A stretch of 52,732 bases of DNA from Chitinophagales bacterium. GTDB lineage: Bacteria; Bacteroidota; Bacteroidia; Chitinophagales; UBA2359. The notes below the pieces were generated by a model. The model did not search any database, was not told where the DNA came from, and saw only the letters and a program-made list of their open reading frames with translations. Positions 1 to 52,732 of the stretch are shown here, in pieces. The stretch lies in contig JAHDEE010000003.1 of NCBI GenBank assembly GCA_020629005.1, forward strand, positions 1-52,732, in the 5' to 3' direction. Each line of letters begins with the position of its first letter. The first letter of the stretch is position 1. A program made the translations under genes and the position numbers.

Positions 1-140
1 CTTACTTTTGGGCGGGCTTTGTGCCGATTGGAGATATGGTGCCTTTGGTGGAGCAGTCGATCTTGTCGGCCTGGTTGCTGCCACTTATATTGGTACTTGC
101 TTTTTTGCTTGTAATAATATTTGCTTATAAAAAAATGTAG
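1..140 (+). CDS. C-terminal fragment of a CHAT-domain (caspase-like) protein with a C-terminal membrane anchor
   Basis: The only open frame reaching the left edge encodes 45 residues ending at a TAG at 138-140. It begins with YFWAGFVPIGDMVPL, which matches the closing strand of CHAT-domain proteases of Bacteroidota (typically YYWAxFxxIGD). About twenty hydrophobic residues then form one predicted transmembrane helix, followed by the short basic tail AYKKM. CHAT domains are caspase-fold Cys/His peptidases, often fused to TPR repeats. The catalytic residues and any TPRs would lie left of the window. The tail suggests a membrane-tethered protein with the CHAT domain on one face. The family call rests on one short motif, so confidence is moderate. 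Confidence 0.6.
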   Translation, partial: YFWAGFVPIGDMVPLVEQSILSAWLLPLILVLAFLLVIIFAYKKM

Positions 141-170
141 TTTGTGATGCTATGGCGTTGATTCAGGTTT

Positions 171-355
171 TTTGGAGCGAAAGGTCGATCGGCCGCTTAA
201 GCTGTAGTCCCGCTGTTCGTTCCAATTCAGGTAGCACTGCAGCGCTTCGTGTATCCACTGGCGTGGTCTCCTCCTAAGGTCGGAGCCCTCGCCAGTGGCA
301 CACTCTGTCGCTGCATTACTACCTTCATTTCCTCTTCCATCGGGGCTATTTTGAA
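171..355 (+). repeat. Dispersed structured 3' element, copy A
   Basis: One of five related elements in the window. It starts 34 bases after the CHAT stop codon with TTTGGAGCGAA and ends with CATCGGGGCTATTTT. Two nested self-complementary arms are visible: CCACTGGCG with CGCCAGTGG inside, and AGGTAG...GCAGCG with CGCTGCA...CTACCT outside, around a core that reads GTCTCCTCCTAAGGTCGGAGC. It fills most of the 300-base gap between the CHAT gene and the convergent T9SS gene. The strand given is the direction in which the upstream gene would transcribe it. Nothing else was recognised in the gap. Confidence 0.75.
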
Positions 356-440
356 GCGCCTCTCGTTCGCGACTAGTAGAGATGTATGTGATTTGGACGA
401 ATGGGATTGTAATAAATATCGTTGTCTCGAACTTAGTTTC

Positions 441-959
441 TTACCTTTTCAATACCCTACGAATCGATTTGCTTTTGCCTGCAGCAGTTTGCACTTCAAT
501 TAACAAGAGTCCGCGAGGTACACCTTCAAGACCTAATACAGCATTTTTGGCATTAGGAGATACGGAAATCTCCTGAATCATCCTGCCAAATGCGTCGTAT
601 AGCAGGATCTTAAGGGCGGAGCTCGATGGTTCCGAAAAGGATACAAGACAAAAGTCCTTGGCAGGATTTGGGTAAACCGCAACGGAGCCAAACACCTGAT
701 CTTTCGTTTGGACAGTGGTAAACTGAAGGTAGGGGTTCTGAAATCCCTGCTCTAGCCTGTATCCACCGCCAGCTATCTCCCCTGCAATTGCCTGCCCTAT
801 AGTGTATTGGATGCTGCCCATATTGGAGGCGGCGTTCCCGCTTAAAGAACTGATTACATCATTGCGGGTGTAAACAAGAGCAATCTGCTCTGATTTTTCC
901 TGCGCTTCGGCATCAAGTCCGAGCAGTAGGAGTAGCGTAATTATGATTAACTGTTTCAT
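441..959 (-). CDS. Small secreted protein with T9SS type A sorting domain (172 aa)
   Basis: Start chosen at the Met at 959 because it opens a clean signal peptide (MKQLIIITLLLLLGLDAEAQ) and removes an overlap with the upstream gene; a longer frame reaches 1049. The mature protein has a compact N-terminal domain with the YTIGQ...LEQGFQ pattern common in Bacteroidota surface cargo. A type A sorting domain follows, with YPNPAKD near its start and a basic end (RRVLKR). It should be exported by Sec and then carried to the surface by the T9SS. It lies 31 bases after the collagen-like gene at 991-2736 and is probably co-transcribed. Its paralogue at 5063-5581 is also exactly 172 residues and also follows a collagen-like gene. 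Function beyond surface display is unknown. Confidence 0.85.
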   Translation of the reverse strand: MKQLIIITLLLLLGLDAEAQEKSEQIALVYTRNDVISSLSGNAASNMGSIQYTIGQAIAGEIAGGGYRLEQGFQNPYLQFTTVQTKDQVFGSVAVYPNPAKDFCLVSFSEPSSSALKILLYDAFGRMIQEISVSPNAKNAVLGLEGVPRGLLLIEVQTAAGKSKSIRRVLKR

Positions 960-990
960 AGTTTCTGATTTTTTCTTAGTACAGACTGTC

Positions 991-2736
991 TCATTCATCA
1001 ATTGACTTAGCCAGTTGAATGAGTCGCGTTGTGAATTCCCTAAAAGCATTCAGGTTGTCTTCGGTGTTGGATTGTAATTCTGGCAACATCATTTTAAGAG
1101 CTTGAGCATCATCCGAAATTTGCGCCTGCTGCTCCGCAATTCCTCGCAAACCCTCGATTAGTATAGGGCAAAATTGTAGATAGTTGACTGCCTTAAGACC
1201 ATTTGACTTCGTCTCCACCAATTCCGGATATACTTCTTCAAGTTCCTGAGCGATCAAGCCCTTTTGCAGTGACTTGGCAAAGTTCATTTCAGGAAACTGC
1301 TCCCAGGCAAAGTGATAGCTGACACCCCTAAGCAAAAACAGTCGATCTAAAGAGACTTGCAGCTTTTGTATGTTCTTTTTATACCGTTCATCTGATGATA
1401 GCTGCACGCCGTTGGCGAACACATTTGCTGCATAAAGATCTCCTTGTACCTCAAGTCGTCCTGTGCTGCTTGGTCCGATACTACCAATACTTACCGAATT
1501 TGCGTCGATTACATAGACTAGCTGATCGTCTGCCGACAACTGTTTCTGCATTAGATTTTCGCCAGCTAGTTGGCCATCAGTCAAATAGTATTGGCCAGGC
1601 TCGCCTTGCTGGCCGCTACTGCCTTGCGGGCCTTGCTGACCCGCCTGACCAACAGGGCCATTGGGACCTTGTGGCCCATTGGGTCCTTGTGGACCGGCAT
1701 AGCCTTGTTCACCAGGAACCCCGGCCTCACCCATGGGGCCTGTAGGACCTGGAATTTCACTCTGACAATCCAGAGGTGTGAAAAGACTATCTGAATTTGT
1801 ATCCTCTTCCGGATCATTTGCCCCGTTTGCATTGCTGTCCCAGCACCAGTAGCTAATATCTACCTGCTCCCCATCCGGACCTATAGGTCCAATACTGCCG
1901 GTGGGTCCAACTGCGCCTCTTAGCCCATTTTGTCCTTGTATACCCGTAGGTCCCCATGGGCCGTTTGGCCCCTGATTTCCCGGTGGGCCCATTTCTCCGG
2001 GTTCATAGTTTGCAGGGCCTGCCAGACCGCTGCTGGTTTCCTGTGAACGACAATCCAACACATTATAAAGGCCATCATTATTGACATCTTCTTCGATATC
2101 GTTGACTCCGTTAATTATTGTGTCCCAGCAGTTAATACCGATGGCCACCAAAGTACCTGTTGGTCCTTGTGGTCCTGGATTTCCAGGAGGGCCAGGAGGG
2201 CCAGTCGGTCCAGTCAGACCCACAGGCCCATCTTCGCCCATCGGACCCATAGGCCCTGTAGGCATATCCAGACCATCTACTCCAGGAGGGCCCGGTGGAC
2301 CTGGCGGACCTATTGGACCCAGGTACTTTGATAGATTTGCCTCTTCGGTGTATAGTGCATAGGGAACTGAAAGAGGTGTAATTTGCCCGTAATCTTCATA
2401 GGTTCCATCACCATTTGTGTCGAGACTTACGTGGAAACTAATTTGCCCAGTTGACCAAAGGATGTCCGTAAACTGTCCAAAATTTACTGAGCCAGTTCCA
2501 AGCACAATGTTCACTACTCCAGTTGCATTGGAGACCAGACTATGGGCCTCTCCGTAATATACTTCTAAATTGGTGTGGTTCTCTGCAGTTACTTCCACTT
2601 CAATCGGGCTGTTGGCTATCGGTAGGCCTTCTGTATCGAGTACCACCAGCTGAAGATATATACCTTCTGGTGATTGTGCCAGAGCCAGTGTAAAAGCCAA
2701 CAGTAGGCTACTAATCGTTGATGCTATCTTGTTCAT
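991..2736 (-). CDS. Collagen-like protein with C-terminal S74 chaperone domain (type 2 N-terminus)
   Basis: 581 residues. Signal peptide about 1-20. A beta-rich N-terminal domain spans about 21-137. Gly-X-Y collagen tracts at about 140-195, 240-290 and 330-382 are separated by two CWD...DC cassettes with Asp/Asn-rich, calcium-loop-like spacing. The C-terminal peptidase_S74 (endosialidase-type intramolecular chaperone) domain begins at [11 protein letters not shown], near residue 446. It keeps the Ser-Asp-x-x-x-Lys arrangement that forms the self-cleavage dyad in characterised members (here about S448 and K453), and [13 protein letters not shown] follows. The last 50 residues look like a coiled coil. 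There is no T9SS sorting domain. Its N-terminal domain resembles the frameshifted gene at 7381-9140 and differs from the other four collagen-like proteins. Likely role: a trimeric surface or periplasmic fibre. Confidence 0.85.
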
Positions 2737-2812
2737 TTTATTAAAATTGTATGTGTTTAATTTGTGGAGGTGTGTTGTTCAGTTGGTATTACTTCATTTG
2801 CACCTTCCTGTT

Positions 2813-4525
2813 TCACTCTTTGGAATTATGCAAAGCAGATTGCTCCTCAAGTAGCGCTATCATTTTGGCCACCTTTGCCTTCTCTCTCTGCAGCTTCTCG
2901 TTCATACTTAGGAGTGAGACTATCCTTGAGTTTGAAGATTGTAATTCTTTTGACTGTAGGTCGATTTGCACTTGAAGCTCTTTAATGCCTTCTAGAAGCA
3001 TTGGAATCAGTCTGCTATAGTCCACTACTTTATAACCATTTGCCTTGGTACTGACCATGTCTGGAAAGATGGCTTCTACTTCCTGAGCAATCAAGCCGAT
3101 TTGCTGCTTGGATGAGAAGTTCATTTCCGGGAACTGCTCTGTCCTGAAGTCGTAACTGACAGGCTGGAGTTGAAGTAATTTTGGTAAGACTTCGTCTAAT
3201 TTCTGAATGTCCTTTTTATATCGAAGATCGGAGGATAAGAGGATGCTATTGGAATACACATCCATTGCATAAACATCTCCATCTATCTCCAATAGTCCAC
3301 CTGTATTTTGAGGTGCTCCTATCGAGACAGTCCCACCTGTATAGGCTATGTCATTGCCGCTTAACTGCCAATATCCGATAGCATCATCTCCTTTTGGTCC
3401 ATCGTCTCCGTCTTGACCCGCGGGACCGGCGGGACCTGTTGGACCTTGTGAACCTGGAGCTCCGTCCTGCCCGGCTGGGCCAGCAGGGCCGTGGTTTCCT
3501 TGAATGCCAGCTGGTCCCATTGGGCCTTGCCCTCCAGCTGGTCCTTGACAATCGAGCACATTCCATATGCCGTCTCCGTTTCGGTCTTCTGCTAGTTGAG
3601 CGTAGTAGTCTTGGTTTGTGTCCCAGCAATGAAGTGCGGCTTCTCCACCGAGAATGGACATCGAGGTACCTCTAGGTCCCGCTGGACCTTGCGGCCCGGC
3701 TGGACCGGCTGGGCCTGTTGCCCCCGTAGGGCCTTGTGGACCAGCTGGACCTTGATTGCCCGCTGGGCCATTAGGTCCCTGAGGTCCGTCTGGGCCTGCC
3801 GGACCGGCAGGACCTATTACTACACAGTCATATGCATTCCATAGCCCATCCTGATTCACATCCTCAGCAGCATCACGAAGGTAGTTTTGATTTAGGTCCC
3901 AACAATGAATTGCAGCTTCTCCTCCGAGCAAAGAAATAGACTCACCCTGCGGACCTACGGGGCCTTCCTCCCCTTGCGCTCCAGCAGGTCCTGATGGTCC
4001 GCTCGGTCCTGCAGCTCCTGGTGGCCCTTGTGGTCCAGGTTGCCCATTCATTCCATTTTGACCAGCTGGGCCTTGTGGTCCTGTCTGCCCCATGGGCCCT
4101 TCCGGTCCGATTTGAATTCCGCCAACATCGTTCGCATAAAACGCATAGGGTACGGATAGCAATTGTGCTGTTCCGACTGTGCTGAAGTTGGTACCAGCAT
4201 TTTCGTCAATCTCAATCATCAGGTAGTGAGCAGCTGATCCCCAATCGATAGCGCCGAAGCTTCCGATCGTTGGTGCTCCCAATCCAATGTTTAGGCTAAA
4301 CAGGCCATAGCTATCCGTTATGGCCATGTGTGTTTCCTGGTATTCGATTGGACCGGCAGCAGAGACGGAGAGAATGCTTGCCTGAATGGAAATGGTTGCG
4401 TCAGCCAGGAGGTAATCATTGCTATCATAGGCAACCGCTTGATAGTTGAACGCTTCTGGGGCTTGCGCAATACATGCGAGATGAAGTAAGCTGGTTAGTA
4501 AGGAGATTAGTGTAAATTGTTTCAT
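2813..4525 (-). CDS. Collagen-like protein with C-terminal S74 chaperone domain (type 1 N-terminus)
   Basis: 570 residues from the Met at 4525, which begins the signal peptide [21 protein letters not shown]; an upstream in-frame Met at 4579 adds a charged leader and is unlikely. The N-terminal domain (about 22-135) opens with [15 protein letters not shown] and ends near [12 protein letters not shown], a layout shared with the genes at 5616, 9156 and 23067. Three Gly-Pro-rich collagen tracts are split by two CWD...DC cassettes, each preceded by a short LLGGEAA or ILGGEAA linker. The S74 domain begins at [12 protein letters not shown] with the Ser-Lys pair at S432/K437. The end is a predicted coiled coil rich in Glu, Lys and Leu. 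It lies 76 bases upstream of the type 2 gene at 991-2736, so co-transcription is likely. Confidence 0.85.
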
Positions 4526-4779
4526 TTTATGTGTGTTTAAAGTAAAATGCAAAAAAAATGTCGTTTTAAATCTTTGCAAGACATAGTGGGAATTCGATGA
4601 ATTTGTTTAATGCTAAGTTAGGTCAGCTGAGCCTCGCAACTAAAGCAAGTTTAAGTGCAAGATTTTGCCTTAGTTCTGACTGGTATGGTGTTAAGGTATT
4701 GGTAATCAGTATGTTGCGGTTTGGGTCTGTGGGTTTTGGCTTTTGTTTAGCCATGTTTGCGCGATGGAGCGAGGGTGCA

Positions 4780-4956
4780 GAATAGCCCCGGGCGCAGTGG
4801 TATGGCCTATGCAGAGGCCGTGGTGACTGCCAGCTGATGGGGGCTCGGAGCCTGCGGAGAGACCACAGCAGCTGAGCAGGAACAGGCAGCTGCGTAGGCC
4901 ATACAAACGGAGCACGGGACAGGTGTTTCTGCGGCCGTCCTGGCTTCGCTCCAAAT
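4780..4956 (-). repeat. Dispersed structured 3' element, copy B
   Basis: Read on the minus strand it starts TTTGGAGCGAAG about 107 bases after the stop of the 5063-5581 gene and ends GCCCGGGGCTATT. The outer arms GTATGGCCTACGCAG and CTGCATAGGCCATAC pair over 14 of 15 positions. The core GTCTCTCCGCAGGCTCCGAGCC is shared with copy E. The element occupies the middle of the 537-base gap 4526-5062. The rest of that gap holds A/T-rich sequence upstream of the 2813-4525 gene, in which no convincing -7 box was found, and no other gene. Confidence 0.75.
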
Positions 4957-5062
4957 AAAATTGAATGAAGGAATGTGAAAGAGGGCTATTTGTGCGTTGG
5001 TGAGGTCTCTTGGCTGTAAATTTAGTGGAGCGCAACAGGTAGGCACGTAGAAGCGGGCTACG

Positions 5063-5581
5063 TCAATCAGATATTTTGACGATCTTGTATTGGGCTAGCA
5101 ATTGTGATTTTTGGTTCAGGAGGCTAAGAATGTAAGTGCCGCGAACATAGGATTCCAGATTGATTATCATTCTATCTATTCCTGTCGCCATACGCTGTTC
5201 ACTCAATTGTTGTCCGTTGATCGCAGTGAGCCTGAGATACAGCGGCTCCTCAATTGGCTCGTTCAATTGCATGATGCAAAAGTCGGTCCCTGGATTAGGG
5301 TATAGTTTCAGTTCCGTTCTCAGTCCTAAACCGTGTTCCATCAGGGAGGTTATAATGTTGGGCTGTTGGAATCCTTGCTGTAAGCTGTATTCGCTGCCTG
5401 TCATGGCGCCCACAACCGGTTGCCCAATTGTGTAGTTGATAAAAGAGTTTCTAGTGGATGCGGTGCTGCTTTTGGGGCTTACAATTTCATGCTTTGTATA
5501 AACAACAGTTACTTGGTCTTCCTGCGCATAGCAGATGCAGCCCAAAAGTAGAGTTGTAATAGATATAAGTATGTGACGCAT
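5063..5581 (-). CDS. Small secreted protein with T9SS type A sorting domain (172 aa), paralogue of 441-959
   Basis: Start placed at the Met at 5581, giving the signal peptide MRHILISITTLLLGCICYAQ; the longer frame to 5638 overlaps the preceding gene. The N-terminal domain has the INYTIGQPVVGAM...LQQGFQQPN pattern also seen in the 441-959 protein. It is followed by a type A sorting domain with LYPNPGTDFC and ending in KIVKISD. The length (172 residues) is identical to that paralogue, and both follow a collagen-like/S74 gene at 31-34 bases. It should be a T9SS-exported surface protein. Genes of this kind usually lie next to the secreted structure they serve, but no partner can be shown from sequence alone. 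Confidence 0.85.
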   Translation of the reverse strand: MRHILISITTLLLGCICYAQEDQVTVVYTKHEIVSPKSSTASTRNSFINYTIGQPVVGAMTGSEYSLQQGFQQPNIITSLMEHGLGLRTELKLYPNPGTDFCIMQLNEPIEEPLYLRLTAINGQQLSEQRMATGIDRMIINLESYVRGTYILSLLNQKSQLLAQYKIVKISD

Positions 5582-5615
5582 AATATGTAATTTGTATGGG
5601 ATTTGCTGGCCTGGT

Positions 5616-7331
5616 CTAATGTTCAGTTGTTTGTTCAAAGATTCGTTCGATTGCTCGAATTTGTGTTTCCAGATCCCTGTTCTCTCTTTCGAGATCTTCT
5701 TTTACCGATTGCAGTTCCACATTTGTATTCGTGATGTCTTTCAAGCTAGTTTGCTGGTTTTCGACGGAATGATTTAGTTCCTTTACCGCCTGGATCAGCA
5801 AAGGGATTAACTGTGCATAATCCACAGATTTATATCCATCATCGTGCGTAACAACCATATCCGGCAATACCTCTTCAAGCTCTTGAGCGATTAGTCCTAT
5901 TTGCTGCTTGTTCGTGAAATGTTTGTTGGGGAATGCCTTGCAGTTAAAGTTGTATGTAAATGCATTTATGGAATGTATTATGGGTAGTGCTGGCGGCAGT
6001 GGTTTGATGTCCTTCTTGTATCGAAAGTCAGAACTCAGCAGTAAGCCACTTGCGTAGATATCTGCTGCATGGACATCGCCGCCGACTTCTAGCATAGCGA
6101 AAGAATTTTGAGGGTTTCCAATGGCAACCGTGCCGCCGGTGTATGTAATATTGTTGTTTTCTAGTTGCTGCCAATAGCCAAGTGCGTCATCTCCTTTGGG
6201 GCCTGGATTTCCTGGTAAACCGGCAATGCCTTGTGGGCCTAACTGTCCAGTGGGGCCGATTAGACCGGGATCACCCTGAGGGCCCTGTGGGCCTACAGAA
6301 CCCAGATAGCCAGAGGGGCCGACACTTCCTGCTGGACCCTGCGGTCCTCGACAGTCCAGGCGATTCCAAAATCCGTCATTATTTTGGTCTTCGGCCTCTT
6401 GTGCTAATTGATCTCCATTTAGATCCCAACAATGAATTGCTGCTTGACCGCTGAGATCAGCAAATGGGCTACCTTGTGGTCCTTGCGGTCCTGCAGGGCC
6501 TGCCGGTCCCATTGGTCCGTTTACACCGCTTGGACCGGGTGGCCCTTGATCACCTGCGAAACCTGGGGGACCATTGATTCCTTGGGGACCCTCTTGCCCT
6601 GAGGGGCCTTGTTCACCCCGGAAAATGCAATCGAGCGTATTCCAAACTCCGTCTTCATTGATGTCTTCCTGTTCATCGGCCTCGAAGTTTTCGTTTTGAT
6701 CCCAACAGTGCAGGGCAGGAACATTGTTGAGTAGTACGATGGTTTCGCCTGGTGGTCCAGGCTCACCTGTCAAACCTGATGGACCACTTGGTCCTGTTGG
6801 GCCTGCGAATCCTACTGGTCCCGTCTCGCCACCAGGTCCAGTAGGTCCGAATGCGCCGTCAGGTCCAGCCGGTCCCGTTGGTCCTTCAATACCTGGTGGG
6901 CCTGTAATTCCCGCTTGGGAATTTGCTATTCCGTTTGCATAGAGTGCATAGGGCACTGTTAGCAATTGTGCGGTACCAATGCTGGTAAAATTGGTGCCTG
7001 CGTCTTCGTCTATTGCTATTCTTAAGTAGTGGGCGGCAAAGCCCCAATCGATCTCTTGAAATGTGCCATCAGTCACAGTGCCTTGACCGATGTTGACTTC
7101 GAATAGGCCAAAGTTATCGGTAATTGCAATATGTGTTTCTGTATAAATTTCTTCGCCAGTTGGACTGTTTGCTACTATGCCTGCCCTGATGGAAATCGTA
7201 GCGTCCGAAAGGGTGTTGTTATTGCTGTCATAGGCAACGGCTTGGTAGTTGAACGATTGTGGAGTCTGGGCTTTGGTATCAACCACCTGAAGGCTAAGTA
7301 TGGTTAGGAATAGAAATAGGTAACGAGTCAT
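5616..7331 (-). CDS. Collagen-like protein with C-terminal S74 chaperone domain (type 1 N-terminus)
   Basis: 571 residues. Signal peptide about 1-21 (MTRYLFLFLTILSLQVVDTKA). The type 1 N-terminal domain begins [15 protein letters not shown] and ends LLTVPYALYANGI. Collagen tracts alternate with two CWD...DC cassettes (CWDQNENFEADEQED and CWDLNGDQLAQEAED); in the second the first loop has lost most Asp/Gly positions. The S74 domain starts LLSSDFRYKKDI and keeps the Ser-Asp-x-x-x-Lys pair, followed by [13 protein letters not shown]. The final 60 residues (ELNHSVENQQTSLKDI onward) are a predicted coiled coil. It is followed after 34 bases by the 172-residue T9SS cargo gene. Probably a trimeric fibre subunit that self-processes at the S74 Ser; cleavage itself is not shown here. 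Confidence 0.85.
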   Translation of the reverse strand: MTRYLFLFLTILSLQVVDTKAQTPQSFNYQAVAYDSNNNTLSDATISIRAGIVANSPTGEEIYTETHIAITDNFGLFEVNIGQGTVTDGTFQEIDWGFAAHYLRIAIDEDAGTNFTSIGTAQLLTVPYALYANGIANSQAGITGPPGIEGPTGPAGPDGAFGPTGPGGETGPVGFAGPTGPSGPSGLTGEPGPPGETIVLLNNVPALHCWDQNENFEADEQEDINEDGVWNTLDCIFRGEQGPSGQEGPQGINGPPGFAGDQGPPGPSGVNGPMGPAGPAGPQGPQGSPFADLSGQAAIHCWDLNGDQLAQEAEDQNNDGFWNRLDCRGPQGPAGSVGPSGYLGSVGPQGPQGDPGLIGPTGQLGPQGIAGLPGNPGPKGDDALGYWQQLENNNITYTGGTVAIGNPQNSFAMLEVGGDVHAADIYASGLLLSSDFRYKKDIKPLPPALPIIHSINAFTYNFNCKAFPNKHFTNKQQIGLIAQELEEVLPDMVVTHDDGYKSVDYAQLIPLLIQAVKELNHSVENQQTSLKDITNTNVELQSVKEDLERENRDLETQIRAIERIFEQTTEH

Positions 7332-7380
7332 TGTTGCTAAGATTAAGGATTAGAAAATGGAGTTGGTGGTGTAATGAATA

Positions 7381-9140
7381 TTAGTGCAGCTTATGCAGCT
7401 CACTTGCCACCAAACTCATCCTTCGTAGTCGCTCTGAGAGTTCTGTGTAGGAGGAAAGATCTTCCATTTCCTTCTTATGCCGGGCTTCGGTATCTGCCAT
7501 ATGCTTATCGATGAGGTCTTGTTGTAGTTCTATATCGAGATCGAGATTTTTGAGACCTTCTAAAAGTACAGGGCCGAATTGTAGATAGTTGACTGCCAAA
7601 AAGCCATCGGATTTTCGTACGACCAACTGCGGAAAGCTATCCCTTAGGTTTTGTGCAATCAGTCCCGTTTGTTGTGCTTTTGGAAATTGCATTTCCGGGA
7701 AGTTTTGCTGGTCAAAGAAGTAGTGTACTCCTTGAATTTGCTGCAAGGCTTTAGCTTCGACTTTGAGTCTTTTGAGGTTGGTCTTGTACCGCCGGTCTGA
7801 AGAAAGTGGCGCATCGTTGGCAAATACGATAGTAGCGTAAATGTCTCCGGCCACATTCAACAATCCAGGTGGGTTTTCCGATACTTCTCCTATGTTAACT
7901 TTAGTTGCATTGATTTGATAGTAGAGACGATTGTTGTTTACCAGTACTTTCTGCATTTGATTTTCGCCTGCAAGCTCACCGTCGGCATTGAAGTATTGGC
8001 CCTTCTCACCCTTTTCACCTTCATCTCCTTTGAAACCTTGAAAGCCTTGGTTTCCATCCGGTCCTGCAGGTCCTATTTCTCCTGCTGGCCCTTGTGGGCC
8101 TTGAGGTCCCTGAGCTCCTGCTGGGCCTCTTGGACCCACTAATCCAGCCGGACCTACAATTGTGGTCTGGCAATCGCGGGCATCGAATGTTGCGTCTCCA
8201 TTGATATCCTCTGTGGGGTCATTTGTTCCGTTGTTGTTGCTATCCCAGCACCAGTAGCTTTGGTTGACGATTTCACCTGAAGGCCCTTCAGGTCCTTCAG
8301 CGCCTTCTACACCTTCCAGACCCTGAGGACCTGAGGCACCTGTAGGTCCGGGAAGTCCCTGACTGCCTTGTGGTCCTCTTTCACCATTATAACCAGGGAT
8401 CGACTGATCTTGTCCTGATGGTCTGTAAGGTCGTTTCCGGTTTCTAAAGCAACACAGTCCTGTACATCTACAAGTCCATCATCATTAAGATCTTCTTCCT
8501 GATCAGGGACTCCGTTAATAATGAAATCCCAGCAGTAATAGCTCATTGGATAAAATTGGCTGGAGGGACCTTGCGGACCAGGATTTCCATTAGGCCCTGT
8601 TTGCCCGCTGGGGCCAACAGGGCCTGGATTTCCTTGTGGACCAGGTGTCCCCTGCGGGCCTGATTGTCCGTTTTCGCCTGGAGGGCCTGCAGGTCCTGAC
8701 TCTCCAGGAGGCCCCTGGGGTCCAACAAATTGATCTGCGGCAGTTTGGCCAGCAAAGAATGCGTAAGGAACTGATAGTGGTACGATGGTTCCAAAATCCT
8801 CCAGGAGGCCGTCTCCGTTTGTGTCCATTTGCAGATAGAAAACGATCTTACCTGTGTGCCAGGCAATGTTGGAAAATTGTCCTAAGGTTACTTCTCCTTC
8901 TCCAATCACAAGGTTGAGCACTCCGTTTTGATTTGTGGTGCCTGTTTGGGTTTCTTGATAATATACCTCCAGCGTCTCCTGGTTCTGGACGGTAAGCAAA
9001 ACTTCGATTGGATTATTGTCTAGCACATAGCCCTCCGGGTGAAAGGCAACTACCTGAAAATTGATGCCTGGCGGTACCTGAGCCAGGCAGATGATTAGGC
9101 TGAAGAATAAATATAATATTGTTGCTTGTAAACGCTTCAC
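7381..9140 (-). pseudogene. Frameshifted collagen-like/S74 protein (type 2 N-terminus)
   Basis: Two adjacent frames make one interrupted gene. 9140-8307 encodes a signal peptide, the type 2 N-terminal domain ([15 protein letters not shown]), one collagen tract and the first CWD...DC cassette. It then loses the Gly-X-Y frame near 8422 and stops. The Gly-X-Y frame continues in another register ([16 protein letters not shown]), through a second cassette (YWCWDSNNNGTNDPTED), more collagen and the S74 domain (PLSSDRRYKTNL) to 7381. One extra base near 8422 would restore an unbroken product of about 586 residues, close to the 581 of its paralogue at 991-2736. The start codon is GTG. Either a real inactivating deletion, a recoding or phase-variable site, or a sequencing error. 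Confidence 0.8.
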
Positions 9141-9155
9141 GGTCTTTCTTTTTGG

Positions 9156-10874
9156 TTAATGCTTTGCCTGCTTCGAATTCAGAACTTGCTCTAGTGCCTC
9201 AATTCTGCGTTCTATTTTCTTTCGTTCCTCATTCAGTCTTAGTACTTCATTACCTATGGAAATTGATTTGGCCTGCTCTGTCTCAAGTCTCTCGCTTTGG
9301 AGCTGGTGCACCGTCTGTAGTTCCTTTAGGGACTCCAGAAGTACAGGAAGAAGCTTCGTATAATCGACCATCTTGTATCCATCTTTTCTGGTCACCACTA
9401 TCTCTGGAAAGACTTGTTCAGTCTCTTGTGCGATCAAGCCCATTTGCGATTGAGCAGGAAACTTCATGTCCGGAAATTGCACAGCTCTGAATTTGTAGCT
9501 GACTGGTCGAAGCTGTAATAGTTTCTCTAGAGCATTTTGGATTGGCAAAATGTCTTTCTTATAGTTCCTGTCAGAAGAAAGCGGTATTCCATTCGAATAG
9601 ACATCTCGTGCATATATTGCACCATCCACTTCGAGTAATCCATCCGTTCCCAAAGTATCGCCGATTGAAACCTTGCCTTCTGCGTACGAGATCGTGTTAT
9701 CAGACAAGCTCCAGAATCCCAAGGCATCAGTTCCGGCGGGGCCTTGTATGCCCGTTTCGCCTTTTGGTCCCCTGCTTCCGTTAAAACCTTGATTACCTGC
9801 TGGGCCTTGTGCGCCTTGTGGTCCTGTTGCGCCTACTGGCCCATTGGATCCTGCAGGACCCTGTGCCCCTCTTGGTCCCATTGGTCCAATACAATCATTG
9901 GCATTCCATATTCCGTCATTGTTGATGTCTTCAGAATCCTGGGCATAAAAGTCTCCGTTGAGATCCCAACACTGCATTGCTGCTTCGCCACCCAGAATTG
10001 ACCTTGAGGCTCCTCTTGGCCCCGCAGCACCTGCTGGGCCGGCTGGGCCTGTAGGGCCAACATTTCCAGTAGGGCCACTCGTTCCAGCAATACCAGCAAT
10101 TCCTTGTGGACCTATTGCTCCTATTGGTCCCACACCTCCTTCTGAGCCAGATGGTCCCGGAATCTCGCAATCCAAGGCATTCCAAAATCCATCTTGATTA
10201 GTATCCTCCTCGTGATCTCGCTCGAAGTTTGTATTGAGGTCCCAGCATTGAGTTGCAAGTTCTCCTGCCAGAAGAGAAAGAGGGTCGCCTGCAGCTCCTG
10301 CAGGACCATCAGCTCCTGGAGCCCCGTCAGCTCCCTGAGGGCCAGCAGGACCATTGGGGCCGGCTTGGCCATTTACACCTTGTGGTCCATTGGGACCAGC
10401 CTGACCAGGAGGGCCAATTGGTCCTTCTGGTCCCTGTGGGCCTTCGGCTCCCAACTGCAACTCATCTATGTTTGCTGTGGCTGCGTAAAAGGCATATGGG
10501 ACAGACAGGAGTTGTGATGTTGCGAGTTCCTGGAAATTTGTTCCGGCATTTTCATCAATTGCGATCTGCAGATATTGAGCAGCATTTCCCCAGTCAATAT
10601 CTGAGAAAGATCCAAGTGCAGGACTTCCCTGGCCGATGTTGAGATCGAATAATCCAAAATTGTCTGTAATTGTAATATGCGTTTCCTGATAGACCGGATC
10701 TCCCTCCTCCGAACCTGAGAATATACTGACCTGTATGGAGATAGTTTCATTTGTCAAGACTATATCTTGATTGTCAAACGCCACGGCTTGATAGCTGAAG
10801 GCTTGTGGAACTTGTGCATCGACATAGCTGAGCCAAGCTAGCATTAGTAATAAAGTATAAGTTAGGTGTTTCAT
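9156..10874 (-). CDS. Collagen-like protein with C-terminal S74 chaperone domain (type 1 N-terminus)
   Basis: 572 residues. Signal peptide MKHLTYTLLLMLAWLSYVDAQ. The type 1 N-terminal domain begins [16 protein letters not shown] and ends [12 protein letters not shown]. Three collagen tracts are split by two cassettes (CWDLNTNFERDHEED and CWDLNGDFYAQDSED). Each is preceded by the LLAGE or ILGGEAA linker also found in the 2813-4525 protein, so these two are close paralogues. The S74 domain starts PLSSDRNYKKDI with the Ser-Lys spacing intact and GLIAQETEQVFPE downstream. The tail (LQSERLETEQAKSISIGNE onward) is a predicted coiled coil. It is the first gene of the array in transcription order, 15 bases before the frameshifted type 2 gene. 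Confidence 0.85.
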   Translation of the reverse strand: MKHLTYTLLLMLAWLSYVDAQVPQAFSYQAVAFDNQDIVLTNETISIQVSIFSGSEEGDPVYQETHITITDNFGLFDLNIGQGSPALGSFSDIDWGNAAQYLQIAIDENAGTNFQELATSQLLSVPYAFYAATANIDELQLGAEGPQGPEGPIGPPGQAGPNGPQGVNGQAGPNGPAGPQGADGAPGADGPAGAAGDPLSLLAGELATQCWDLNTNFERDHEEDTNQDGFWNALDCEIPGPSGSEGGVGPIGAIGPQGIAGIAGTSGPTGNVGPTGPAGPAGAAGPRGASRSILGGEAAMQCWDLNGDFYAQDSEDINNDGIWNANDCIGPMGPRGAQGPAGSNGPVGATGPQGAQGPAGNQGFNGSRGPKGETGIQGPAGTDALGFWSLSDNTISYAEGKVSIGDTLGTDGLLEVDGAIYARDVYSNGIPLSSDRNYKKDILPIQNALEKLLQLRPVSYKFRAVQFPDMKFPAQSQMGLIAQETEQVFPEIVVTRKDGYKMVDYTKLLPVLLESLKELQTVHQLQSERLETEQAKSISIGNEVLRLNEERKKIERRIEALEQVLNSKQAKH

Positions 10875-10977
10875 AGTATTTCATTACCGGTCTGAAAATA
10901 TTAACCATTTGATCGGCGATGGCTGTACAGAGTAATATAAGGATACTTTCGCATGCTAATACAATGATTGTTGAGAA

Positions 10978-11014
10978 GAGTCCTGAAATGGCCGATTGAT
11001 CAGTTTCAGGACTC
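10978..11014 (-). terminator. Perfect 11-bp stem hairpin after the protease gene
   Basis: GAGTCCTGAAA and TTTCAGGACTC form an uninterrupted 11-bp stem around a 15-base loop, 20 bases past the stop of the 11034-15413 gene. On the minus strand the stem is followed by TTCTC rather than a clean T run. It could be a weak intrinsic terminator or an mRNA 3'-end stabilising hairpin. The remaining bases up to 10875 would hold the promoter of the collagen-like array; no clear -7 box was found. Confidence 0.5.
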
Positions 11015-11033
11015 ACTGTACACTTTCTTTTGC

Positions 11034-14000
11034 TTATTTGCCAGTGTAGAAGAAGCTGCCAGTTTTTTCGATTTGCTCTCCCGAAATTCTGTAATAGTAA
11101 GGCCCTTGTCGAAAGTTCTGCAGATCGAAATTGAGCACCTTGCCAAGCTGCTCGTCTTTCGAAATCTTACTGTCAAAAACCAGTTTTCCTAGCTGATCAA
11201 AGCACTTGATGTTAAGATCGGGCTTAGGGTGTTCTAGTTCAATCCGAAAGCTGAGGGCATCTCGAACAGGGTTAGTCAATATTTCGATTGTGTTTCGGCT
11301 AATTGTAGAATCAACGGAGGTATTAGAAAACAGCAATTCGATTTCATGTACTAGAAAGGCTCCTTGATATAACAAAACACTGGAGGACAGTTGTCCATTA
11401 AATTCGAAATACACCAGGTCCCCTGGTTGAAGTCCTTCCACTACTTCAGTGGTATGCTGGTCGTCTGCAACGAGCGGGATTGGAGCAAACTGATGCTCTT
11501 GATCTACAAGCAAAGTGCCTATCAATTCTCCGTTACAGTACATTTCAATTTCGCTTCCGGGAGCTAAATCCGTGTGGCCCAGCAGGTAATCGAAACGGTT
11601 GCTTGGCAGATTTTGGCTGCTGGTTGGAATTGGCTCCTCTGGTTCAAGTTTGACCCAATAGTTATGCTTTGGTTTCAACTCTTCAAGCGTTGCATTGAGC
11701 AAGGCATCACTTGAGTCAAAGTGAGCGTTTGGGTCAAGAAAATCTACCACTCTGAAAGACAGATCGTCTTCAAGCAGTTGCTCAAAATAGACTTCCGGTG
11801 AGTAGGAAAACGAGCTGTGAAAGCCAAGTAAGGTCCAGCCATCTGCCAAAGTAGTTCGGAACGATTCCGGTATCTTATCCCCATTTAAATAGAGTACATC
11901 ATCGTGCGACACTTTTACCCAATATCCTTGTCCCTTTTTGATTTCTTTTAGGGTGCAGTCTTCATCTGGAAGGTCTGGGCTGTATATCTGAGGTCCCGAT
12001 TCATAACTGATTACGTATTGTAGATTTTCTGGTTTAAGGCTGGAGAATACAGAGCTCATTTCGGTGTCGGAAGGAATCACTGTGAAGACCACCTGATTCC
12101 ATCCTGCCTGCAGTGCGATGGCTTCGGTCTGCTGCACACTGTGTAGGCTTACCCCAGCATTGATGATTCCAAGGGAGCCTTCTTGATTCATAATTCTGGG
12201 GTTTTGGATCTCCAACACAAAATCCTGAGGTGAATCAAGCCAGGGATCATTCGGAGGCTCCTTCAGATTCAATTGACCGACAATTCCTTCGCCGATCACG
12301 GCAACTCCATCCTTTCGCGTCAGTCCTAAGTGAATCTTATTGTTGTATGGGTCCAGATGCAGGTAGCTTTCTACCTCCTCCTGGAGACCGAACCAGGAGT
12401 CCTGATACTCAAAATTTACAGCGCTTACTTCTAGTTCGCCGAGATCAAATTCGCCGCTGATACCGGTGATACTTTCCTGAGTTTGCATCATCACAATATC
12501 TATGGATAGCTGCCCATCACTGACGGAACTGCGTGACCAATCAGTAAGAGGGCCCATTATGCCATCTACCGGACCTGCCAATAGTTGAACAGCCGAATCA
12601 TGGGTCTGACCAAAATTTAGGGCAAAAACATCCAGGTCTTCGACATCTATGACACCAGAGCCATTCGCATCGACGTGCTTTACGTCTACTCCATTTGGCG
12701 ATTGAGCACCCCATGAAGGAGCCGATTGTCCGATCCAGCCATTATTGGCATTGTTCCTTTCCGGACCTGTTTTCGGAGCTGCTGCGCCCCAGGCCAACAG
12801 GTCAAGGACATCAACGATGCCATCACCATTGAAATCTCCAGGCCATACGCAATCTTCCAATTCGATTAGGGAAATATGGTCTTCCACCACGGTTCCGCAG
12901 CCGTCTGTGACAACAACAGAGTAATTGCCCGGGACGTGGGCTATAAGGTCAGATGTATCTGCGCTAAGGTAAAGCCCTTCATAGCTCCAGACGATATTCG
13001 TGAAATCCTCATCCCCTACACTAAGCGGTATACTTTCACCGCAGAGAATACCCTGGTCTGGGCCGAGGTCAAATGTGATGGGAGGACAGTCCGCTATCGT
13101 TGTACCTGCACAGGAACAATCGGATTGTATCACGTCGTTTGCTGTGTTGTTGTTTCCATCATTACAAGTGTCTCCTATATTACCTCCATCACAATCAAGC
13201 TGGATGATTTCTCCCTGGCAGTAGCAGCCTGGTTGCACGGAGTCGTTCATTGTGTTGGAATCCTGGTCGTCGCATGCATCTCCAAGATTTCCTAGCTGGG
13301 GACAGTCTTCTTGCTGGCAGCTGACTCCATAGTAACAGAAATCGTTTAAACCTTGATCTGAACCGCCATTTGGTAATCCTTCGTTGCCTGTGCAGTTAAA
13401 GTTGCTGGAGAGCGGAATGCCAGAATATGGTATGTTACATAAGCTTTCGGGATAACAACCTGTAAGCAAATTGTTTTGAAGATATAGCCACTGAAGGTCT
13501 GGCAGGTAGCCAATAGCTTCAGGTATCGTGCCGCTCAATAGACAATCTTGAAGAAACAGTTTTTGCAAGGAGATGCAATTTTCAATTTCAGCCGGGATAC
13601 TTCCGGTTAATGGATTTTCCCCTAGATATAGATTTTTTAGATTTTGCAGCTGAAACAGTTCTTCCGGTATCTGCCCGCTGGCATTGATATTTATAAGTGC
13701 CAGATCTTGAAGGTTTGTCAAATTTCCGAGTTCAGGAGGTAATGCCCCTGTGAGCTGCTGATTGTTTCTAAGAGATAAAGTTTGCAACTGGCTGAGATTG
13801 CCAATTTCTGGAGGTAAGAAACCTGTTAGGTTATTGCCATCAGGTGCGGCGGACTTTGTGCAATTATAATACCCATCTAGATCTAAACATATGACATGAC
13901 ATCCATCTGAACTGAGGCCGACTCCATACCAGGAGCTCACCGGAGCTGTCAAGTCCCAGCGATGATTCCAGTTCTCACCATTTGTGGCTTGATGGATAGC

Positions 14001-15413
14001 CAGCAGTGCGAGAGAGTCTGCTGCCAATGCGGCGCAAGCTGGTGCAGGAGGAAGCGGAGCAGTTTCGCAGAGGAGGTCCGTTGTCAAAGAATTGTAGAGG
14101 TTTAATCGTCCACCGGTGACACACTTATTTGTCAATTGAGGAAAAGTCTCAACGCCGTTCAAGATGGCTTCCTTAATTGCCTGGAACTCGAATTGTCCAC
14201 AGTGCGAGGCGATTAATGCTACTGCACCTGCTACATGTGGTGCCGCCATAGAAGTGCCACCATAAGCTTCGTAAGCAGCACCTGGGATAGTGCTCAAAAT
14301 GTTGCTGCCAGGTGCGAAGAGGTCAACTGAACTGTTCCCATAATTGCTAATTCCTCCCCATGCAAAAATAGAGGGGTTTTCCAAGGGATCAGAAGAGCCA
14401 ACACTGATGATGTTGGGCAGATCGAAGGCGGCTGGGTTGGTAGGTACAAGGTCTGCATCTTGACCATAGTTACCAGCAGAAGCTACAAGCATGTGATTTT
14501 GCGCCCCAGCTAGATCGATGGCATCCAGCAAAGCCTCACTGTAGAAGCCCTGGCCCCAGCTGCAATTGGAAATTTGAGCGCCCATTTCTACTGCATATTC
14601 CAATGATTTGACTAAGCCGTCTATCTGCACACCGATACAGAAGCCATTGTCCAGAAAGAAGGCTTTGATGGGCATGATTGTAACGTTGGGACTTATACCA
14701 ATCACCCCAATCGAATTGTTGCCGACCGCCCCAATAGTACCTGCCACATGCGTACCATGATAGCACTCGTCTGTCAAGTCGTTATTGTCGTCGACGAAGT
14801 TCCAGCCTCTGAAGTCATCTACATAGCCATTGTTGTCATTGTCGATTCCGTCCATGTCATCAGGATCAAAGCCCCATCCAGTGCCTGTTTGCACAATCAC
14901 AGTGCCGTCACCGTCTGCGTCCTCTCCAAGATTTTGCCATAGATTGGGTGCCAGGTCGGGATGGTTCAAATCTGCACCTGAGTCGATTACGGCGACTATA
15001 ATATTCCGATCTCCTTGCTGTAGATCCCATGCTGGCTCTGCGTCGATCACCTGCGGAGACCACATTTGACTGTAGAGGGCATCATTGGGTTGGCCATGTA
15101 ATTCAACCCTGCTGTTTTTTTCAACATATTCAACAATTGCTCTGTACGATTTTAAATGATCGACTACTGCTTCCAGACCCACAAGCTCTTGTGAATCTAT
15201 GAATACAGTATCAGGGATTTCCCAAACCTCTGCATTGATAAATCTTAAATCGTCAATGTGTTTGCAGCCGATTGTGCTTGCATCTATGCGATGTGCTTCT
15301 GGGGATTTGAATTTGATGATCAATTGGTTTTCAGCGATGTCCTGGCTGTACAATGAGCAGCAGAAACAAAGTATCGAAAGCATGGTGATTGTTTTGAATT
15401 TGTTTTGGATCAT
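11034..15413 (-). CDS. Giant secreted subtilisin-like protease with LRR, dockerin-like module and T9SS sorting domain
   Basis: 1459 residues with a signal peptide (about 1-24) and a short propeptide-like region. The S8 catalytic domain spans about 115-445, with Asp144 in VAVIDSGADLNHPDL, His219 in HGTHVAGT, the oxyanion Asn315 and Ser388 in GGTSMAAPHVAG. A block of plant-type leucine-rich repeats (LxGxIPxE pattern) runs to about 670. A Cys-rich stretch with two GDACDD/GDTCND units follows, then a dockerin-like calcium module (PGDFNGDGIVDVLDLL and VDANGSGVIDVEDLD). After that come two related beta domains with GW...YWVK motifs and a type A sorting domain (NPVRDALSFRIE to the C-terminus). It should act at the cell surface or outside. 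A near twin lies directly upstream. The substrate is unknown; the adjacent collagen-like proteins are candidates by position only. Confidence 0.9.
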   Translation of the reverse strand: MIQNKFKTITMLSILCFCCSLYSQDIAENQLIIKFKSPEAHRIDASTIGCKHIDDLRFINAEVWEIPDTVFIDSQELVGLEAVVDHLKSYRAIVEYVEKNSRVELHGQPNDALYSQMWSPQVIDAEPAWDLQQGDRNIIVAVIDSGADLNHPDLAPNLWQNLGEDADGDGTVIVQTGTGWGFDPDDMDGIDNDNNGYVDDFRGWNFVDDNNDLTDECYHGTHVAGTIGAVGNNSIGVIGISPNVTIMPIKAFFLDNGFCIGVQIDGLVKSLEYAVEMGAQISNCSWGQGFYSEALLDAIDLAGAQNHMLVASAGNYGQDADLVPTNPAAFDLPNIISVGSSDPLENPSIFAWGGISNYGNSSVDLFAPGSNILSTIPGAAYEAYGGTSMAAPHVAGAVALIASHCGQFEFQAIKEAILNGVETFPQLTNKCVTGGRLNLYNSLTTDLLCETAPLPPAPACAALAADSLALLAIHQATNGENWNHRWDLTAPVSSWYGVGLSSDGCHVICLDLDGYYNCTKSAAPDGNNLTGFLPPEIGNLSQLQTLSLRNNQQLTGALPPELGNLTNLQDLALININASGQIPEELFQLQNLKNLYLGENPLTGSIPAEIENCISLQKLFLQDCLLSGTIPEAIGYLPDLQWLYLQNNLLTGCYPESLCNIPYSGIPLSSNFNCTGNEGLPNGGSDQGLNDFCYYGVSCQQEDCPQLGNLGDACDDQDSNTMNDSVQPGCYCQGEIIQLDCDGGNIGDTCNDGNNNTANDVIQSDCSCAGTTIADCPPITFDLGPDQGILCGESIPLSVGDEDFTNIVWSYEGLYLSADTSDLIAHVPGNYSVVVTDGCGTVVEDHISLIELEDCVWPGDFNGDGIVDVLDLLAWGAAAPKTGPERNNANNGWIGQSAPSWGAQSPNGVDVKHVDANGSGVIDVEDLDVFALNFGQTHDSAVQLLAGPVDGIMGPLTDWSRSSVSDGQLSIDIVMMQTQESITGISGEFDLGELEVSAVNFEYQDSWFGLQEEVESYLHLDPYNNKIHLGLTRKDGVAVIGEGIVGQLNLKEPPNDPWLDSPQDFVLEIQNPRIMNQEGSLGIINAGVSLHSVQQTEAIALQAGWNQVVFTVIPSDTEMSSVFSSLKPENLQYVISYESGPQIYSPDLPDEDCTLKEIKKGQGYWVKVSHDDVLYLNGDKIPESFRTTLADGWTLLGFHSSFSYSPEVYFEQLLEDDLSFRVVDFLDPNAHFDSSDALLNATLEELKPKHNYWVKLEPEEPIPTSSQNLPSNRFDYLLGHTDLAPGSEIEMYCNGELIGTLLVDQEHQFAPIPLVADDQHTTEVVEGLQPGDLVYFEFNGQLSSSVLLYQGAFLVHEIELLFSNTSVDSTISRNTIEILTNPVRDALSFRIELEHPKPDLNIKCFDQLGKLVFDSKISKDEQLGKVLNFDLQNFRQGPYYYRISGEQIEKTGSFFYTGK

Positions 15414-15759
15414 AGGTGAAATGAATTTTTGGGTTTTATAACTGTAGGGTCTGAATTAAGTGAATCAGATTCTTAACTCTTTCGCTCTAGTACAAACCTA
15501 GTGCATAGGTCAGATGATTCTTTAGCAGTTTTGCATCCACTTTTTGCCGTGCTTATTCGTGTCCGAGTAATAAGCGTGTTGATAATCAATGTGTTATCGA
15601 TTTCTCTATGCTGGTCAACTTGTGCTTCGGAGGTATAGCAGTGCTAATAGCTCCATCAGAGCGATGAAGGTCTTGTTCTTTGCAGCGAGCAACCAATGCC
15701 TGCAGCAACGAAATGTCGTGCGCAGTTGCCCAACTGGGCGTCAAGAATTGTGAAGTTGG
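15414..15759. other. 346-base gap between the two protease genes
   Basis: No gene, RNA or strong hairpin was seen apart from the candidate -7 box at 15493-15500. A near-palindrome GCCCAACTGGGC sits a few bases after the upstream protease stop but has no T run, so the two protease genes may or may not share a transcript. Confidence 0.5.
15493..15500 (-). promoter_or_regulatory. Candidate Bacteroidota -7 box (TAGGTTTG)
   Basis: Read on the minus strand this is TAGGTTTG, a full match to the Bacteroidota -7 consensus TAnnTTTG, about 80 bases upstream of the 11034-15413 protease start. No TTG was found at the expected -33 distance, so it is only a candidate promoter. Confidence 0.35.
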
Positions 15760-18700
15760 TTATCTAATCACATGAAAGGAATCAGTCCAGCTCTCTCTGT
15801 CGCTGGATAGTCTGTAAAAGTATTTGCCGGGTCCCAGGGTCAATGTATTGATCTGGCATCCAGATGTGCCTTCGTATGCCTCTAAATTGGAAAGGTCTAA
15901 GACTAACTTTCCCCGAATGTCGTAGATCTCAAGCTGCAAAGACTCTCCTAAGTATGATTCTGGAAGCCTTATAAAAAAGTCGTCGGAACAGGGGTTTGGA
16001 TAGGAGTGGAGTTTGAATTCCTTATGTTTCGGTGTTGATGTATTTGTAAAGTCCAGATCTACAACATGTACCACGTAGAATCCATCGAAACTAATACCTC
16101 CATTGATGCTCTCTCCATTATAATGGAAGATCACCTGATCTCCCGCTGCTAGACCCTCTTGCACTGCTTCGGTGCTTGCGTCATCGCCATAAACAGCAGT
16201 GCTTTCCAATATTCCGTTTTCGAGCACTACGATATTACCCAAATGATTGCCTGATTCATCTCTGATACCGATTGACTGTCCCGCAGCGAGATTTGTGTAG
16301 CCTCTCACAAAGTCAAATTTGTTCGTCGTGTTTGTGTTAGGATCGGAAAGGCCACCCTGGGCGCTATCGACCTTGATCCAATAGCCCGAACCTGGTTGCA
16401 ATTCAAGCAGCGTATTGGTTTCGAGCAAGTCAGGTTCAAAGTGCAAAAAGCCTTGATCGTAGCCTGTAATTTTTCTCAGGCTACCATTTTGCAATAAGTC
16501 TTCAAAGAATATCTCCGGAGTGTACGAATGCGTTGGTGAGTAAGCAGCGAGATTCCATCCAAGATTCAGAGTGTTGACATTGATTGAGTCAAGCCTTTGT
16601 CCGTCAACATACCACAAATCATCTTGCGCAACACGCACCCAATATGCCTTTCCCTGTTCAACCAGATTCATTGTGTTTGCCTCAGGCTCACTCATTGCGT
16701 CAAATAGCAGCGCCTCATTTTCGTAAGCCACTACTTGCAAAAGATTATCTGGTTGTAGACTAGCAAATACCGAGAGAATTGAGGGATCGTGAATTGCTGT
16801 CATGACAGAAACCAGATTCCATCCCTCCCGGAGTAAAATTTTGTCACCATAAATATTTGTTGACGCAAGTTCAAAGCCGCCAGGCAGCTGATTAATCGAG
16901 CCATCGTCCTCCATAATATGTGCATCTCTTACATGAAAGTATAGCTCCGTGCCTAATTCTGACCAGGAACCAACATTATCTTCGATCAAGACCAGGGTTC
17001 CCAAACCTCCAGAACCCGAAAGTCCTTGACCGTCGATCCTGGTGATCCCTATATCTATTTGTTGCTTTGTGGAGTCGAAGCGAGAGAATGTTCTGACTTC
17101 TGACTCCTGCTGACCAAACCATTCGCTATCATATATAAACGTTGCATTCCTCACTCCCAATTCGCTTAGATCGATTTGCCAGGCCAAGCCATGTAGACCG
17201 TCCACTGTGGTTTGTATGTCAATATCAATTTCCAAATAACCGTCCGTCAGGGATGAAGCATACCAATCCGTTTCCGACTTGAGAGAAGCTTCTGTAGTTG
17301 TTGGGTAAATGGTAATCGAAGCTCCATGCTCATTGTTGTAATTTGATTCGATGGCAAGCAGATCCAGGTCATCCACCAATCCATCTCCATTGGCATCAGA
17401 GTGCTTTACATTTGTACCATCAGGGCTGGTAGATTGCCAGGCTTCAGCATTATATCCTTGCCAGACAATTCCCTGCTGCGCTCTTGCGAGATCGGCTGTT
17501 CCATAATTGTAACCAAAAGTTAGCAGGTCCAAAGTATTTACAATCGCATCGGCATTGGTATCTCCCGGCCAAACACAGTCTTCTGCTTGCACCAGGTCAA
17601 CCTGCGAAACATCAATGTTGCCGCAAATGTCTTCGACCACAACTATATAGGATCCAGGATAAAAGACTTCGACGCTAGTTTGATCACTCGCAAAGATGTC
17701 TCCTTCATAATCCCAAATAATAAGAGCGGCATTTTCGACCTCAATAGAAAGTTGAATGGTGTCTTCGCATGCGAGGAATAGATTGGGGCCCAGATCAATA
17801 TTGAGTTCAGGGCAATCAGCAGGAATGCCAACACAAGTGCAATCTGCCTGTACTTCATCATGGATCGTGTCGGGATTCTCATCTGTGCATGCATCCCCAA
17901 TATTGCCTAATGATGGACAATCATCTCCAGACTCGCAATCGTTCGCTGTTCCATTGCAAAAAGCGGCAAAACCGTCCGTAGAGCCTGACTGCGGTAAGTC
18001 AGGATTGTTTTCGCAATTGAAGTTTCCCAATCCAAGGTCAAGGTCTAACCAGCAAAGGCTTGTGGGGTAGCAGCCTTCGAGATAGTTGTCGCTCAGGTCC
18101 AGACTGTTAAGGCTAAGCATGTTCCCAAAGTTTGCGGGAATGGTGCCCGTGAGACTGTTATTGCTACAGCTGATCGTTTGGAGATTATGTAGGTTGCCGA
18201 GCTCGGAAGGAAGCTGCCCCATCAGACCATTGTCATCCAGAAAGAGATAGACAAGGTTGCTCAACTGCCCTAGTTCAGCCGGGATTAAATTGTTAAGAAT
18301 GTTTGCATTCAGGTTTAAGTACTCAAGATTTTCAAGCAAACCTAGTTGAGCAGGAATTTGCCCACCAAAATTATTATCATACAGATAAATTTCTTTTAAC
18401 TGGATCATGTCGCCAATGCTGGGTGGCAAGACGCCGCCTAACGAATTGCTTGCCAGATTGAGTGACTCCAGTTTTACGAGCTTGCCAATTGAATCAGGGA
18501 GTGGTCCGCTTAAGTCATTGAAGGAGAGATTTAAGTAGCGCAACTCAATGAGGTCTCCTATTTCTTCAGGCACAAAGCCGACTAAATTATTGCCTGACAG
18601 GCTACCTATTTGGCAATCGGGATTGCCATCAAGGTCCAGACAAACCACGGAACATCCTTCAGTATCCAATGTGACTCCGTACCAAGTGCTCACCGGTTGG

Positions 18701-20172
18701 TCCAGGGCCCAGGTATTGGTCCAGTTCGCACCATCGGTTGCTTCATAGAGGGCAAGTAATGCCAGAGAATCTCTTTGTAGACATGGAGGTTGAAACGTGA
18801 TACACTCAGTAGCTATAGCACTGATGGCGGCTCCTACATTGAGTCGACCACCAGACTTGCAGTGTCCGTCAAAGGAATTCAGGGTATCAACCGTGGCCAT
18901 TAGCAGATTTTTGATGTCTACTGCTGTATAGTCCGGACATTGAGAGCGTATCAAAGCTGCAGCAGCGGTTACATGAGGAGCGGCCATAGAAGTGCCCTGC
19001 TTCACGTCATATGTGCCGCCTTTCCAGCAGCTCAGGACGGCAGATCCAGGTGCAGCCAGGTCTACGCTTGTCTGCCCAAGATTTGTGCCCATACCTGCAC
19101 CAAATTGCGAAGGCTGATCCTGCTGATTACTTGCTGCCACACTGATGATATGATCTAAATCATAACAAGCCGGAAAAGTCTCCTCCTCATCTGTGTCTTT
19201 GTTCTCATTTCCCGCTGAAGTCACAAAGCAATGGTCCGAAAGGGCAAAGTGATTGATGACCTCTTCAAGAGATTCGTAATGGTAATCAGAACCCCAGCTG
19301 AGGTTGCTAATACGGGCTCCGATAGAATCGGCATACGCTATTGCTTCTACAATTTGACTCATGTTCGCCCCTACACAATCGTCAACCAGTGGGTGGTATT
19401 CAAATGCTTTGATCGGCAACAGTTTTATATTGGGACACACACCTGCGACGCCAAGATCGTTATCAGCAAGTGCGCCAACTATGCCAGCGATATGTGTTCC
19501 GTGACCACAAAGATCCTCCGGACGATTGTCTCGATTGAAAAAGTCATAGCCCGCAAAATCGTCAATATATCCATTGCCATCATCATCAATTCCATTGACA
19601 TCTCCCGGGTCAAAGATCCACCCGGTACCTGTATATTCCCAAATCGTTCCATCACCATCAGCATCTTCACCAAGGTTTTGATAGATGTTGTCATGAAGGT
19701 CAGGATGATTCCAGTCGATGCCTGAATCCAGAATCGCTATGATGATCTCATCATTTCCCTGCTGTACATCCCAGGCAATTGGCATGGAAATCTGTTGGTG
19801 ACCCCAAAGCTCGCTATACAAAGGGTCGTTCGGTTCCCAGTGTAATTCCGGGCGACCATTTGGCTCAGCAAAACGCACGATGCCAGAATAGCTATTCAAG
19901 TGGTTCGCAATCTCTTCAGTTCCAACAAATGTGTTACCTTCTACCACCAGGGTATCAGGTACACACCAGACTTCCAGCTGCAAATCTTCGAATCGCTTGA
20001 CAAGGCCACAACCAACAGAAGAGGCACTCATTGTGTACAAACCGGGATTTACGAAGCTGATCAGAATCTCGTTTGGTTCCAATTGGTAAGGCGTCCCTTG
20101 AATAGGAGTGGAGATAATGAAAGTGAAAAGTAGCAGAAGTAATGACAGATATCTGATTGGTGATCGCTTCAT
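15760..20172 (-). CDS. Giant secreted subtilisin-like protease, paralogue of 11034-15413
   Basis: 1470 residues with the same architecture as its downstream twin. A signal peptide (about 1-26) and a propeptide-like region precede the S8 domain, with Asp149 in IAILDSGIDWNHPDL, His224 in HGTHIAG, Asn322 and Ser395 in QGTSMAAPHVT. About eight leucine-rich repeats follow, with better preserved plant-type LxGxIPxxLG units than in the twin. Then come a Cys-rich GDACTDENPDT unit, a dockerin-like module (PGDTNADAIVNTLDLL, SDANGDGLVDDLDLL), paired GW...YWVR beta domains and a type A sorting domain (SYPNPCSDDFFIRLPE to FHVIR). Start is the Met at 20172, which opens a good signal peptide. The two genes are a tandem duplication that has diverged. 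Exported by Sec plus T9SS; substrate unknown. Confidence 0.9.
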   Translation of the reverse strand: MKRSPIRYLSLLLLLFTFIISTPIQGTPYQLEPNEILISFVNPGLYTMSASSVGCGLVKRFEDLQLEVWCVPDTLVVEGNTFVGTEEIANHLNSYSGIVRFAEPNGRPELHWEPNDPLYSELWGHQQISMPIAWDVQQGNDEIIIAILDSGIDWNHPDLHDNIYQNLGEDADGDGTIWEYTGTGWIFDPGDVNGIDDDGNGYIDDFAGYDFFNRDNRPEDLCGHGTHIAGIVGALADNDLGVAGVCPNIKLLPIKAFEYHPLVDDCVGANMSQIVEAIAYADSIGARISNLSWGSDYHYESLEEVINHFALSDHCFVTSAGNENKDTDEEETFPACYDLDHIISVAASNQQDQPSQFGAGMGTNLGQTSVDLAAPGSAVLSCWKGGTYDVKQGTSMAAPHVTAAAALIRSQCPDYTAVDIKNLLMATVDTLNSFDGHCKSGGRLNVGAAISAIATECITFQPPCLQRDSLALLALYEATDGANWTNTWALDQPVSTWYGVTLDTEGCSVVCLDLDGNPDCQIGSLSGNNLVGFVPEEIGDLIELRYLNLSFNDLSGPLPDSIGKLVKLESLNLASNSLGGVLPPSIGDMIQLKEIYLYDNNFGGQIPAQLGLLENLEYLNLNANILNNLIPAELGQLSNLVYLFLDDNGLMGQLPSELGNLHNLQTISCSNNSLTGTIPANFGNMLSLNSLDLSDNYLEGCYPTSLCWLDLDLGLGNFNCENNPDLPQSGSTDGFAAFCNGTANDCESGDDCPSLGNIGDACTDENPDTIHDEVQADCTCVGIPADCPELNIDLGPNLFLACEDTIQLSIEVENAALIIWDYEGDIFASDQTSVEVFYPGSYIVVVEDICGNIDVSQVDLVQAEDCVWPGDTNADAIVNTLDLLTFGYNYGTADLARAQQGIVWQGYNAEAWQSTSPDGTNVKHSDANGDGLVDDLDLLAIESNYNNEHGASITIYPTTTEASLKSETDWYASSLTDGYLEIDIDIQTTVDGLHGLAWQIDLSELGVRNATFIYDSEWFGQQESEVRTFSRFDSTKQQIDIGITRIDGQGLSGSGGLGTLVLIEDNVGSWSELGTELYFHVRDAHIMEDDGSINQLPGGFELASTNIYGDKILLREGWNLVSVMTAIHDPSILSVFASLQPDNLLQVVAYENEALLFDAMSEPEANTMNLVEQGKAYWVRVAQDDLWYVDGQRLDSINVNTLNLGWNLAAYSPTHSYTPEIFFEDLLQNGSLRKITGYDQGFLHFEPDLLETNTLLELQPGSGYWIKVDSAQGGLSDPNTNTTNKFDFVRGYTNLAAGQSIGIRDESGNHLGNIVVLENGILESTAVYGDDASTEAVQEGLAAGDQVIFHYNGESINGGISFDGFYVVHVVDLDFTNTSTPKHKEFKLHSYPNPCSDDFFIRLPESYLGESLQLEIYDIRGKLVLDLSNLEAYEGTSGCQINTLTLGPGKYFYRLSSDRESWTDSFHVIR

Positions 20173-20628
20173 AGGGAGTTGAGTTTATTTCTTCGGGCTT
20201 TCAATTTGCCATCACTCGAAATTAGCTCCTAATCAGCGGATAAGTTCAGCAGATTCATGAGCGAAATTTGCTGTAATCCTTTTGTCTTGTTTGGTAAGTC
20301 GCTGGTAGTCAATTTGATGTGTTGTTGGTGGAACACAATATCCTTTTGAGACTTGCCACAACTCAACCAGAATGTAAGCCATGCTAAACTAATGAAATCT
20401 GATAGAAATGAGGTTTTTTACTGATGGGTTTGACAGGAGGCTGACATGAGATCACTTGCTCCGGCCTGTACAAATACAGTCTTCAGTATTTGTTGTATTT
20501 TGATAGGGTTTGAGTATTAAGTGGTTGATATTCAGTGTTTTGTTTTTTGGTGGAGTGTTGTTAATTTGGTTTTGACGACCAAAAACGCGTCATCTGGATT
20601 TGCCAATACTGGGATAAAATGTCATATA
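20173..20628. other. 456-base divergent intergenic region
   Basis: Lies between the minus-strand protease and the plus-strand gene at 20629. It is A/T-rich and probably holds promoters for both. On the plus strand TAGGGTTTG near 20503 differs from TAnnTTTG by one extra base. An open frame runs from 20521 into the next gene, but its first 36 codons look non-coding. No RNA gene or hairpin was recognised. Confidence 0.4.
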
Positions 20629-22221
20629 ATGAGTGATAAGTTGGAGAACCGAAAATTCTTGAGTCTGCTATCGTGTTTGGAGATGAAAGAAATTAAGGAG
20701 TTTAAGGCTTTTCTAAAATCAGCTTCACCGCCTGTTGAAGATCAAAAGCAGGGAGTTCAGTTATTAGCGGCCACCATCAAAGAAGCCAAAAAGCAAAAGG
20801 ATGATTTCGGAGTCTCTTATCTGGTTTTTCCAGCCGGGACCAGCGAGAAGCTTGCAAGCAAGTTATACGGCCACACCAGTGATCAGGGTAGAAATGCTTT
20901 AGGCCAGCACTTTAGCTATTTGCGTAGAGCTTTGCAACGATTTGTGGCGGAGCGCAGCGCTGCATCTGAGATCATGGACATTGTCCCAACAGACTTTATT
21001 GGGGAGCTTCGATACTTAGAATTTTTGCAAAAGCGTGGACAAAGCAGCTTCTTCAGGAGCCACCTAAAGAATTTAAAAGAGAGACTTGACAATGAAAAGC
21101 GCTCTGAACATTTACTGCGTGTGCTAAGCCTCACGGAGCAGTTGGAGATAAAGCAGCGTATCAAGGATGACACCAAATTAAAGTCGGTGTCTTGCACCCA
21201 GTTGCGGGATTACACCGAGAAAGCCAATTTGCTCTCTTCCCTAAAGCTTCATTGCACGATGGCAAGTCTGGAGATTAGCAGGGCAGTTAATCGGTGTTCA
21301 GGGAAAGAAACTCACCCGCAAGGAAGTATATCAGAAGGCCCGCAGAGCAAGGCAGACTATTGGCAAGGGCAGGTCAAGTTGTATGAACAGGAAGTGCTTA
21401 TCCAGCTGTGGTATGGCGTTTATATGGCCTATGCAGATGAGCGATCTTTGGCGCATTACGATTCGCTGATCTCTTTGGTAGAGCAGCACCATGAGAGCAT
21501 CGCAGATGAGGAATTACTGGGTATCACCCAGGCTGTGGAAGGACTCTGCCTTGAGCGAACGAGAAATCAGGATGATCAGGAGTGGCGTGAACTGCTTCTT
21601 CGAATTTACAAGCAATTGCATAAATCACAATTGTTGGTTCCTGGTAAGTCAATTTCTATTCGTTCATTTGTAAATAAAATAAATGAATATGCAAAGGCAA
21701 AGAATATTGAATGGGGCCATGAATTCATAGAACAGTATTCTCCCAAACTACCTGGTAATTCCCGCGACAAGATTGTTGGTGTGGGAGAAGCCATTTTACT
21801 GTTCGAGGACGGCAAATTTGAAATGGCGATAGATAGACTAAATGTGCCCGACCTCCTATACGAGTTGGATCACAAGCTAGAGAATAATCGCATCATACTG
21901 CTATTTAAATCTTTCTACGAAGCCAACAAACTCGATCATCTTCAGCATCAATTGGATCGCCGGCTTGCTTCCTTTGCGCGCACAACCAAGCTGGTCCCAG
22001 GATATGTAAAGCCTAGCAAATTGTTTCTTCAGGCACTCAGGAAGCTAACTAAACTGCGGGTCGATTTGGACAGGAACAAGAGGGATCCTAAAGCCGTGCT
22101 TGCGTCTATTAATAAGCAGAGGTCTTTGATTCTTGAGGCTGAAAAAATTGATAACCAAAAGTGGTTATTAGAGAAAGTCGAAATCTTCGAAGCAAGATTT
22201 ATTGAAGAACACAGTTTATAA
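20629..22221 (+). CDS. Uncharacterised Bacteroidota protein, predicted all-helical (530 aa)
   Basis: Start chosen at the Met at 20629 (MSDKLENRKFLSLLSCLEM). The upstream 36 codons have a Trp/Phe/Val composition unlike the rest. There is no signal peptide or membrane segment, so it is probably cytoplasmic. The N-terminus (LLSCLEMKEIKEFKAFLKSASPP) resembles a group of Bacteroidota proteins with a LxxLxxxExKxFxxFLxSP start, which I recall only as hypothetical proteins. The body is rich in Leu, Glu, Lys and Arg with repeating helical periodicity, possibly helical-repeat. No enzymatic motif was found. The structured element copy C begins right after its stop codon. Divergent from the protease genes, so not obviously in an operon. 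Confidence 0.7.
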   Translation: MSDKLENRKFLSLLSCLEMKEIKEFKAFLKSASPPVEDQKQGVQLLAATIKEAKKQKDDFGVSYLVFPAGTSEKLASKLYGHTSDQGRNALGQHFSYLRRALQRFVAERSAASEIMDIVPTDFIGELRYLEFLQKRGQSSFFRSHLKNLKERLDNEKRSEHLLRVLSLTEQLEIKQRIKDDTKLKSVSCTQLRDYTEKANLLSSLKLHCTMASLEISRAVNRCSGKETHPQGSISEGPQSKADYWQGQVKLYEQEVLIQLWYGVYMAYADERSLAHYDSLISLVEQHHESIADEELLGITQAVEGLCLERTRNQDDQEWRELLLRIYKQLHKSQLLVPGKSISIRSFVNKINEYAKAKNIEWGHEFIEQYSPKLPGNSRDKIVGVGEAILLFEDGKFEMAIDRLNVPDLLYELDHKLENNRIILLFKSFYEANKLDHLQHQLDRRLASFARTTKLVPGYVKPSKLFLQALRKLTKLRVDLDRNKRDPKAVLASINKQRSLILEAEKIDNQKWLLEKVEIFEARFIEEHSL

Positions 22222-22405
22222 TTTTGGAGCGATACTAATCCCTTCGCTTTGATTGCAGTCCCGCTGTCCGTTCCAATGTGGGTACCATCCAGCCGGTGTC
22301 TGCATCTGCCACCGAGGTCTCTCCGGCAAGCTCCGAGCCCTCGTTGGCAGCGCAGCCACTCGCCTGGCTGGCACCCCCATTTCCTCTTCCATCGGGGCTA
22401 TTTTG
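22222..22405 (+). repeat. Dispersed structured 3' element, copy C
   Basis: Begins TTTTGGAGCGA directly after the stop codon at 22221 and ends CCATCGGGGCTATTTT. The inner arms CTGCCACCGAG and CTCGTTGGCAG pair over 10 of 11 positions; the outer arms GGGTACCATCCAGCC and GGCTGGCACCCCC pair imperfectly. The core reads GTCTCTCCGGCAAGCTCCGAGC. The last part, CCCCAT...ATCGGGG followed by CTATTTT, could act as an intrinsic terminator in this copy. This is the first part of the 845-base gap 22222-23066, which contains no gene. Confidence 0.8.
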
Positions 22406-22417
22406 AAGCTGTGGTCT

Positions 22418-22515
22418 CACGTGGAGGGAGCAAGGAGTAAAGAGCAAAGAGCCAAGAGCAAAAAGAAAGGAGAAAAGAGTAAAAAGTAAAGAGTAAAGAG
22501 TAAAAAGTAGGAGTA
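22418..22515. repeat. Purine-rich low-complexity tract (GAGTAAA/GAGCAAA units)
   Basis: About 100 bases of degenerate 7-base units such as GAGTAAA, GAGCAAA and GAGTAAAAA, directly beyond element C. It produces long open frames of repetitive Leu/Phe/Ser on the minus strand that are not genes. It looks like slippage-generated simple sequence. Confidence 0.7.
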
Positions 22516-22849
22516 AAACTGCTGAGGTCAGGTGAGTAAAAACCCAATTTGGAGTCCTCAAGGGTCGCTGAGCCAGAGTGAGTAAAAACTATTTCGCCTG
22601 CCAGAAAAAGGACTTTGCTCATACTAATGTAGTAGCCAATGACGGTCCTTGAGCGGAGTCGAAAGGCCCGTTGAAGACGGACCAGGAAGAACAATATCTT
22701 CATTGCGCAAAGCCTTCATTACCAGCTCCTGGTCCGCCAATCTCATGGCGAGGACAAAGAAATGGGGCACGGTGTGCTCCGGCATCAACTAGTCAAGCAA
22801 GTCTCAATTGGGGGGCTTTCTTTGGTGGCGCGGAGGGAACAGGTGGCAG

Positions 22850-23021
22850 AATAGCCCTGATAGCAATGGAAATGGAGCTGCTATACAGGAACTGAGCGCC
22901 CAGTAGCTGTGGCTGCCTAAAGCAGACGCAGATACTGGTGCAGCGAAGTCCTGTATAGTAGCTCCATTGGAATGGATAGCAGGCAGTGCCTTTTACGCGT
23001 AGGAATGGGCCTCGCTCCAAA
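22850..23021 (-). repeat. Dispersed structured 3' element, copy D (core replaced)
   Basis: Read on the minus strand it begins ATTTGGAGCGAGG about 46 bases after the stop of the 23067-25259 gene and ends ATCAGGGCTATTCTG. The outer arms AATGGAGCTACTATACAGGA and TCCTGTATAGCAGCTCCATT pair over 19 of 20 positions, the longest arm of the five copies. The inner CTCTCCGCAGGCTCCGAGC core is missing; unrelated sequence fills the tip. It lies in the same convergent gap as copy C, in the opposite orientation. Confidence 0.7.
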
Positions 23022-23066
23022 TATTAAGAAACAATATTCCGGAGTTTCACCTGCATTTCTGGCCCA

Positions 23067-25259
23067 TTAGTCGTTTTGCAAGTGAAGTTTTAGGTCTTCA
23101 ATTGCTTTTCTGTTTTGCTCAATCTCCGTTTTGAGACTAGTGTTTAGAGAAACGTTTTCTTGCTCGGCCTTGAGAAGTTTTTCGTTGAGCTCTTTTATAG
23201 CTTCCACTAACACCGGAACTAGTTTGGCGTATTCGACTGCTTTGTAGCCATCTGCCTTTGTAAGGACCAGTTCGGGCAGAATTTGCTCAAGTTCTTGTGC
23301 AAGGAATCCGACTTGTTCGGCTTCAGAGAATTTCCTTTCTGGAAACTTTTTGGTATCAAATTTATAGGTGACCCCTCGGATGGCCATCACTATCTCCAAT
23401 GCATTGCTTAAGGATTCGATATCTTTTTTGTAGCGGGCATCTGATGTCAACGCAACACCATTTGAGCATACGCTTCCGCTGACGTCCAGAGCGCATTGCG
23501 GATTGTTGTTCCCAATGCCTACATCTCCAAGGTAGTAAATTTGGTTGGCACCTGTATCCATCCAAGGGGTGATGCCTTGTGGGCCGAGCGGCCCAGCCGG
23601 ACCCTGACAATCTAATACATTTGTTTGGCCGTCTCCGTTCACATCTTCGGAAGGGTCTGATGCCCCATTCTCGTTGAGGTCCCAGCAGTTCAATCCAATG
23701 GGTCCTGCGGGTCCGAATGGTCCTTGTGGTCCTGCTGGTCCCGATTGTCCAGCCGGTCCAGCCGGTCCTGCGGGTCCCGCTGGTCCTGGTGGTCCTTCCG
23801 GCCCCGCAGGGCCAGCTGGTCCTGCTGGACCGGCACTTCCATCTTCTCCCGAAGGGCCTGCCAAGCCTGCTGCTCCCTGGCAATCGTTTACGTCCCAGAC
23901 ATTATCTCCGTTTACATCTTCAAAATCGTCTTGAGTACCATCCTGATTGAGATCCCAGCAAAAAAGAGAAACTTCAAAACTGCCTTGTGGCTGGCAGTCT
24001 TCCGCACTCCAAATTCCATTGTTATTTTGATCCTCGGACGGATCGTTTACGCCATCACCATTAGTATCCCAGCAGTTGATTCCAACACCTGGAGGTCCTT
24101 GTGGTCCGGCAGGTCCAGCCGCCCCTTGTGGTCCGACGCTTCCAGCCGGCCCTTGAGCCCCCATGTTTCCAGCCGGCCCTTGAGGCCCCATGTTTCCAGC
24201 CGGCCCTTGAGGCCCCATACTACCAGGCAATCCAGGAGGTCCCTGTGGACCTTCGGGGCCCGCAGGTCCGGCAGGGCCAATGGCTCCATCTTGTCCGTCT
24301 GTGCCGGGTGGACCTTGTATCCCAACTTCACCCTGGGCGCCAAGCAGTCCTTGTGGACCCTGGCAATCGAGTACATTTATATCTCCGTCCCCATTGCTGT
24401 CTTCTTCGGGGTCATTTATGCCATTTTGATTGGTATCCCAACAGTGTAGTCCGTTTCCTGTTCCTGTGCCAGGGGGACCCTGTGGTCCTGGTTCTCCTTG
24501 TGGTCCCTGCGGACCCATTTCTCCCGGAGGTCCCTGGATTCCCTGCGGTCCGTCATTTCCTTGCGGTCCTTGTTCACCTATTTCACCTGGGGGGCCTGGC
24601 ACGCCTGCAGGCCCTGGAAGTCCCTGGCAATCTGCCGTAGTAAAAAGCGAGTCTCCGTTGATGTCTTCTTCGGGATCATTCAGCCCGTTTTCGTTGGTAT
24701 CCCAGCAGTGTGTTCCATTCTCACCACCAGATGGTCCTGGTGGTCCTTCAGGGCCTTCTGGTCCAGGCAAACCGTCTGCTCCTGCAGGACCCACTGGGCC
24801 GATTGGACCGACAGCTCCGGGTGGGCCTTGTGGTCCGGCTGGGCCGGCAATTCCACCGCCAGCGCTTTTCGAATAGAGTGCGTAGGGAACGCTCAGCAAC
24901 TCTGCAGTGCCGAGGATTTGGAAGTCAGAACCGCCGTTTGGGTCCAATTCAATTTGTATATGATGGCTACTGTTTTCCCAGGCCAAACTTGAGAAGTCGC
25001 CTTGCACTACAGTTCCTCGACCAATCTGTAGGTTGTATAATCCGATAAAATTCGTATTGACAAGGTGATCTTCGATATAGACGATTTCACCGGCGATTCC
25101 GTCAATGAGGATATTGACCCTTACGGCTATTTCCGTGTTACTAATAGGGCTGCCATCGATTTGGTTTGCAACAGCCTGATAGCTAAATGCCTCCGGGGCC
25201 TGCGCGTTTGTTAGTATGCTGTAAAATAGCAGCAAAAACAAAAAGATCAGTTTCTTCAT
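23067..25259 (-). CDS. Largest collagen-like protein with C-terminal S74 chaperone domain (five cassettes)
   Basis: 730 residues. Signal peptide [20 protein letters not shown]. The type 1 N-terminal domain begins [16 protein letters not shown] and ends [13 protein letters not shown]. Six collagen tracts are separated by five CWD...DC cassettes, which here keep the best calcium-loop-like spacing (for example [15 protein letters not shown] then NGD). One tract contains a recent 27-bp tandem repeat. The S74 domain starts [12 protein letters not shown] with Ser-Asp-x-x-x-Lys, then [13 protein letters not shown]. The C-terminal 60 residues are a predicted coiled coil ([19 protein letters not shown]). 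It stands apart from the main array, beyond the two proteases and the 20629 gene. Element D follows its stop codon. Confidence 0.88.
24141..24220 (-). repeat. Three 27-bp tandem repeats inside a collagen tract
   Basis: Three nearly identical 27-base units starting TCCAGCCGGCCCTTGAG at 24141, 24168 and 24195 encode repeated GPAGNMGPQ-type triplets. Near identity at synonymous sites shows recent expansion of the Gly-X-Y tract; 27 bases is three triplets, so the frame is kept. Confidence 0.85.
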
Positions 25260-25292
25260 GGGGAGTATGTTTACTCAAAATTTCAAGGTCAA

Positions 25293-25300
25293 CAAAGTTA
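25293..25300 (-). promoter_or_regulatory. Candidate -7 box (TAACTTTG) for the 23067-25259 gene
   Basis: On the minus strand this reads TAACTTTG, matching TAnnTTTG, 34 bases upstream of the collagen-like gene start. That would give a short leader. The only nearby TTG upstream is 12 bases away, closer than the usual 17-23. Confidence 0.4.
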
Positions 25301-25396
25301 GACGATTCCAGACAACTTTTGCGAAACTTAATCATTAAGAAAAACAGAGGCGTTGAGGATCAGCTTTGTAGGTAGTCCTTCGCAGTGTAGAAGGGC

Positions 25397-25425
25397 TTGA
25401 CAATTAGGCAATGCATACTATTTTG
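25397..25425 (+). promoter_or_regulatory. Candidate -33/-7 promoter for the TlpA-like gene
   Basis: TTG at 25397-25399 and TACTATTTTG at 25416-25425 are 16 bases apart, 31 bases upstream of the Met chosen for the next gene. The -7 part has one or two extra bases relative to TAnnTTTG, so this is a weak candidate. Confidence 0.3.
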
Positions 25426-25456
25426 TGGCGTTTTAGAAATAGAAAATTCTCAGCTT

Positions 25457-26869
25457 ATGCGAGTGATAGCACTGCTCTTTGTTACCGTTTTTTCTTACTG
25501 CAATATTGAGGCTAAAAGCAATACTTTCATATTTGGCCAGCATTCTGATGTAAAATCGGGTTCCGTATCAGTGTCAATGATTACTAATCACCTGGGAGGG
25601 GAGGAGACTATCGTTGAAACTATGGTAAATGAGGATGGGAGCTTTATTGTGCCTTTGGAGATCAGCAAGACTGGAATCGGGCTTATGAGCTTGGGTGAGC
25701 GCCGGTATTACCTTTACCTGGAGCCGGGTAGCAGACTTGATTTTGATTTCGATTCGAAGAGAGATAAGGCATTACATATAAAGGGGGATGATGGTGCATC
25801 TGAATGCCTCTGTACTTATGGAGATGAGTTTTTGTTTCCTAACAAGGCGAATTCTGTTATTTTGTCGCCAGGTACGACCGTGCTTAAGGAACATCATGAA
25901 AATTTGAAGCCACTAAGTGTAGATGAGCGCTTGACTTACATAGAAAAGCAGCGACAGTTGGAGCTGGACTTTGTGGAAAGCTGTGAAGGGGCACCTTCTG
26001 ATTTTATGGAGTACCTGGAGGTGTATGCCAACGGAAAGTGGCTTTCTACTCAATTGCGGTATGTGGATTATAAGTCGCTCGATTCAGGTAAGAAGACCCA
26101 ATACCATCAGATGCTGAAAGACTTATCCTTGGATGAGGATAGGATGGTGCTATATCCTGCTTTTGGGGTTTTTATTGACAATTACCTGCTTAATCGGACC
26201 GGAGAAGCGGTAAACCGGAGTTTGGACTACTTCAAGGATTGGGCAATGTTATATGAATATGGCAGAGATTTTATGGACGAGCTTGGAATGGCCACAAGAG
26301 AGTACATGTTGACCAGATTGTTGTTTAATAACCTTAATCCCCGAAAGGCCGATTCGATGAAAGAGCCTTATCAGGCTCTAATGGCCTCAGTGAAATCCGC
26401 AGAGCACAAAGAGCTTTTGCAAAGAAAGTGGGATCGTGCATTTAAGTTTGCCGGCGGTAGCAGCGCACCAGATATTACCTTCGTTTCCGCGGAGCAGGAG
26501 CAGGGTTATTTGAGTGATTACCGTGGTAAATACGTTTATCTGAGTTTTTGGGCTAAGTGGTGTGGAAAGTGCATTTCTGAAATGGAGGCATCCGAATCGA
26601 ATCGAAAAGCAGCTCAGCATCCAAATATCGAATTCCTGTTTGTGAATGTGGATGAAGATCGGGGAGACTGGCTGAATCATCCCAGTCGAAAGAGTACAAC
26701 AGGCACCCATGTTTGGACTCCAGGAATCAAATCGGAGGCGGCAAAGAGCTATGAAATCTTCAGCCTTCCTCGCTATTATCTGATCGATCCGAATGGTGAT
26801 TTCATTAGTTCCTTTCCGAAAGCAAGTTCGCCTGAGTTTGTTTCTTTCGTGCAATCTTTGAGTAAGTGA
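25457..26869 (+). CDS. TlpA-like thioredoxin-fold protein, exported
   Basis: 470 residues from the Met at 25457, which starts a signal peptide (MRVIALLFVTVFSYCNIEA); an upstream frame start at 25397 is inside the probable promoter. The N-terminal part (about 20-120) is a beta-rich domain like the DUF4369-type domains found before TlpA domains in Bacteroidota. The middle 200 residues are helical. The C-terminal thioredoxin/AhpC-TSA fold includes SFWAKWCGKC, with redox cysteines C369 and C372, and a cis-Pro in SLPRYYLIDPNG. Such proteins are periplasmic thiol-disulfide oxidoreductases. The surrounding Cys-containing secreted proteins (cassettes, Cys-rich protease segments) could be clients, but this is positional inference. 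Confidence 0.85.
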   Translation: MRVIALLFVTVFSYCNIEAKSNTFIFGQHSDVKSGSVSVSMITNHLGGEETIVETMVNEDGSFIVPLEISKTGIGLMSLGERRYYLYLEPGSRLDFDFDSKRDKALHIKGDDGASECLCTYGDEFLFPNKANSVILSPGTTVLKEHHENLKPLSVDERLTYIEKQRQLELDFVESCEGAPSDFMEYLEVYANGKWLSTQLRYVDYKSLDSGKKTQYHQMLKDLSLDEDRMVLYPAFGVFIDNYLLNRTGEAVNRSLDYFKDWAMLYEYGRDFMDELGMATREYMLTRLLFNNLNPRKADSMKEPYQALMASVKSAEHKELLQRKWDRAFKFAGGSSAPDITFVSAEQEQGYLSDYRGKYVYLSFWAKWCGKCISEMEASESNRKAAQHPNIEFLFVNVDEDRGDWLNHPSRKSTTGTHVWTPGIKSEAAKSYEIFSLPRYYLIDPNGDFISSFPKASSPEFVSFVQSLSK

Positions 26870-27004
26870 TTGACAATTAGAGATTTGTGCGGATGATTGT
26901 GGTGATCATTTGTTTGCCGATGATGAAGATGTGCTGATCGTAATTTCAGTAAATGCAACCTTCTGGACTTAGCTTGCTTCTCCATAACTGAACAAACTCA
27001 GGCT

Positions 27005-27697
27005 ATGGCAGGCAAGTTGATTACCTTTTTCGTCTTATTGATACAAGTTGTTTCACTTAATGCGCAGCATCAGGATGAGATTCATTATCTGGATCTGGAA
27101 GATCTGGATTTACGGTCGCACCGACCTATAAGTTTTTCAGACGATGCAAATGCTGTAACCTTGGCCATTGAGCTGCTCTATTTTGAGGCGAACTGGACCA
27201 GCACTGGAAATTTGATTGAGTGGTCGGCTGCTTATTCCAATGAGGCAAAATTCTTTCTTTTGGAGAAGACCCTTGATGGAGAAGACTTCTACCCTATATG
27301 TGTACTTGACAGTGGGGAAGAGTACTATCGTTATACGGATGCTAGTTTCGAAGCCGCGGCGGCATGTTATCGGCTTAGCTGGGTAACTGAGAGTGGCATT
27401 CCATCGGTGGTTTCAACTGTGGAATGCGTCGATCGGCCAATCGCAACTGATTTTGAGTTTGTTCATCACGGTGCGTCACGTGATTGTGTCTTAAGGTTGA
27501 ACACCTATGAGCCAGTCAACTTGTACTTCCGAATATTTGATCAAAATGGCAGAATGGTTTTTGAAAGAGAATATATCGGCGCAGACTTTCTCCAGGAGCA
27601 ACTGAATTTGGCTGGTCTGAGATCGGGTATATACACTGTAGTCGCAATCATCGATCAGCAAAAGGTTGTTGAGCGCATTGCACTTGCAGGCAATTGA
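27005..27697 (+). CDS. Small secreted protein with T9SS type A-like C-terminal domain
   Basis: 230 residues with a signal peptide (MAGKLITFFVLLIQVVSLNAQ). The central region (FEANWTSTGNLIEWSAAYSNE...FFLLEKTLDGEDF...YRYTD) follows the fibronectin-type pattern often found just before T9SS tails (leaxWxTxxExNxxxFxVErS). The last 70 residues (IFDQNGRMVFEREY...LAGLRSGIYTVVAIIDQQKVVERIAL) match the later strands of a type A sorting domain. The usual YPNP opening motif is absent, so export by the T9SS is likely but less certain than for its neighbours. It follows the TlpA-like gene by 135 bases and is followed by a good terminator, so the two may form a short operon. Confidence 0.75.
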   Translation: MAGKLITFFVLLIQVVSLNAQHQDEIHYLDLEDLDLRSHRPISFSDDANAVTLAIELLYFEANWTSTGNLIEWSAAYSNEAKFFLLEKTLDGEDFYPICVLDSGEEYYRYTDASFEAAAACYRLSWVTESGIPSVVSTVECVDRPIATDFEFVHHGASRDCVLRLNTYEPVNLYFRIFDQNGRMVFEREYIGADFLQEQLNLAGLRSGIYTVVAIIDQQKVVERIALAGN

Positions 27698-27700
27698 GTT

Positions 27701-27733
27701 CGGAACTCAATTACAATACCCAGTTCCGTTTTT
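27701..27733 (+). terminator. Intrinsic terminator after the 27005-27697 gene
   Basis: CGGAACT and AGTTCCG pair over seven bases around a 14-base loop and are followed by five T residues. The left arm is shared with the 21-base palindrome that covers the stop codon, so two alternative hairpins are possible. Confidence 0.65.
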
Positions 27734-27796
27734 GCCGAAGTCCGAAAGGTCTTCATTCGTAGCTTTTCCAGACAGCTGGGTTTCGTCTATCGCGTC

Positions 27797-30700
27797 CTAA
27801 TTTTTCGAGTCTGGTCCGATTAGCTCCGGCGGAGCTATATCAGCAAAGGTGCCATCATGTCTCAGTGCTCGGAAGTCAACTGGTACAACAGAAGAGACTC
27901 CTTCTTCTGCCATCGTTACGCCATAGATAACATCTGTGGAAGCCATGGTATTCTTGTTGTGGGTTACCAGAATAAACTGCGAATCTTCTGAGAACTTTCT
28001 GATGATGTTGTTGAATTTATCCACGTTCATATCATCCAGCGGCGCGTCAACCTCATCCAATACACAGAATGGTGCTGGCTTTAGCAAATACAAGCTAAAT
28101 ATGAGTGCCAGAGCGGTTAATGACTTTTCCCCTCCGGACAACTGATCGATCGTTTGAGGGCGTTTCCCTTTGGGCTTTGCCATGATGTTGATGTCAGCCT
28201 CCAAAGGATTTTCCGGATCACTTAGTGTCAAATCACAGGTGTCGCCTGGGTGGAACAGCATGCGGAATACATCATGGAAGTTTGCACGTGCTTTCTCAAA
28301 GGATTCCATGAACATCGCTGAGGCTGTTTCTTCAATTTCAGCCATTGTTTTTTGAAGCGTTTCTTTTGCATCGAATAGGTCTTGCCTCTGGCTGACGATA
28401 AAGTCGTAACGCTCTTTGATTTCCTGAAAGGCTTCCATTGCCATCGGGTTGATAGGGCCGTAGTTTTCCAGGCGTTTCTTCCACTTAGTAACGAGGGTAT
28501 CCAACTCTTCTGGGGGCAGCTTGTTTACTGGTTCGCGCTCTAGCAGTTCTTCGATAGATGTTTCGAATTCAATGGAAAGACGTTCCTTGATGGAGACCAC
28601 TTCTATTTCCTGTTTGCCGATGCGCTCTTTTATCTGCAACAGCTTTTCGGAGACTTTTTGCAATTGCTTTTCTTTCTCACGCAGCTCTTTGTCGATTTCG
28701 TTGATCTTTCCTTTGGCTGCATAATAGTCTTTCTCAGCTACTGCAAGGGTTTCCTCAAAACCGGTTCTCTGTTCTCGCAAATCGTTCCAAACTGCTTCTG
28801 CTTCGTTGAATTTGTTCTGCAGCTCGAGAATACTTTGCTGAGATTCTTTGATTGCATCCGAGTTGGCGCTAAGAGCCGCGGTAGTATTTTTTAGTTCATT
28901 TGTTTTGAATACAAGCTTTTGCATTACTGAATTTACAAGATTTTGCTGCTTGTGAAACTCTATGTTCTGGACATTGTAATGTTGCCTGCCTTGCTCCAAT
29001 AGCTTGGAAGATTCGTTGTATGTAGCGCGGAACTGCTCCAACTCTGTGGCCTTGCTATCCCTTTCTGTTTTGAGAGATTCCTGTGCGGACAGCAATTGTA
29101 GAATATTGCTTTCCATTTCAGCGATCTTACTATTGAGCGTATCATTTTTGCTTTCCGATTGCTGAATCATGATTTCCAGGTTCTCCACCTTGGCAGTGTG
29201 TTGGATGACCTGATTGTTTTGCTGGCTGAGTTTGCTTTGTAGCGCTCTGATATCTTGGGCTCTACTTTGTTGTTTCAACTGTTGTAGCCTGTTTTTGTTT
29301 TCCGCTATTTGAGATTCCAGGTCAAGGGTTTGGGAGCTAAGGTTCTCAACTTCAGCTTTGATCTTTTCCAGGTTTTGCACACGGCCAATTCTCTTGCCTT
29401 CAAAAGCACCTACCGAGCCGCCAGATATTACCCCTTTGGAACGAATACATCTTCCGTCTCTGCTAAGGAAAGTAATGTGCTCATGCTTTGCCAGTTCCGC
29501 CTTTGAAATCGAATCATCGCCTTCTGGCAAGATGTAGACATTTTTCAGCAATTGCCTGGCTAGCTGCTGGTATTCCGAGGCGGTCTCAATGATTTGAGCG
29601 GCAGGGATGGCATCGGGCAAGGGACTTTGAGCAGCAGCTGCATCGCCGAACTCATTGAGCACAAAGAAGTTTGCTTTGCCCTTCTTGTTACTGTGCAGGA
29701 GGGAGACACCTTCAAATGCTGCGTTCGAGCTTTGCACTACGTAATAGTTCATTCGATCTCCCAGGTAGTTTTCGACAGCGACTTTGTATTCGTCCTGGCA
29801 GCCAAGGATATCGGAGAGTAGAGGAGCTTGCGTATTCCAGTCCTTTGTGGTTTTCAGGAATTTGATCGATTCTGGAAATCCTTCAAGATTGTCTACCAGG
29901 CTTTTAGTCAGATCATACTCGCTTTGCTTGACATCACGCTCTCTGCTTAAGCTGTTGTATTTCTGTAGGAGCTCATCCAATTGCTCCCCTTTGGACTTGA
30001 TTTCTTGAAGGTCTTGTTCTTCGGCAGACTCCAGTTCTGACAAGGATTTGCTAATTTCTTCCTTGGTTTTCTCCAGTTCCTGTAATTGTTGGCTCAAGTT
30101 TTCCAACTCGGTCCTTCGGTTTTTGGACTGCGAGGTACTATCGGTAATTTCTGATAGTAGATTTTCTTTCTGGGTTGTTTTGACAACAGCCAGTTTTTCT
30201 TGTTCGAATACGTTTTGCTGGCTTTCTTTAAAACTTTGATCCAGCTTTTGCAAGTGGAGCTTTTTTTGCTCAAAGTCCAGTCTTACTTTTTCTGTATCTT
30301 CCTTTAGTTGATCGAGCTTACGCGTAATGTTACCCAGCTTTTCCTTTTCTGTGTCTTCCTCATTCGCATGTTGCTCAATTTCCTGCTGCAATTGCTGTAC
30401 TTTCTGGTTGTCAGTTTCGATTTGCCGTTGCAGGCTCTCTTTCTTCTCCTTGACGAATTTCAGATTTTCAGCAAGTACATTTTTCTCGTTGCCTTTTTGT
30501 TGTAGCGTTTCGACATGTTCGTTTAGCGCTTTCTGCTGATTCCTCAACGCCTCTTCTGCTTCTTGTATCAAATCCTTATCGCCGGATAAGCTTTGATCGA
30601 TGGTTTCGATTTCCTTTTCGAGGGTAGATTTTTTCACACTGAAATCTTCCATCTGTTCCCTAAGGCTCCCACTGTTTTCCCGGAAGTCTTTCAGATTGAA

Positions 30701-31393
30701 GGCGGCGAGATCCAAACTGTGCTCCTTGTATTTGTCTCTTAGTTTGTAGTACCTCTGTGTCTTTCTCGCTTGTTTTTCCAGGGAATTGAGATTGCCTTCT
30801 ATCTCATGTAGTAGGTCTTCTACTCTTTCCAAATCAGCATCAGTACCTTTCAGTTTAGAAAGCGTCTCTCGCTTGCGCTTCTTGTACTTAGAGATCCCAG
30901 CTGCCTGATCGAATAATTTCTTCCTGATATTGTCTTTGTTGGCAAGGATATCCCCGATCATTCCGAGCTCAATAATGGCATATGAATCACTGCTGATTCC
31001 GGTATCCATTAGCAGTCCAGTGATGTCTCTTAGTCGGCAGGAAACACCATTCAAGCGGTATTCACTTTCTCCCGTTCTGTATAGCATTCTGGTGACTGTG
31101 ACGGTAGAGAATTCAGTGGGGAGAAGCCCTTTTGTGTTTTCGAAAGTTAGGGAGACTTCAGCCGTTCCAGCTGATCTTCTCTTCTTCGTTCCATTGAAAA
31201 TAACACTGTCCATCTTGTCAAGACGAAGGCTACGGGTTCGTTGCTCTCCCAATACCCATCGAATCGCATCGACTACATTAGACTTTCCACAGCCGTTGGG
31301 GCCTACGACACCTGTGATATTATCCTGGAAATGAATGACAGACTTATCTGCAAAGCTTTTGAAGCCTTTAAGTTCTAGTTTTTTTAAGCGCAC
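27797..31393 (-). CDS. smc: Chromosome segregation protein SMC
   Basis: 1198 residues, full length for bacterial SMC, with a GTG start. The Walker A motif GPNGCGKSN is at 31-39 of the N-terminal head. Long coiled coils run from about 170 to 500 and 680 to 1000. They flank a hinge that includes LEGFPESIKFL, LLSDILGCQDEYKVAVENYLGD and RDGRCIRSKGVISGGS. The C-terminal head carries the ABC signature LSGGEKSLTA at 1085-1094 and Walker B FCVLDEVDAPLDD near 1109. SMC forms the ATP-driven condensin-like ring with ScpA and ScpB that loads at parS sites and organises the origin region; neither partner is in the window. It is a single gene here, divergent from the porP/sprF gene with a 222-base gap. Confidence 0.97.
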   Translation of the reverse strand: MRLKKLELKGFKSFADKSVIHFQDNITGVVGPNGCGKSNVVDAIRWVLGEQRTRSLRLDKMDSVIFNGTKKRRSAGTAEVSLTFENTKGLLPTEFSTVTVTRMLYRTGESEYRLNGVSCRLRDITGLLMDTGISSDSYAIIELGMIGDILANKDNIRKKLFDQAAGISKYKKRKRETLSKLKGTDADLERVEDLLHEIEGNLNSLEKQARKTQRYYKLRDKYKEHSLDLAAFNLKDFRENSGSLREQMEDFSVKKSTLEKEIETIDQSLSGDKDLIQEAEEALRNQQKALNEHVETLQQKGNEKNVLAENLKFVKEKKESLQRQIETDNQKVQQLQQEIEQHANEEDTEKEKLGNITRKLDQLKEDTEKVRLDFEQKKLHLQKLDQSFKESQQNVFEQEKLAVVKTTQKENLLSEITDSTSQSKNRRTELENLSQQLQELEKTKEEISKSLSELESAEEQDLQEIKSKGEQLDELLQKYNSLSRERDVKQSEYDLTKSLVDNLEGFPESIKFLKTTKDWNTQAPLLSDILGCQDEYKVAVENYLGDRMNYYVVQSSNAAFEGVSLLHSNKKGKANFFVLNEFGDAAAAQSPLPDAIPAAQIIETASEYQQLARQLLKNVYILPEGDDSISKAELAKHEHITFLSRDGRCIRSKGVISGGSVGAFEGKRIGRVQNLEKIKAEVENLSSQTLDLESQIAENKNRLQQLKQQSRAQDIRALQSKLSQQNNQVIQHTAKVENLEIMIQQSESKNDTLNSKIAEMESNILQLLSAQESLKTERDSKATELEQFRATYNESSKLLEQGRQHYNVQNIEFHKQQNLVNSVMQKLVFKTNELKNTTAALSANSDAIKESQQSILELQNKFNEAEAVWNDLREQRTGFEETLAVAEKDYYAAKGKINEIDKELREKEKQLQKVSEKLLQIKERIGKQEIEVVSIKERLSIEFETSIEELLEREPVNKLPPEELDTLVTKWKKRLENYGPINPMAMEAFQEIKERYDFIVSQRQDLFDAKETLQKTMAEIEETASAMFMESFEKARANFHDVFRMLFHPGDTCDLTLSDPENPLEADINIMAKPKGKRPQTIDQLSGGEKSLTALALIFSLYLLKPAPFCVLDEVDAPLDDMNVDKFNNIIRKFSEDSQFILVTHNKNTMASTDVIYGVTMAEEGVSSVVPVDFRALRHDGTFADIAPPELIGPDSKN

Positions 31394-31615
31394 TGGGTTT
31401 CTTTAAAGTGTTTTGGCTGTGGCAACCACAATTATACTTAGCTATCCTCTTCTTCGCATGCTGATTAAGAAAATTGGCGGGGAAATGAGCAATTGCGAAG
31501 GTCCTTCAAAACGAAAGGCGAAGTTACAGAAATCGCATCAAAATTGAGACATTTAGTGGAATTTGAAATGGCTCATAATTGAATTACAGGAAAATAGGTT
31601 AATTTTCAACTCTTA

Positions 31616-32635
31616 ATGAATATGATGAGAAAAGCGCTGCTTCGAATAGCCTTATTAATACTGCCATTGAGCTTCTGTATTCATCCCTTATTGAGTCAGG
31701 ACATCCACTTTAGCCAATACGTAGCCTCTCCTCTAACGCTCAATCCTGCTTCAGGTGGTGATTATGAAGGCGCTTGGCGTGCTATGGCAATCTATAGAAG
31801 TCAATGGGCAGCAATATCCACTCCCTTTGAATCAATTGCAATTGGTTACGAAAAGAAATTTGAAAAATTCAATGGGGGTTTAGTGTTTCTCAACGATCGT
31901 ACGGGCGATGTTAGGCTCAATTCAAACAAGCTGTATGCCAACCTTGGATTGGTCAGAAGCCTTGCTGGTTTGGAGTTGCGATTGGGAGGGCAGTTGGGAC
32001 TAGCTCACAAGTATGTTGATGTCAACAGCCTCAGTTATCCCAATCAGTTCAATTACGGATCTGGACAATTTGACCCCTCTCTTCCAAATGGCGAAAACAA
32101 TATCAAGAATTCGATTCTTTATCCTGATTTGAATCTTGGCATCTTCCTGCGGAGAAATTCTGAAAAGCTTAGCCCATTTCTTGGTCTAAGCGTTTTTCAC
32201 GTAACACATCCTAACGAGTCCTTTTCAGGTTATACGGAGCGGTTGCCGATGAGAACCAATGTGAATCTAGGAATCAATTGGCGCTTAAGTCCACAGATTG
32301 CTTTCGTTCCAGAAGTACTTTATAGTCATCATACCAAGGCTCATGAATTACTTGCCGGTGCACATGCCTATTACTACCTGCTACCGAATGCTCTACAGGC
32401 CAAGTCACTGTTCGTAGGAGGGGAGGTCAGGACTGGCTTGGGACGTAATACAGATGCATTGATTGTAATTGCCGGGATGGAAATCAAGAAGATAAGGGCT
32501 GGCATTAGCTATGATTCCAATGTTTCGCAGCTTTCGGATGCCACCAATAGTCAAGGAGCCTTTGAGCTTTCTTTGATTTATACAGGCATTATTTCGGTGC
32601 CAGAACAAATACAAATCCCTTGTGATCGTTACTGA
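31616..32635 (+). CDS. PorP/SprF family type IX secretion system membrane protein
   Basis: 339 residues with an N-terminal signal region ending near LLSQDIHFSQY. The opening DIHFSQYVASPLTLNPASGG is the family hallmark of PorP/SprF proteins (IHxSQf..sPLxlNPAxtG). They fold as outer-membrane beta barrels of about 14 strands. Later segments (WAAISTPFESIAIGYEKKF, GGQLGLAHKYV) fit the family. In Flavobacterium, SprF is needed to export the giant adhesin SprB. Other SprF-like genes sit next to large cargo with type B sorting domains. That is the arrangement here, with a PorE-like gene two bases downstream and a 1454-residue type B protein at 35861. It probably serves that cargo. Confidence 0.9.
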   Translation: MNMMRKALLRIALLILPLSFCIHPLLSQDIHFSQYVASPLTLNPASGGDYEGAWRAMAIYRSQWAAISTPFESIAIGYEKKFEKFNGGLVFLNDRTGDVRLNSNKLYANLGLVRSLAGLELRLGGQLGLAHKYVDVNSLSYPNQFNYGSGQFDPSLPNGENNIKNSILYPDLNLGIFLRRNSEKLSPFLGLSVFHVTHPNESFSGYTERLPMRTNVNLGINWRLSPQIAFVPEVLYSHHTKAHELLAGAHAYYYLLPNALQAKSLFVGGEVRTGLGRNTDALIVIAGMEIKKIRAGISYDSNVSQLSDATNSQGAFELSLIYTGIISVPEQIQIPCDRY

Positions 32636-32637
32636 TC

Positions 32638-34752
32638 ATGCCCCCAATAACAGACTATATGCTTGCGAATCGATTGATCATTTGCTTTTTCTTATTCCTG
32701 TTGACTAGCCTGTCAGCAAATGGGCAGTTGGACAGGTTGAACAAACTTGGTGCAGGTGCCTTGAGTGATTACGGCGACTCTGCGCTCAGTATGGGAGATG
32801 GGTGGTCCGCAGTGGACTACTTTTCTGCACTGACAAAGAAAAAGCCGAAAGATGCCAGCGCCCGGTTTCGTCTAGGCTTGGCTTATAAAATGTCTCGGCA
32901 GTACGAAAAGGCGGAGGCTGCTTTTGTGAAAGCCTATGAGTTGGATTCAGAGAAACAGGTAAAGGCCTTGTACGAACAGGGGATCATGCAGCAAATGCAG
33001 GGGCAGTATGAGCAAGCCGCAGAAACCTTATTGAATTTTCGCAAAAAGAATCGCGGAGCTAAGGATTCCAAACTGATGTCTAAGAAAGTCCGGCTTGCCG
33101 TGGAAGGCTGCAATATGGCACGACGCCTAATTGACACGATTCCCCTCAATGTGGAAATAAAACATCTGCCGAAAAGTGTAAATTCTCTGCACATAGATTT
33201 TTCACCGGCAATTAGCCCAGATGGCACTTTGATCTATGGTTCGCTAAAAGATGAAGGTTACGATAAAGCTTATAAACTTCGGGAGCTGGATTCTGCGCCT
33301 ACCAGGAAACTCTATGAAGCAAAACTTGAAAACGGCAAGTGGGTAGATCAAGGAGAATTGAAGGGACCTTTCAATCAAGCTGCAATGAATTCCGGAAACG
33401 GGAAATTCAGTCCGGATGGCGAACGTTTCTTCTTCAGCCGATGCGCTAGAAATAAGAAAAACAAGAACATTTGCGCGATTTATTTGAGTAGACTGGAAGA
33501 TGGGAAGTGGAGCACGCCAGAAAAACTCCCAGAAGCGATTAATCATCCAGACTATAGCTCCACAATGCCCTGCTTTGGTTTCGAAACTTTTCGTAACAGG
33601 GAACTGCTGTACTTTGTTTCTGACAGACCTGAAGGAAAAGGCGGCATGGATATCTGGTATTCTCTATACGACAGTAAGAAAGGTGTTTATAGAGCAGCTG
33701 CAAATTGCGGTTCAAGAATAAACACTTCGGAAGATGAGCTTTCGCCCTATTTTGATGTCGGAGCAAGAACGCTGTACTTCAGTTCAAATGGCAAGCCAGG
33801 GTTAGGTGGTCTGGATGTATTTAAAGCTGTAGGTGAAATGAGGAAATGGGAGCCAGCAGAAAATGTAGGATACCCCATAAATACGGAGAAAGACGAGCTG
33901 TACTACATTCTCGCTGAGGATGGTGAATCCGGCTTCTTCACCAGTAACCGGGCGGAAGCACGTACTTTTAAACACAAGTTTTGTTGTGATGATATATTTG
34001 CGTTTAACAATTTGCCGGAACCGATCCCCGAAAAGAAGGATTCTGTAATCACGGAGCTGCCTCAAGAAATTCAGCCAAAACTTGTAGGAAGGGTGATCGA
34101 AACAGATCCAGCGGATCCGGTTGAGAAGATTGTGGGAAATGCGCTCATTACACTTTATGAGCTTGAAAATGGCAAGCGAAAGTTTGTTCGTTCTGTCTAT
34201 AGCAAGAAGGATGGGAAGTACGATTTCAAATTGATACCCGGTCTGGACTATGAGATCACAGTGAGCAAGGACGGATACTTTTCGAAAACCCTCCCTGTTG
34301 AGAAGTCGAGCTCAGGAGAGCCCACCATTAAGAAGGACCTGAAACTCGAGCAACTGGCAAAGGGACCAATAATTATCAAGAATATTTATTACGAATTTGA
34401 TAAGGCAGATTTGACTCCGGAATCGAAGGCCGCGATTGACAAATACCTTTACCCGGTGCTTTCTGACAATCCCTCAATTATCGTTGAAATCAGTTCTCAT
34501 ACTGACAGCAAGGGCAATGACTCCTACAATCGACGTTTATCGCAGCAGCGGGCTGAATCAGTAGTAAGATATCTGAAAGAAAAGGGGCTCAAAGCTGACC
34601 GACTACAAGCCAAGGGATACGGAGAATCTGTTCCAATTGCGGCCAATAAAAACGAAGATGGTAGTGACAATCCTGAAGGACGGCAAAAGAATCGTCGAAC
34701 GGAGTTTAGAGTTGTTGGCCAGATTGATCAGGATGTACAATACAAGGAGTAA
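32638..34752 (+). CDS. PorE-like protein: TPR, PD40 propeller, carboxypeptidase-regulatory domain, OmpA peptidoglycan-binding domain
   Basis: 704 residues from the first ATG, two bases after the PorP/SprF stop. The Met at 32659 gives a tidier signal peptide (MLANRLIICFFLFLLTSLSANGQ) and is a real alternative. Domain order is two or three TPRs (about 45-140, FRLGLAYKMSRQYEKAEAAF), then a WD40/PD40 beta-propeller (about 180-450, ISPDGTLIYGSLKDEG, GKFSPDGERFFFSRC, ELSPYFDVGARTLYFSSNG). A carboxypeptidase-regulatory-like beta domain follows (about 485-565), then an OmpA_C domain (about 575-695) with the peptidoglycan-binding pattern TDSKGNDSYNRRLSQQRA. This is the architecture of PorE of Porphyromonas gingivalis, which links the T9SS to peptidoglycan. 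It most likely works with the adjacent PorP/SprF in cargo export. Confidence 0.88.
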   Translation: MPPITDYMLANRLIICFFLFLLTSLSANGQLDRLNKLGAGALSDYGDSALSMGDGWSAVDYFSALTKKKPKDASARFRLGLAYKMSRQYEKAEAAFVKAYELDSEKQVKALYEQGIMQQMQGQYEQAAETLLNFRKKNRGAKDSKLMSKKVRLAVEGCNMARRLIDTIPLNVEIKHLPKSVNSLHIDFSPAISPDGTLIYGSLKDEGYDKAYKLRELDSAPTRKLYEAKLENGKWVDQGELKGPFNQAAMNSGNGKFSPDGERFFFSRCARNKKNKNICAIYLSRLEDGKWSTPEKLPEAINHPDYSSTMPCFGFETFRNRELLYFVSDRPEGKGGMDIWYSLYDSKKGVYRAAANCGSRINTSEDELSPYFDVGARTLYFSSNGKPGLGGLDVFKAVGEMRKWEPAENVGYPINTEKDELYYILAEDGESGFFTSNRAEARTFKHKFCCDDIFAFNNLPEPIPEKKDSVITELPQEIQPKLVGRVIETDPADPVEKIVGNALITLYELENGKRKFVRSVYSKKDGKYDFKLIPGLDYEITVSKDGYFSKTLPVEKSSSGEPTIKKDLKLEQLAKGPIIIKNIYYEFDKADLTPESKAAIDKYLYPVLSDNPSIIVEISSHTDSKGNDSYNRRLSQQRAESVVRYLKEKGLKADRLQAKGYGESVPIAANKNEDGSDNPEGRQKNRRTEFRVVGQIDQDVQYKE

Positions 34753-34788
34753 AAAGGAAAGCAGCCCGGGACACTGTTTGCCGTGAAG

Positions 34789-35613
34789 CTACCAAAGGTA
34801 AGTTCTTCCTAGTAGAAACTGCTCCGCCATTCGTTGATATTGGCCGCGGCTGAAGCGGCATTGGCAAGGGCCATAAGCACTCATGATATTGTCCATCGGG
34901 GGCACAAAGAGGTCGCCGTTAGGATCGACAAGTGTCTCGGTCAAATTACAAGTGAAAGGATCGTACTCAATAGTTGGGAAATAGGGATCCGCATCGGTAT
35001 CGCAGATCAGGTCTCCAGCAGTTTCGCAATTAGATAGATCTACAAACTCTAAGCCCATACTGGTTTCATTGGTGTGAAACAATCCGAGGTAATGGCCGAT
35101 TTTGTGTTTCATTACACCTGTTCCAGCCAAGACCATCACATCAGGACCGGTTCCTGGCATATAGGTGAAGCCTGGTGCTCTTTGCCCGCCAATATGCACT
35201 GAGTCCACGAAATACATATTGAGTGTGTTGAGCTGATAATTTAATGCTACCATCTCATCTTCTTCCTCTTCCCTAACCAACCAGGCGAAATTGTGATTCT
35301 CCATGGTGCGAAAGTCGCAAACCTCGAAGGACAGCTTGATCGTATCCATAGTTTGGTTGAGGGACTCCACAGCTGCCAAAATTTGATCCTGGGAGATTAC
35401 GAGACTTCCGTCTTGACGTTGCACGGTGTGTACTGTGATGGATATCTTTCGGAATAGTCTTGGTACTGGTGCTGATCGACTTGTGCTTAAATGTTCCAAT
35501 GCATACTCTTTTGCCTCCTTGGTTACATGTGTACCGCAATGCATATTCTGGGCATGCAAAGGTAGGATGCAAAGTAAGGAGATAATCAAAGTAGCAAAAG
35601 ATAAAATTTTCAT
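34789..35613 (-). CDS. Pappalysin-like zinc metalloprotease homologue with catalytic Glu replaced by Lys
   Basis: 274 residues from the Met at 35613, which opens a signal peptide (MKILSFATLIISLLCILPLHAQ). The fold markers of the pappalysin (M43) family are present: CGTHV at the N-terminus, the extended zinc site HKIGHYLGLFH at 170-180, paired downstream cysteines (NCETAGDLICDT), and the Met-turn region DNIMSAYGPCQCRFSRGQYQRM. The site should read HExxHxxGxxH, but residue 171 is Lys (AAA; codon at 35101-35103) where Glu (GAA) is expected. The zinc ligands H170, H174 and H180 remain, so zinc may bind without catalysis. There is no T9SS tail; it may be periplasmic. It lies convergent to the PorE-like gene. 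Probably a pseudoenzyme, unless the base is a sequencing error. Confidence 0.85.
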   Translation of the reverse strand: MKILSFATLIISLLCILPLHAQNMHCGTHVTKEAKEYALEHLSTSRSAPVPRLFRKISITVHTVQRQDGSLVISQDQILAAVESLNQTMDTIKLSFEVCDFRTMENHNFAWLVREEEEDEMVALNYQLNTLNMYFVDSVHIGGQRAPGFTYMPGTGPDVMVLAGTGVMKHKIGHYLGLFHTNETSMGLEFVDLSNCETAGDLICDTDADPYFPTIEYDPFTCNLTETLVDPNGDLFVPPMDNIMSAYGPCQCRFSRGQYQRMAEQFLLGRTYLW

Positions 35614-35774
35614 CAGATGATTTCTTCTAAAGTAGCAAGCAGATGGGCTTTTTTCAAATTGATGCAGCATGTGACAGAAAAAGGATCAGACTAAGTCTCA
35701 AGCAAGACGTTCCCCAATGCTGAAGCCAAGGTAAAACTAATATATTGGCCAAGCATAAAAAAATGTAATTGGCT

Positions 35775-35782
35775 TATATTTG
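35775..35782 (+). promoter_or_regulatory. Candidate -7 box (TATATTTG) for the PKD adhesin
   Basis: TATATTTG fits TAnnTTTG and lies about 78 bases before the start of the 35861 gene. The nearest suitable TTG upstream is at 35745-35747, a 27-base spacing, longer than typical. Confidence 0.45.
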
Positions 35783-35860
35783 TAGCTGTGCCTAAAAGGG
35801 CCTTACCTTAGGGGGCTATGACTGGTATTTATTGATCTGCTTCGGCTGCTAAATCCTACT

Positions 35861-38800
35861 ATGAACAAGCAATTCTTTGTTTTATTGGCTGCTTCTCTTT
35901 TGTGCCTCTTTTGCCCGAAGATTCAGGCGCAGATCATTACCGCCTCGCAGGAAGAGGGATGTGCACCTCTGGTTGAAGTACAATTTGATTCTCCTGCAGA
36001 CAACACTGAAGTGTTTTGGGATTTTGGGGATGGAACTAGTTCCAATTTGGTCAGCCCAGTGCACACTTTCGTAAATGCGGGAAGTTATACTGTAATTTAT
36101 ACCGCTAGTGATAATGGCAGCCCTGTTGAAGAGGAACTTTTGATTGAGGTATATGGTAATCCGGAGGTTGCTATCGAAGCTTCTTTGACGGGTGGTTGTG
36201 TTGGAGATGCCGTTTTGTTTCAAGACAATTCGGTTGTCGGGGGAGGAGTAGCAATTGTAGAGCGTGAATGGGCTTTCGGAGATGGTGGAGTTGATGTAGG
36301 AAACAATGCAAATCCGGAGCATGTGTTTGAGATTACAGGAAGCTTTGACGTTACACTGAAAGTGACGGATGCTAATGGCTGTGAGACAACAACAAGTTTT
36401 CCGGATTTGGTGACGATTTCAGCCGCTCCAAATGTGGTTTATACAACTAATCCTGCAACGGCCTTTGCGTGCGAGCCTCCGCTGGTGGTGAGCTTTTCCG
36501 CCGCAGGTACAACAAGTAACTCCCCATTGGGATCCGAATTGACCTATGAGTGGGACTTTGGCGATGGAAGTACTGCCGACATAGCTACACCTTCTGCACA
36601 TACCTATTCGGAATTTGGGACTTATTATACCACGCTAACTGTAACAGATTTGAACGGTTGTTCAATGATTGTTGAGGATACAGTTGGAATTGCGGAGCCC
36701 TTTGCTTCTTTTGCAGTTCCCGACACAGTTTGTGCTATAGTGGAATTCGAAAACCTCTCCAGCCCTGGCATTGCGCAATGGAATTATGGGGATGGTTCCC
36801 AGGGTACGAGCAATATTCATGAGTATCAGGAGCCAGGCAATTACGACGTATCCTTGCTGATAACTGCAGGTCCTTGTCAAAACGACACAACGATCAGCAT
36901 ATATGTTGACACTCTTGAACCTGAGTATACGGCTAGTCCGACATATAGTTGCGATGTGCCGGTAGAGATACAATATGAAGATAATACACCCGGGGCTGTT
37001 GACTGGACTTGGTTTCTCAGTACCGGAGATACACTGACGGGTCAGAATCCAGTGCTAAGCTTTGATCCAGGAGACGATCCTTACCTATTGTACAAGGAGT
37101 CATTTTATGTGGTGGATAGTCTTGTGGTACTCAGCGGAAGTGGCTGCATTGACTATCGGGTCGATAGCCTGGTGATGTTGTGGCCAATTACTGCCCGAAC
37201 GGTTCCGGATATTGGACAGGGCTGTGCTCCGCTCACAGTATTTTTTGCTGATTCCAGCTATTCCAATGAACCAATTGTGAGTTGGGAGTGGGACTTTGAT
37301 GATGGGACTACCATGGTAGGAGATTCGGACGGGGTGAGCCATACTTTTACTGAGCCGGGAGACTATAATGTGACACTTACCATCAGCAACGATATTGGCT
37401 GTGAAGATGTTTCTTATATCGTTGACATACATGTGGGAGAGGCACCTGTTCCTGAATTCAACCTTGATCCTGAGGGCACAATATGCTGGGACGATACCCT
37501 GAATCTCATTGATGATACTCCAGCCGTTCAGATGGCTGAGAATTGGCATTTTGATACGGATGGTGGGCATAGTTGGCATTGTCCGAACAACTCCAGCCCG
37601 CAATGGGGGCCGTGGAATACCACGGGCGTTCAAGATATTACACTTGAAGCTGAATACAACGGTTGCATAGGTGAGACTACTGTAGAAGATGTAATTGAGG
37701 TGGAAGGCCCTATAGGGAGAATCATCTATAGCTGCGACTGCGAAAATCCTCTTGAAATTAACTTCAGTGCTATAATACAACAGGCTGATACGCTTAGCTG
37801 GGATTTTGGGGACGGAACGATTTTAGCCGACACGACCCTGATCGATCCTGTGCATGTTTATGAACCAGGTGATTACTGGGTAAAGCTTATTTCCAGGAGC
37901 TCTGAAACGGAATGCCGTCCGTTTCGCGATAGCATTTACTTACAAATCAGGGATATTCAAGCTGCCTGGACTGCCGATACATTGGTTTGCGTCGGCACTC
38001 CAGTCTTGTTCGATGCCACGGAATCCACTGGAGTAGATGAGTTTTGTAAAACTGGCTATCAATGGTACTTTGATGATGGTTTCGCTCCGCAAACAACCGA
38101 TCAAACAACTTACACACACTTTTTCGGAGCACCTGGTCCTTATGATGTTCGTCTTGTTACACGAGATGTCAATTTTTGTGCAGATACCTTAGTCCAGAGA
38201 ATCTGGGTATATGATATACGTGCACAGTTTGAAGCTGACCCTCAGTTCAGTTGCCTGCCGATTGACGTACAGTTCACTGATTTCTCTACAGCGGATACCA
38301 CTATTGTCTCCTGGGAATGGGACTTTGGTGATGGCAATACTTCAACGGAACAGAATCCATCACATGTTTATAATTCTGAGCCAATTGACTCTTTCTTTGT
38401 GGCCACATTGACTGTTAAGGACGTGTTGAATTGCCCTTCCTCCAGCTCTGTCATTATCGTGCCTTCCATTCCGGATGCTGCATTTACCAGTGAGGCCATT
38501 CCTGCGATTTGCGAGAATGAAACGCTAAGTTTTCAGGCAATTGAAGAAAACGAATCTTATTTATGGGATTTTGGTGATGGGAGCACAAGCAGTATTCAGA
38601 ACCCATCTCACCAATATACTGAGGCAGGAAATTATACGGTAAGTTTAACTGTAATCGATAGCGTGGGTTGTTCCGAGACCAGTACCTTAAACAATTTTGT
38701 GAGCGTACAGGGCTATCCAGAAGCGGCGTTTAGCTCTTCTGCGGATACGCTTGAGCAATTGTGTTATCCACTGCTCATCAACTTTAGCGATGAGTCAGAA

Positions 38801-40225
38801 GGAGAGCCGGTAAGCACCTGGAATTGGGATCTTGGAAATGGCAATCCTGTTGTGTCCGATCCAACTGTAGGGACGATCTATCAGAATCCGGGAGAGGTGG
38901 AGGTTACCCTTATTGCTGAAAGTGCAAATGGATGCACTGATACGACAAGTCAGTTTTATACCATTCAAGGCCCTACAGCGGATATCACTTCATTCCCTGC
39001 AATCATCTGCCGCGGTGATGAAGTCACCTTTGATATAGTTGATTCTATGGATGTTTGGACCTACTCCTGGGACTTTGGTGATGGGACAGATACCAGCAAT
39101 GTTTCTCCGATTACGCATACGTATGATATAAATCCGCCATCCGGACAAACCACAGTATCGTTGGTATACTACTCGCCTGATTCACTTTGTCAGGCAACGA
39201 CAACGCAATCGGTCTTTTTTAGGGATTTGCTAGCGGACTTTAATCGAAACGGAGAATCTGTTGTGGGGGATACCATGCACTGTCAGGGGCCTGCGGATAC
39301 ATTCACAAATCTTTCCGTAAATGGGGATACCTTCTTCTGGGATTTTGGCGATGGTACTACTTACGAAGGATTTCAGCCTCCTGCCCATTTGTATGCTGAA
39401 CCTGGCATTTATGAGATTACCCTTTTTGTGGATGATGAAGAAACAGGCTGTTCTGACGAAGTCACCAAAGTGATGCACATCACCGACGGTGCACCTTTGA
39501 TCGCATTGGGGGATTCCGGCTGTGAGGGAGATACCTTGCAACTTCAGGCTGTGGGAGGAATTAATTATACCTGGGCGCCTGCAGAAACGCTCAGTGATGC
39601 AAATATTTCCAACCCGATTGCGTTTCCGGAGGAAACGACCGTCTATACTGTGACGACAGTGGATGAGTACGGCTGTAGAGATACTGCACTGGTAGTAGCG
39701 GGGATTTATACTCAGCCTTTCGACTTTGTCGTAGATACCTTTGTGGTACTGGGCGATTCGATTGCCTTAGGCACGCCTGGAGATCCTGCTTTTTCGCAGT
39801 CCTGGTCGCCTGATACCTGGCTAAGTTGTCCAGAGTGTCCTTTTACCTATGCTGCTCCGGAAGAAGACATCACATACGTTTCCCGACTGACAGATCCTGG
39901 TGATTGCTATACATCCGAGCATCGTTACAACATCGAAGTTCGGCCGGTTTCTTCGATTGATGTACCTACTGCATTTACACCAAATGGTGATGGAATCAAT
40001 GATTTCATCACCGTTGAGGGATGGGGTATTATTCGAGTGATTGAATTTAATATCTACAATCGCTACGGTGAGTTGGTATTCGAAGGGCGAGAGGACAATT
40101 ATGCCTGGGACGGCTACTACAAAGATGAGCTACAGAACAACGAGACCTATGTATATACGGCTATAGTGCAAACTTTTTCTGGTGGCTCTCTAACTAAGAA
40201 CGGTACTTTCCATTTGTTGAGATAG
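35861..40225 (+). CDS. Giant multi-PKD adhesin-like protein with T9SS type B (gliding-associated) C-terminal domain
   Basis: 1454 residues. Signal peptide MNKQFFVLLAASLLCLFCPKIQAQ. The body is a chain of at least twelve PKD-like beta-sandwich repeats, seen from the recurring WDFGDG or variant motif followed by H(T/V)Y...G.Y.V.L. Examples are WDFGDGTSS, WAFGDGGVD, WDFGDGSTA, WDFDDGTTM, WDFGDGNTS, WDFGDGTDT and WDFGDGTTY. Many repeats carry paired Cys. The last 90 residues are a type B sorting domain, starting VPTAFTPNGDGINDFITVEG and including FNIYNRYGELVFEG and YAWDGYY, ending NGTFHLLR. Such proteins are exported by the T9SS with the help of a PorP/SprF partner and act as surface adhesins or motility adhesins. 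The PorP/SprF and PorE-like genes lie just upstream on the same strand, separated only by the convergent metalloprotease gene. Confidence 0.92.
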   Translation: MNKQFFVLLAASLLCLFCPKIQAQIITASQEEGCAPLVEVQFDSPADNTEVFWDFGDGTSSNLVSPVHTFVNAGSYTVIYTASDNGSPVEEELLIEVYGNPEVAIEASLTGGCVGDAVLFQDNSVVGGGVAIVEREWAFGDGGVDVGNNANPEHVFEITGSFDVTLKVTDANGCETTTSFPDLVTISAAPNVVYTTNPATAFACEPPLVVSFSAAGTTSNSPLGSELTYEWDFGDGSTADIATPSAHTYSEFGTYYTTLTVTDLNGCSMIVEDTVGIAEPFASFAVPDTVCAIVEFENLSSPGIAQWNYGDGSQGTSNIHEYQEPGNYDVSLLITAGPCQNDTTISIYVDTLEPEYTASPTYSCDVPVEIQYEDNTPGAVDWTWFLSTGDTLTGQNPVLSFDPGDDPYLLYKESFYVVDSLVVLSGSGCIDYRVDSLVMLWPITARTVPDIGQGCAPLTVFFADSSYSNEPIVSWEWDFDDGTTMVGDSDGVSHTFTEPGDYNVTLTISNDIGCEDVSYIVDIHVGEAPVPEFNLDPEGTICWDDTLNLIDDTPAVQMAENWHFDTDGGHSWHCPNNSSPQWGPWNTTGVQDITLEAEYNGCIGETTVEDVIEVEGPIGRIIYSCDCENPLEINFSAIIQQADTLSWDFGDGTILADTTLIDPVHVYEPGDYWVKLISRSSETECRPFRDSIYLQIRDIQAAWTADTLVCVGTPVLFDATESTGVDEFCKTGYQWYFDDGFAPQTTDQTTYTHFFGAPGPYDVRLVTRDVNFCADTLVQRIWVYDIRAQFEADPQFSCLPIDVQFTDFSTADTTIVSWEWDFGDGNTSTEQNPSHVYNSEPIDSFFVATLTVKDVLNCPSSSSVIIVPSIPDAAFTSEAIPAICENETLSFQAIEENESYLWDFGDGSTSSIQNPSHQYTEAGNYTVSLTVIDSVGCSETSTLNNFVSVQGYPEAAFSSSADTLEQLCYPLLINFSDESEGEPVSTWNWDLGNGNPVVSDPTVGTIYQNPGEVEVTLIAESANGCTDTTSQFYTIQGPTADITSFPAIICRGDEVTFDIVDSMDVWTYSWDFGDGTDTSNVSPITHTYDINPPSGQTTVSLVYYSPDSLCQATTTQSVFFRDLLADFNRNGESVVGDTMHCQGPADTFTNLSVNGDTFFWDFGDGTTYEGFQPPAHLYAEPGIYEITLFVDDEETGCSDEVTKVMHITDGAPLIALGDSGCEGDTLQLQAVGGINYTWAPAETLSDANISNPIAFPEETTVYTVTTVDEYGCRDTALVVAGIYTQPFDFVVDTFVVLGDSIALGTPGDPAFSQSWSPDTWLSCPECPFTYAAPEEDITYVSRLTDPGDCYTSEHRYNIEVRPVSSIDVPTAFTPNGDGINDFITVEGWGIIRVIEFNIYNRYGELVFEGREDNYAWDGYYKDELQNNETYVYTAIVQTFSGGSLTKNGTFHLLR

Positions 40226-40248
40226 TGAAGACAATATTTGTTTTAGTA

Positions 40249-41544
40249 CTATTTATCCGGTTTTGCACTGATCAAGGCATGACCAATTTGGCAGTTTAGA
40301 CATTTCTTCTTATCGCAGTATTGCTTCTTTAGATGAAGTAATGCCTGACTGTCAGCAGCGGTTTTCGGTTCTAGTCCCAATCGTCTCCATTCGTCGACTA
40401 TACTGTTTTGCTCGGGAGGTAAAGATTGTAAGAGATCAAGCGCCTGCTCCTTAAGCTCCAAATTATTTTGTAAACTGGCCCATGCAAACTGCAATGGGCA
40501 AATTGCATTGATCAACAGAAGTCTGGTGAAACTTTTGCTGAGCTTTTTCACTTTAGGCTGGTGGCTACTCTTGAAGGAATAGTGGGTATTCCAATACTCT
40601 GGAAGCTGAAGTGCCAGAAACTGCTGTGCATCCGCCGAGGAGCGTATCTCCTTAATGTCTGAGAAGAGGTGTTGTCGCGAAAAGAATAGTGCAGCGAGCT
40701 GTGCGAGTCGGATACTAGGGAAGCCTCCTGGTCGAAGGCCAAAAAACTTACAGCTCTTTTCTTTCAGCGGTTGAAGCTGATATTTTTTCGCCAGGTATTT
40801 GTATTCACGATGTAGGGATTCCAGATAATCATCGTTTTGGAAATAGAGGTCCAACATTCCGGAGTGTCCCAGCAATAGCGATTGTATCCGAAACGAATGT
40901 CCCAGGGACTGACTTATCGCGCGCTTTGGGAGACTGCTGATAATCCGCATAAACGTTTCTCCATTTATGGGCCCGCCGAAGGCTCTTGCTAAAAGCATGC
41001 GTGCACAGCTTTCCCAGTCATTTTTGCCTAGTAGTAGAATCTTTTTTACCTCAATAACCCTACTCTGCAACCTTTCTATGCACATGCGATCCAGGCACTG
41101 AATCTGTCTTATCTTAGGAACAGATTCTATCATCATCTCGCAGGGAATCCAACGCTGTGAAGATCGCAGATGCTGAAAATGCTCGTATACGTGCCGGGGA
41201 ATACGGCTTTTCAGCTCCAATGTAGGAATCACCTGTCCCAAATGGTCAAGGATCTCCCGATCCGCATTCAACACTACATGCAAAACAACATTGTGATAAG
41301 CGGAGTCATGTTGATGTCGGTGCAGTAACCAATCTGATGCTTTAACATGCAATTCCACATTACCCACCCAGATGGTTTTACCAATTCTTACTCTTCCGTT
41401 AAAGTAGTCTGGCCCGTCGCTAAGATTTTTCTTTCCAAATTGCAATATCTCAATGCGTTTCCCTTGAGTTGTTTGCAAATCCCTGAGATCGAACAATCCA
41501 TTTTGCCAAACATAATCTATGAAGTTCTCTGTAAACTGCAGCAT
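40249..41544 (-). CDS. DUF2851 family protein
   Basis: 431 residues. The N-terminal third carries the DUF2851 hallmarks: GKKNLSDGPDYFNGRVRIG, WVGNVELHVKASDW, and HRHQHDSAYHNVVLHVV. The C-terminus ends with the family's Cys cluster (QYCDKKKCLNCQIGHALI), which could bind a metal. DUF2851 proteins are widespread in Bacteroidota, are about this length, and have no established function. The DGPDF...GNVEIH segment looks enzyme-like, perhaps nuclease-like, but that is a guess. No signal peptide. It is convergent with the PKD adhesin (23 bases between stops) and is preceded by a simple-sequence tract and element E. Confidence 0.88.
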   Translation of the reverse strand: MLQFTENFIDYVWQNGLFDLRDLQTTQGKRIEILQFGKKNLSDGPDYFNGRVRIGKTIWVGNVELHVKASDWLLHRHQHDSAYHNVVLHVVLNADREILDHLGQVIPTLELKSRIPRHVYEHFQHLRSSQRWIPCEMMIESVPKIRQIQCLDRMCIERLQSRVIEVKKILLLGKNDWESCARMLLARAFGGPINGETFMRIISSLPKRAISQSLGHSFRIQSLLLGHSGMLDLYFQNDDYLESLHREYKYLAKKYQLQPLKEKSCKFFGLRPGGFPSIRLAQLAALFFSRQHLFSDIKEIRSSADAQQFLALQLPEYWNTHYSFKSSHQPKVKKLSKSFTRLLLINAICPLQFAWASLQNNLELKEQALDLLQSLPPEQNSIVDEWRRLGLEPKTAADSQALLHLKKQYCDKKKCLNCQIGHALISAKPDK

Positions 41545-41590
41545 GCTTTTTTACTATAGGAGTATTCAGTGCGTGCAATTCCACAAAATT

Positions 41591-41633
41591 GGTTTTTAGT
41601 TTTTAGTTTTTAGTTTTTGGTTTTTGGTTTTGG
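41591..41633. repeat. T-rich 7-base simple repeat (TTTTTAG / TTTTTGG)
   Basis: Three TTTTTAG units followed by TTTTTGG units lie between the DUF2851 start and element E. Like the tract next to element C, it adjoins the GGGGCTATTTT-like end of the element. It is slippage-prone sequence with no coding potential. Confidence 0.7.
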
Positions 41634-41706
41634 ATTAGAGTGTAGGTGTACGGGAAATCATTGGAAAGAGGGGGAGTGGGTTGGTTTGCGCGGTGGACTG
41701 GCGGTT

Positions 41707-41886
41707 CAAAATAGCCGTGGGCGAAGTGGAACGAGGCGCTTAGACAGCGTGGCGACTGCCGCTCTATAGTGGCTCGGAGCCTGCGGAGAGACACTATAGA
41801 GCGAGCAGGAGCAGCTGTATAAGTGCTGAGTATTAACGGAGCACGCGCAAGCCGATTGCGCGCTGGATAAAAGTCTCGCTCCTAAA
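41707..41886 (-). repeat. Dispersed structured 3' element, copy E
   Basis: Read on the minus strand it starts TAGGAGCGAGA about 20 bases after the stop of the CNNM gene and ends CCACGGCTATTTTGAACC. The inner arms CGCTCTATAGTG and CACTATAGAGCG are perfectly complementary over 12 bases around the core TCTCTCCGCAGGCTCCGAGC. The outer arms pair weakly. With the simple repeat at 41591-41633 it fills the 359-base gap between the DUF2851 and CNNM genes; no gene lies there. Confidence 0.8.
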
Positions 41887-41903
41887 TCTATTTTCAGTAT
41901 TGC

Positions 41904-42992
41904 TTAGGAAATTTCGTCGGCATCATCTACTCCGAGGTCCTTCTTTTGTTCTTCCCAGCGATCCTTTTCAGACTGTGCGAGATTGGCAATGCTATCTGAT
42001 TCGTCCATGATCTCCATTCCCAGTAGCTCTTCGAGTATATCTTCCTGGGTGATTACTCCGTCGAATCCGCCAAATTCATCTTTGATGAAAGAGATATGCT
42101 CTTTGGAATCGGTGAGTTTATTGAAGATGACGGTGACTGGGGTGTCATCGGAAAAGATCATAGCTCGTCGGCCTATCGAGGACAGTGGTTGATTGCCTTT
42201 TTTATTGATGATATTGACGAGTAGTTCGTCTTTGAGTATGTAGTGTGTGGCATCGTCTACCGTATTGTCGTAGATTGGAATACGGGAGAATTGCAAGTCT
42301 TTGTTTTTTTCGTAGAAATCCAGAAGTGTTTGGTCCTGCTGGGCAGCCGTGACTCGGGTTCGGGGTGTCATAAAATCTGTATGGAGCATGCCATCCAGCT
42401 TGAGTACATTTTGAATCACTTTGGATTCATTTTCCTTGATAACGCCCTCTTCCTCGCCTATAGAACTCATGGCCTCAAAATCAGCTCTTGTCATGATGCT
42501 TTTGTGTTCGCCATGGCCTACCAATCTTGTGGTCTGTCGCAGCAGGAACATGATGCCAGTGATGGTCAATAATTTGACGAGGAAATTGAGGCATTTGGTG
42601 GTGAAAGGAGTCAACTGCTGCCAATAAGTGGCTCCGATGGTTTTCGGTATGATCTCTGAGGCGATTAGGATGAGTAGGGTCATGATTACCGGCACTGCCA
42701 GCATGGCATAGTGAAGATGTTGTTCTGATAGTATGCCAGCAAAAGCGGACTCTGTTGTTGCACCTACTCCAATGGCTCCGACAGTGTGGGCGATTGTATT
42801 GAGGGTTAGGATTGAAATTAGCGGTTTGTCTACATCTTCCTTGAGCTTTGCCAAAGCGGGAGCAAAGTCAGCATTCTCGCCTTGTTTTACTTTGAGAAAG
42901 GTGGGGGTAATGCTGAGGAAGACAGCTTCCCAAACAGAGCAGAGAAAGGATACAGCGATCGAAAGAATCAGGAAGAAAATGAATAGCGTCAT
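41904..42992 (-). CDS. CNNM/CorB-type transporter-like protein (DUF21 plus CBS pair)
   Basis: 362 residues. The N-terminal DUF21 domain (about 1-170) has three to four hydrophobic segments and the family motifs VWEAVFLSITPTFL and ILTLNTIAHTVGAIGVGA. A cytoplasmic CBS pair follows (about 205-325: DFMTPRTRVTAAQQDQTLLDF and EHISFIKDEFGGFDGVITQEDILEELLG). The usual CorC_HlyC domain after the CBS pair is missing; the protein ends about 35 residues later in an acidic tail. CNNM/CorB proteins are linked to Mg2+ (or Co2+) export across the inner membrane, with the CBS pair sensing Mg-ATP. Older annotations call them hemolysins, which is not supported here. A -7 box candidate lies just upstream. Confidence 0.88.
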   Translation of the reverse strand: MTLFIFFLILSIAVSFLCSVWEAVFLSITPTFLKVKQGENADFAPALAKLKEDVDKPLISILTLNTIAHTVGAIGVGATTESAFAGILSEQHLHYAMLAVPVIMTLLILIASEIIPKTIGATYWQQLTPFTTKCLNFLVKLLTITGIMFLLRQTTRLVGHGEHKSIMTRADFEAMSSIGEEEGVIKENESKVIQNVLKLDGMLHTDFMTPRTRVTAAQQDQTLLDFYEKNKDLQFSRIPIYDNTVDDATHYILKDELLVNIINKKGNQPLSSIGRRAMIFSDDTPVTVIFNKLTDSKEHISFIKDEFGGFDGVITQEDILEELLGMEIMDESDSIANLAQSEKDRWEEQKKDLGVDDADEIS

Positions 42993-43016
42993 GGTCTAGA
43001 TTGCATTTTGTGGGCA

Positions 43017-43024
43017 CAAAGGTA
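43017..43024 (-). promoter_or_regulatory. Candidate -7 box (TACCTTTG) for the CNNM gene
   Basis: On the minus strand this reads TACCTTTG, a full TAnnTTTG match 25 bases before the CNNM start codon. No TTG lies at the expected -33 distance. Confidence 0.45.
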
Positions 43025-43060
43025 CGGAGAATTGTATTTTAGTGAAATTATTGAAAGAGG

Positions 43061-43693
43061 ATGACGCATGAACAAATATTAGACCTCATTTGGGAAGGGG
43101 AGGGGAGTCGATTGGATTTCAAACTGCGGGTACACCGGTCGGAGCGTTTTTCCCGTGTCATTGCGTCATTTGCCAATAACAATGGCGGAATTCTTTTGAT
43201 AGGTGTGGACGATTTTGGAATCATTCAGGGTTGTGACGAAGAAAGGGAAATTGGGTTACTTAAAGATGCTGCTGGATATTTTTGTGATCCACCTGTGGAG
43301 ATAGATGTGACTTCCTCGACCGAGATGGGAAAGACGGTTCTCGTTGTTAGGATTGCTGAGAGCACAAACAAACCGCATATGATTGTGCGCAAGGATGGTA
43401 CGAGAAAGGCTTATATCAGGGTTGATGATAAAAGCATGCCTGTGGGCCGTAAGATGGAGCAAGTCTTGCGAAATGAAGATTTTCTGCAAAGTGACCGCAA
43501 ATTGGATAGTAAGGAGCAGCTGTTGTTGGATTATTTATCGGAAAATGAAAGAGTGACCGCCGCAGAATATCGCCGCTTGATAAATATCGGAGAAAGAAGG
43601 GCCAGGCGCATCTTGTATAAAATGATGCAAGAAGGCTGGATCAACTTTCATGAAGACAGTAAGAGTGGTTTTTATACGCTCGGAAGGCTTTGA
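43061..43693 (+). CDS. AlbA_2 / Schlafen-like ATP-binding domain protein
   Basis: 210 residues. The N-terminal 135 residues form an AlbA_2 (divergent AAA-4, Schlafen-like) domain: GEGSRLDFKLRV near the start, then VIASFANNNGGILLIGVDD with the Asn-Asn-Gly-Gly-x-Leu-x-x-Gly-Val core, and RKAYIRVDDKSMPVG at the end. The C-terminal 60 residues (TAAEYRRLINIGERRARRILYKMMQEG) form a winged-helix DNA-binding domain. Proteins of this layout are thought to be transcriptional regulators or nucleic-acid-binding factors. It is divergent from the CNNM gene with a 68-base gap; target unknown. No signs of a mobile element around it. Confidence 0.82.
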   Translation: MTHEQILDLIWEGEGSRLDFKLRVHRSERFSRVIASFANNNGGILLIGVDDFGIIQGCDEEREIGLLKDAAGYFCDPPVEIDVTSSTEMGKTVLVVRIAESTNKPHMIVRKDGTRKAYIRVDDKSMPVGRKMEQVLRNEDFLQSDRKLDSKEQLLLDYLSENERVTAAEYRRLINIGERRARRILYKMMQEGWINFHEDSKSGFYTLGRL

Positions 43694-43726
43694 TTTTCTT
43701 GTCGAATAGTTCTTGCTTTCCCTTAG

Positions 43727-43877
43727 AATGAGCACGAATTATAACAAAGTGTGACGGCAATTGACTTTTGGTATTGTCAGATTTTCGTGATGTGTAGTTG
43801 ATCTTGTCGCTCATTTGCCAAAAGAGCCAGAATGTCAATTATCACAAAGCACTGATGACCAAATGAGCACGAATTAT
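43727..43877. repeat. 16-bp direct repeat AATGAGCACGAATTAT (two copies)
   Basis: AATGAGCACGAATTAT occurs at 43727-43742 and again at 43862-43877, 135 bases apart, in the 260-base gap between the AlbA_2 gene and the 43954 gene. The second copy is followed by GCTAGCTTTAGTG, where TAGCTTTA is one base from a -7 box. Possible operator pair upstream of the 43954 gene, or duplication scar. Confidence 0.6.
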
Positions 43878-43953
43878 GCTAGCTTTAGTGCGTAAAGGAA
43901 AGCACAATCTGTCTCTGTCATTCTCCAATATTTAGCCAGAATAAACGCCTGTA

Positions 43954-44394
43954 ATGAATCGCAGCAATCTACGGTATAAGCTCCATGAACGGTTCGACCG
44001 TCCGGATAAGCAACTCTCACCTATTGATGTAGTACAGATCTTATTGATGACTCTTCGTCATACAGATGAAGATAGCATCGAGCGCAGCTTGTTCAAGTGC
44101 TACTCGTTCATCTCGCCAGTTAGTAGATTCTTTGTTGGTCCGATTGGTTACTTTAAGAATCTGGTGCAAGATACATTATATAAATACCTTTTGAATCATG
44201 TGGATTTTCGGGTATTGGAGATTGAAGTTGGAGAGCGTTCGTCTTTAGTGACAGTCAAGGTTTACGACAGAGACTGTGAGGGGCACAATTTTCTTTTTCT
44301 CCTAACGCTACAGGAAGAAGAATGTGCCGGGTGCTGGATGGTAGATTTGGTTGAGTATCAGGAGTCGAACTCGGACACTTACAAGCTAAACTAG
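43954..44394 (+). CDS. Small cytoplasmic protein resembling DUF4864
   Basis: 146 residues with no signal peptide or membrane segment. The central part (SPIDVVQILLMTLRHTDED, KCYSFISPVSRFFVGPIGYFKNLV, YKYLLNHVDFRVLEIEVG, W at the end of the sheet then VDLVEY) follows the pattern of DUF4864. That is a small NTF2-like fold whose members read SPxxVVxxqLxAL...FxfaSPxNRxxtGPxxxFxxMv. The match is by eye and partial. NTF2-like folds can be enzymes or binding proteins; nothing in the sequence identifies a ligand. It is an independent gene between two gaps. Confidence 0.55.
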   Translation: MNRSNLRYKLHERFDRPDKQLSPIDVVQILLMTLRHTDEDSIERSLFKCYSFISPVSRFFVGPIGYFKNLVQDTLYKYLLNHVDFRVLEIEVGERSSLVTVKVYDRDCEGHNFLFLLTLQEEECAGCWMVDLVEYQESNSDTYKLN

Positions 44395-44482
44395 TGCACT
44401 GGGCAGGAATGCATCACAAGCCGAATGGCTGCTCATTTATTATATGTTCCTTAAAGTTGTCACACACTTTGTTTAAACAGCA

Positions 44483-45127
44483 CTAGCTGCCTTTCTTGCA
44501 TCCGACTACCGAGCAGATGGGGCACAGATTCGGATCATGTGCTCTGGCAGGGCAATGTTCTCGTCCAAAGAAAATGATTTGTAAATGTAGCTTATTCCAG
44601 AGCTTCTTTTCGAACAGCTTCTTCAAGTCCTTTTCAGTCTGAACGACATTTTTTCCACTGGTCAATTTCCATCGTGTCGCGAGCCGGTGAATATGTGTGT
44701 CGACCGGAAAGGCCGGCACACCGAATGCCTGCGACATAACCACAGAAGCTGTTTTGTGTCCTACTCCAGGTAGCGCCTCAAGATGCTCGAAGCTCTGTGG
44801 CACTTCTCCTCCATGTTGATGGATGATGATATTGGATAATTCCCAAATGGCTTTTGACTTTCTGGGCGATAGCCCACAGGGCTTGATGACTTCGCGGATT
44901 TGCTCAACGCTAAGCTTGATCATTTTTTCCGGGGCATCCGCAAGTGCAAAGAGCTTGGGTGTGATGGTGTTGACACGTGCGTCGGTACATTGGGCAGATA
45001 GTAGCACTGCTACAAGCAGGGTGTAGGGGTCTGCATGATCCAGTGGAATGGGCGTTTCCGGATATAGTTGTTCCAGCGTTTTGACAATGAAAGGGGCTTT
45101 CTCCGCTTTTCGGGTAATCTTTTCCAT
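44483..45127 (-). CDS. nth: Endonuclease III (DNA glycosylase/AP lyase)
   Basis: 214 residues, the usual length. The helix-hairpin-helix LPGVGHKTASVV carries the catalytic Lys (K125), and the catalytic Asp is D143 in FPVDTHIHRLATRW. Four C-terminal Cys (C192, C202, C205, C210) form the [4Fe-4S] site with spacing x9-x2-x4 instead of the x6-x2-x5 of the Escherichia coli enzyme. It removes oxidised pyrimidines and cuts at the AP site in base-excision repair. It is the last gene of the ABM-aroB-aroA-nth cluster, 18 bases after aroA. Confidence 0.93.
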   Translation of the reverse strand: MEKITRKAEKAPFIVKTLEQLYPETPIPLDHADPYTLLVAVLLSAQCTDARVNTITPKLFALADAPEKMIKLSVEQIREVIKPCGLSPRKSKAIWELSNIIIHQHGGEVPQSFEHLEALPGVGHKTASVVMSQAFGVPAFPVDTHIHRLATRWKLTSGKNVVQTEKDLKKLFEKKLWNKLHLQIIFFGREHCPARAHDPNLCPICSVVGCKKGS

Positions 45128-45145
45128 CAGAAAGTTTCTTGCTTG

Positions 45146-46396
45146 CTAATCTAATGATTCCAGATGAAAACCTAAGTTAGCAATGTCTTGCCAGTAAGCA
45201 GGGTACGATTTGCCTACCACCTTAGGGTTTTCGATTTCGATGTCTTTTAGTTTTGCAGCCAATGGGGCAAATGCCATAGCCATTCGGTGATCGTGGTAGG
45301 TATTGAAAGTTACATTTTGGTGATGTAGGTTTACCTGTGACGAATCGAGTTTCCATGCTGGACCCTCTTCATAGAAGCGAGCTCCAAACTTGCTTAATTC
45401 TGTGGCAAGTGCGGCAGTTCGGTCTGTTTCTTTGCGCTGGAGTGTTTGCAAACCTCTCATCGAGCAATTGATCCCCAGCCCTGCCGCTGCTGCTGCCACC
45501 GTTTGCGCGATATCAGGACAGTTTGTGAAGTCCCAGTCTATGCTTTGCTTCCGGAGGGAAGGATCAAAGGAGAGCAACAGGCCTGATTGATCAAAGCAGC
45601 TTGTCACGCCGAAGGCTCTGGCTATTTTTACAATTGCGCTATCGCCTTGAAAACTGTCTTGCTGCAATCCCTGAAGCCTTAGTGCCTGGTTTTCGGAAAG
45701 AGCAACAATTGCATAATAGTAGGAAGCTGCGCTCCAGTCGGCTTCTATCTCCAGAGGGGCGGATTTATATTTAGCAGGTGGAATCACAAACTTGTAAACG
45801 CTGTCTGACAATCTTTCTTCTTTTACTATGACCCCAAAATGCTGCATTATCTCTTTTGTAAGTCTGAGATAAGAATAGGAGACCATTTCTCCTTTGAGCA
45901 GTATTTCAAGACCATGTTGTAGCTTTGGTCCAAGCATCATTAGTGCAGAGATAAACTGGCTGCTTATATCGGCTCTGATGCTGACCTGCTTTCCTTGCAG
46001 TTTGGTACCGCATATTTTCAAGGGAGGAAATCCTTCCTTGCCCATATATGTAATATTGGCTCCCAGATCTTGTAATGCCTTTACCAATGGGCCGATTGGG
46101 CGCTCAAGCATTCGTTTACTTCCAGTTAGGACAGTGGTTTTTCCCTCTTGTTGCGAAAGTAGTGCGCAAAGAAAGCGAAAGGTGGTACCGGCTGGTCCCA
46201 CATTGATTTCATCCTGAGTGGCAATCAGGGCCTTCTGCATCGTCTCAGTATCTTCTGAGGTCGAGAGTCCATGCAGTTCAAATTCCTGCTCCGCTAGTGC
46301 CTGAATGAGCAACGCTCGGTTGCTTATGCTCTTAGAGCCATCAAGTCGTATCCTAACTTCCTTTCCTGCAGGATTGTATATTAACTTATTTCTCAT
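45146..46396 (-). CDS. aroA: 3-phosphoshikimate 1-carboxyvinyltransferase (EPSP synthase)
   Basis: 416 residues. The shikimate/PEP-binding motifs are visible: GSKSISNRALLIQAL near residue 20, VGPAGTTFRFLCALL (the LGNAGT-type loop), the Arg-rich SKRMLERPIGPLVKAL, and near the C-terminus TYHDHRMAMAFAPLA with the catalytic region. It joins PEP to shikimate-3-phosphate, the sixth step of chorismate synthesis. Chorismate feeds aromatic amino acids and also the futalosine menaquinone pathway, of which mqnB is in this window. Its start overlaps the end of aroB by 11 bases, so translation is probably coupled. Confidence 0.93.
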   Translation of the reverse strand: MRNKLIYNPAGKEVRIRLDGSKSISNRALLIQALAEQEFELHGLSTSEDTETMQKALIATQDEINVGPAGTTFRFLCALLSQQEGKTTVLTGSKRMLERPIGPLVKALQDLGANITYMGKEGFPPLKICGTKLQGKQVSIRADISSQFISALMMLGPKLQHGLEILLKGEMVSYSYLRLTKEIMQHFGVIVKEERLSDSVYKFVIPPAKYKSAPLEIEADWSAASYYYAIVALSENQALRLQGLQQDSFQGDSAIVKIARAFGVTSCFDQSGLLLSFDPSLRKQSIDWDFTNCPDIAQTVAAAAAGLGINCSMRGLQTLQRKETDRTAALATELSKFGARFYEEGPAWKLDSSQVNLHHQNVTFNTYHDHRMAMAFAPLAAKLKDIEIENPKVVGKSYPAYWQDIANLGFHLESLD

Positions 46397-47462
46397 TAAA
46401 GTGACTTTTCAGGGCGACTATTGCCGCATTTATTTCCTCAGCGGTAACAGGAACAGAGAGTTCTGGTGCGCCAACATCTTTGAGGAGGCAAAACCGATAT
46501 TCTGTCCCATGATTTTTCTTATCGTTCTTCATAAAATCAAGGAGAATCGGAAGCTCCTGTGTACTAAGTGGATGAAAACCGTAAAGCTTTTGGATTCGAT
46601 TTATTAGGTCAATGCCTAGATTTCTTGCGAATCCGCATTTGTGCATTGACAACTGCATTGCAATCATCATTCCTTCTGCAACCGCTGCACCATGAGTATA
46701 ACCAGACTTGGAATGCCTGTTGTGATATGTTTCGAATGCATGACCATAGGTGTGACCAAAATTCAATTGCTTTCGGAGGCCGTTCTCGAAAGGATCTTGC
46801 TGCACTACTCTTTGCTTCACAGTAATTGACCTCTCGACGTACGGATTCCAGGACACCACCTGTAACGGATCCAGTGTCAACAGGCTGCGAAGATGTTCCA
46901 TATTGTCAAGCAGGGCGTGTTTGATCATTTCCGCAAAGCCGCTTATCAACTGCTTATGGTCCAATGTTTCAAAAAAGCAATCGTCAATCAGAACAGCTTT
47001 TGGATCGGCGAACAATCCAACGACATTTTTGAGGTGATTGTGATCGATTCCCAGCTTTCCACCTACTGATGCATCTACCTGCGATAATAGGGTTGTGGGA
47101 ATTTGGATGAAATCTATACCACGCTTAAAGGTGCTGGCTACAAAGCCACCCATGTCTCCAATGACTCCACCTCCAAGATTGATCATCACAGCTTTCCTAT
47201 CGAGGTTTAGTCTAAGCATTTCGTTCCAGATGGAACTACAGGTTTCGAGCTTCTTGTTTTCTTCACCTGATGGAATTTCGAAGACGGCATATTTGGAATA
47301 TTTTTTCAGTGTAGCTTCGATAGCTGGAAGGCAACAGACATGTGTATTCTCATCCACCAGCACAAAATGGGCACTGTATTTTGCACTGCTCAGTACCTCG
47401 TCGAGACTTTGTGCCACAGGCTTAAGTTCAATGTTATAGGCTGGCATTTTCAGAACCGTCAT
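46386..47462 (-). CDS. aroB: 3-dehydroquinate synthase
   Basis: 358 residues. The NAD-binding loop LGGGVIGDMGGFVASTFKRG is clear, followed by the substrate loop PTTLLSQVDASVGGKLGID. The zinc ligands are seen in GFAEMIKHALL (Glu), LNFGHTYGHAFE (His) and the later THGAAVAEGM (His). It closes DAHP to 3-dehydroquinate, the second shikimate step, in the cytoplasm. The start ATG overlaps the TGA of the upstream ABM gene as ATGA, a classic translational-coupling junction. Its end overlaps the aroA start by 11 bases. Confidence 0.95.
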   Translation of the reverse strand: MTVLKMPAYNIELKPVAQSLDEVLSSAKYSAHFVLVDENTHVCCLPAIEATLKKYSKYAVFEIPSGEENKKLETCSSIWNEMLRLNLDRKAVMINLGGGVIGDMGGFVASTFKRGIDFIQIPTTLLSQVDASVGGKLGIDHNHLKNVVGLFADPKAVLIDDCFFETLDHKQLISGFAEMIKHALLDNMEHLRSLLTLDPLQVVSWNPYVERSITVKQRVVQQDPFENGLRKQLNFGHTYGHAFETYHNRHSKSGYTHGAAVAEGMMIAMQLSMHKCGFARNLGIDLINRIQKLYGFHPLSTQELPILLDFMKNDKKNHGTEYRFCLLKDVGAPELSVPVTAEEINAAIVALKSHFNEK

Positions 47463-47752
47463 GCTTGCTCCTTTTTTGTGACCGACCAGGCTATTGCCTT
47501 AGCCCTGAACAGCTGCTTGGTTTGTGCCCAGGTGGTTCTGAACAAGTCCGAGTATCGATACTTATCCAGGTGCTCGGTACTTTCCCAATGGCTGTAGGTA
47601 AAAACCCTTCCAGGATCATTAACATCCTGCCACAGCTCAACGTGGCTACATCCTTCAAAATCTACAATCATGGACTTTACATCTGAAAAGATGGACAGGA
47701 ATTGAGCGATGTGTTCATCCTTGATTTCCAGCTTTACAACTCTAATTATCAT
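47459..47752 (-). CDS. Antibiotic biosynthesis monooxygenase (ABM/YgiN-like) domain protein
   Basis: 97 residues from the ATG at 47752 (MIIRVVKLEIKDEHIAQFL); a TTG further upstream is less likely. The single ABM ferredoxin-like domain is recognisable from VKLEIKDEHIAQFLSIFSDVKSMIVDFEGCSHVELWQDV followed by VFTYSHWESTEHLDKYRYSDLFR. Such domains are small dimeric enzymes, quinol or haem monooxygenases in some cases, stress-associated in others. The specific substrate cannot be read from sequence. It is the first gene of the ABM-aroB-aroA-nth cluster, only about 30 bases from the fabD terminator. The cluster promoter must either overlap that hairpin or depend on read-through. Confidence 0.85.
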   Translation of the reverse strand: MIIRVVKLEIKDEHIAQFLSIFSDVKSMIVDFEGCSHVELWQDVNDPGRVFTYSHWESTEHLDKYRYSDLFRTTWAQTKQLFRAKAIAWSVTKKEQA

Positions 47753-47781
47753 ATGCCTATCTTGTTTTGGCAAAATTGCAT

Positions 47782-47815
47782 AAAAAAAGCCTGCACTGTC
47801 GTAACAGGCAGGCTA
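47782..47815 (-). terminator. Intrinsic terminator of fabD
   Basis: On the minus strand AGCCTGC and GCAGGCT form a seven-bp stem extended inside by CTGT/ACAG around a TACG loop, and the stem runs directly into seven T residues. It sits about 20 bases past the fabD stop. Confidence 0.85.
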
Positions 47816-47833
47816 TTCTTTTTGATCTGAATG

Positions 47834-48721
47834 TTATACCACCATCAGGTTTTTGGTGACAGCGCGTTTATCAATTCGCTTTACCATTCCCTGTAGAATT
47901 TGTCTTTCCCCAATTTCCACAAAGGATTCCACACCGTCTGTAATCATATTCTGAATCGTTTCCGTCCACCTGACCGGTGATGTCATGTGTTGCATCAGGT
48001 TTTCCCGGATTACTTCAGGGTCTTGTGTAGGTGTCGCAGAAGCATTTTGGTAAACAGGAACAGTAGGCTTTTTGATTCTGGCTTTTGCCACGGCCTCGGC
48101 AACTTCTTCTCTTGCTTTTTCCATCAAGGGTGAGTGAAAAGCACCTGCTACAGTTCTGAGTCTGAGCACTCTTCTTGCGCCAGCATCTTCCAGTCTTTCT
48201 TCTGCAAGTTTCAAACCTGCTTCAGAACCTGATATCACCACCTGGCTGGGGCAATTATAATTAGCTACAACTACAGTCTCCTCTGTGATACGGTCAATGA
48301 TGTCTACTATCATATGATCTTCCATTCCTAGCACAGCCGCCATTCCAGATGGAGCTGCGTCGCAGGCCTTTTGCATTGCTTCGGCACGAAGCTTCACCAA
48401 GCGCAAGCCTTCGAAAAAAGGAAGCGAACGGACCGCTGCAAGAGCGGCAAACTCACCCAGTGAGTGACCTGCAACCACATCGGGTTTAAAGTCTCGCGAA
48501 TCGCGTGTCAGGATTACCGTGTACAGGTAGATTGCAGGTTGAGTTATCAAGGTCTGCTTAAGTTCTTCAGCGCTACCTTCAAACATAACTTTGCAAATGT
48601 CGAAACCCATTTCGTCATTGGCTTGTTCAAAGAAATCTCTGGCTGAGTTGGACTTGTCCCATAGGTCTTTACCCATGCCTGGGAACTGCGAACCTTGTCC
48701 GGGAAATAAGTACGCTTTCAT
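47834..48721 (-). CDS. fabD: Malonyl-CoA:ACP transacylase
   Basis: 295 residues. LFPGQGSQFPGMGKDL is at the N-terminus, the nucleophile Ser87 in GHSLGEFAALA, Arg112 in LRAEAMQ, and the catalytic His196 in VAGAFHSPLM. The C-terminal VPVYQNASA and VESFVEIGERQILQGMVKRI are also typical. The enzyme moves malonyl groups from CoA to acyl carrier protein for fatty-acid elongation. It stands alone, with a strong terminator downstream and a long upstream gap containing an inverted repeat. The ORF is full length with no oddities. Confidence 0.95.
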   Translation of the reverse strand: MKAYLFPGQGSQFPGMGKDLWDKSNSARDFFEQANDEMGFDICKVMFEGSAEELKQTLITQPAIYLYTVILTRDSRDFKPDVVAGHSLGEFAALAAVRSLPFFEGLRLVKLRAEAMQKACDAAPSGMAAVLGMEDHMIVDIIDRITEETVVVANYNCPSQVVISGSEAGLKLAEERLEDAGARRVLRLRTVAGAFHSPLMEKAREEVAEAVAKARIKKPTVPVYQNASATPTQDPEVIRENLMQHMTSPVRWTETIQNMITDGVESFVEIGERQILQGMVKRIDKRAVTKNLMVV

Positions 48722-49112
48722 CGTATTGTATTTTAGCTTTCTCTCGTATTGACTAACTTAACTGGTATCGAATTGTTACCAGTAATTTGCTGTTATGATG
48801 CAGAGGGGCTAGCTTTGTGCTCGCAAGGAGCAGACTAAGGTATCACCAATTGGGCACAAAAAGATAAGGGCAGTTCACCTAATAAGGTAGCAGGCTCGAA
48901 CCATCAAACAAGCCTACAATATAGATTGTTTTCGCACCAATTAATAATCAGGAGGTCATTAAGTGGGCAAAAGGGGACCTAATTTCGCTTTTTTGACGGG
49001 GATTGCTTCGTTGTTGCTAAATAACAATGTTAATTGCTGACAAATGGTTCAGTGATCATGCCATAAATTTACTTAATTCATTTTTTTGACAGGATCGTAC
49101 AGAATCTGGAAA
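48722..49112. other. 391-base divergent intergenic region (fabD / PTPS)
   Basis: Contains the upstream regions of both fabD (minus) and the PTPS gene (plus). The inverted repeat at 48761-48783 is the only structured feature seen. TAAATTTA near 49064 is one base from a -7 box for the PTPS gene. No RNA or small gene was recognised. Confidence 0.4.
48761..48783. promoter_or_regulatory. Inverted repeat ACTGGTA-N9-TACCAGT upstream of fabD
   Basis: A perfect seven-bp inverted repeat, flanked by TTA/TAA that extends the symmetry, 40 bases before the fabD start. Placement and size fit an operator for a dimeric regulator. No regulator of this site is known to me in Bacteroidota, and the gene for one is not in the window. 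Confidence 0.4.
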
Positions 49113-49520
49113 ATGGTCTATTTAACTCGAAAGGAACACTTTAACGCCGCGCATAAACTGCATAATCCTGACTGGACGCTTGAAAAGAACAAGGAAGTTT
49201 TTGGCAAGTGTGCAAATCATAACTGGCATGGACATAACTACGAAATTTGGGTGACAGTGAAAGGGGAGCCAGATCCTGAAACGGGATTTGTGTTTAATGC
49301 TCACCATCTAAGCGCCTTACTGCAGAGAGAGATTATCTCAAAGGTCGACCACAAAAATCTAAACGTGGATGTGGACTTTATGCAGGGAATTCTACCAAGC
49401 ACGGAGAATTTCATCAAGGAAATCTGGAAGCAGCTAGAACCAAATATTAAAGGATGTTCTCTGCATTGCATTAAATTGGCTGAAACGGACAAAATATATG
49501 CAGAGTATTACGGAGAGTGA
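49113..49520 (+). CDS. 6-pyruvoyl-tetrahydropterin synthase family protein (PTPS-like; QueD superfamily)
   Basis: 135 residues from the ATG at 49113, giving the expected start MVYLTRKEHFNAAHKL; an upstream TTG frame adds nine unrelated residues. Zinc ligands are H14 (FNAAHKL), H39 and H41 (WHGHNY). The catalytic Cys is C33 in GKCANHNWHGHNY, and D79-H80 (VDHKNLN) and E124 (ETDKIYAEY) complete the site. The Cys-to-HGH distance of five residues and segments such as DHKNL...STEN...IW match animal PTPS better than the C-x3-HGH of classical QueD. It may act on dihydroneopterin triphosphate for a pterin cofactor or for queuosine; the choice is open. The mqnB start lies 23 bases inside its end. Confidence 0.88.
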   Translation: MVYLTRKEHFNAAHKLHNPDWTLEKNKEVFGKCANHNWHGHNYEIWVTVKGEPDPETGFVFNAHHLSALLQREIISKVDHKNLNVDVDFMQGILPSTENFIKEIWKQLEPNIKGCSLHCIKLAETDKIYAEYYGE

Positions 49521-50199
49521 AACATGCAATCGCATTCTTCTCGTTACGGCAACAGACAATGAGGTACAGCCATTTCTCGATTCTTACCAATGGATGCGAG
49601 ACGAAAATACCCTTCTTTTTCATACACGTGTTGGATCACTGGATGTTCATCATCTCACCACTGGGCCAGGAATAATGCTCACCAGCTTTCGGCTAGCCAC
49701 CTTGCTGGCACATCACTCTTTTGCCCTTTGCATCAATGCGGGTTTTGCTGGCAGCTACGATCGTCAGATTAAACTAGGTGAGGTAGTTCAGGTAATTCAA
49801 GAAGAAGTGGCGGATCTCGGTGCCGAAAACGATCAGCAGTTTATCCCCCTAAGAAAGATGTCTTTTTTTGACGAAAACTGGCGTCCGTTTAGTGATGGAA
49901 AGCTGAAGCATCCGAATCCGAAATTACTGGAGGGAATCAAGAACGTGAAGGGGGTGACCGTTAATAGGGTAACCGGTTCAGAAGGCACTATAAGTTTGAA
50001 TAAGGAGCACTTTGAAGCGGAGGTCGAGAGCATGGAAGGGGCCGCTTTTTTTTACGCCACTCTTTTAAATAACATCGAATTTTATCAATTTCGTGCGATA
50101 TCCAACCGAGTGCAGAAACGCAATCCAGCACTTTGGGATATGAATGCAGCCAGAAATGCCCTGTGTGCTTTTCTGGAACAATTCATCACGAATTTATGA
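49498..50199 (+). CDS. mqnB: Futalosine hydrolase
   Basis: 233 residues. The nucleoside phosphorylase-type fold is recognisable from ILLVTATDNEVQPFL at the start and CINAGFAGSY in the middle. The futalosine-hydrolase signature VNRVTGSEGTISLN and VESMEGAAFFYATLL precedes the closing RAISNRVQKRNPALWDMNAA. It releases hypoxanthine from futalosine to give dehypoxanthine futalosine, a step of the alternative menaquinone pathway. The other mqn genes are not in the window. It overlaps the PTPS gene by 23 bases and is followed after three bases by the EEP gene, so the three are an operon. Confidence 0.92.
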   Translation: MQSITESETCNRILLVTATDNEVQPFLDSYQWMRDENTLLFHTRVGSLDVHHLTTGPGIMLTSFRLATLLAHHSFALCINAGFAGSYDRQIKLGEVVQVIQEEVADLGAENDQQFIPLRKMSFFDENWRPFSDGKLKHPNPKLLEGIKNVKGVTVNRVTGSEGTISLNKEHFEAEVESMEGAAFFYATLLNNIEFYQFRAISNRVQKRNPALWDMNAARNALCAFLEQFITNL

Positions 50200-50202
50200 T
50201 TG

Positions 50203-51117
50203 ATGCCTTCGAAGACTGTAATTTCCGTTCTTATTTTCATTCTCAGCTTTCTTGGATTTATCTTTTATCCCGATACCTGGGGGCCGCCGGAGCTTCCCTC
50301 GAACCCGCGTCCGGAAGAAGTGATTCCAGATCCCTCGGAGCTAATTTTAGAGGACAATATTAAAGTTGCCTCCTGGAACTTGCTGAATTTCGGAGCCTCC
50401 AAAAACAGTCTGGAAATTGCTTACATAGCCTCGACTATTGCTGACTTTGATGTTGTTGCCATACAAGAGGTGTCTACCTCCTCTCATGGCCCAAAGGCAG
50501 TTGGCCGACTGCTCGATCAGTTGAATCGAATGGGATCAAAGTGGGATGCCATTCACAGCAATGCTACCAGTGGTGAAGGGACTGAGCGATATGCCTTTTT
50601 TTGGAAGCCTTCCAAATTGCGCCGATCAGGAAGAGCCTGGCTGGTGAAGCCGCTGGAAGCGGAATTAGACAGAGAACCATTCATGTGCCGATTTGAGACT
50701 AAAGACGGAAATGAGTTTCTGCTTGCTAACTTTCATGCTATCCCAAGCGCCAAGAATCCAGAGCGTGAAATCCGAAAACTCAAACAGTTGAACGAGCTCT
50801 ATAGCGAAGATCAATTGGTAATATTAGGCGACTTTAATGTCGAGGAATACCGAGAGGCATTTGAGCCTTTGAAACAAGAAGGCTTTCACGCTGTCTTGAA
50901 GGATCAAAAGACAAGCCTGAAACGAAAGTTAGATGGGAATGAATACCTTTCTAAGGCTCATGATAATATCTTCATTGAATCGGAATTTCTTTACAGCACC
51001 TCCTCAGGAGTTATCGATTTTGTGCCCGAGTTTGAAAGCCTTAAGGAAGCCGCAAGCGTTTCTGATCATTTGCCTGTCTGGACTTCTTTATCCTGGATAT
51101 TGAAGGACTTACCTTAA
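50203..51117 (+). CDS. Endonuclease/exonuclease/phosphatase (EEP) family protein, membrane-anchored or secreted
   Basis: 304 residues from the ATG at 50203, three bases after the mqnB stop. An N-terminal hydrophobic segment (VISVLIFILSFLGFIFY) is an anchor or signal. The DNase I-like catalytic core shows VASWNLLNFG, the metal Glu in VVAIQEV, ANFHAIPS, GDFNVEEY and the closing SDHLPVW pair. Such proteins are metal-dependent phosphodiesterases acting on nucleic acids or phospho-lipids; the class alone does not give the substrate. It is the last gene of the PTPS-mqnB operon. A shared bidirectional terminator follows its stop. Confidence 0.87.
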   Translation: MPSKTVISVLIFILSFLGFIFYPDTWGPPELPSNPRPEEVIPDPSELILEDNIKVASWNLLNFGASKNSLEIAYIASTIADFDVVAIQEVSTSSHGPKAVGRLLDQLNRMGSKWDAIHSNATSGEGTERYAFFWKPSKLRRSGRAWLVKPLEAELDREPFMCRFETKDGNEFLLANFHAIPSAKNPEREIRKLKQLNELYSEDQLVILGDFNVEEYREAFEPLKQEGFHAVLKDQKTSLKRKLDGNEYLSKAHDNIFIESEFLYSTSSGVIDFVPEFESLKEAASVSDHLPVWTSLSWILKDLP

Positions 51118-51121
51118 AAAC

Positions 51122-51155
51122 AAAAGGCCATTGAGCATACGCTCAATGGCCTTTT
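51122..51155. terminator. Bidirectional intrinsic terminator
   Basis: AAAAGGCCATTGAGC and GCTCAATGGCCTTTT form a perfect 15-bp stem with an ATAC loop, with T runs on both strands. It serves both the EEP gene from the left and the T9SS gene from the right, which converge here. Confidence 0.95.
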
Positions 51156-51173
51156 TTACTTTAACAGGATTGA

Positions 51174-52732
51174 TTAATCCAGTATCACGATTCTTTCGAC
51201 AAGTTCAGTCTCACCGATAGTCATTTTGACCAGGTATACTCCAGCTACCAGTTGGGAATTGCTGAATGGAAGTTGGTAATCCCGATTTGCCTGAGCCTCG
51301 CCTTCAAATACGGTCTCGAGCAGCCTTCCAGAAACATCGAAGACTTCAATGGTAACCTCTGAAGCTTCCTGAACAGAGTATGAAATGGTAGTCTGTTCTG
51401 CAAAAGGATTCGGGAATATCCCGAGGCTTCCCGTTTGCTCAGTCTTGAGACGTCCGGATCTGCGATCTTTCGGTACCCAGTACCAGCCTTCAGAGACCTG
51501 CGTACCGCAGCTCACTGTGACTTCATAGAATCCAGATGTCAATCCTCCTATGTCTTCAGCATTTGAAGTGAAACCTCCTGGGCCGGTCCATTCATAAGTG
51601 TATGGGCCGCCGCCGCATCCAACGACAGTAATGTCAATTGCTCCATTCTGAATGCTGGCACTCTCTCCAGTGATAGCAAAGGCATCGATGTCAAGAATAT
51701 CACCGTTAGAACTAACAGAAGCATTTCCTCCTCCTGCTCCAGAATCATTTGTAAATATAAGCGCAGTAGTCACGCAACCATTTGCATCCGTAACGGTAAC
51801 CACCCACTCTGCATTATCCGCATAAATGATAGTAAGCTCTTCATTGTAACCATCAACATCAGATGGACTCACAGACCAACGAACATAACCAGTACGGTCA
51901 AAATCGTAAGTATAAGGAGGGGTGCCGCCGCCAACATTGATTTGATGCGTGTTGTAATAGGCCGGCAAGATTGTTCCATTGCTGCCTTCCGTGGTGTTAG
52001 CTAATGAACCGATGCTGACCATTGTTCCACAGCAATTGTTGGTTGGATCGGTAGGGCAAACGTCCCTACAATCGGGCGTGCCGTCCTGGTCTGTATCTGT
52101 AGGATCATCTACCACGCCGCAACCGCAAATTCCACTTTCGATCTTGTTGGGATCATCCGGGCATTCATCAACGCAGTCTGCTGTGCCGTCGCCGTCTGAA
52201 TCAATGATGGTATTGATACAACCTCCATTACCATCACACTCATCCAAGGTGCAAGGGTCGTTATCATTGCAATCGATCGCAATGAATTGGCAAACACCAC
52301 TCACACAAGAATCATTGGTGCATGGATCATCATCATCGCAAACGATAGCAGTGTAGGTACAAACACCACCTACAAGCTCATCGATTGTGCACGGGTCATT
52401 GTCGTCACAGGCAATGAACTCACAAACTCCGTTTATACAGGTATCAATAGTTTGTGGATCACCGTCATCACAGACGATTGGCGTAAAGACACAATTGCCG
52501 CTGCCATCACAGCTGTCCATAGTGCAAGGGTCGCCGTCGTCACAGGTGATCGGAGTGAACACGCAATTTCCGGCGCTGTCACATTCATCAGTGGTACAAG
52601 GATCGTTGTCGTCACAAACAATTGGGGTAAAGACGCAGTTACCTGTTCCATCACATTCATCCATTGTGCAGGGGTCCCCGTCGTCACAGGTGATCGGAGT
52701 GAACACGCAATTTCCGGCGCTGTCACATTCAT
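51174..52732 (-). CDS. Secreted T9SS protein with Cys/Asp-rich 24-residue repeats (5' end beyond the window)
   Basis: Only the C-terminal part (about 519 residues) is in the window; an internal Met at 52706 is not a real start. Working toward the C-terminus, it has tandem 24-residue repeats of the form CDDGDPCTMDECDGTGNC, resembling the Cys-rich repeats of slime-mould surface proteins. Two thrombospondin type 3-like calcium units follow (DSDGDGTADCVDECPDD, DTDQDGTPDCRDVCP), then SprB/PKD-like modules (GGGTPPYTYDFD, VTVTDANGCVTT, CGGGPYTYEWTGPGG). The end is a type A sorting domain (LGIFPNPFAEQTTISYS to ELVERIVILD). It should be a surface or extracellular protein, probably structural, exported by the T9SS. 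Confidence 0.9.
   Translation of the reverse strand, partial: ECDSAGNCVFTPITCDDGDPCTMDECDGTGNCVFTPIVCDDNDPCTTDECDSAGNCVFTPITCDDGDPCTMDSCDGSGNCVFTPIVCDDGDPQTIDTCINGVCEFIACDDNDPCTIDELVGGVCTYTAIVCDDDDPCTNDSCVSGVCQFIAIDCNDNDPCTLDECDGNGGCINTIIDSDGDGTADCVDECPDDPNKIESGICGCGVVDDPTDTDQDGTPDCRDVCPTDPTNNCCGTMVSIGSLANTTEGSNGTILPAYYNTHQINVGGGTPPYTYDFDRTGYVRWSVSPSDVDGYNEELTIIYADNAEWVVTVTDANGCVTTALIFTNDSGAGGGNASVSSNGDILDIDAFAITGESASIQNGAIDITVVGCGGGPYTYEWTGPGGFTSNAEDIGGLTSGFYEVTVSCGTQVSEGWYWVPKDRRSGRLKTEQTGSLGIFPNPFAEQTTISYSVQEASEVTIEVFDVSGRLLETVFEGEAQANRDYQLPFSNSQLVAGVYLVKMTIGETELVERIVILD
52533..52732 (-). repeat. 72-bp tandem repeats with 144-bp higher-order period
   Basis: The 24-residue protein repeats correspond to 72-bp DNA units. 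52533-52588 is identical to 52677-52732, one 144-base period apart, while the unit between them is more diverged. This shows recent duplication of a two-unit block, and the array continues past the window edge. Confidence 0.85.

What the first reader, a model, noticed from the sequence alone, without database searches (positions are those of the whole stretch)
171..41886. A family of structured elements placed right after stop codons, always in the same orientation to the upstream gene
Five copies (171-355, 4780-4956, 22222-22405, 22850-23021, 41707-41886) share a TTTGGAGCGA start and a GGGCTATT-type end. Four share the core GTCTC..CC..AGCTCCGAGC or a close variant. Read from the nearest upstream stop codon, all five begin with GGAGCGA, 5 to 110 bases after the stop. 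This polarity (5 of 5, on both strands) is hard to explain by random insertion. It suggests a transcribed 3'-UTR element that acts as a terminator, mRNA stabiliser or RNA-binding site, or a palindromic mobile repeat that targets gene ends. I do not recognise it as a named family.
Basis: partly seen in the sequence, partly recalled or inferred. Interest (0 to 1): 0.85.

Follow-up and report, generated by a model that had tools for sequence, protein, structure and literature searches.

The report
Flavo-1-like hairpin repeats, inverted neighbours
The five window copies belong to roughly 400 scattered hairpin repeats in this genome, distant relatives of the Flavo-1 repeats of other Bacteroidetes; across the genome they show no fixed direction relative to genes, but copies lying close together usually point in opposite directions.

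Summary
The five copies are real: members of a family of roughly 400 dispersed ~180-bp repeats, almost all intergenic. The reported polarity is not general. In two genomes of the genus, the gene beside the GGAGCGA end points toward the element in 84 of 152 cases, and the gene beside the other end in 77 of 131. So this is not a sense 3'-UTR element.

Sixty-three copies from one genome define a single long hairpin; 33 of 37 pairs show compensatory double changes. That strand, and the end sequences, match Rfam Flavo-1 (RF01705), but below its cut-off; I treat the family as a long relative, not a member.

In genomes rich in Flavo-1, copies are present in one species and missing at the same gene junction in others, so the family turns over like dispersed DNA. 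The enzyme is unknown: all three Y1 transposase genes here lie near a copy, but copy-rich genomes without any exist.

Unexpected: consecutive copies within 6 kb are inverted relative to each other in 59 of 67 cases (three genomes); beyond 10 kb, 23 of 37. Best reading: a REP- or MITE-like non-autonomous DNA repeat; an RNA or insulator role is not excluded.

The parts
171..356 (-). Copy E1.
   Evidence: model R1 140.5 bits; Flavo-1 34.8 bits at 202-351 minus; RNA fold z -5.65 of the complementary strand
4775..4955 (+). Copy E2
   Evidence: model R1 171 bits; no Rfam match
22223..22408 (-). Copy E3; starts one base after the stop codon of the gene 20629-22221
   Evidence: model R1 153.8 bits; Flavo-1 38.5 bits at 22253-22403 minus
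22409..22843 (.). Spacer between E3 and E4, which face each other tail to tail (an inverted pair); low-complexity AGTAAAGAG-type repeats at about 22450-22520
   Evidence: sequence; pair list
22844..23021 (+). Copy E4
   Evidence: model R1 133.9 bits; Flavo-1 35.9 bits at 22849-22990 plus
41704..41885 (+). Copy E5, not used to build the model
   Evidence: model R1 159.7 bits, E 4.9e-38; no Rfam match

Best explanation
A dispersed, non-autonomous DNA repeat of a Flavo-1-like superfamily of Bacteroidota. The unit runs from about CGCG..GGTGCAAAATAGCCCCG, through one long bulged hairpin, to GCGGGA..TTCGCTCCAAA(AAA), about 200 bp. Shown: high copy number, sharp ends with unrelated flanks, near-exclusive intergenic location, one hairpin with strand-biased wobbles kept by compensatory changes, no fixed orientation to genes, presence/absence of Flavo-1 relatives at orthologous sites, and inverted orientation of close neighbours. 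Inferred: it spreads (or spread) by an enzyme acting in trans on the single-stranded hairpin, as in REP or MITE-like elements, persists where genes are not broken, and is slowly lost. The inverted-neighbour pattern would come either from paired mobilisation or, more simply, from loss of close direct repeats by deletion.
For: 315 exact TTTGGAGCGA against 12 control; conservation stops sharply at both ends and flanks are unrelated; 9 of 102 copies overlap a called CDS by more than 30 bp; covariation 0.816 against 0.213 shuffled, 33 of 37 pairs changed on both sides; G.T against A.C cells 107:23 and 74:24 on strand-symmetrically chosen pairs; no orientation to genes; Flavo-1 loci present in G226 but absent at the same junction in G257, G259 or G261; near-identical copies (93-97%) in G001 point to recent duplication; inverted neighbours 59:8 within 6 kb; in F. 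psychrophilum Flavo-1 hits lie in sense or antisense of transcripts alike and many in none (PMC9723704).
Against: No mover identified: Y1 transposases do not co-occur significantly with Flavo-1 (13/16 against 11/17 genomes, p 0.44), and G001, G006, G017 and G041 have many elements and no detected Y1 gene, though most of these are incomplete drafts. No empty site was shown for the long form itself, only for its Flavo-1 relatives; absence there could also be loss. Strong compensatory change over long times suggests continuing selection on the structure. Some sites are shared by several species.
Confidence: 0.6

Rival explanations
1. Functional RNA: a transcribed structured element (small RNA, mRNA stabiliser or protein-binding site) read on the Flavo-1 strand, as Rfam types Flavo-1.
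For: Strand-biased wobbles, strong covariation, stable fold, Rfam typing as Gene; sRNA.
Against: No consistent gene context on either strand; presence/absence at orthologous sites for Flavo-1; hundreds of diverged copies; F. psychrophilum transcription data give no consistent strand (PMC9723704); most pairs almost strictly Watson-Crick.
Confidence: 0.2
2. REP element mobilised by a Y1 (RAYT, TnpA-REP) transposase, probably subclass 2.6 or 1.2.
For: All three Y1 genes of this genome have a copy within about 0.9 kb; subclass 2.6 genes of Bacteroidetes are described as flanked by atypical secondary structures with copies elsewhere in the genome (PMC6006769); some Y1 loci of G004 and G020 also have a copy within the fetched flank.
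Against: Other Y1 loci of G004 and G020 have none; subclass 2.6 loci in 18 other fetched pieces show no Flavo-1 match; no significant co-occurrence; G140 and G194 have about 20 or more Flavo-1 matches and no detected Y1 gene.
Confidence: 0.2
3. Chromosome-organising or transcription-insulating boundary element that works in inverted pairs.
For: Inverted neighbours; near contig starts 20 of 22 copies have the tail toward the contig end, so assembly-breaking DNA tends to lie on the tail side.
Against: The effect fades beyond 10 kb; segments between heads and between tails do not differ in gene conservation or clearly in strand make-up; no binding protein known.
Confidence: 0.08
4. Transcription terminator or 3'-UTR element of the gene on the GGAGCGA side.
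For: Five of five in the window; mild preference for gene 3' ends.
Against: No polarity in 159 copies; no terminator-like site within the three scanned copies; the T-run before GGAGCGA is as long when the neighbour gene points away.
Confidence: 0.05

Closest known systems
Flavo-1 RNA motif (Rfam RF01705; Weinberg 2010, PMC2864571)
   Same: Same strand, full-length model match in three of five copies, the same base-of-stem and AGCGG strands, a GCTCC end, high copy number, intergenic, Bacteroidota.
   Different: Matches at 34.8-38.5 bits lie below the 42-bit cut-off and two copies do not match; the hairpin is about 75 nt longer, the sequence more G+C-rich, and conserved bulges continue up the stem.
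REP elements and BIMEs with RAYT transposases (PMC2817692, PMC6006769)
   Same: High-copy extragenic hairpins; alternating orientation of neighbours; possible Y1 transposase link.
   Different: About 180-200 bp rather than the 20-40 bp given for REPs (PMC3733652 abstract); neighbours are inverted over kilobases rather than in tight clusters; Y1 link not supported by co-occurrence.
Integron attC sites
   Same: Strand-specific long bulged hairpins of similar size, often near a stop codon (general knowledge).
   Different: No RYYYAAC/GTTRRRY core-site pair (0 of 63); neighbours inverted, not in a same-direction array.
MITEs
   Same: Small non-autonomous dispersed units with sharp ends.
   Different: Ends (CAAAATAGCC and TTCGCTCCAAA) are not terminal inverted repeats of each other; no parent transposon found.

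Membership tests
Flavo-1 (RF01705) | bit score at or above the curated cut-off of 42 | tested here: not met
   best 38.5 bits; three of five copies match at E 1e-4 to 1e-3, two do not; no match in the genome-wide search at E 0.001
Flavo-1 (RF01705) | consensus strand, base stem and AGCGG strands aligned over the whole model | tested here: met
   model positions 1-76 of 76 aligned in three copies
Flavo-1 (RF01705) | expression of the folded strand as RNA | not testable with these tools
   no RNA-seq of this organism; F. psychrophilum data give no consistent strand for Flavo-1 (PMC9723704)
REP element | high copy number and extragenic location | tested here: met
REP element | short palindrome of 20-40 bp | tested here: not met
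   about 180-200 bp conserved
REP element | cognate RAYT/Y1 transposase flanked by copies | tested here: inconclusive
   3 of 3 near in this genome, mixed in G004 and G020, no significant co-occurrence
Integron attC site | RYYYAAC and GTTRRRY core sites at the hairpin base | tested here: not met
   0 of 63 copies
Intrinsic terminator | short G+C-rich hairpin followed directly by a T tract, in sense to a gene | tested here: not met
   no site within the copies scanned (three of five copies), no orientation bias
MITE | terminal inverted repeats and target-site duplication | tested here: not met
   the two conserved ends are not reverse complements of each other; target-site duplication not tested

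The most novel reading that the evidence does not exclude
Flavo-1 and its longer relatives are one superfamily of single-stranded-DNA hairpin elements moved by a still unknown enzyme, with a rule that close neighbours lie inverted over kilobases, and not RNA genes as catalogued.
Probability: 0.3. Interest if true: 0.75.

Novelty: new variant of a known kind. Interest (0 to 1): 0.5.

Why it matters
Flavo-1 was described in 2010 as a candidate RNA, and I found no function for it in the papers read here. These data offer a testable account of it and its longer relatives as turning-over DNA repeats. One genome alone supplies enough diverged copies to define the structure and the strand. The inverted-neighbour pattern is unexplained, simple to test in complete genomes, and would bear on how dense repeats shape chromosomes.

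Tried and rejected
Terminator or 3'-UTR reading: orientation counts and terminator scans negative. Insertion after terminator T-tracts: the T-run before GGAGCGA is as long when the neighbour gene points away. attC: no core sites. Y1 transposase as sole mover: no significant co-occurrence. Replication-strand bias: GC skew along the element strand weak, 56 of 96 and 31 of 55 positive. Neighbours as copies of one another: within-pair identity of tail-facing pairs equals random pairs, head-facing pairs slightly higher, p about 0.06-0.07. Head side core, tail side accessory: no difference in conservation. Operon bracketing: strand switches not clearly different between interval types. Synteny with the same-genus genome G001: too few shared loci (45 reciprocal best hits) for a clean empty site of the long form. 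Tip motif in the named-genome collection: no match.

Full report
Observation. Four end-motif pairs at up to one mismatch per motif occur in the window, against 0.07 on average in simulated windows. The motif TTTGGAGCGA occurs 315 times in the 6.9-Mb draft genome and its reversed control 12 times. Judging from the sampled pieces, roughly three quarters of copies carry the exact motif, so I estimate about 400 copies; this is my arithmetic, not a count.

Anatomy. I used 61 pieces of the genome (844 kb: the window). The pieces were chosen around motif hits, without regard to gene direction. Copies are about 57% identical on average, at most 87%, yet nearly constant in length. Conservation stops sharply at both ends of a stretch of about 200 bp and flanks are unrelated, so this is a dispersed unit and not part of larger duplications. 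Sixty-three copies fold as one long bulged hairpin: 95.9% of cells paired, 33 of 37 pairs with compensatory changes on both sides, covariation 0.816 against 0.213 in shuffles and at most 0.145 when the partner is slid. The structure was derived from these sequences, which flatters it in the slide control, and the copies are related, which flatters it in the shuffles; the size of the effect is well beyond both. E5, left out of the model, was found at E 5e-38.

Which strand folds. Choosing pairs by Watson-Crick covariation alone, which treats both strands alike, the strand starting CAAAATAGCC and ending TTCGCTCCAAA carries 107 G.T cells, and the other strand 23; in the second genome 74 and 24. 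Cells are not independent and the wobbles sit in a few places (columns 34-37 with 129-132 and 71 with 97 of the alignment); other pairs are nearly strictly Watson-Crick. The inferred active strand is therefore the reverse of the one in the finding. Near-absence of wobbles elsewhere fits DNA better than RNA; this is inference.

Relatives. Rfam matches three of five copies to Flavo-1 over its full length on that same strand, E 1e-4 to 1e-3, below the cut-off. Flavo-1 copies of the complete genome G226 share TAGCCCCG, the two AGCGG strands, GCGGGA and a following GCTCC. A model of the long form finds related elements of about 100-185 nt in 14 of 61 genomes including this one. A shorter cousin of about 130 nt with the same hairpin tip occurs in both genomes of the genus.

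Orientation to genes. With a simple hexamer-trained gene caller of my own (572 and 386 genes, 85-87% coding), the GGAGCGA-side gene points toward the element in 52/97 and 32/55 cases, the other side in 51/84 and 26/47. There is no polarity. Elements mildly prefer gene 3' ends on either side. The T-run before GGAGCGA is the same whichever way the neighbour points, and only about 10% have a terminator hairpin there.

Orientation to each other. Consecutive copies are mostly inverted: within 6 kb 32:4 in this genome, 14:2 in G001 and 13:2 in G020; pooled 59:8, p 1e-10; 6-10 kb 19:4; beyond 10 kb 23:14, p 0.19. I noticed this while looking at the data, so the p value is for a pattern found after the fact, although G020 was fetched afterwards as a check. 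Copies near contig ends are biased (20 of 22 near contig starts have the tail outward); dropping those within 600 bp of contig ends leaves 55:11 at all distances in the two genomes of the genus. The distance dependence suggests either removal of close direct repeats by deletion or paired movement; neither is shown. E3 and E4 in the window are such a pair, tail to tail.

Turnover. Five Flavo-1 loci of G226 were compared with relatives. At B2, G226 has the element and another inverted repeat between two genes, while G257 has 26 bp between the stop codon and the next ATG, and G259 lacks the element. At B3, G261 and G259 have much shorter junctions without it. At B1 it is in G259 but not in G261. 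B4 and B5 are shared by several species. So sites come and go, and some are old. This was shown for Flavo-1, not for the long form.

The mover. All three Y1 genes here have a copy within about 0.9 kb, and subclass 2.6 Y1 genes of Bacteroidetes are reported with atypical repeated hairpins (PMC6006769). But elements are plentiful where no Y1 gene is detected, subclass 2.6 genes elsewhere show no Flavo-1 match, and co-occurrence is not significant. The mover remains unknown.

Verdict. A long Flavo-1-like dispersed hairpin repeat, most likely non-autonomous mobile DNA. The claimed gene polarity is a small-sample effect. The inverted-neighbour pattern is the surprising part.

Noticed in passing
L046:5007-5137, L198:1599-1732 and ten further loci: A shorter (~130 nt) hairpin family with the same tip as the long form (GGGCTCGGAGC..GCGGAGAGACC) but other ends (GAGGGATAG..AGCGGATAGCCCGACC). 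One copy sits between orthologous genes in both genomes of the genus. Its end motif occurs in named Flavobacterium, Pedobacter, Labilibaculum, Gillisia, and also Fibrobacterales and Delongbacteria records.
   Followed up: partly
G020 genome: Thirty matches to subclass 2.6 Y1 transposase, many of them broken fragments, suggesting past expansion and decay of the gene in an element-rich genome.
   Followed up: no
L240, L242, L248, L252, L255 near their first bases: Five of 19 contig starts next to an element tail share GACAAAAAGATAAGCTCC..GGTGTCAC..ACTTTGTTTACGCAGCACTAG, probably another repeat family that breaks the assembly.
   Followed up: no
L285 upstream of its Flavo-1 copy; G226, G257, G259, G261: A second, unrelated inverted repeat (GTCATTTCGACGAAGGAGAAATCTCC) occurs many times in these genomes and sits beside two of the five Flavo-1 copies examined.
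   Followed up: no
window 441-10874 and 23067-25259: A run of minus-strand genes with long collagen-like Gly-X-Y type DNA repeats (CCTTGTGGTCC..), seen in the repeat search.
   Followed up: no
window 22450-22520 and 41597-41640: Low-complexity tandem repeats (AGTAAAGAG.. and TTTTTAG..) lie on the tail side of copies E3 and E5.
   Followed up: no

Follow-up and report, generated by a model that had tools for sequence, protein, structure and literature searches.

In this study, we show that a short M43 (pappalysin)-fold protein, encoded in a 52,732-nucleotide stretch of a Chitinophagales genome that was analyzed as a whole (the window), has lost two catalytic residues in its own lineage while keeping its zinc His and its predicted fold, that such losses recur among its relatives, and that the genes of this family are linked to those of giant PKD-repeat adhesins. 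These observations are most simply explained if the protein is a partner of the PKD adhesin in the periplasm, a peptidase by origin, for which cutting has become dispensable. On balance, we think it probable, although by no means assured, that the window protein is a dedicated partner of its neighboring PKD type-B adhesin, descended from a peptidase, whose catalysis was lost here and which was kept for a binding, chaperone, or scaffold role. The gene and its diagnostic sites are as follows:

34789 to 35613, minus strand: short M43 (pappalysin)-fold protein of 274 aa, with a signal peptide and without a T9SS tail
35536 to 35538, minus strand: Cys26 of the CGT prosegment, candidate cysteine switch of a former zymogen
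35074 to 35106, minus strand: zinc motif HKIGHYLGLFH, with H170 (35104 to 35106), H174 (35092 to 35094), and H180 (35074 to 35076) kept
35101 to 35103, minus strand: Lys171 (AAA) in place of the catalytic Glu, GAA in the sister species
34882 to 34884, minus strand: Met244 of the Met-turn, kept
34876 to 34878, minus strand: Ala246 (GCT) at Met+2, the position of the switch Tyr in intact members and in the sister species (TAT)

The open frame extends from 34789 to 35670 on the minus strand (293 aa), with the second ATG (35613) as the likely start, which yields a plausible signal peptide, a product of 274 aa, and the numbering used for Lys171. The original prediction had read a Lys in place of the catalytic Glu with the full set of three zinc His and the Met of the Met-turn retained, and both readings are borne out; it had located the motif at 35095 to 35110, which is the right site but covers only part of it, and the deciding base, given as 35101, is in fact plus-strand position 35103, where AAA and GAA differ. 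Compared with an active M43 peptidase, the window protein has the three zinc His and the Met-turn Met and lacks both the catalytic Glu and the Tyr at Met+2, the latter loss being additional to what had been claimed before. According to the available text of PMC11674741, this Tyr is the "tyrosine switch" of pappalysins, and replacing the catalytic Glu of cytophagalysin by Ala abolishes activity. A cysteine switch is described for mirolysin in the available text of PMC8259862; a CGT or CAT prosegment is present in 11 of 89 short members of the family.

Family membership is indicated by a match to Pfam PF05572 (24.8 to 25.2 bits against a cut-off of 23), which 34 of 41 short members also match at an E value of 0.01. 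The AlphaFold2 (AF2) model of the window protein is confident (pLDDT 90.2, pTM 0.83), and its best matches among solved structures are ulilysin (Z 19.3), PAPP-A (Z 19.3), and mirolysin (Z 18.5), with 203 residues superposed on ulilysin at an rmsd of 2.7. No T9SS tail family was found among the Pfam matches of the 41 short members at an E value of 0.01, nor was a T9SS tail found in an NCBIfam search of the window protein, and the short forms are therefore predicted to be periplasmic. Four of the 89 short members, two of them from an unlinked lineage, have a lipobox-like pattern.

The same-genus orthologue (G001), whose gene order is identical, keeps both the Glu (GAA) and the Tyr (TAT), which places the loss of both residues on the window lineage and means that the Lys is not fixed in the genus. 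Orthologues had been proposed as a check on fixation, and they give a divided answer: the nearest one has Glu, whereas farther relatives in the same neighborhood have Q, K, H, L, M, V, G, or A, so that Lys171 is not an isolated error. A one-off error of sequencing or assembly, or a gene in decay, might be suspected from the difference between this nearest orthologue and the window (GAA versus AAA) in a genus sampled by two species only; we regard it as extremely improbable, given that like losses occur in many lineages, that the frame is open, that the fold model is confident, and that pN is 0.199 against a pS of 0.822 between window and sister. Moreover, a single miscalled base cannot explain both changes, since going from the sister's TAT to GCT requires at least two substitutions. 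The additional loss of the switch Tyr was the reason for rejecting a base-call artefact, and general decay was set aside on pN/pS and on the private changes, of which the window copy has four and the sister three, with no excess. As pS is saturated (0.82), we give no dN/dS for this pair, and we claim no rate shift because the window/sister branch lengths vary by tree (0.33/0.21, 0.40/0.08, and 0.24/0.33).

The surrounding genes support the T9SS adhesin neighborhood that had been proposed:

31616 to 32635, plus strand: PorP/SprF-family outer-membrane protein (PF11751, 134.7 bits; TIGR03519, 161.6 bits)
32638 to 34752, plus strand: PorE-like TPR/PD40/OmpA peptidoglycan-anchor protein (NF052230 PorE, 319.9 bits, below the cut-off of 600)
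35861 to 40225, plus strand: PKD-repeat giant of 1,454 aa, the adhesin partner, with a type-B T9SS sorting domain

The PKD giant matches PF18911 in 12 stretches, CHU_C at 51.5 bits, and TIGR04131 at 54.6 bits, and a type-B tail is present in all seven further PKD partners tested. Genes for PorP-like, PorE-like, and type-B C-terminal domain proteins stand side by side in the window and its close relatives: the G001 orthologue is flanked by the same genes as the window M43-like gene, and G013 and G039 have the full set (PorP-like, PorE-like, M43-like, and PKD), as does G027 in a different order. Elsewhere, the window encodes three collagen-type-repeat proteins ending in a Peptidase_S74 (endosialidase chaperone) domain (5616 to 7331, 9156 to 10874, and 23067 to 25259, minus strand) and two similar, adjacent giant subtilases that contain leucine-rich repeats and match T9SS tails (11034 to 15413 and 15760 to 20172); no tRNA was found when the window was scanned for them.

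To place the window gene in a broader perspective, we combined a profile search across 396 genomes of the order, with regions fetched around short matches, a scan of a named genome collection (best 80 of 562 loci), and, in the reverse direction, a search of 198 genomes with the PKD protein as query; 11 of 131 ORFs were dropped as duplicates before counting. Most short M43-like ORFs (81 of 93) have a PKD homologue within 1.5 kb, with a median gap of 113 bp. The two genes are on opposite strands in 61 of these 81 linked loci and hence often do not form one operon. PorP or PorE-like matches were found near only 32 of the 81, in a blastp search with the window proteins that divergent ones can escape, which indicates that the constant partner is the PKD protein and not the whole trio. 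The named records are mostly Chitinophagales and Saprospiraceae, some being labeled Flavobacteriales, Cytophagales, or Bacteroidales, labels that may be wrong for assembled genomes. Among the 12 unlinked short forms, L083 to L085 represent another lineage, five are near a contig end, L100 has a PKD ORF 1,534 bp away, and no PKD was found in the fetched stretch for L058, L062, and L095. Long M43s are not beside a PKD giant in the neighborhood tables, the nearest being L049, a second, long M43 some kilobases away, and L151, with a weak PKD match in the same stretch. The reverse search gave 19 places scoring at least 440 bits. A short M43 adjoins 14 of these, another four either run into a contig end or hold the second piece of a gene that is split, and in the last, in G055, no M43 was found in about 1 kb of flank. 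PKD homologues scoring under 380 bits have M43-like neighbors in family f4 only.

The 81 linked members comprise 48 with an intact H-E-H-H set, 24 that have lost the Glu, 5 that keep the Glu but have lost a zinc His, and 4, all of family f4, in which the zinc motif is absent altogether. The intact majority indicates that catalysis still matters in most lineages. The linked pair is also present, with the motif intact, at locus L107 of the culturable relative Flavilitoribacter nigricans. The Glu is missing in 28 of the 81 linked members compared with 1 of about 55 unlinked M43s (26 unlinked loci read by eye plus 31 long forms minus 2 overlaps, with further overlaps possible), a difference with a Fisher p of 9.5e-7 that ignores relatedness. 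At this position, the 89 aligned short members have E in 64, Q in 9, H in 6, K and L in 3 each, and G, V, A, and M in 1 each; E is found in all 31 long members, and the 26 unlinked loci have 25 Glu and 1 Gln. The Gln is that of L025 (G020:C97), the only unlinked long M43 of the set with this residue for the catalytic Glu (HQIGH).

In a careful 50-row tree, built from a set without ORFs over 420 aa and from an alignment without the motif columns, the Glu state changes at least 8 times and the switch Tyr 7 times, and in a quick 95-row tree the Glu state changes at least 11 times and the switch Tyr 11 times; such minimum-change counts alone do not separate loss from gain, but all outgroup rows carry Glu. 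The window protein and its Glu-bearing sister are joined at 100/99 support in the 50-row tree. In a 42-row set, motif and Tyr are both intact in 21 members and both lost in 16, 4 members have lost a motif residue only, and 1 has lost the Tyr only, a joint loss that is strong by count (16 of 42) but not significant for independent supported pairs (median p 0.125). Retention of the three zinc His in the window protein, and likewise in nine other short members with Q, L, or M for Glu, means that zinc may still bind, and the protein could in principle still be a peptidase that works by another mechanism, with the Lys or another group as base. We consider this very improbable: the Glu-to-Ala result for cytophagalysin (available text of PMC11674741) speaks against it, the switch Tyr is gone as well, and other lineages have lost the zinc His altogether.

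Members without a catalytic site nevertheless remain under constraint, in line with the original prediction of a fold maintained after loss of the catalytic residue. Variation among 20 degenerate members falls on the catalytic positions 171, 180, and 246, whereas each of the 20 retains G177, L178, T181, D201, T206, D209, D230, N242, M244, and Q258. For pairs with both members dead, dN/dS is 0.094 (L070/L075) and 0.125 (L061/L148), compared with 0.078 for an intact pair. The model of the metal-free L174 has a pLDDT of 81.4, with PAPP-A, ulilysin, and mirolysin as best matches (Z about 17), and is based on an alignment rich in intact relatives that may pull it toward the pappalysin fold. L174 to L177 (G042, G022, G054, and G066; 272 to 275 aa) are without zinc His, Glu, and switch Tyr, score 127 to 130 bits against the family profile, and adjoin a more distant PKD giant. 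A different pattern is seen at L062:7487-8272, which reads RELGRFFGLLH: both His of HExxH are changed to Arg, and the Glu and Tyr are kept.

The M43 and PKD trees resemble each other, with a correlation between tree distances of 0.83 over 69 pairs (as high in 0 of 2,000 permutations) that is confounded by the shared organism phylogeny, and with 28 of 66 splits in common. For this comparison, 69 of the 81 linked pairs were used, PKD ORFs under 3,300 bases or without an open frame being left out, a filter that also removed L078, the dead copy of G138. Linkage without interaction, reflecting shared regulation or genes that merely travel together, would fit the opposite orientation of most pairs, and vertical descent alone predicts co-divergence; we nonetheless rate it as rather unlikely, since the linkage persists across many families despite variable flanking genes, and since, in two cases that we tested, paralogous modules of the same genome diverge together as units. 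In these, the two modules of G042 and the two side-by-side modules of L074, nearest relatives match in both trees; L077 is an exception, its PKD grouping elsewhere. L074 (G251) holds two adjacent M43-like/PKD modules, at 4472 to 5326 and 12211 to 13056, both dead, and L077 is a third dead copy elsewhere in that genome. Dead copies could alternatively act as regulators or decoys that pair with an active M43, or bind and hold its substrate, and in this way control it. This is suggested by G138 and G042, each with one intact and one dead adhesin-linked copy (L174 being the dead copy of G042), and by the other M43 genes with intact motifs in the window genome. We judge it unlikely, because each copy adjoins its own PKD gene, the G042 pairs have matching nearest relatives, and the three linked copies of G251 are all dead, with no intact linked one in this set.

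We therefore return to the dedicated adhesin partner as our preferred reading. The protein would be Sec-exported and probably periplasmic, and its ancestor would have been a working zinc peptidase, most likely acting on the adhesin or its anchor in maturation or release. Having Lys in place of the general base Glu and Ala in place of the switch Tyr, the window protein could no longer use the known metzincin mechanism; it would have kept zinc His, calcium-loop residues, and fold, and would serve the PorP/PorE-like/adhesin module as a subunit for binding, chaperoning, or scaffolding. That fold and place beside the adhesin are kept while cutting residues are repeatedly lost suggests that it is binding, not cutting, that was retained. 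Of the two candidate roles first put forward, "binding protein" fits the evidence better than "inhibitor." More tentatively, and with a chance that we place a little short of even, the family may represent a fourth, undescribed subunit of the type-B adhesin export and anchoring module, a pappalysin-fold PKD-adhesin binder in which an enzyme was converted to a binding protein at least 8 to 11 times, in the extreme with the entire zinc site gone, so that active, catalysis-dead, and metal-free forms make up a natural series. Descriptions of dead enzymes usually concern single cases; in this instance, a whole partner-tied family has died repeatedly, and its dead members adjoin living relatives, sometimes in the same genome, which offers a test bed for the change from enzyme to binding protein and a candidate for a missing component in the production and retention of large type-B surface adhesins by Bacteroidota.

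With the pappalysin family M43 (ulilysin, mirolysin, cytophagalysin, and PAPP-A), the window protein shares the fold, the zinc His, the Met-turn Met, the Ca-loop Asp/Thr (D201 and T206), and the CGT prosegment; unlike these peptidases, it is adhesin linked and has no catalytic Glu, switch Tyr, or secretion tail. A literature search, for which subscription papers were mostly out of reach, found no description of the short M43 subfamily, including in the available text of PMC11266112, PMC12635249, PMC9143113, and PMC12618676. The first of these, a review, describes in its available text dead metallopeptidases, metzincins among them, that are kept for protein binding; a term search of that text found no M43 or pappalysin case, and the likeness lies in a dead metallopeptidase presumed to be kept for binding. 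In Porphyromonas gingivalis, PorE, PorP, and a type-B protein (PG1035) form one complex (available text of PMC9143113), and Flavobacterium johnsoniae has five porE-like/type-B/sprF-like operons, thought to provide a static anchor (available text of PMC9143113 and PMC12618676). The window cluster has the same trio of gene kinds, to which, unlike the systems as named in the available text of these two sources, it adds an M43-like fourth member.
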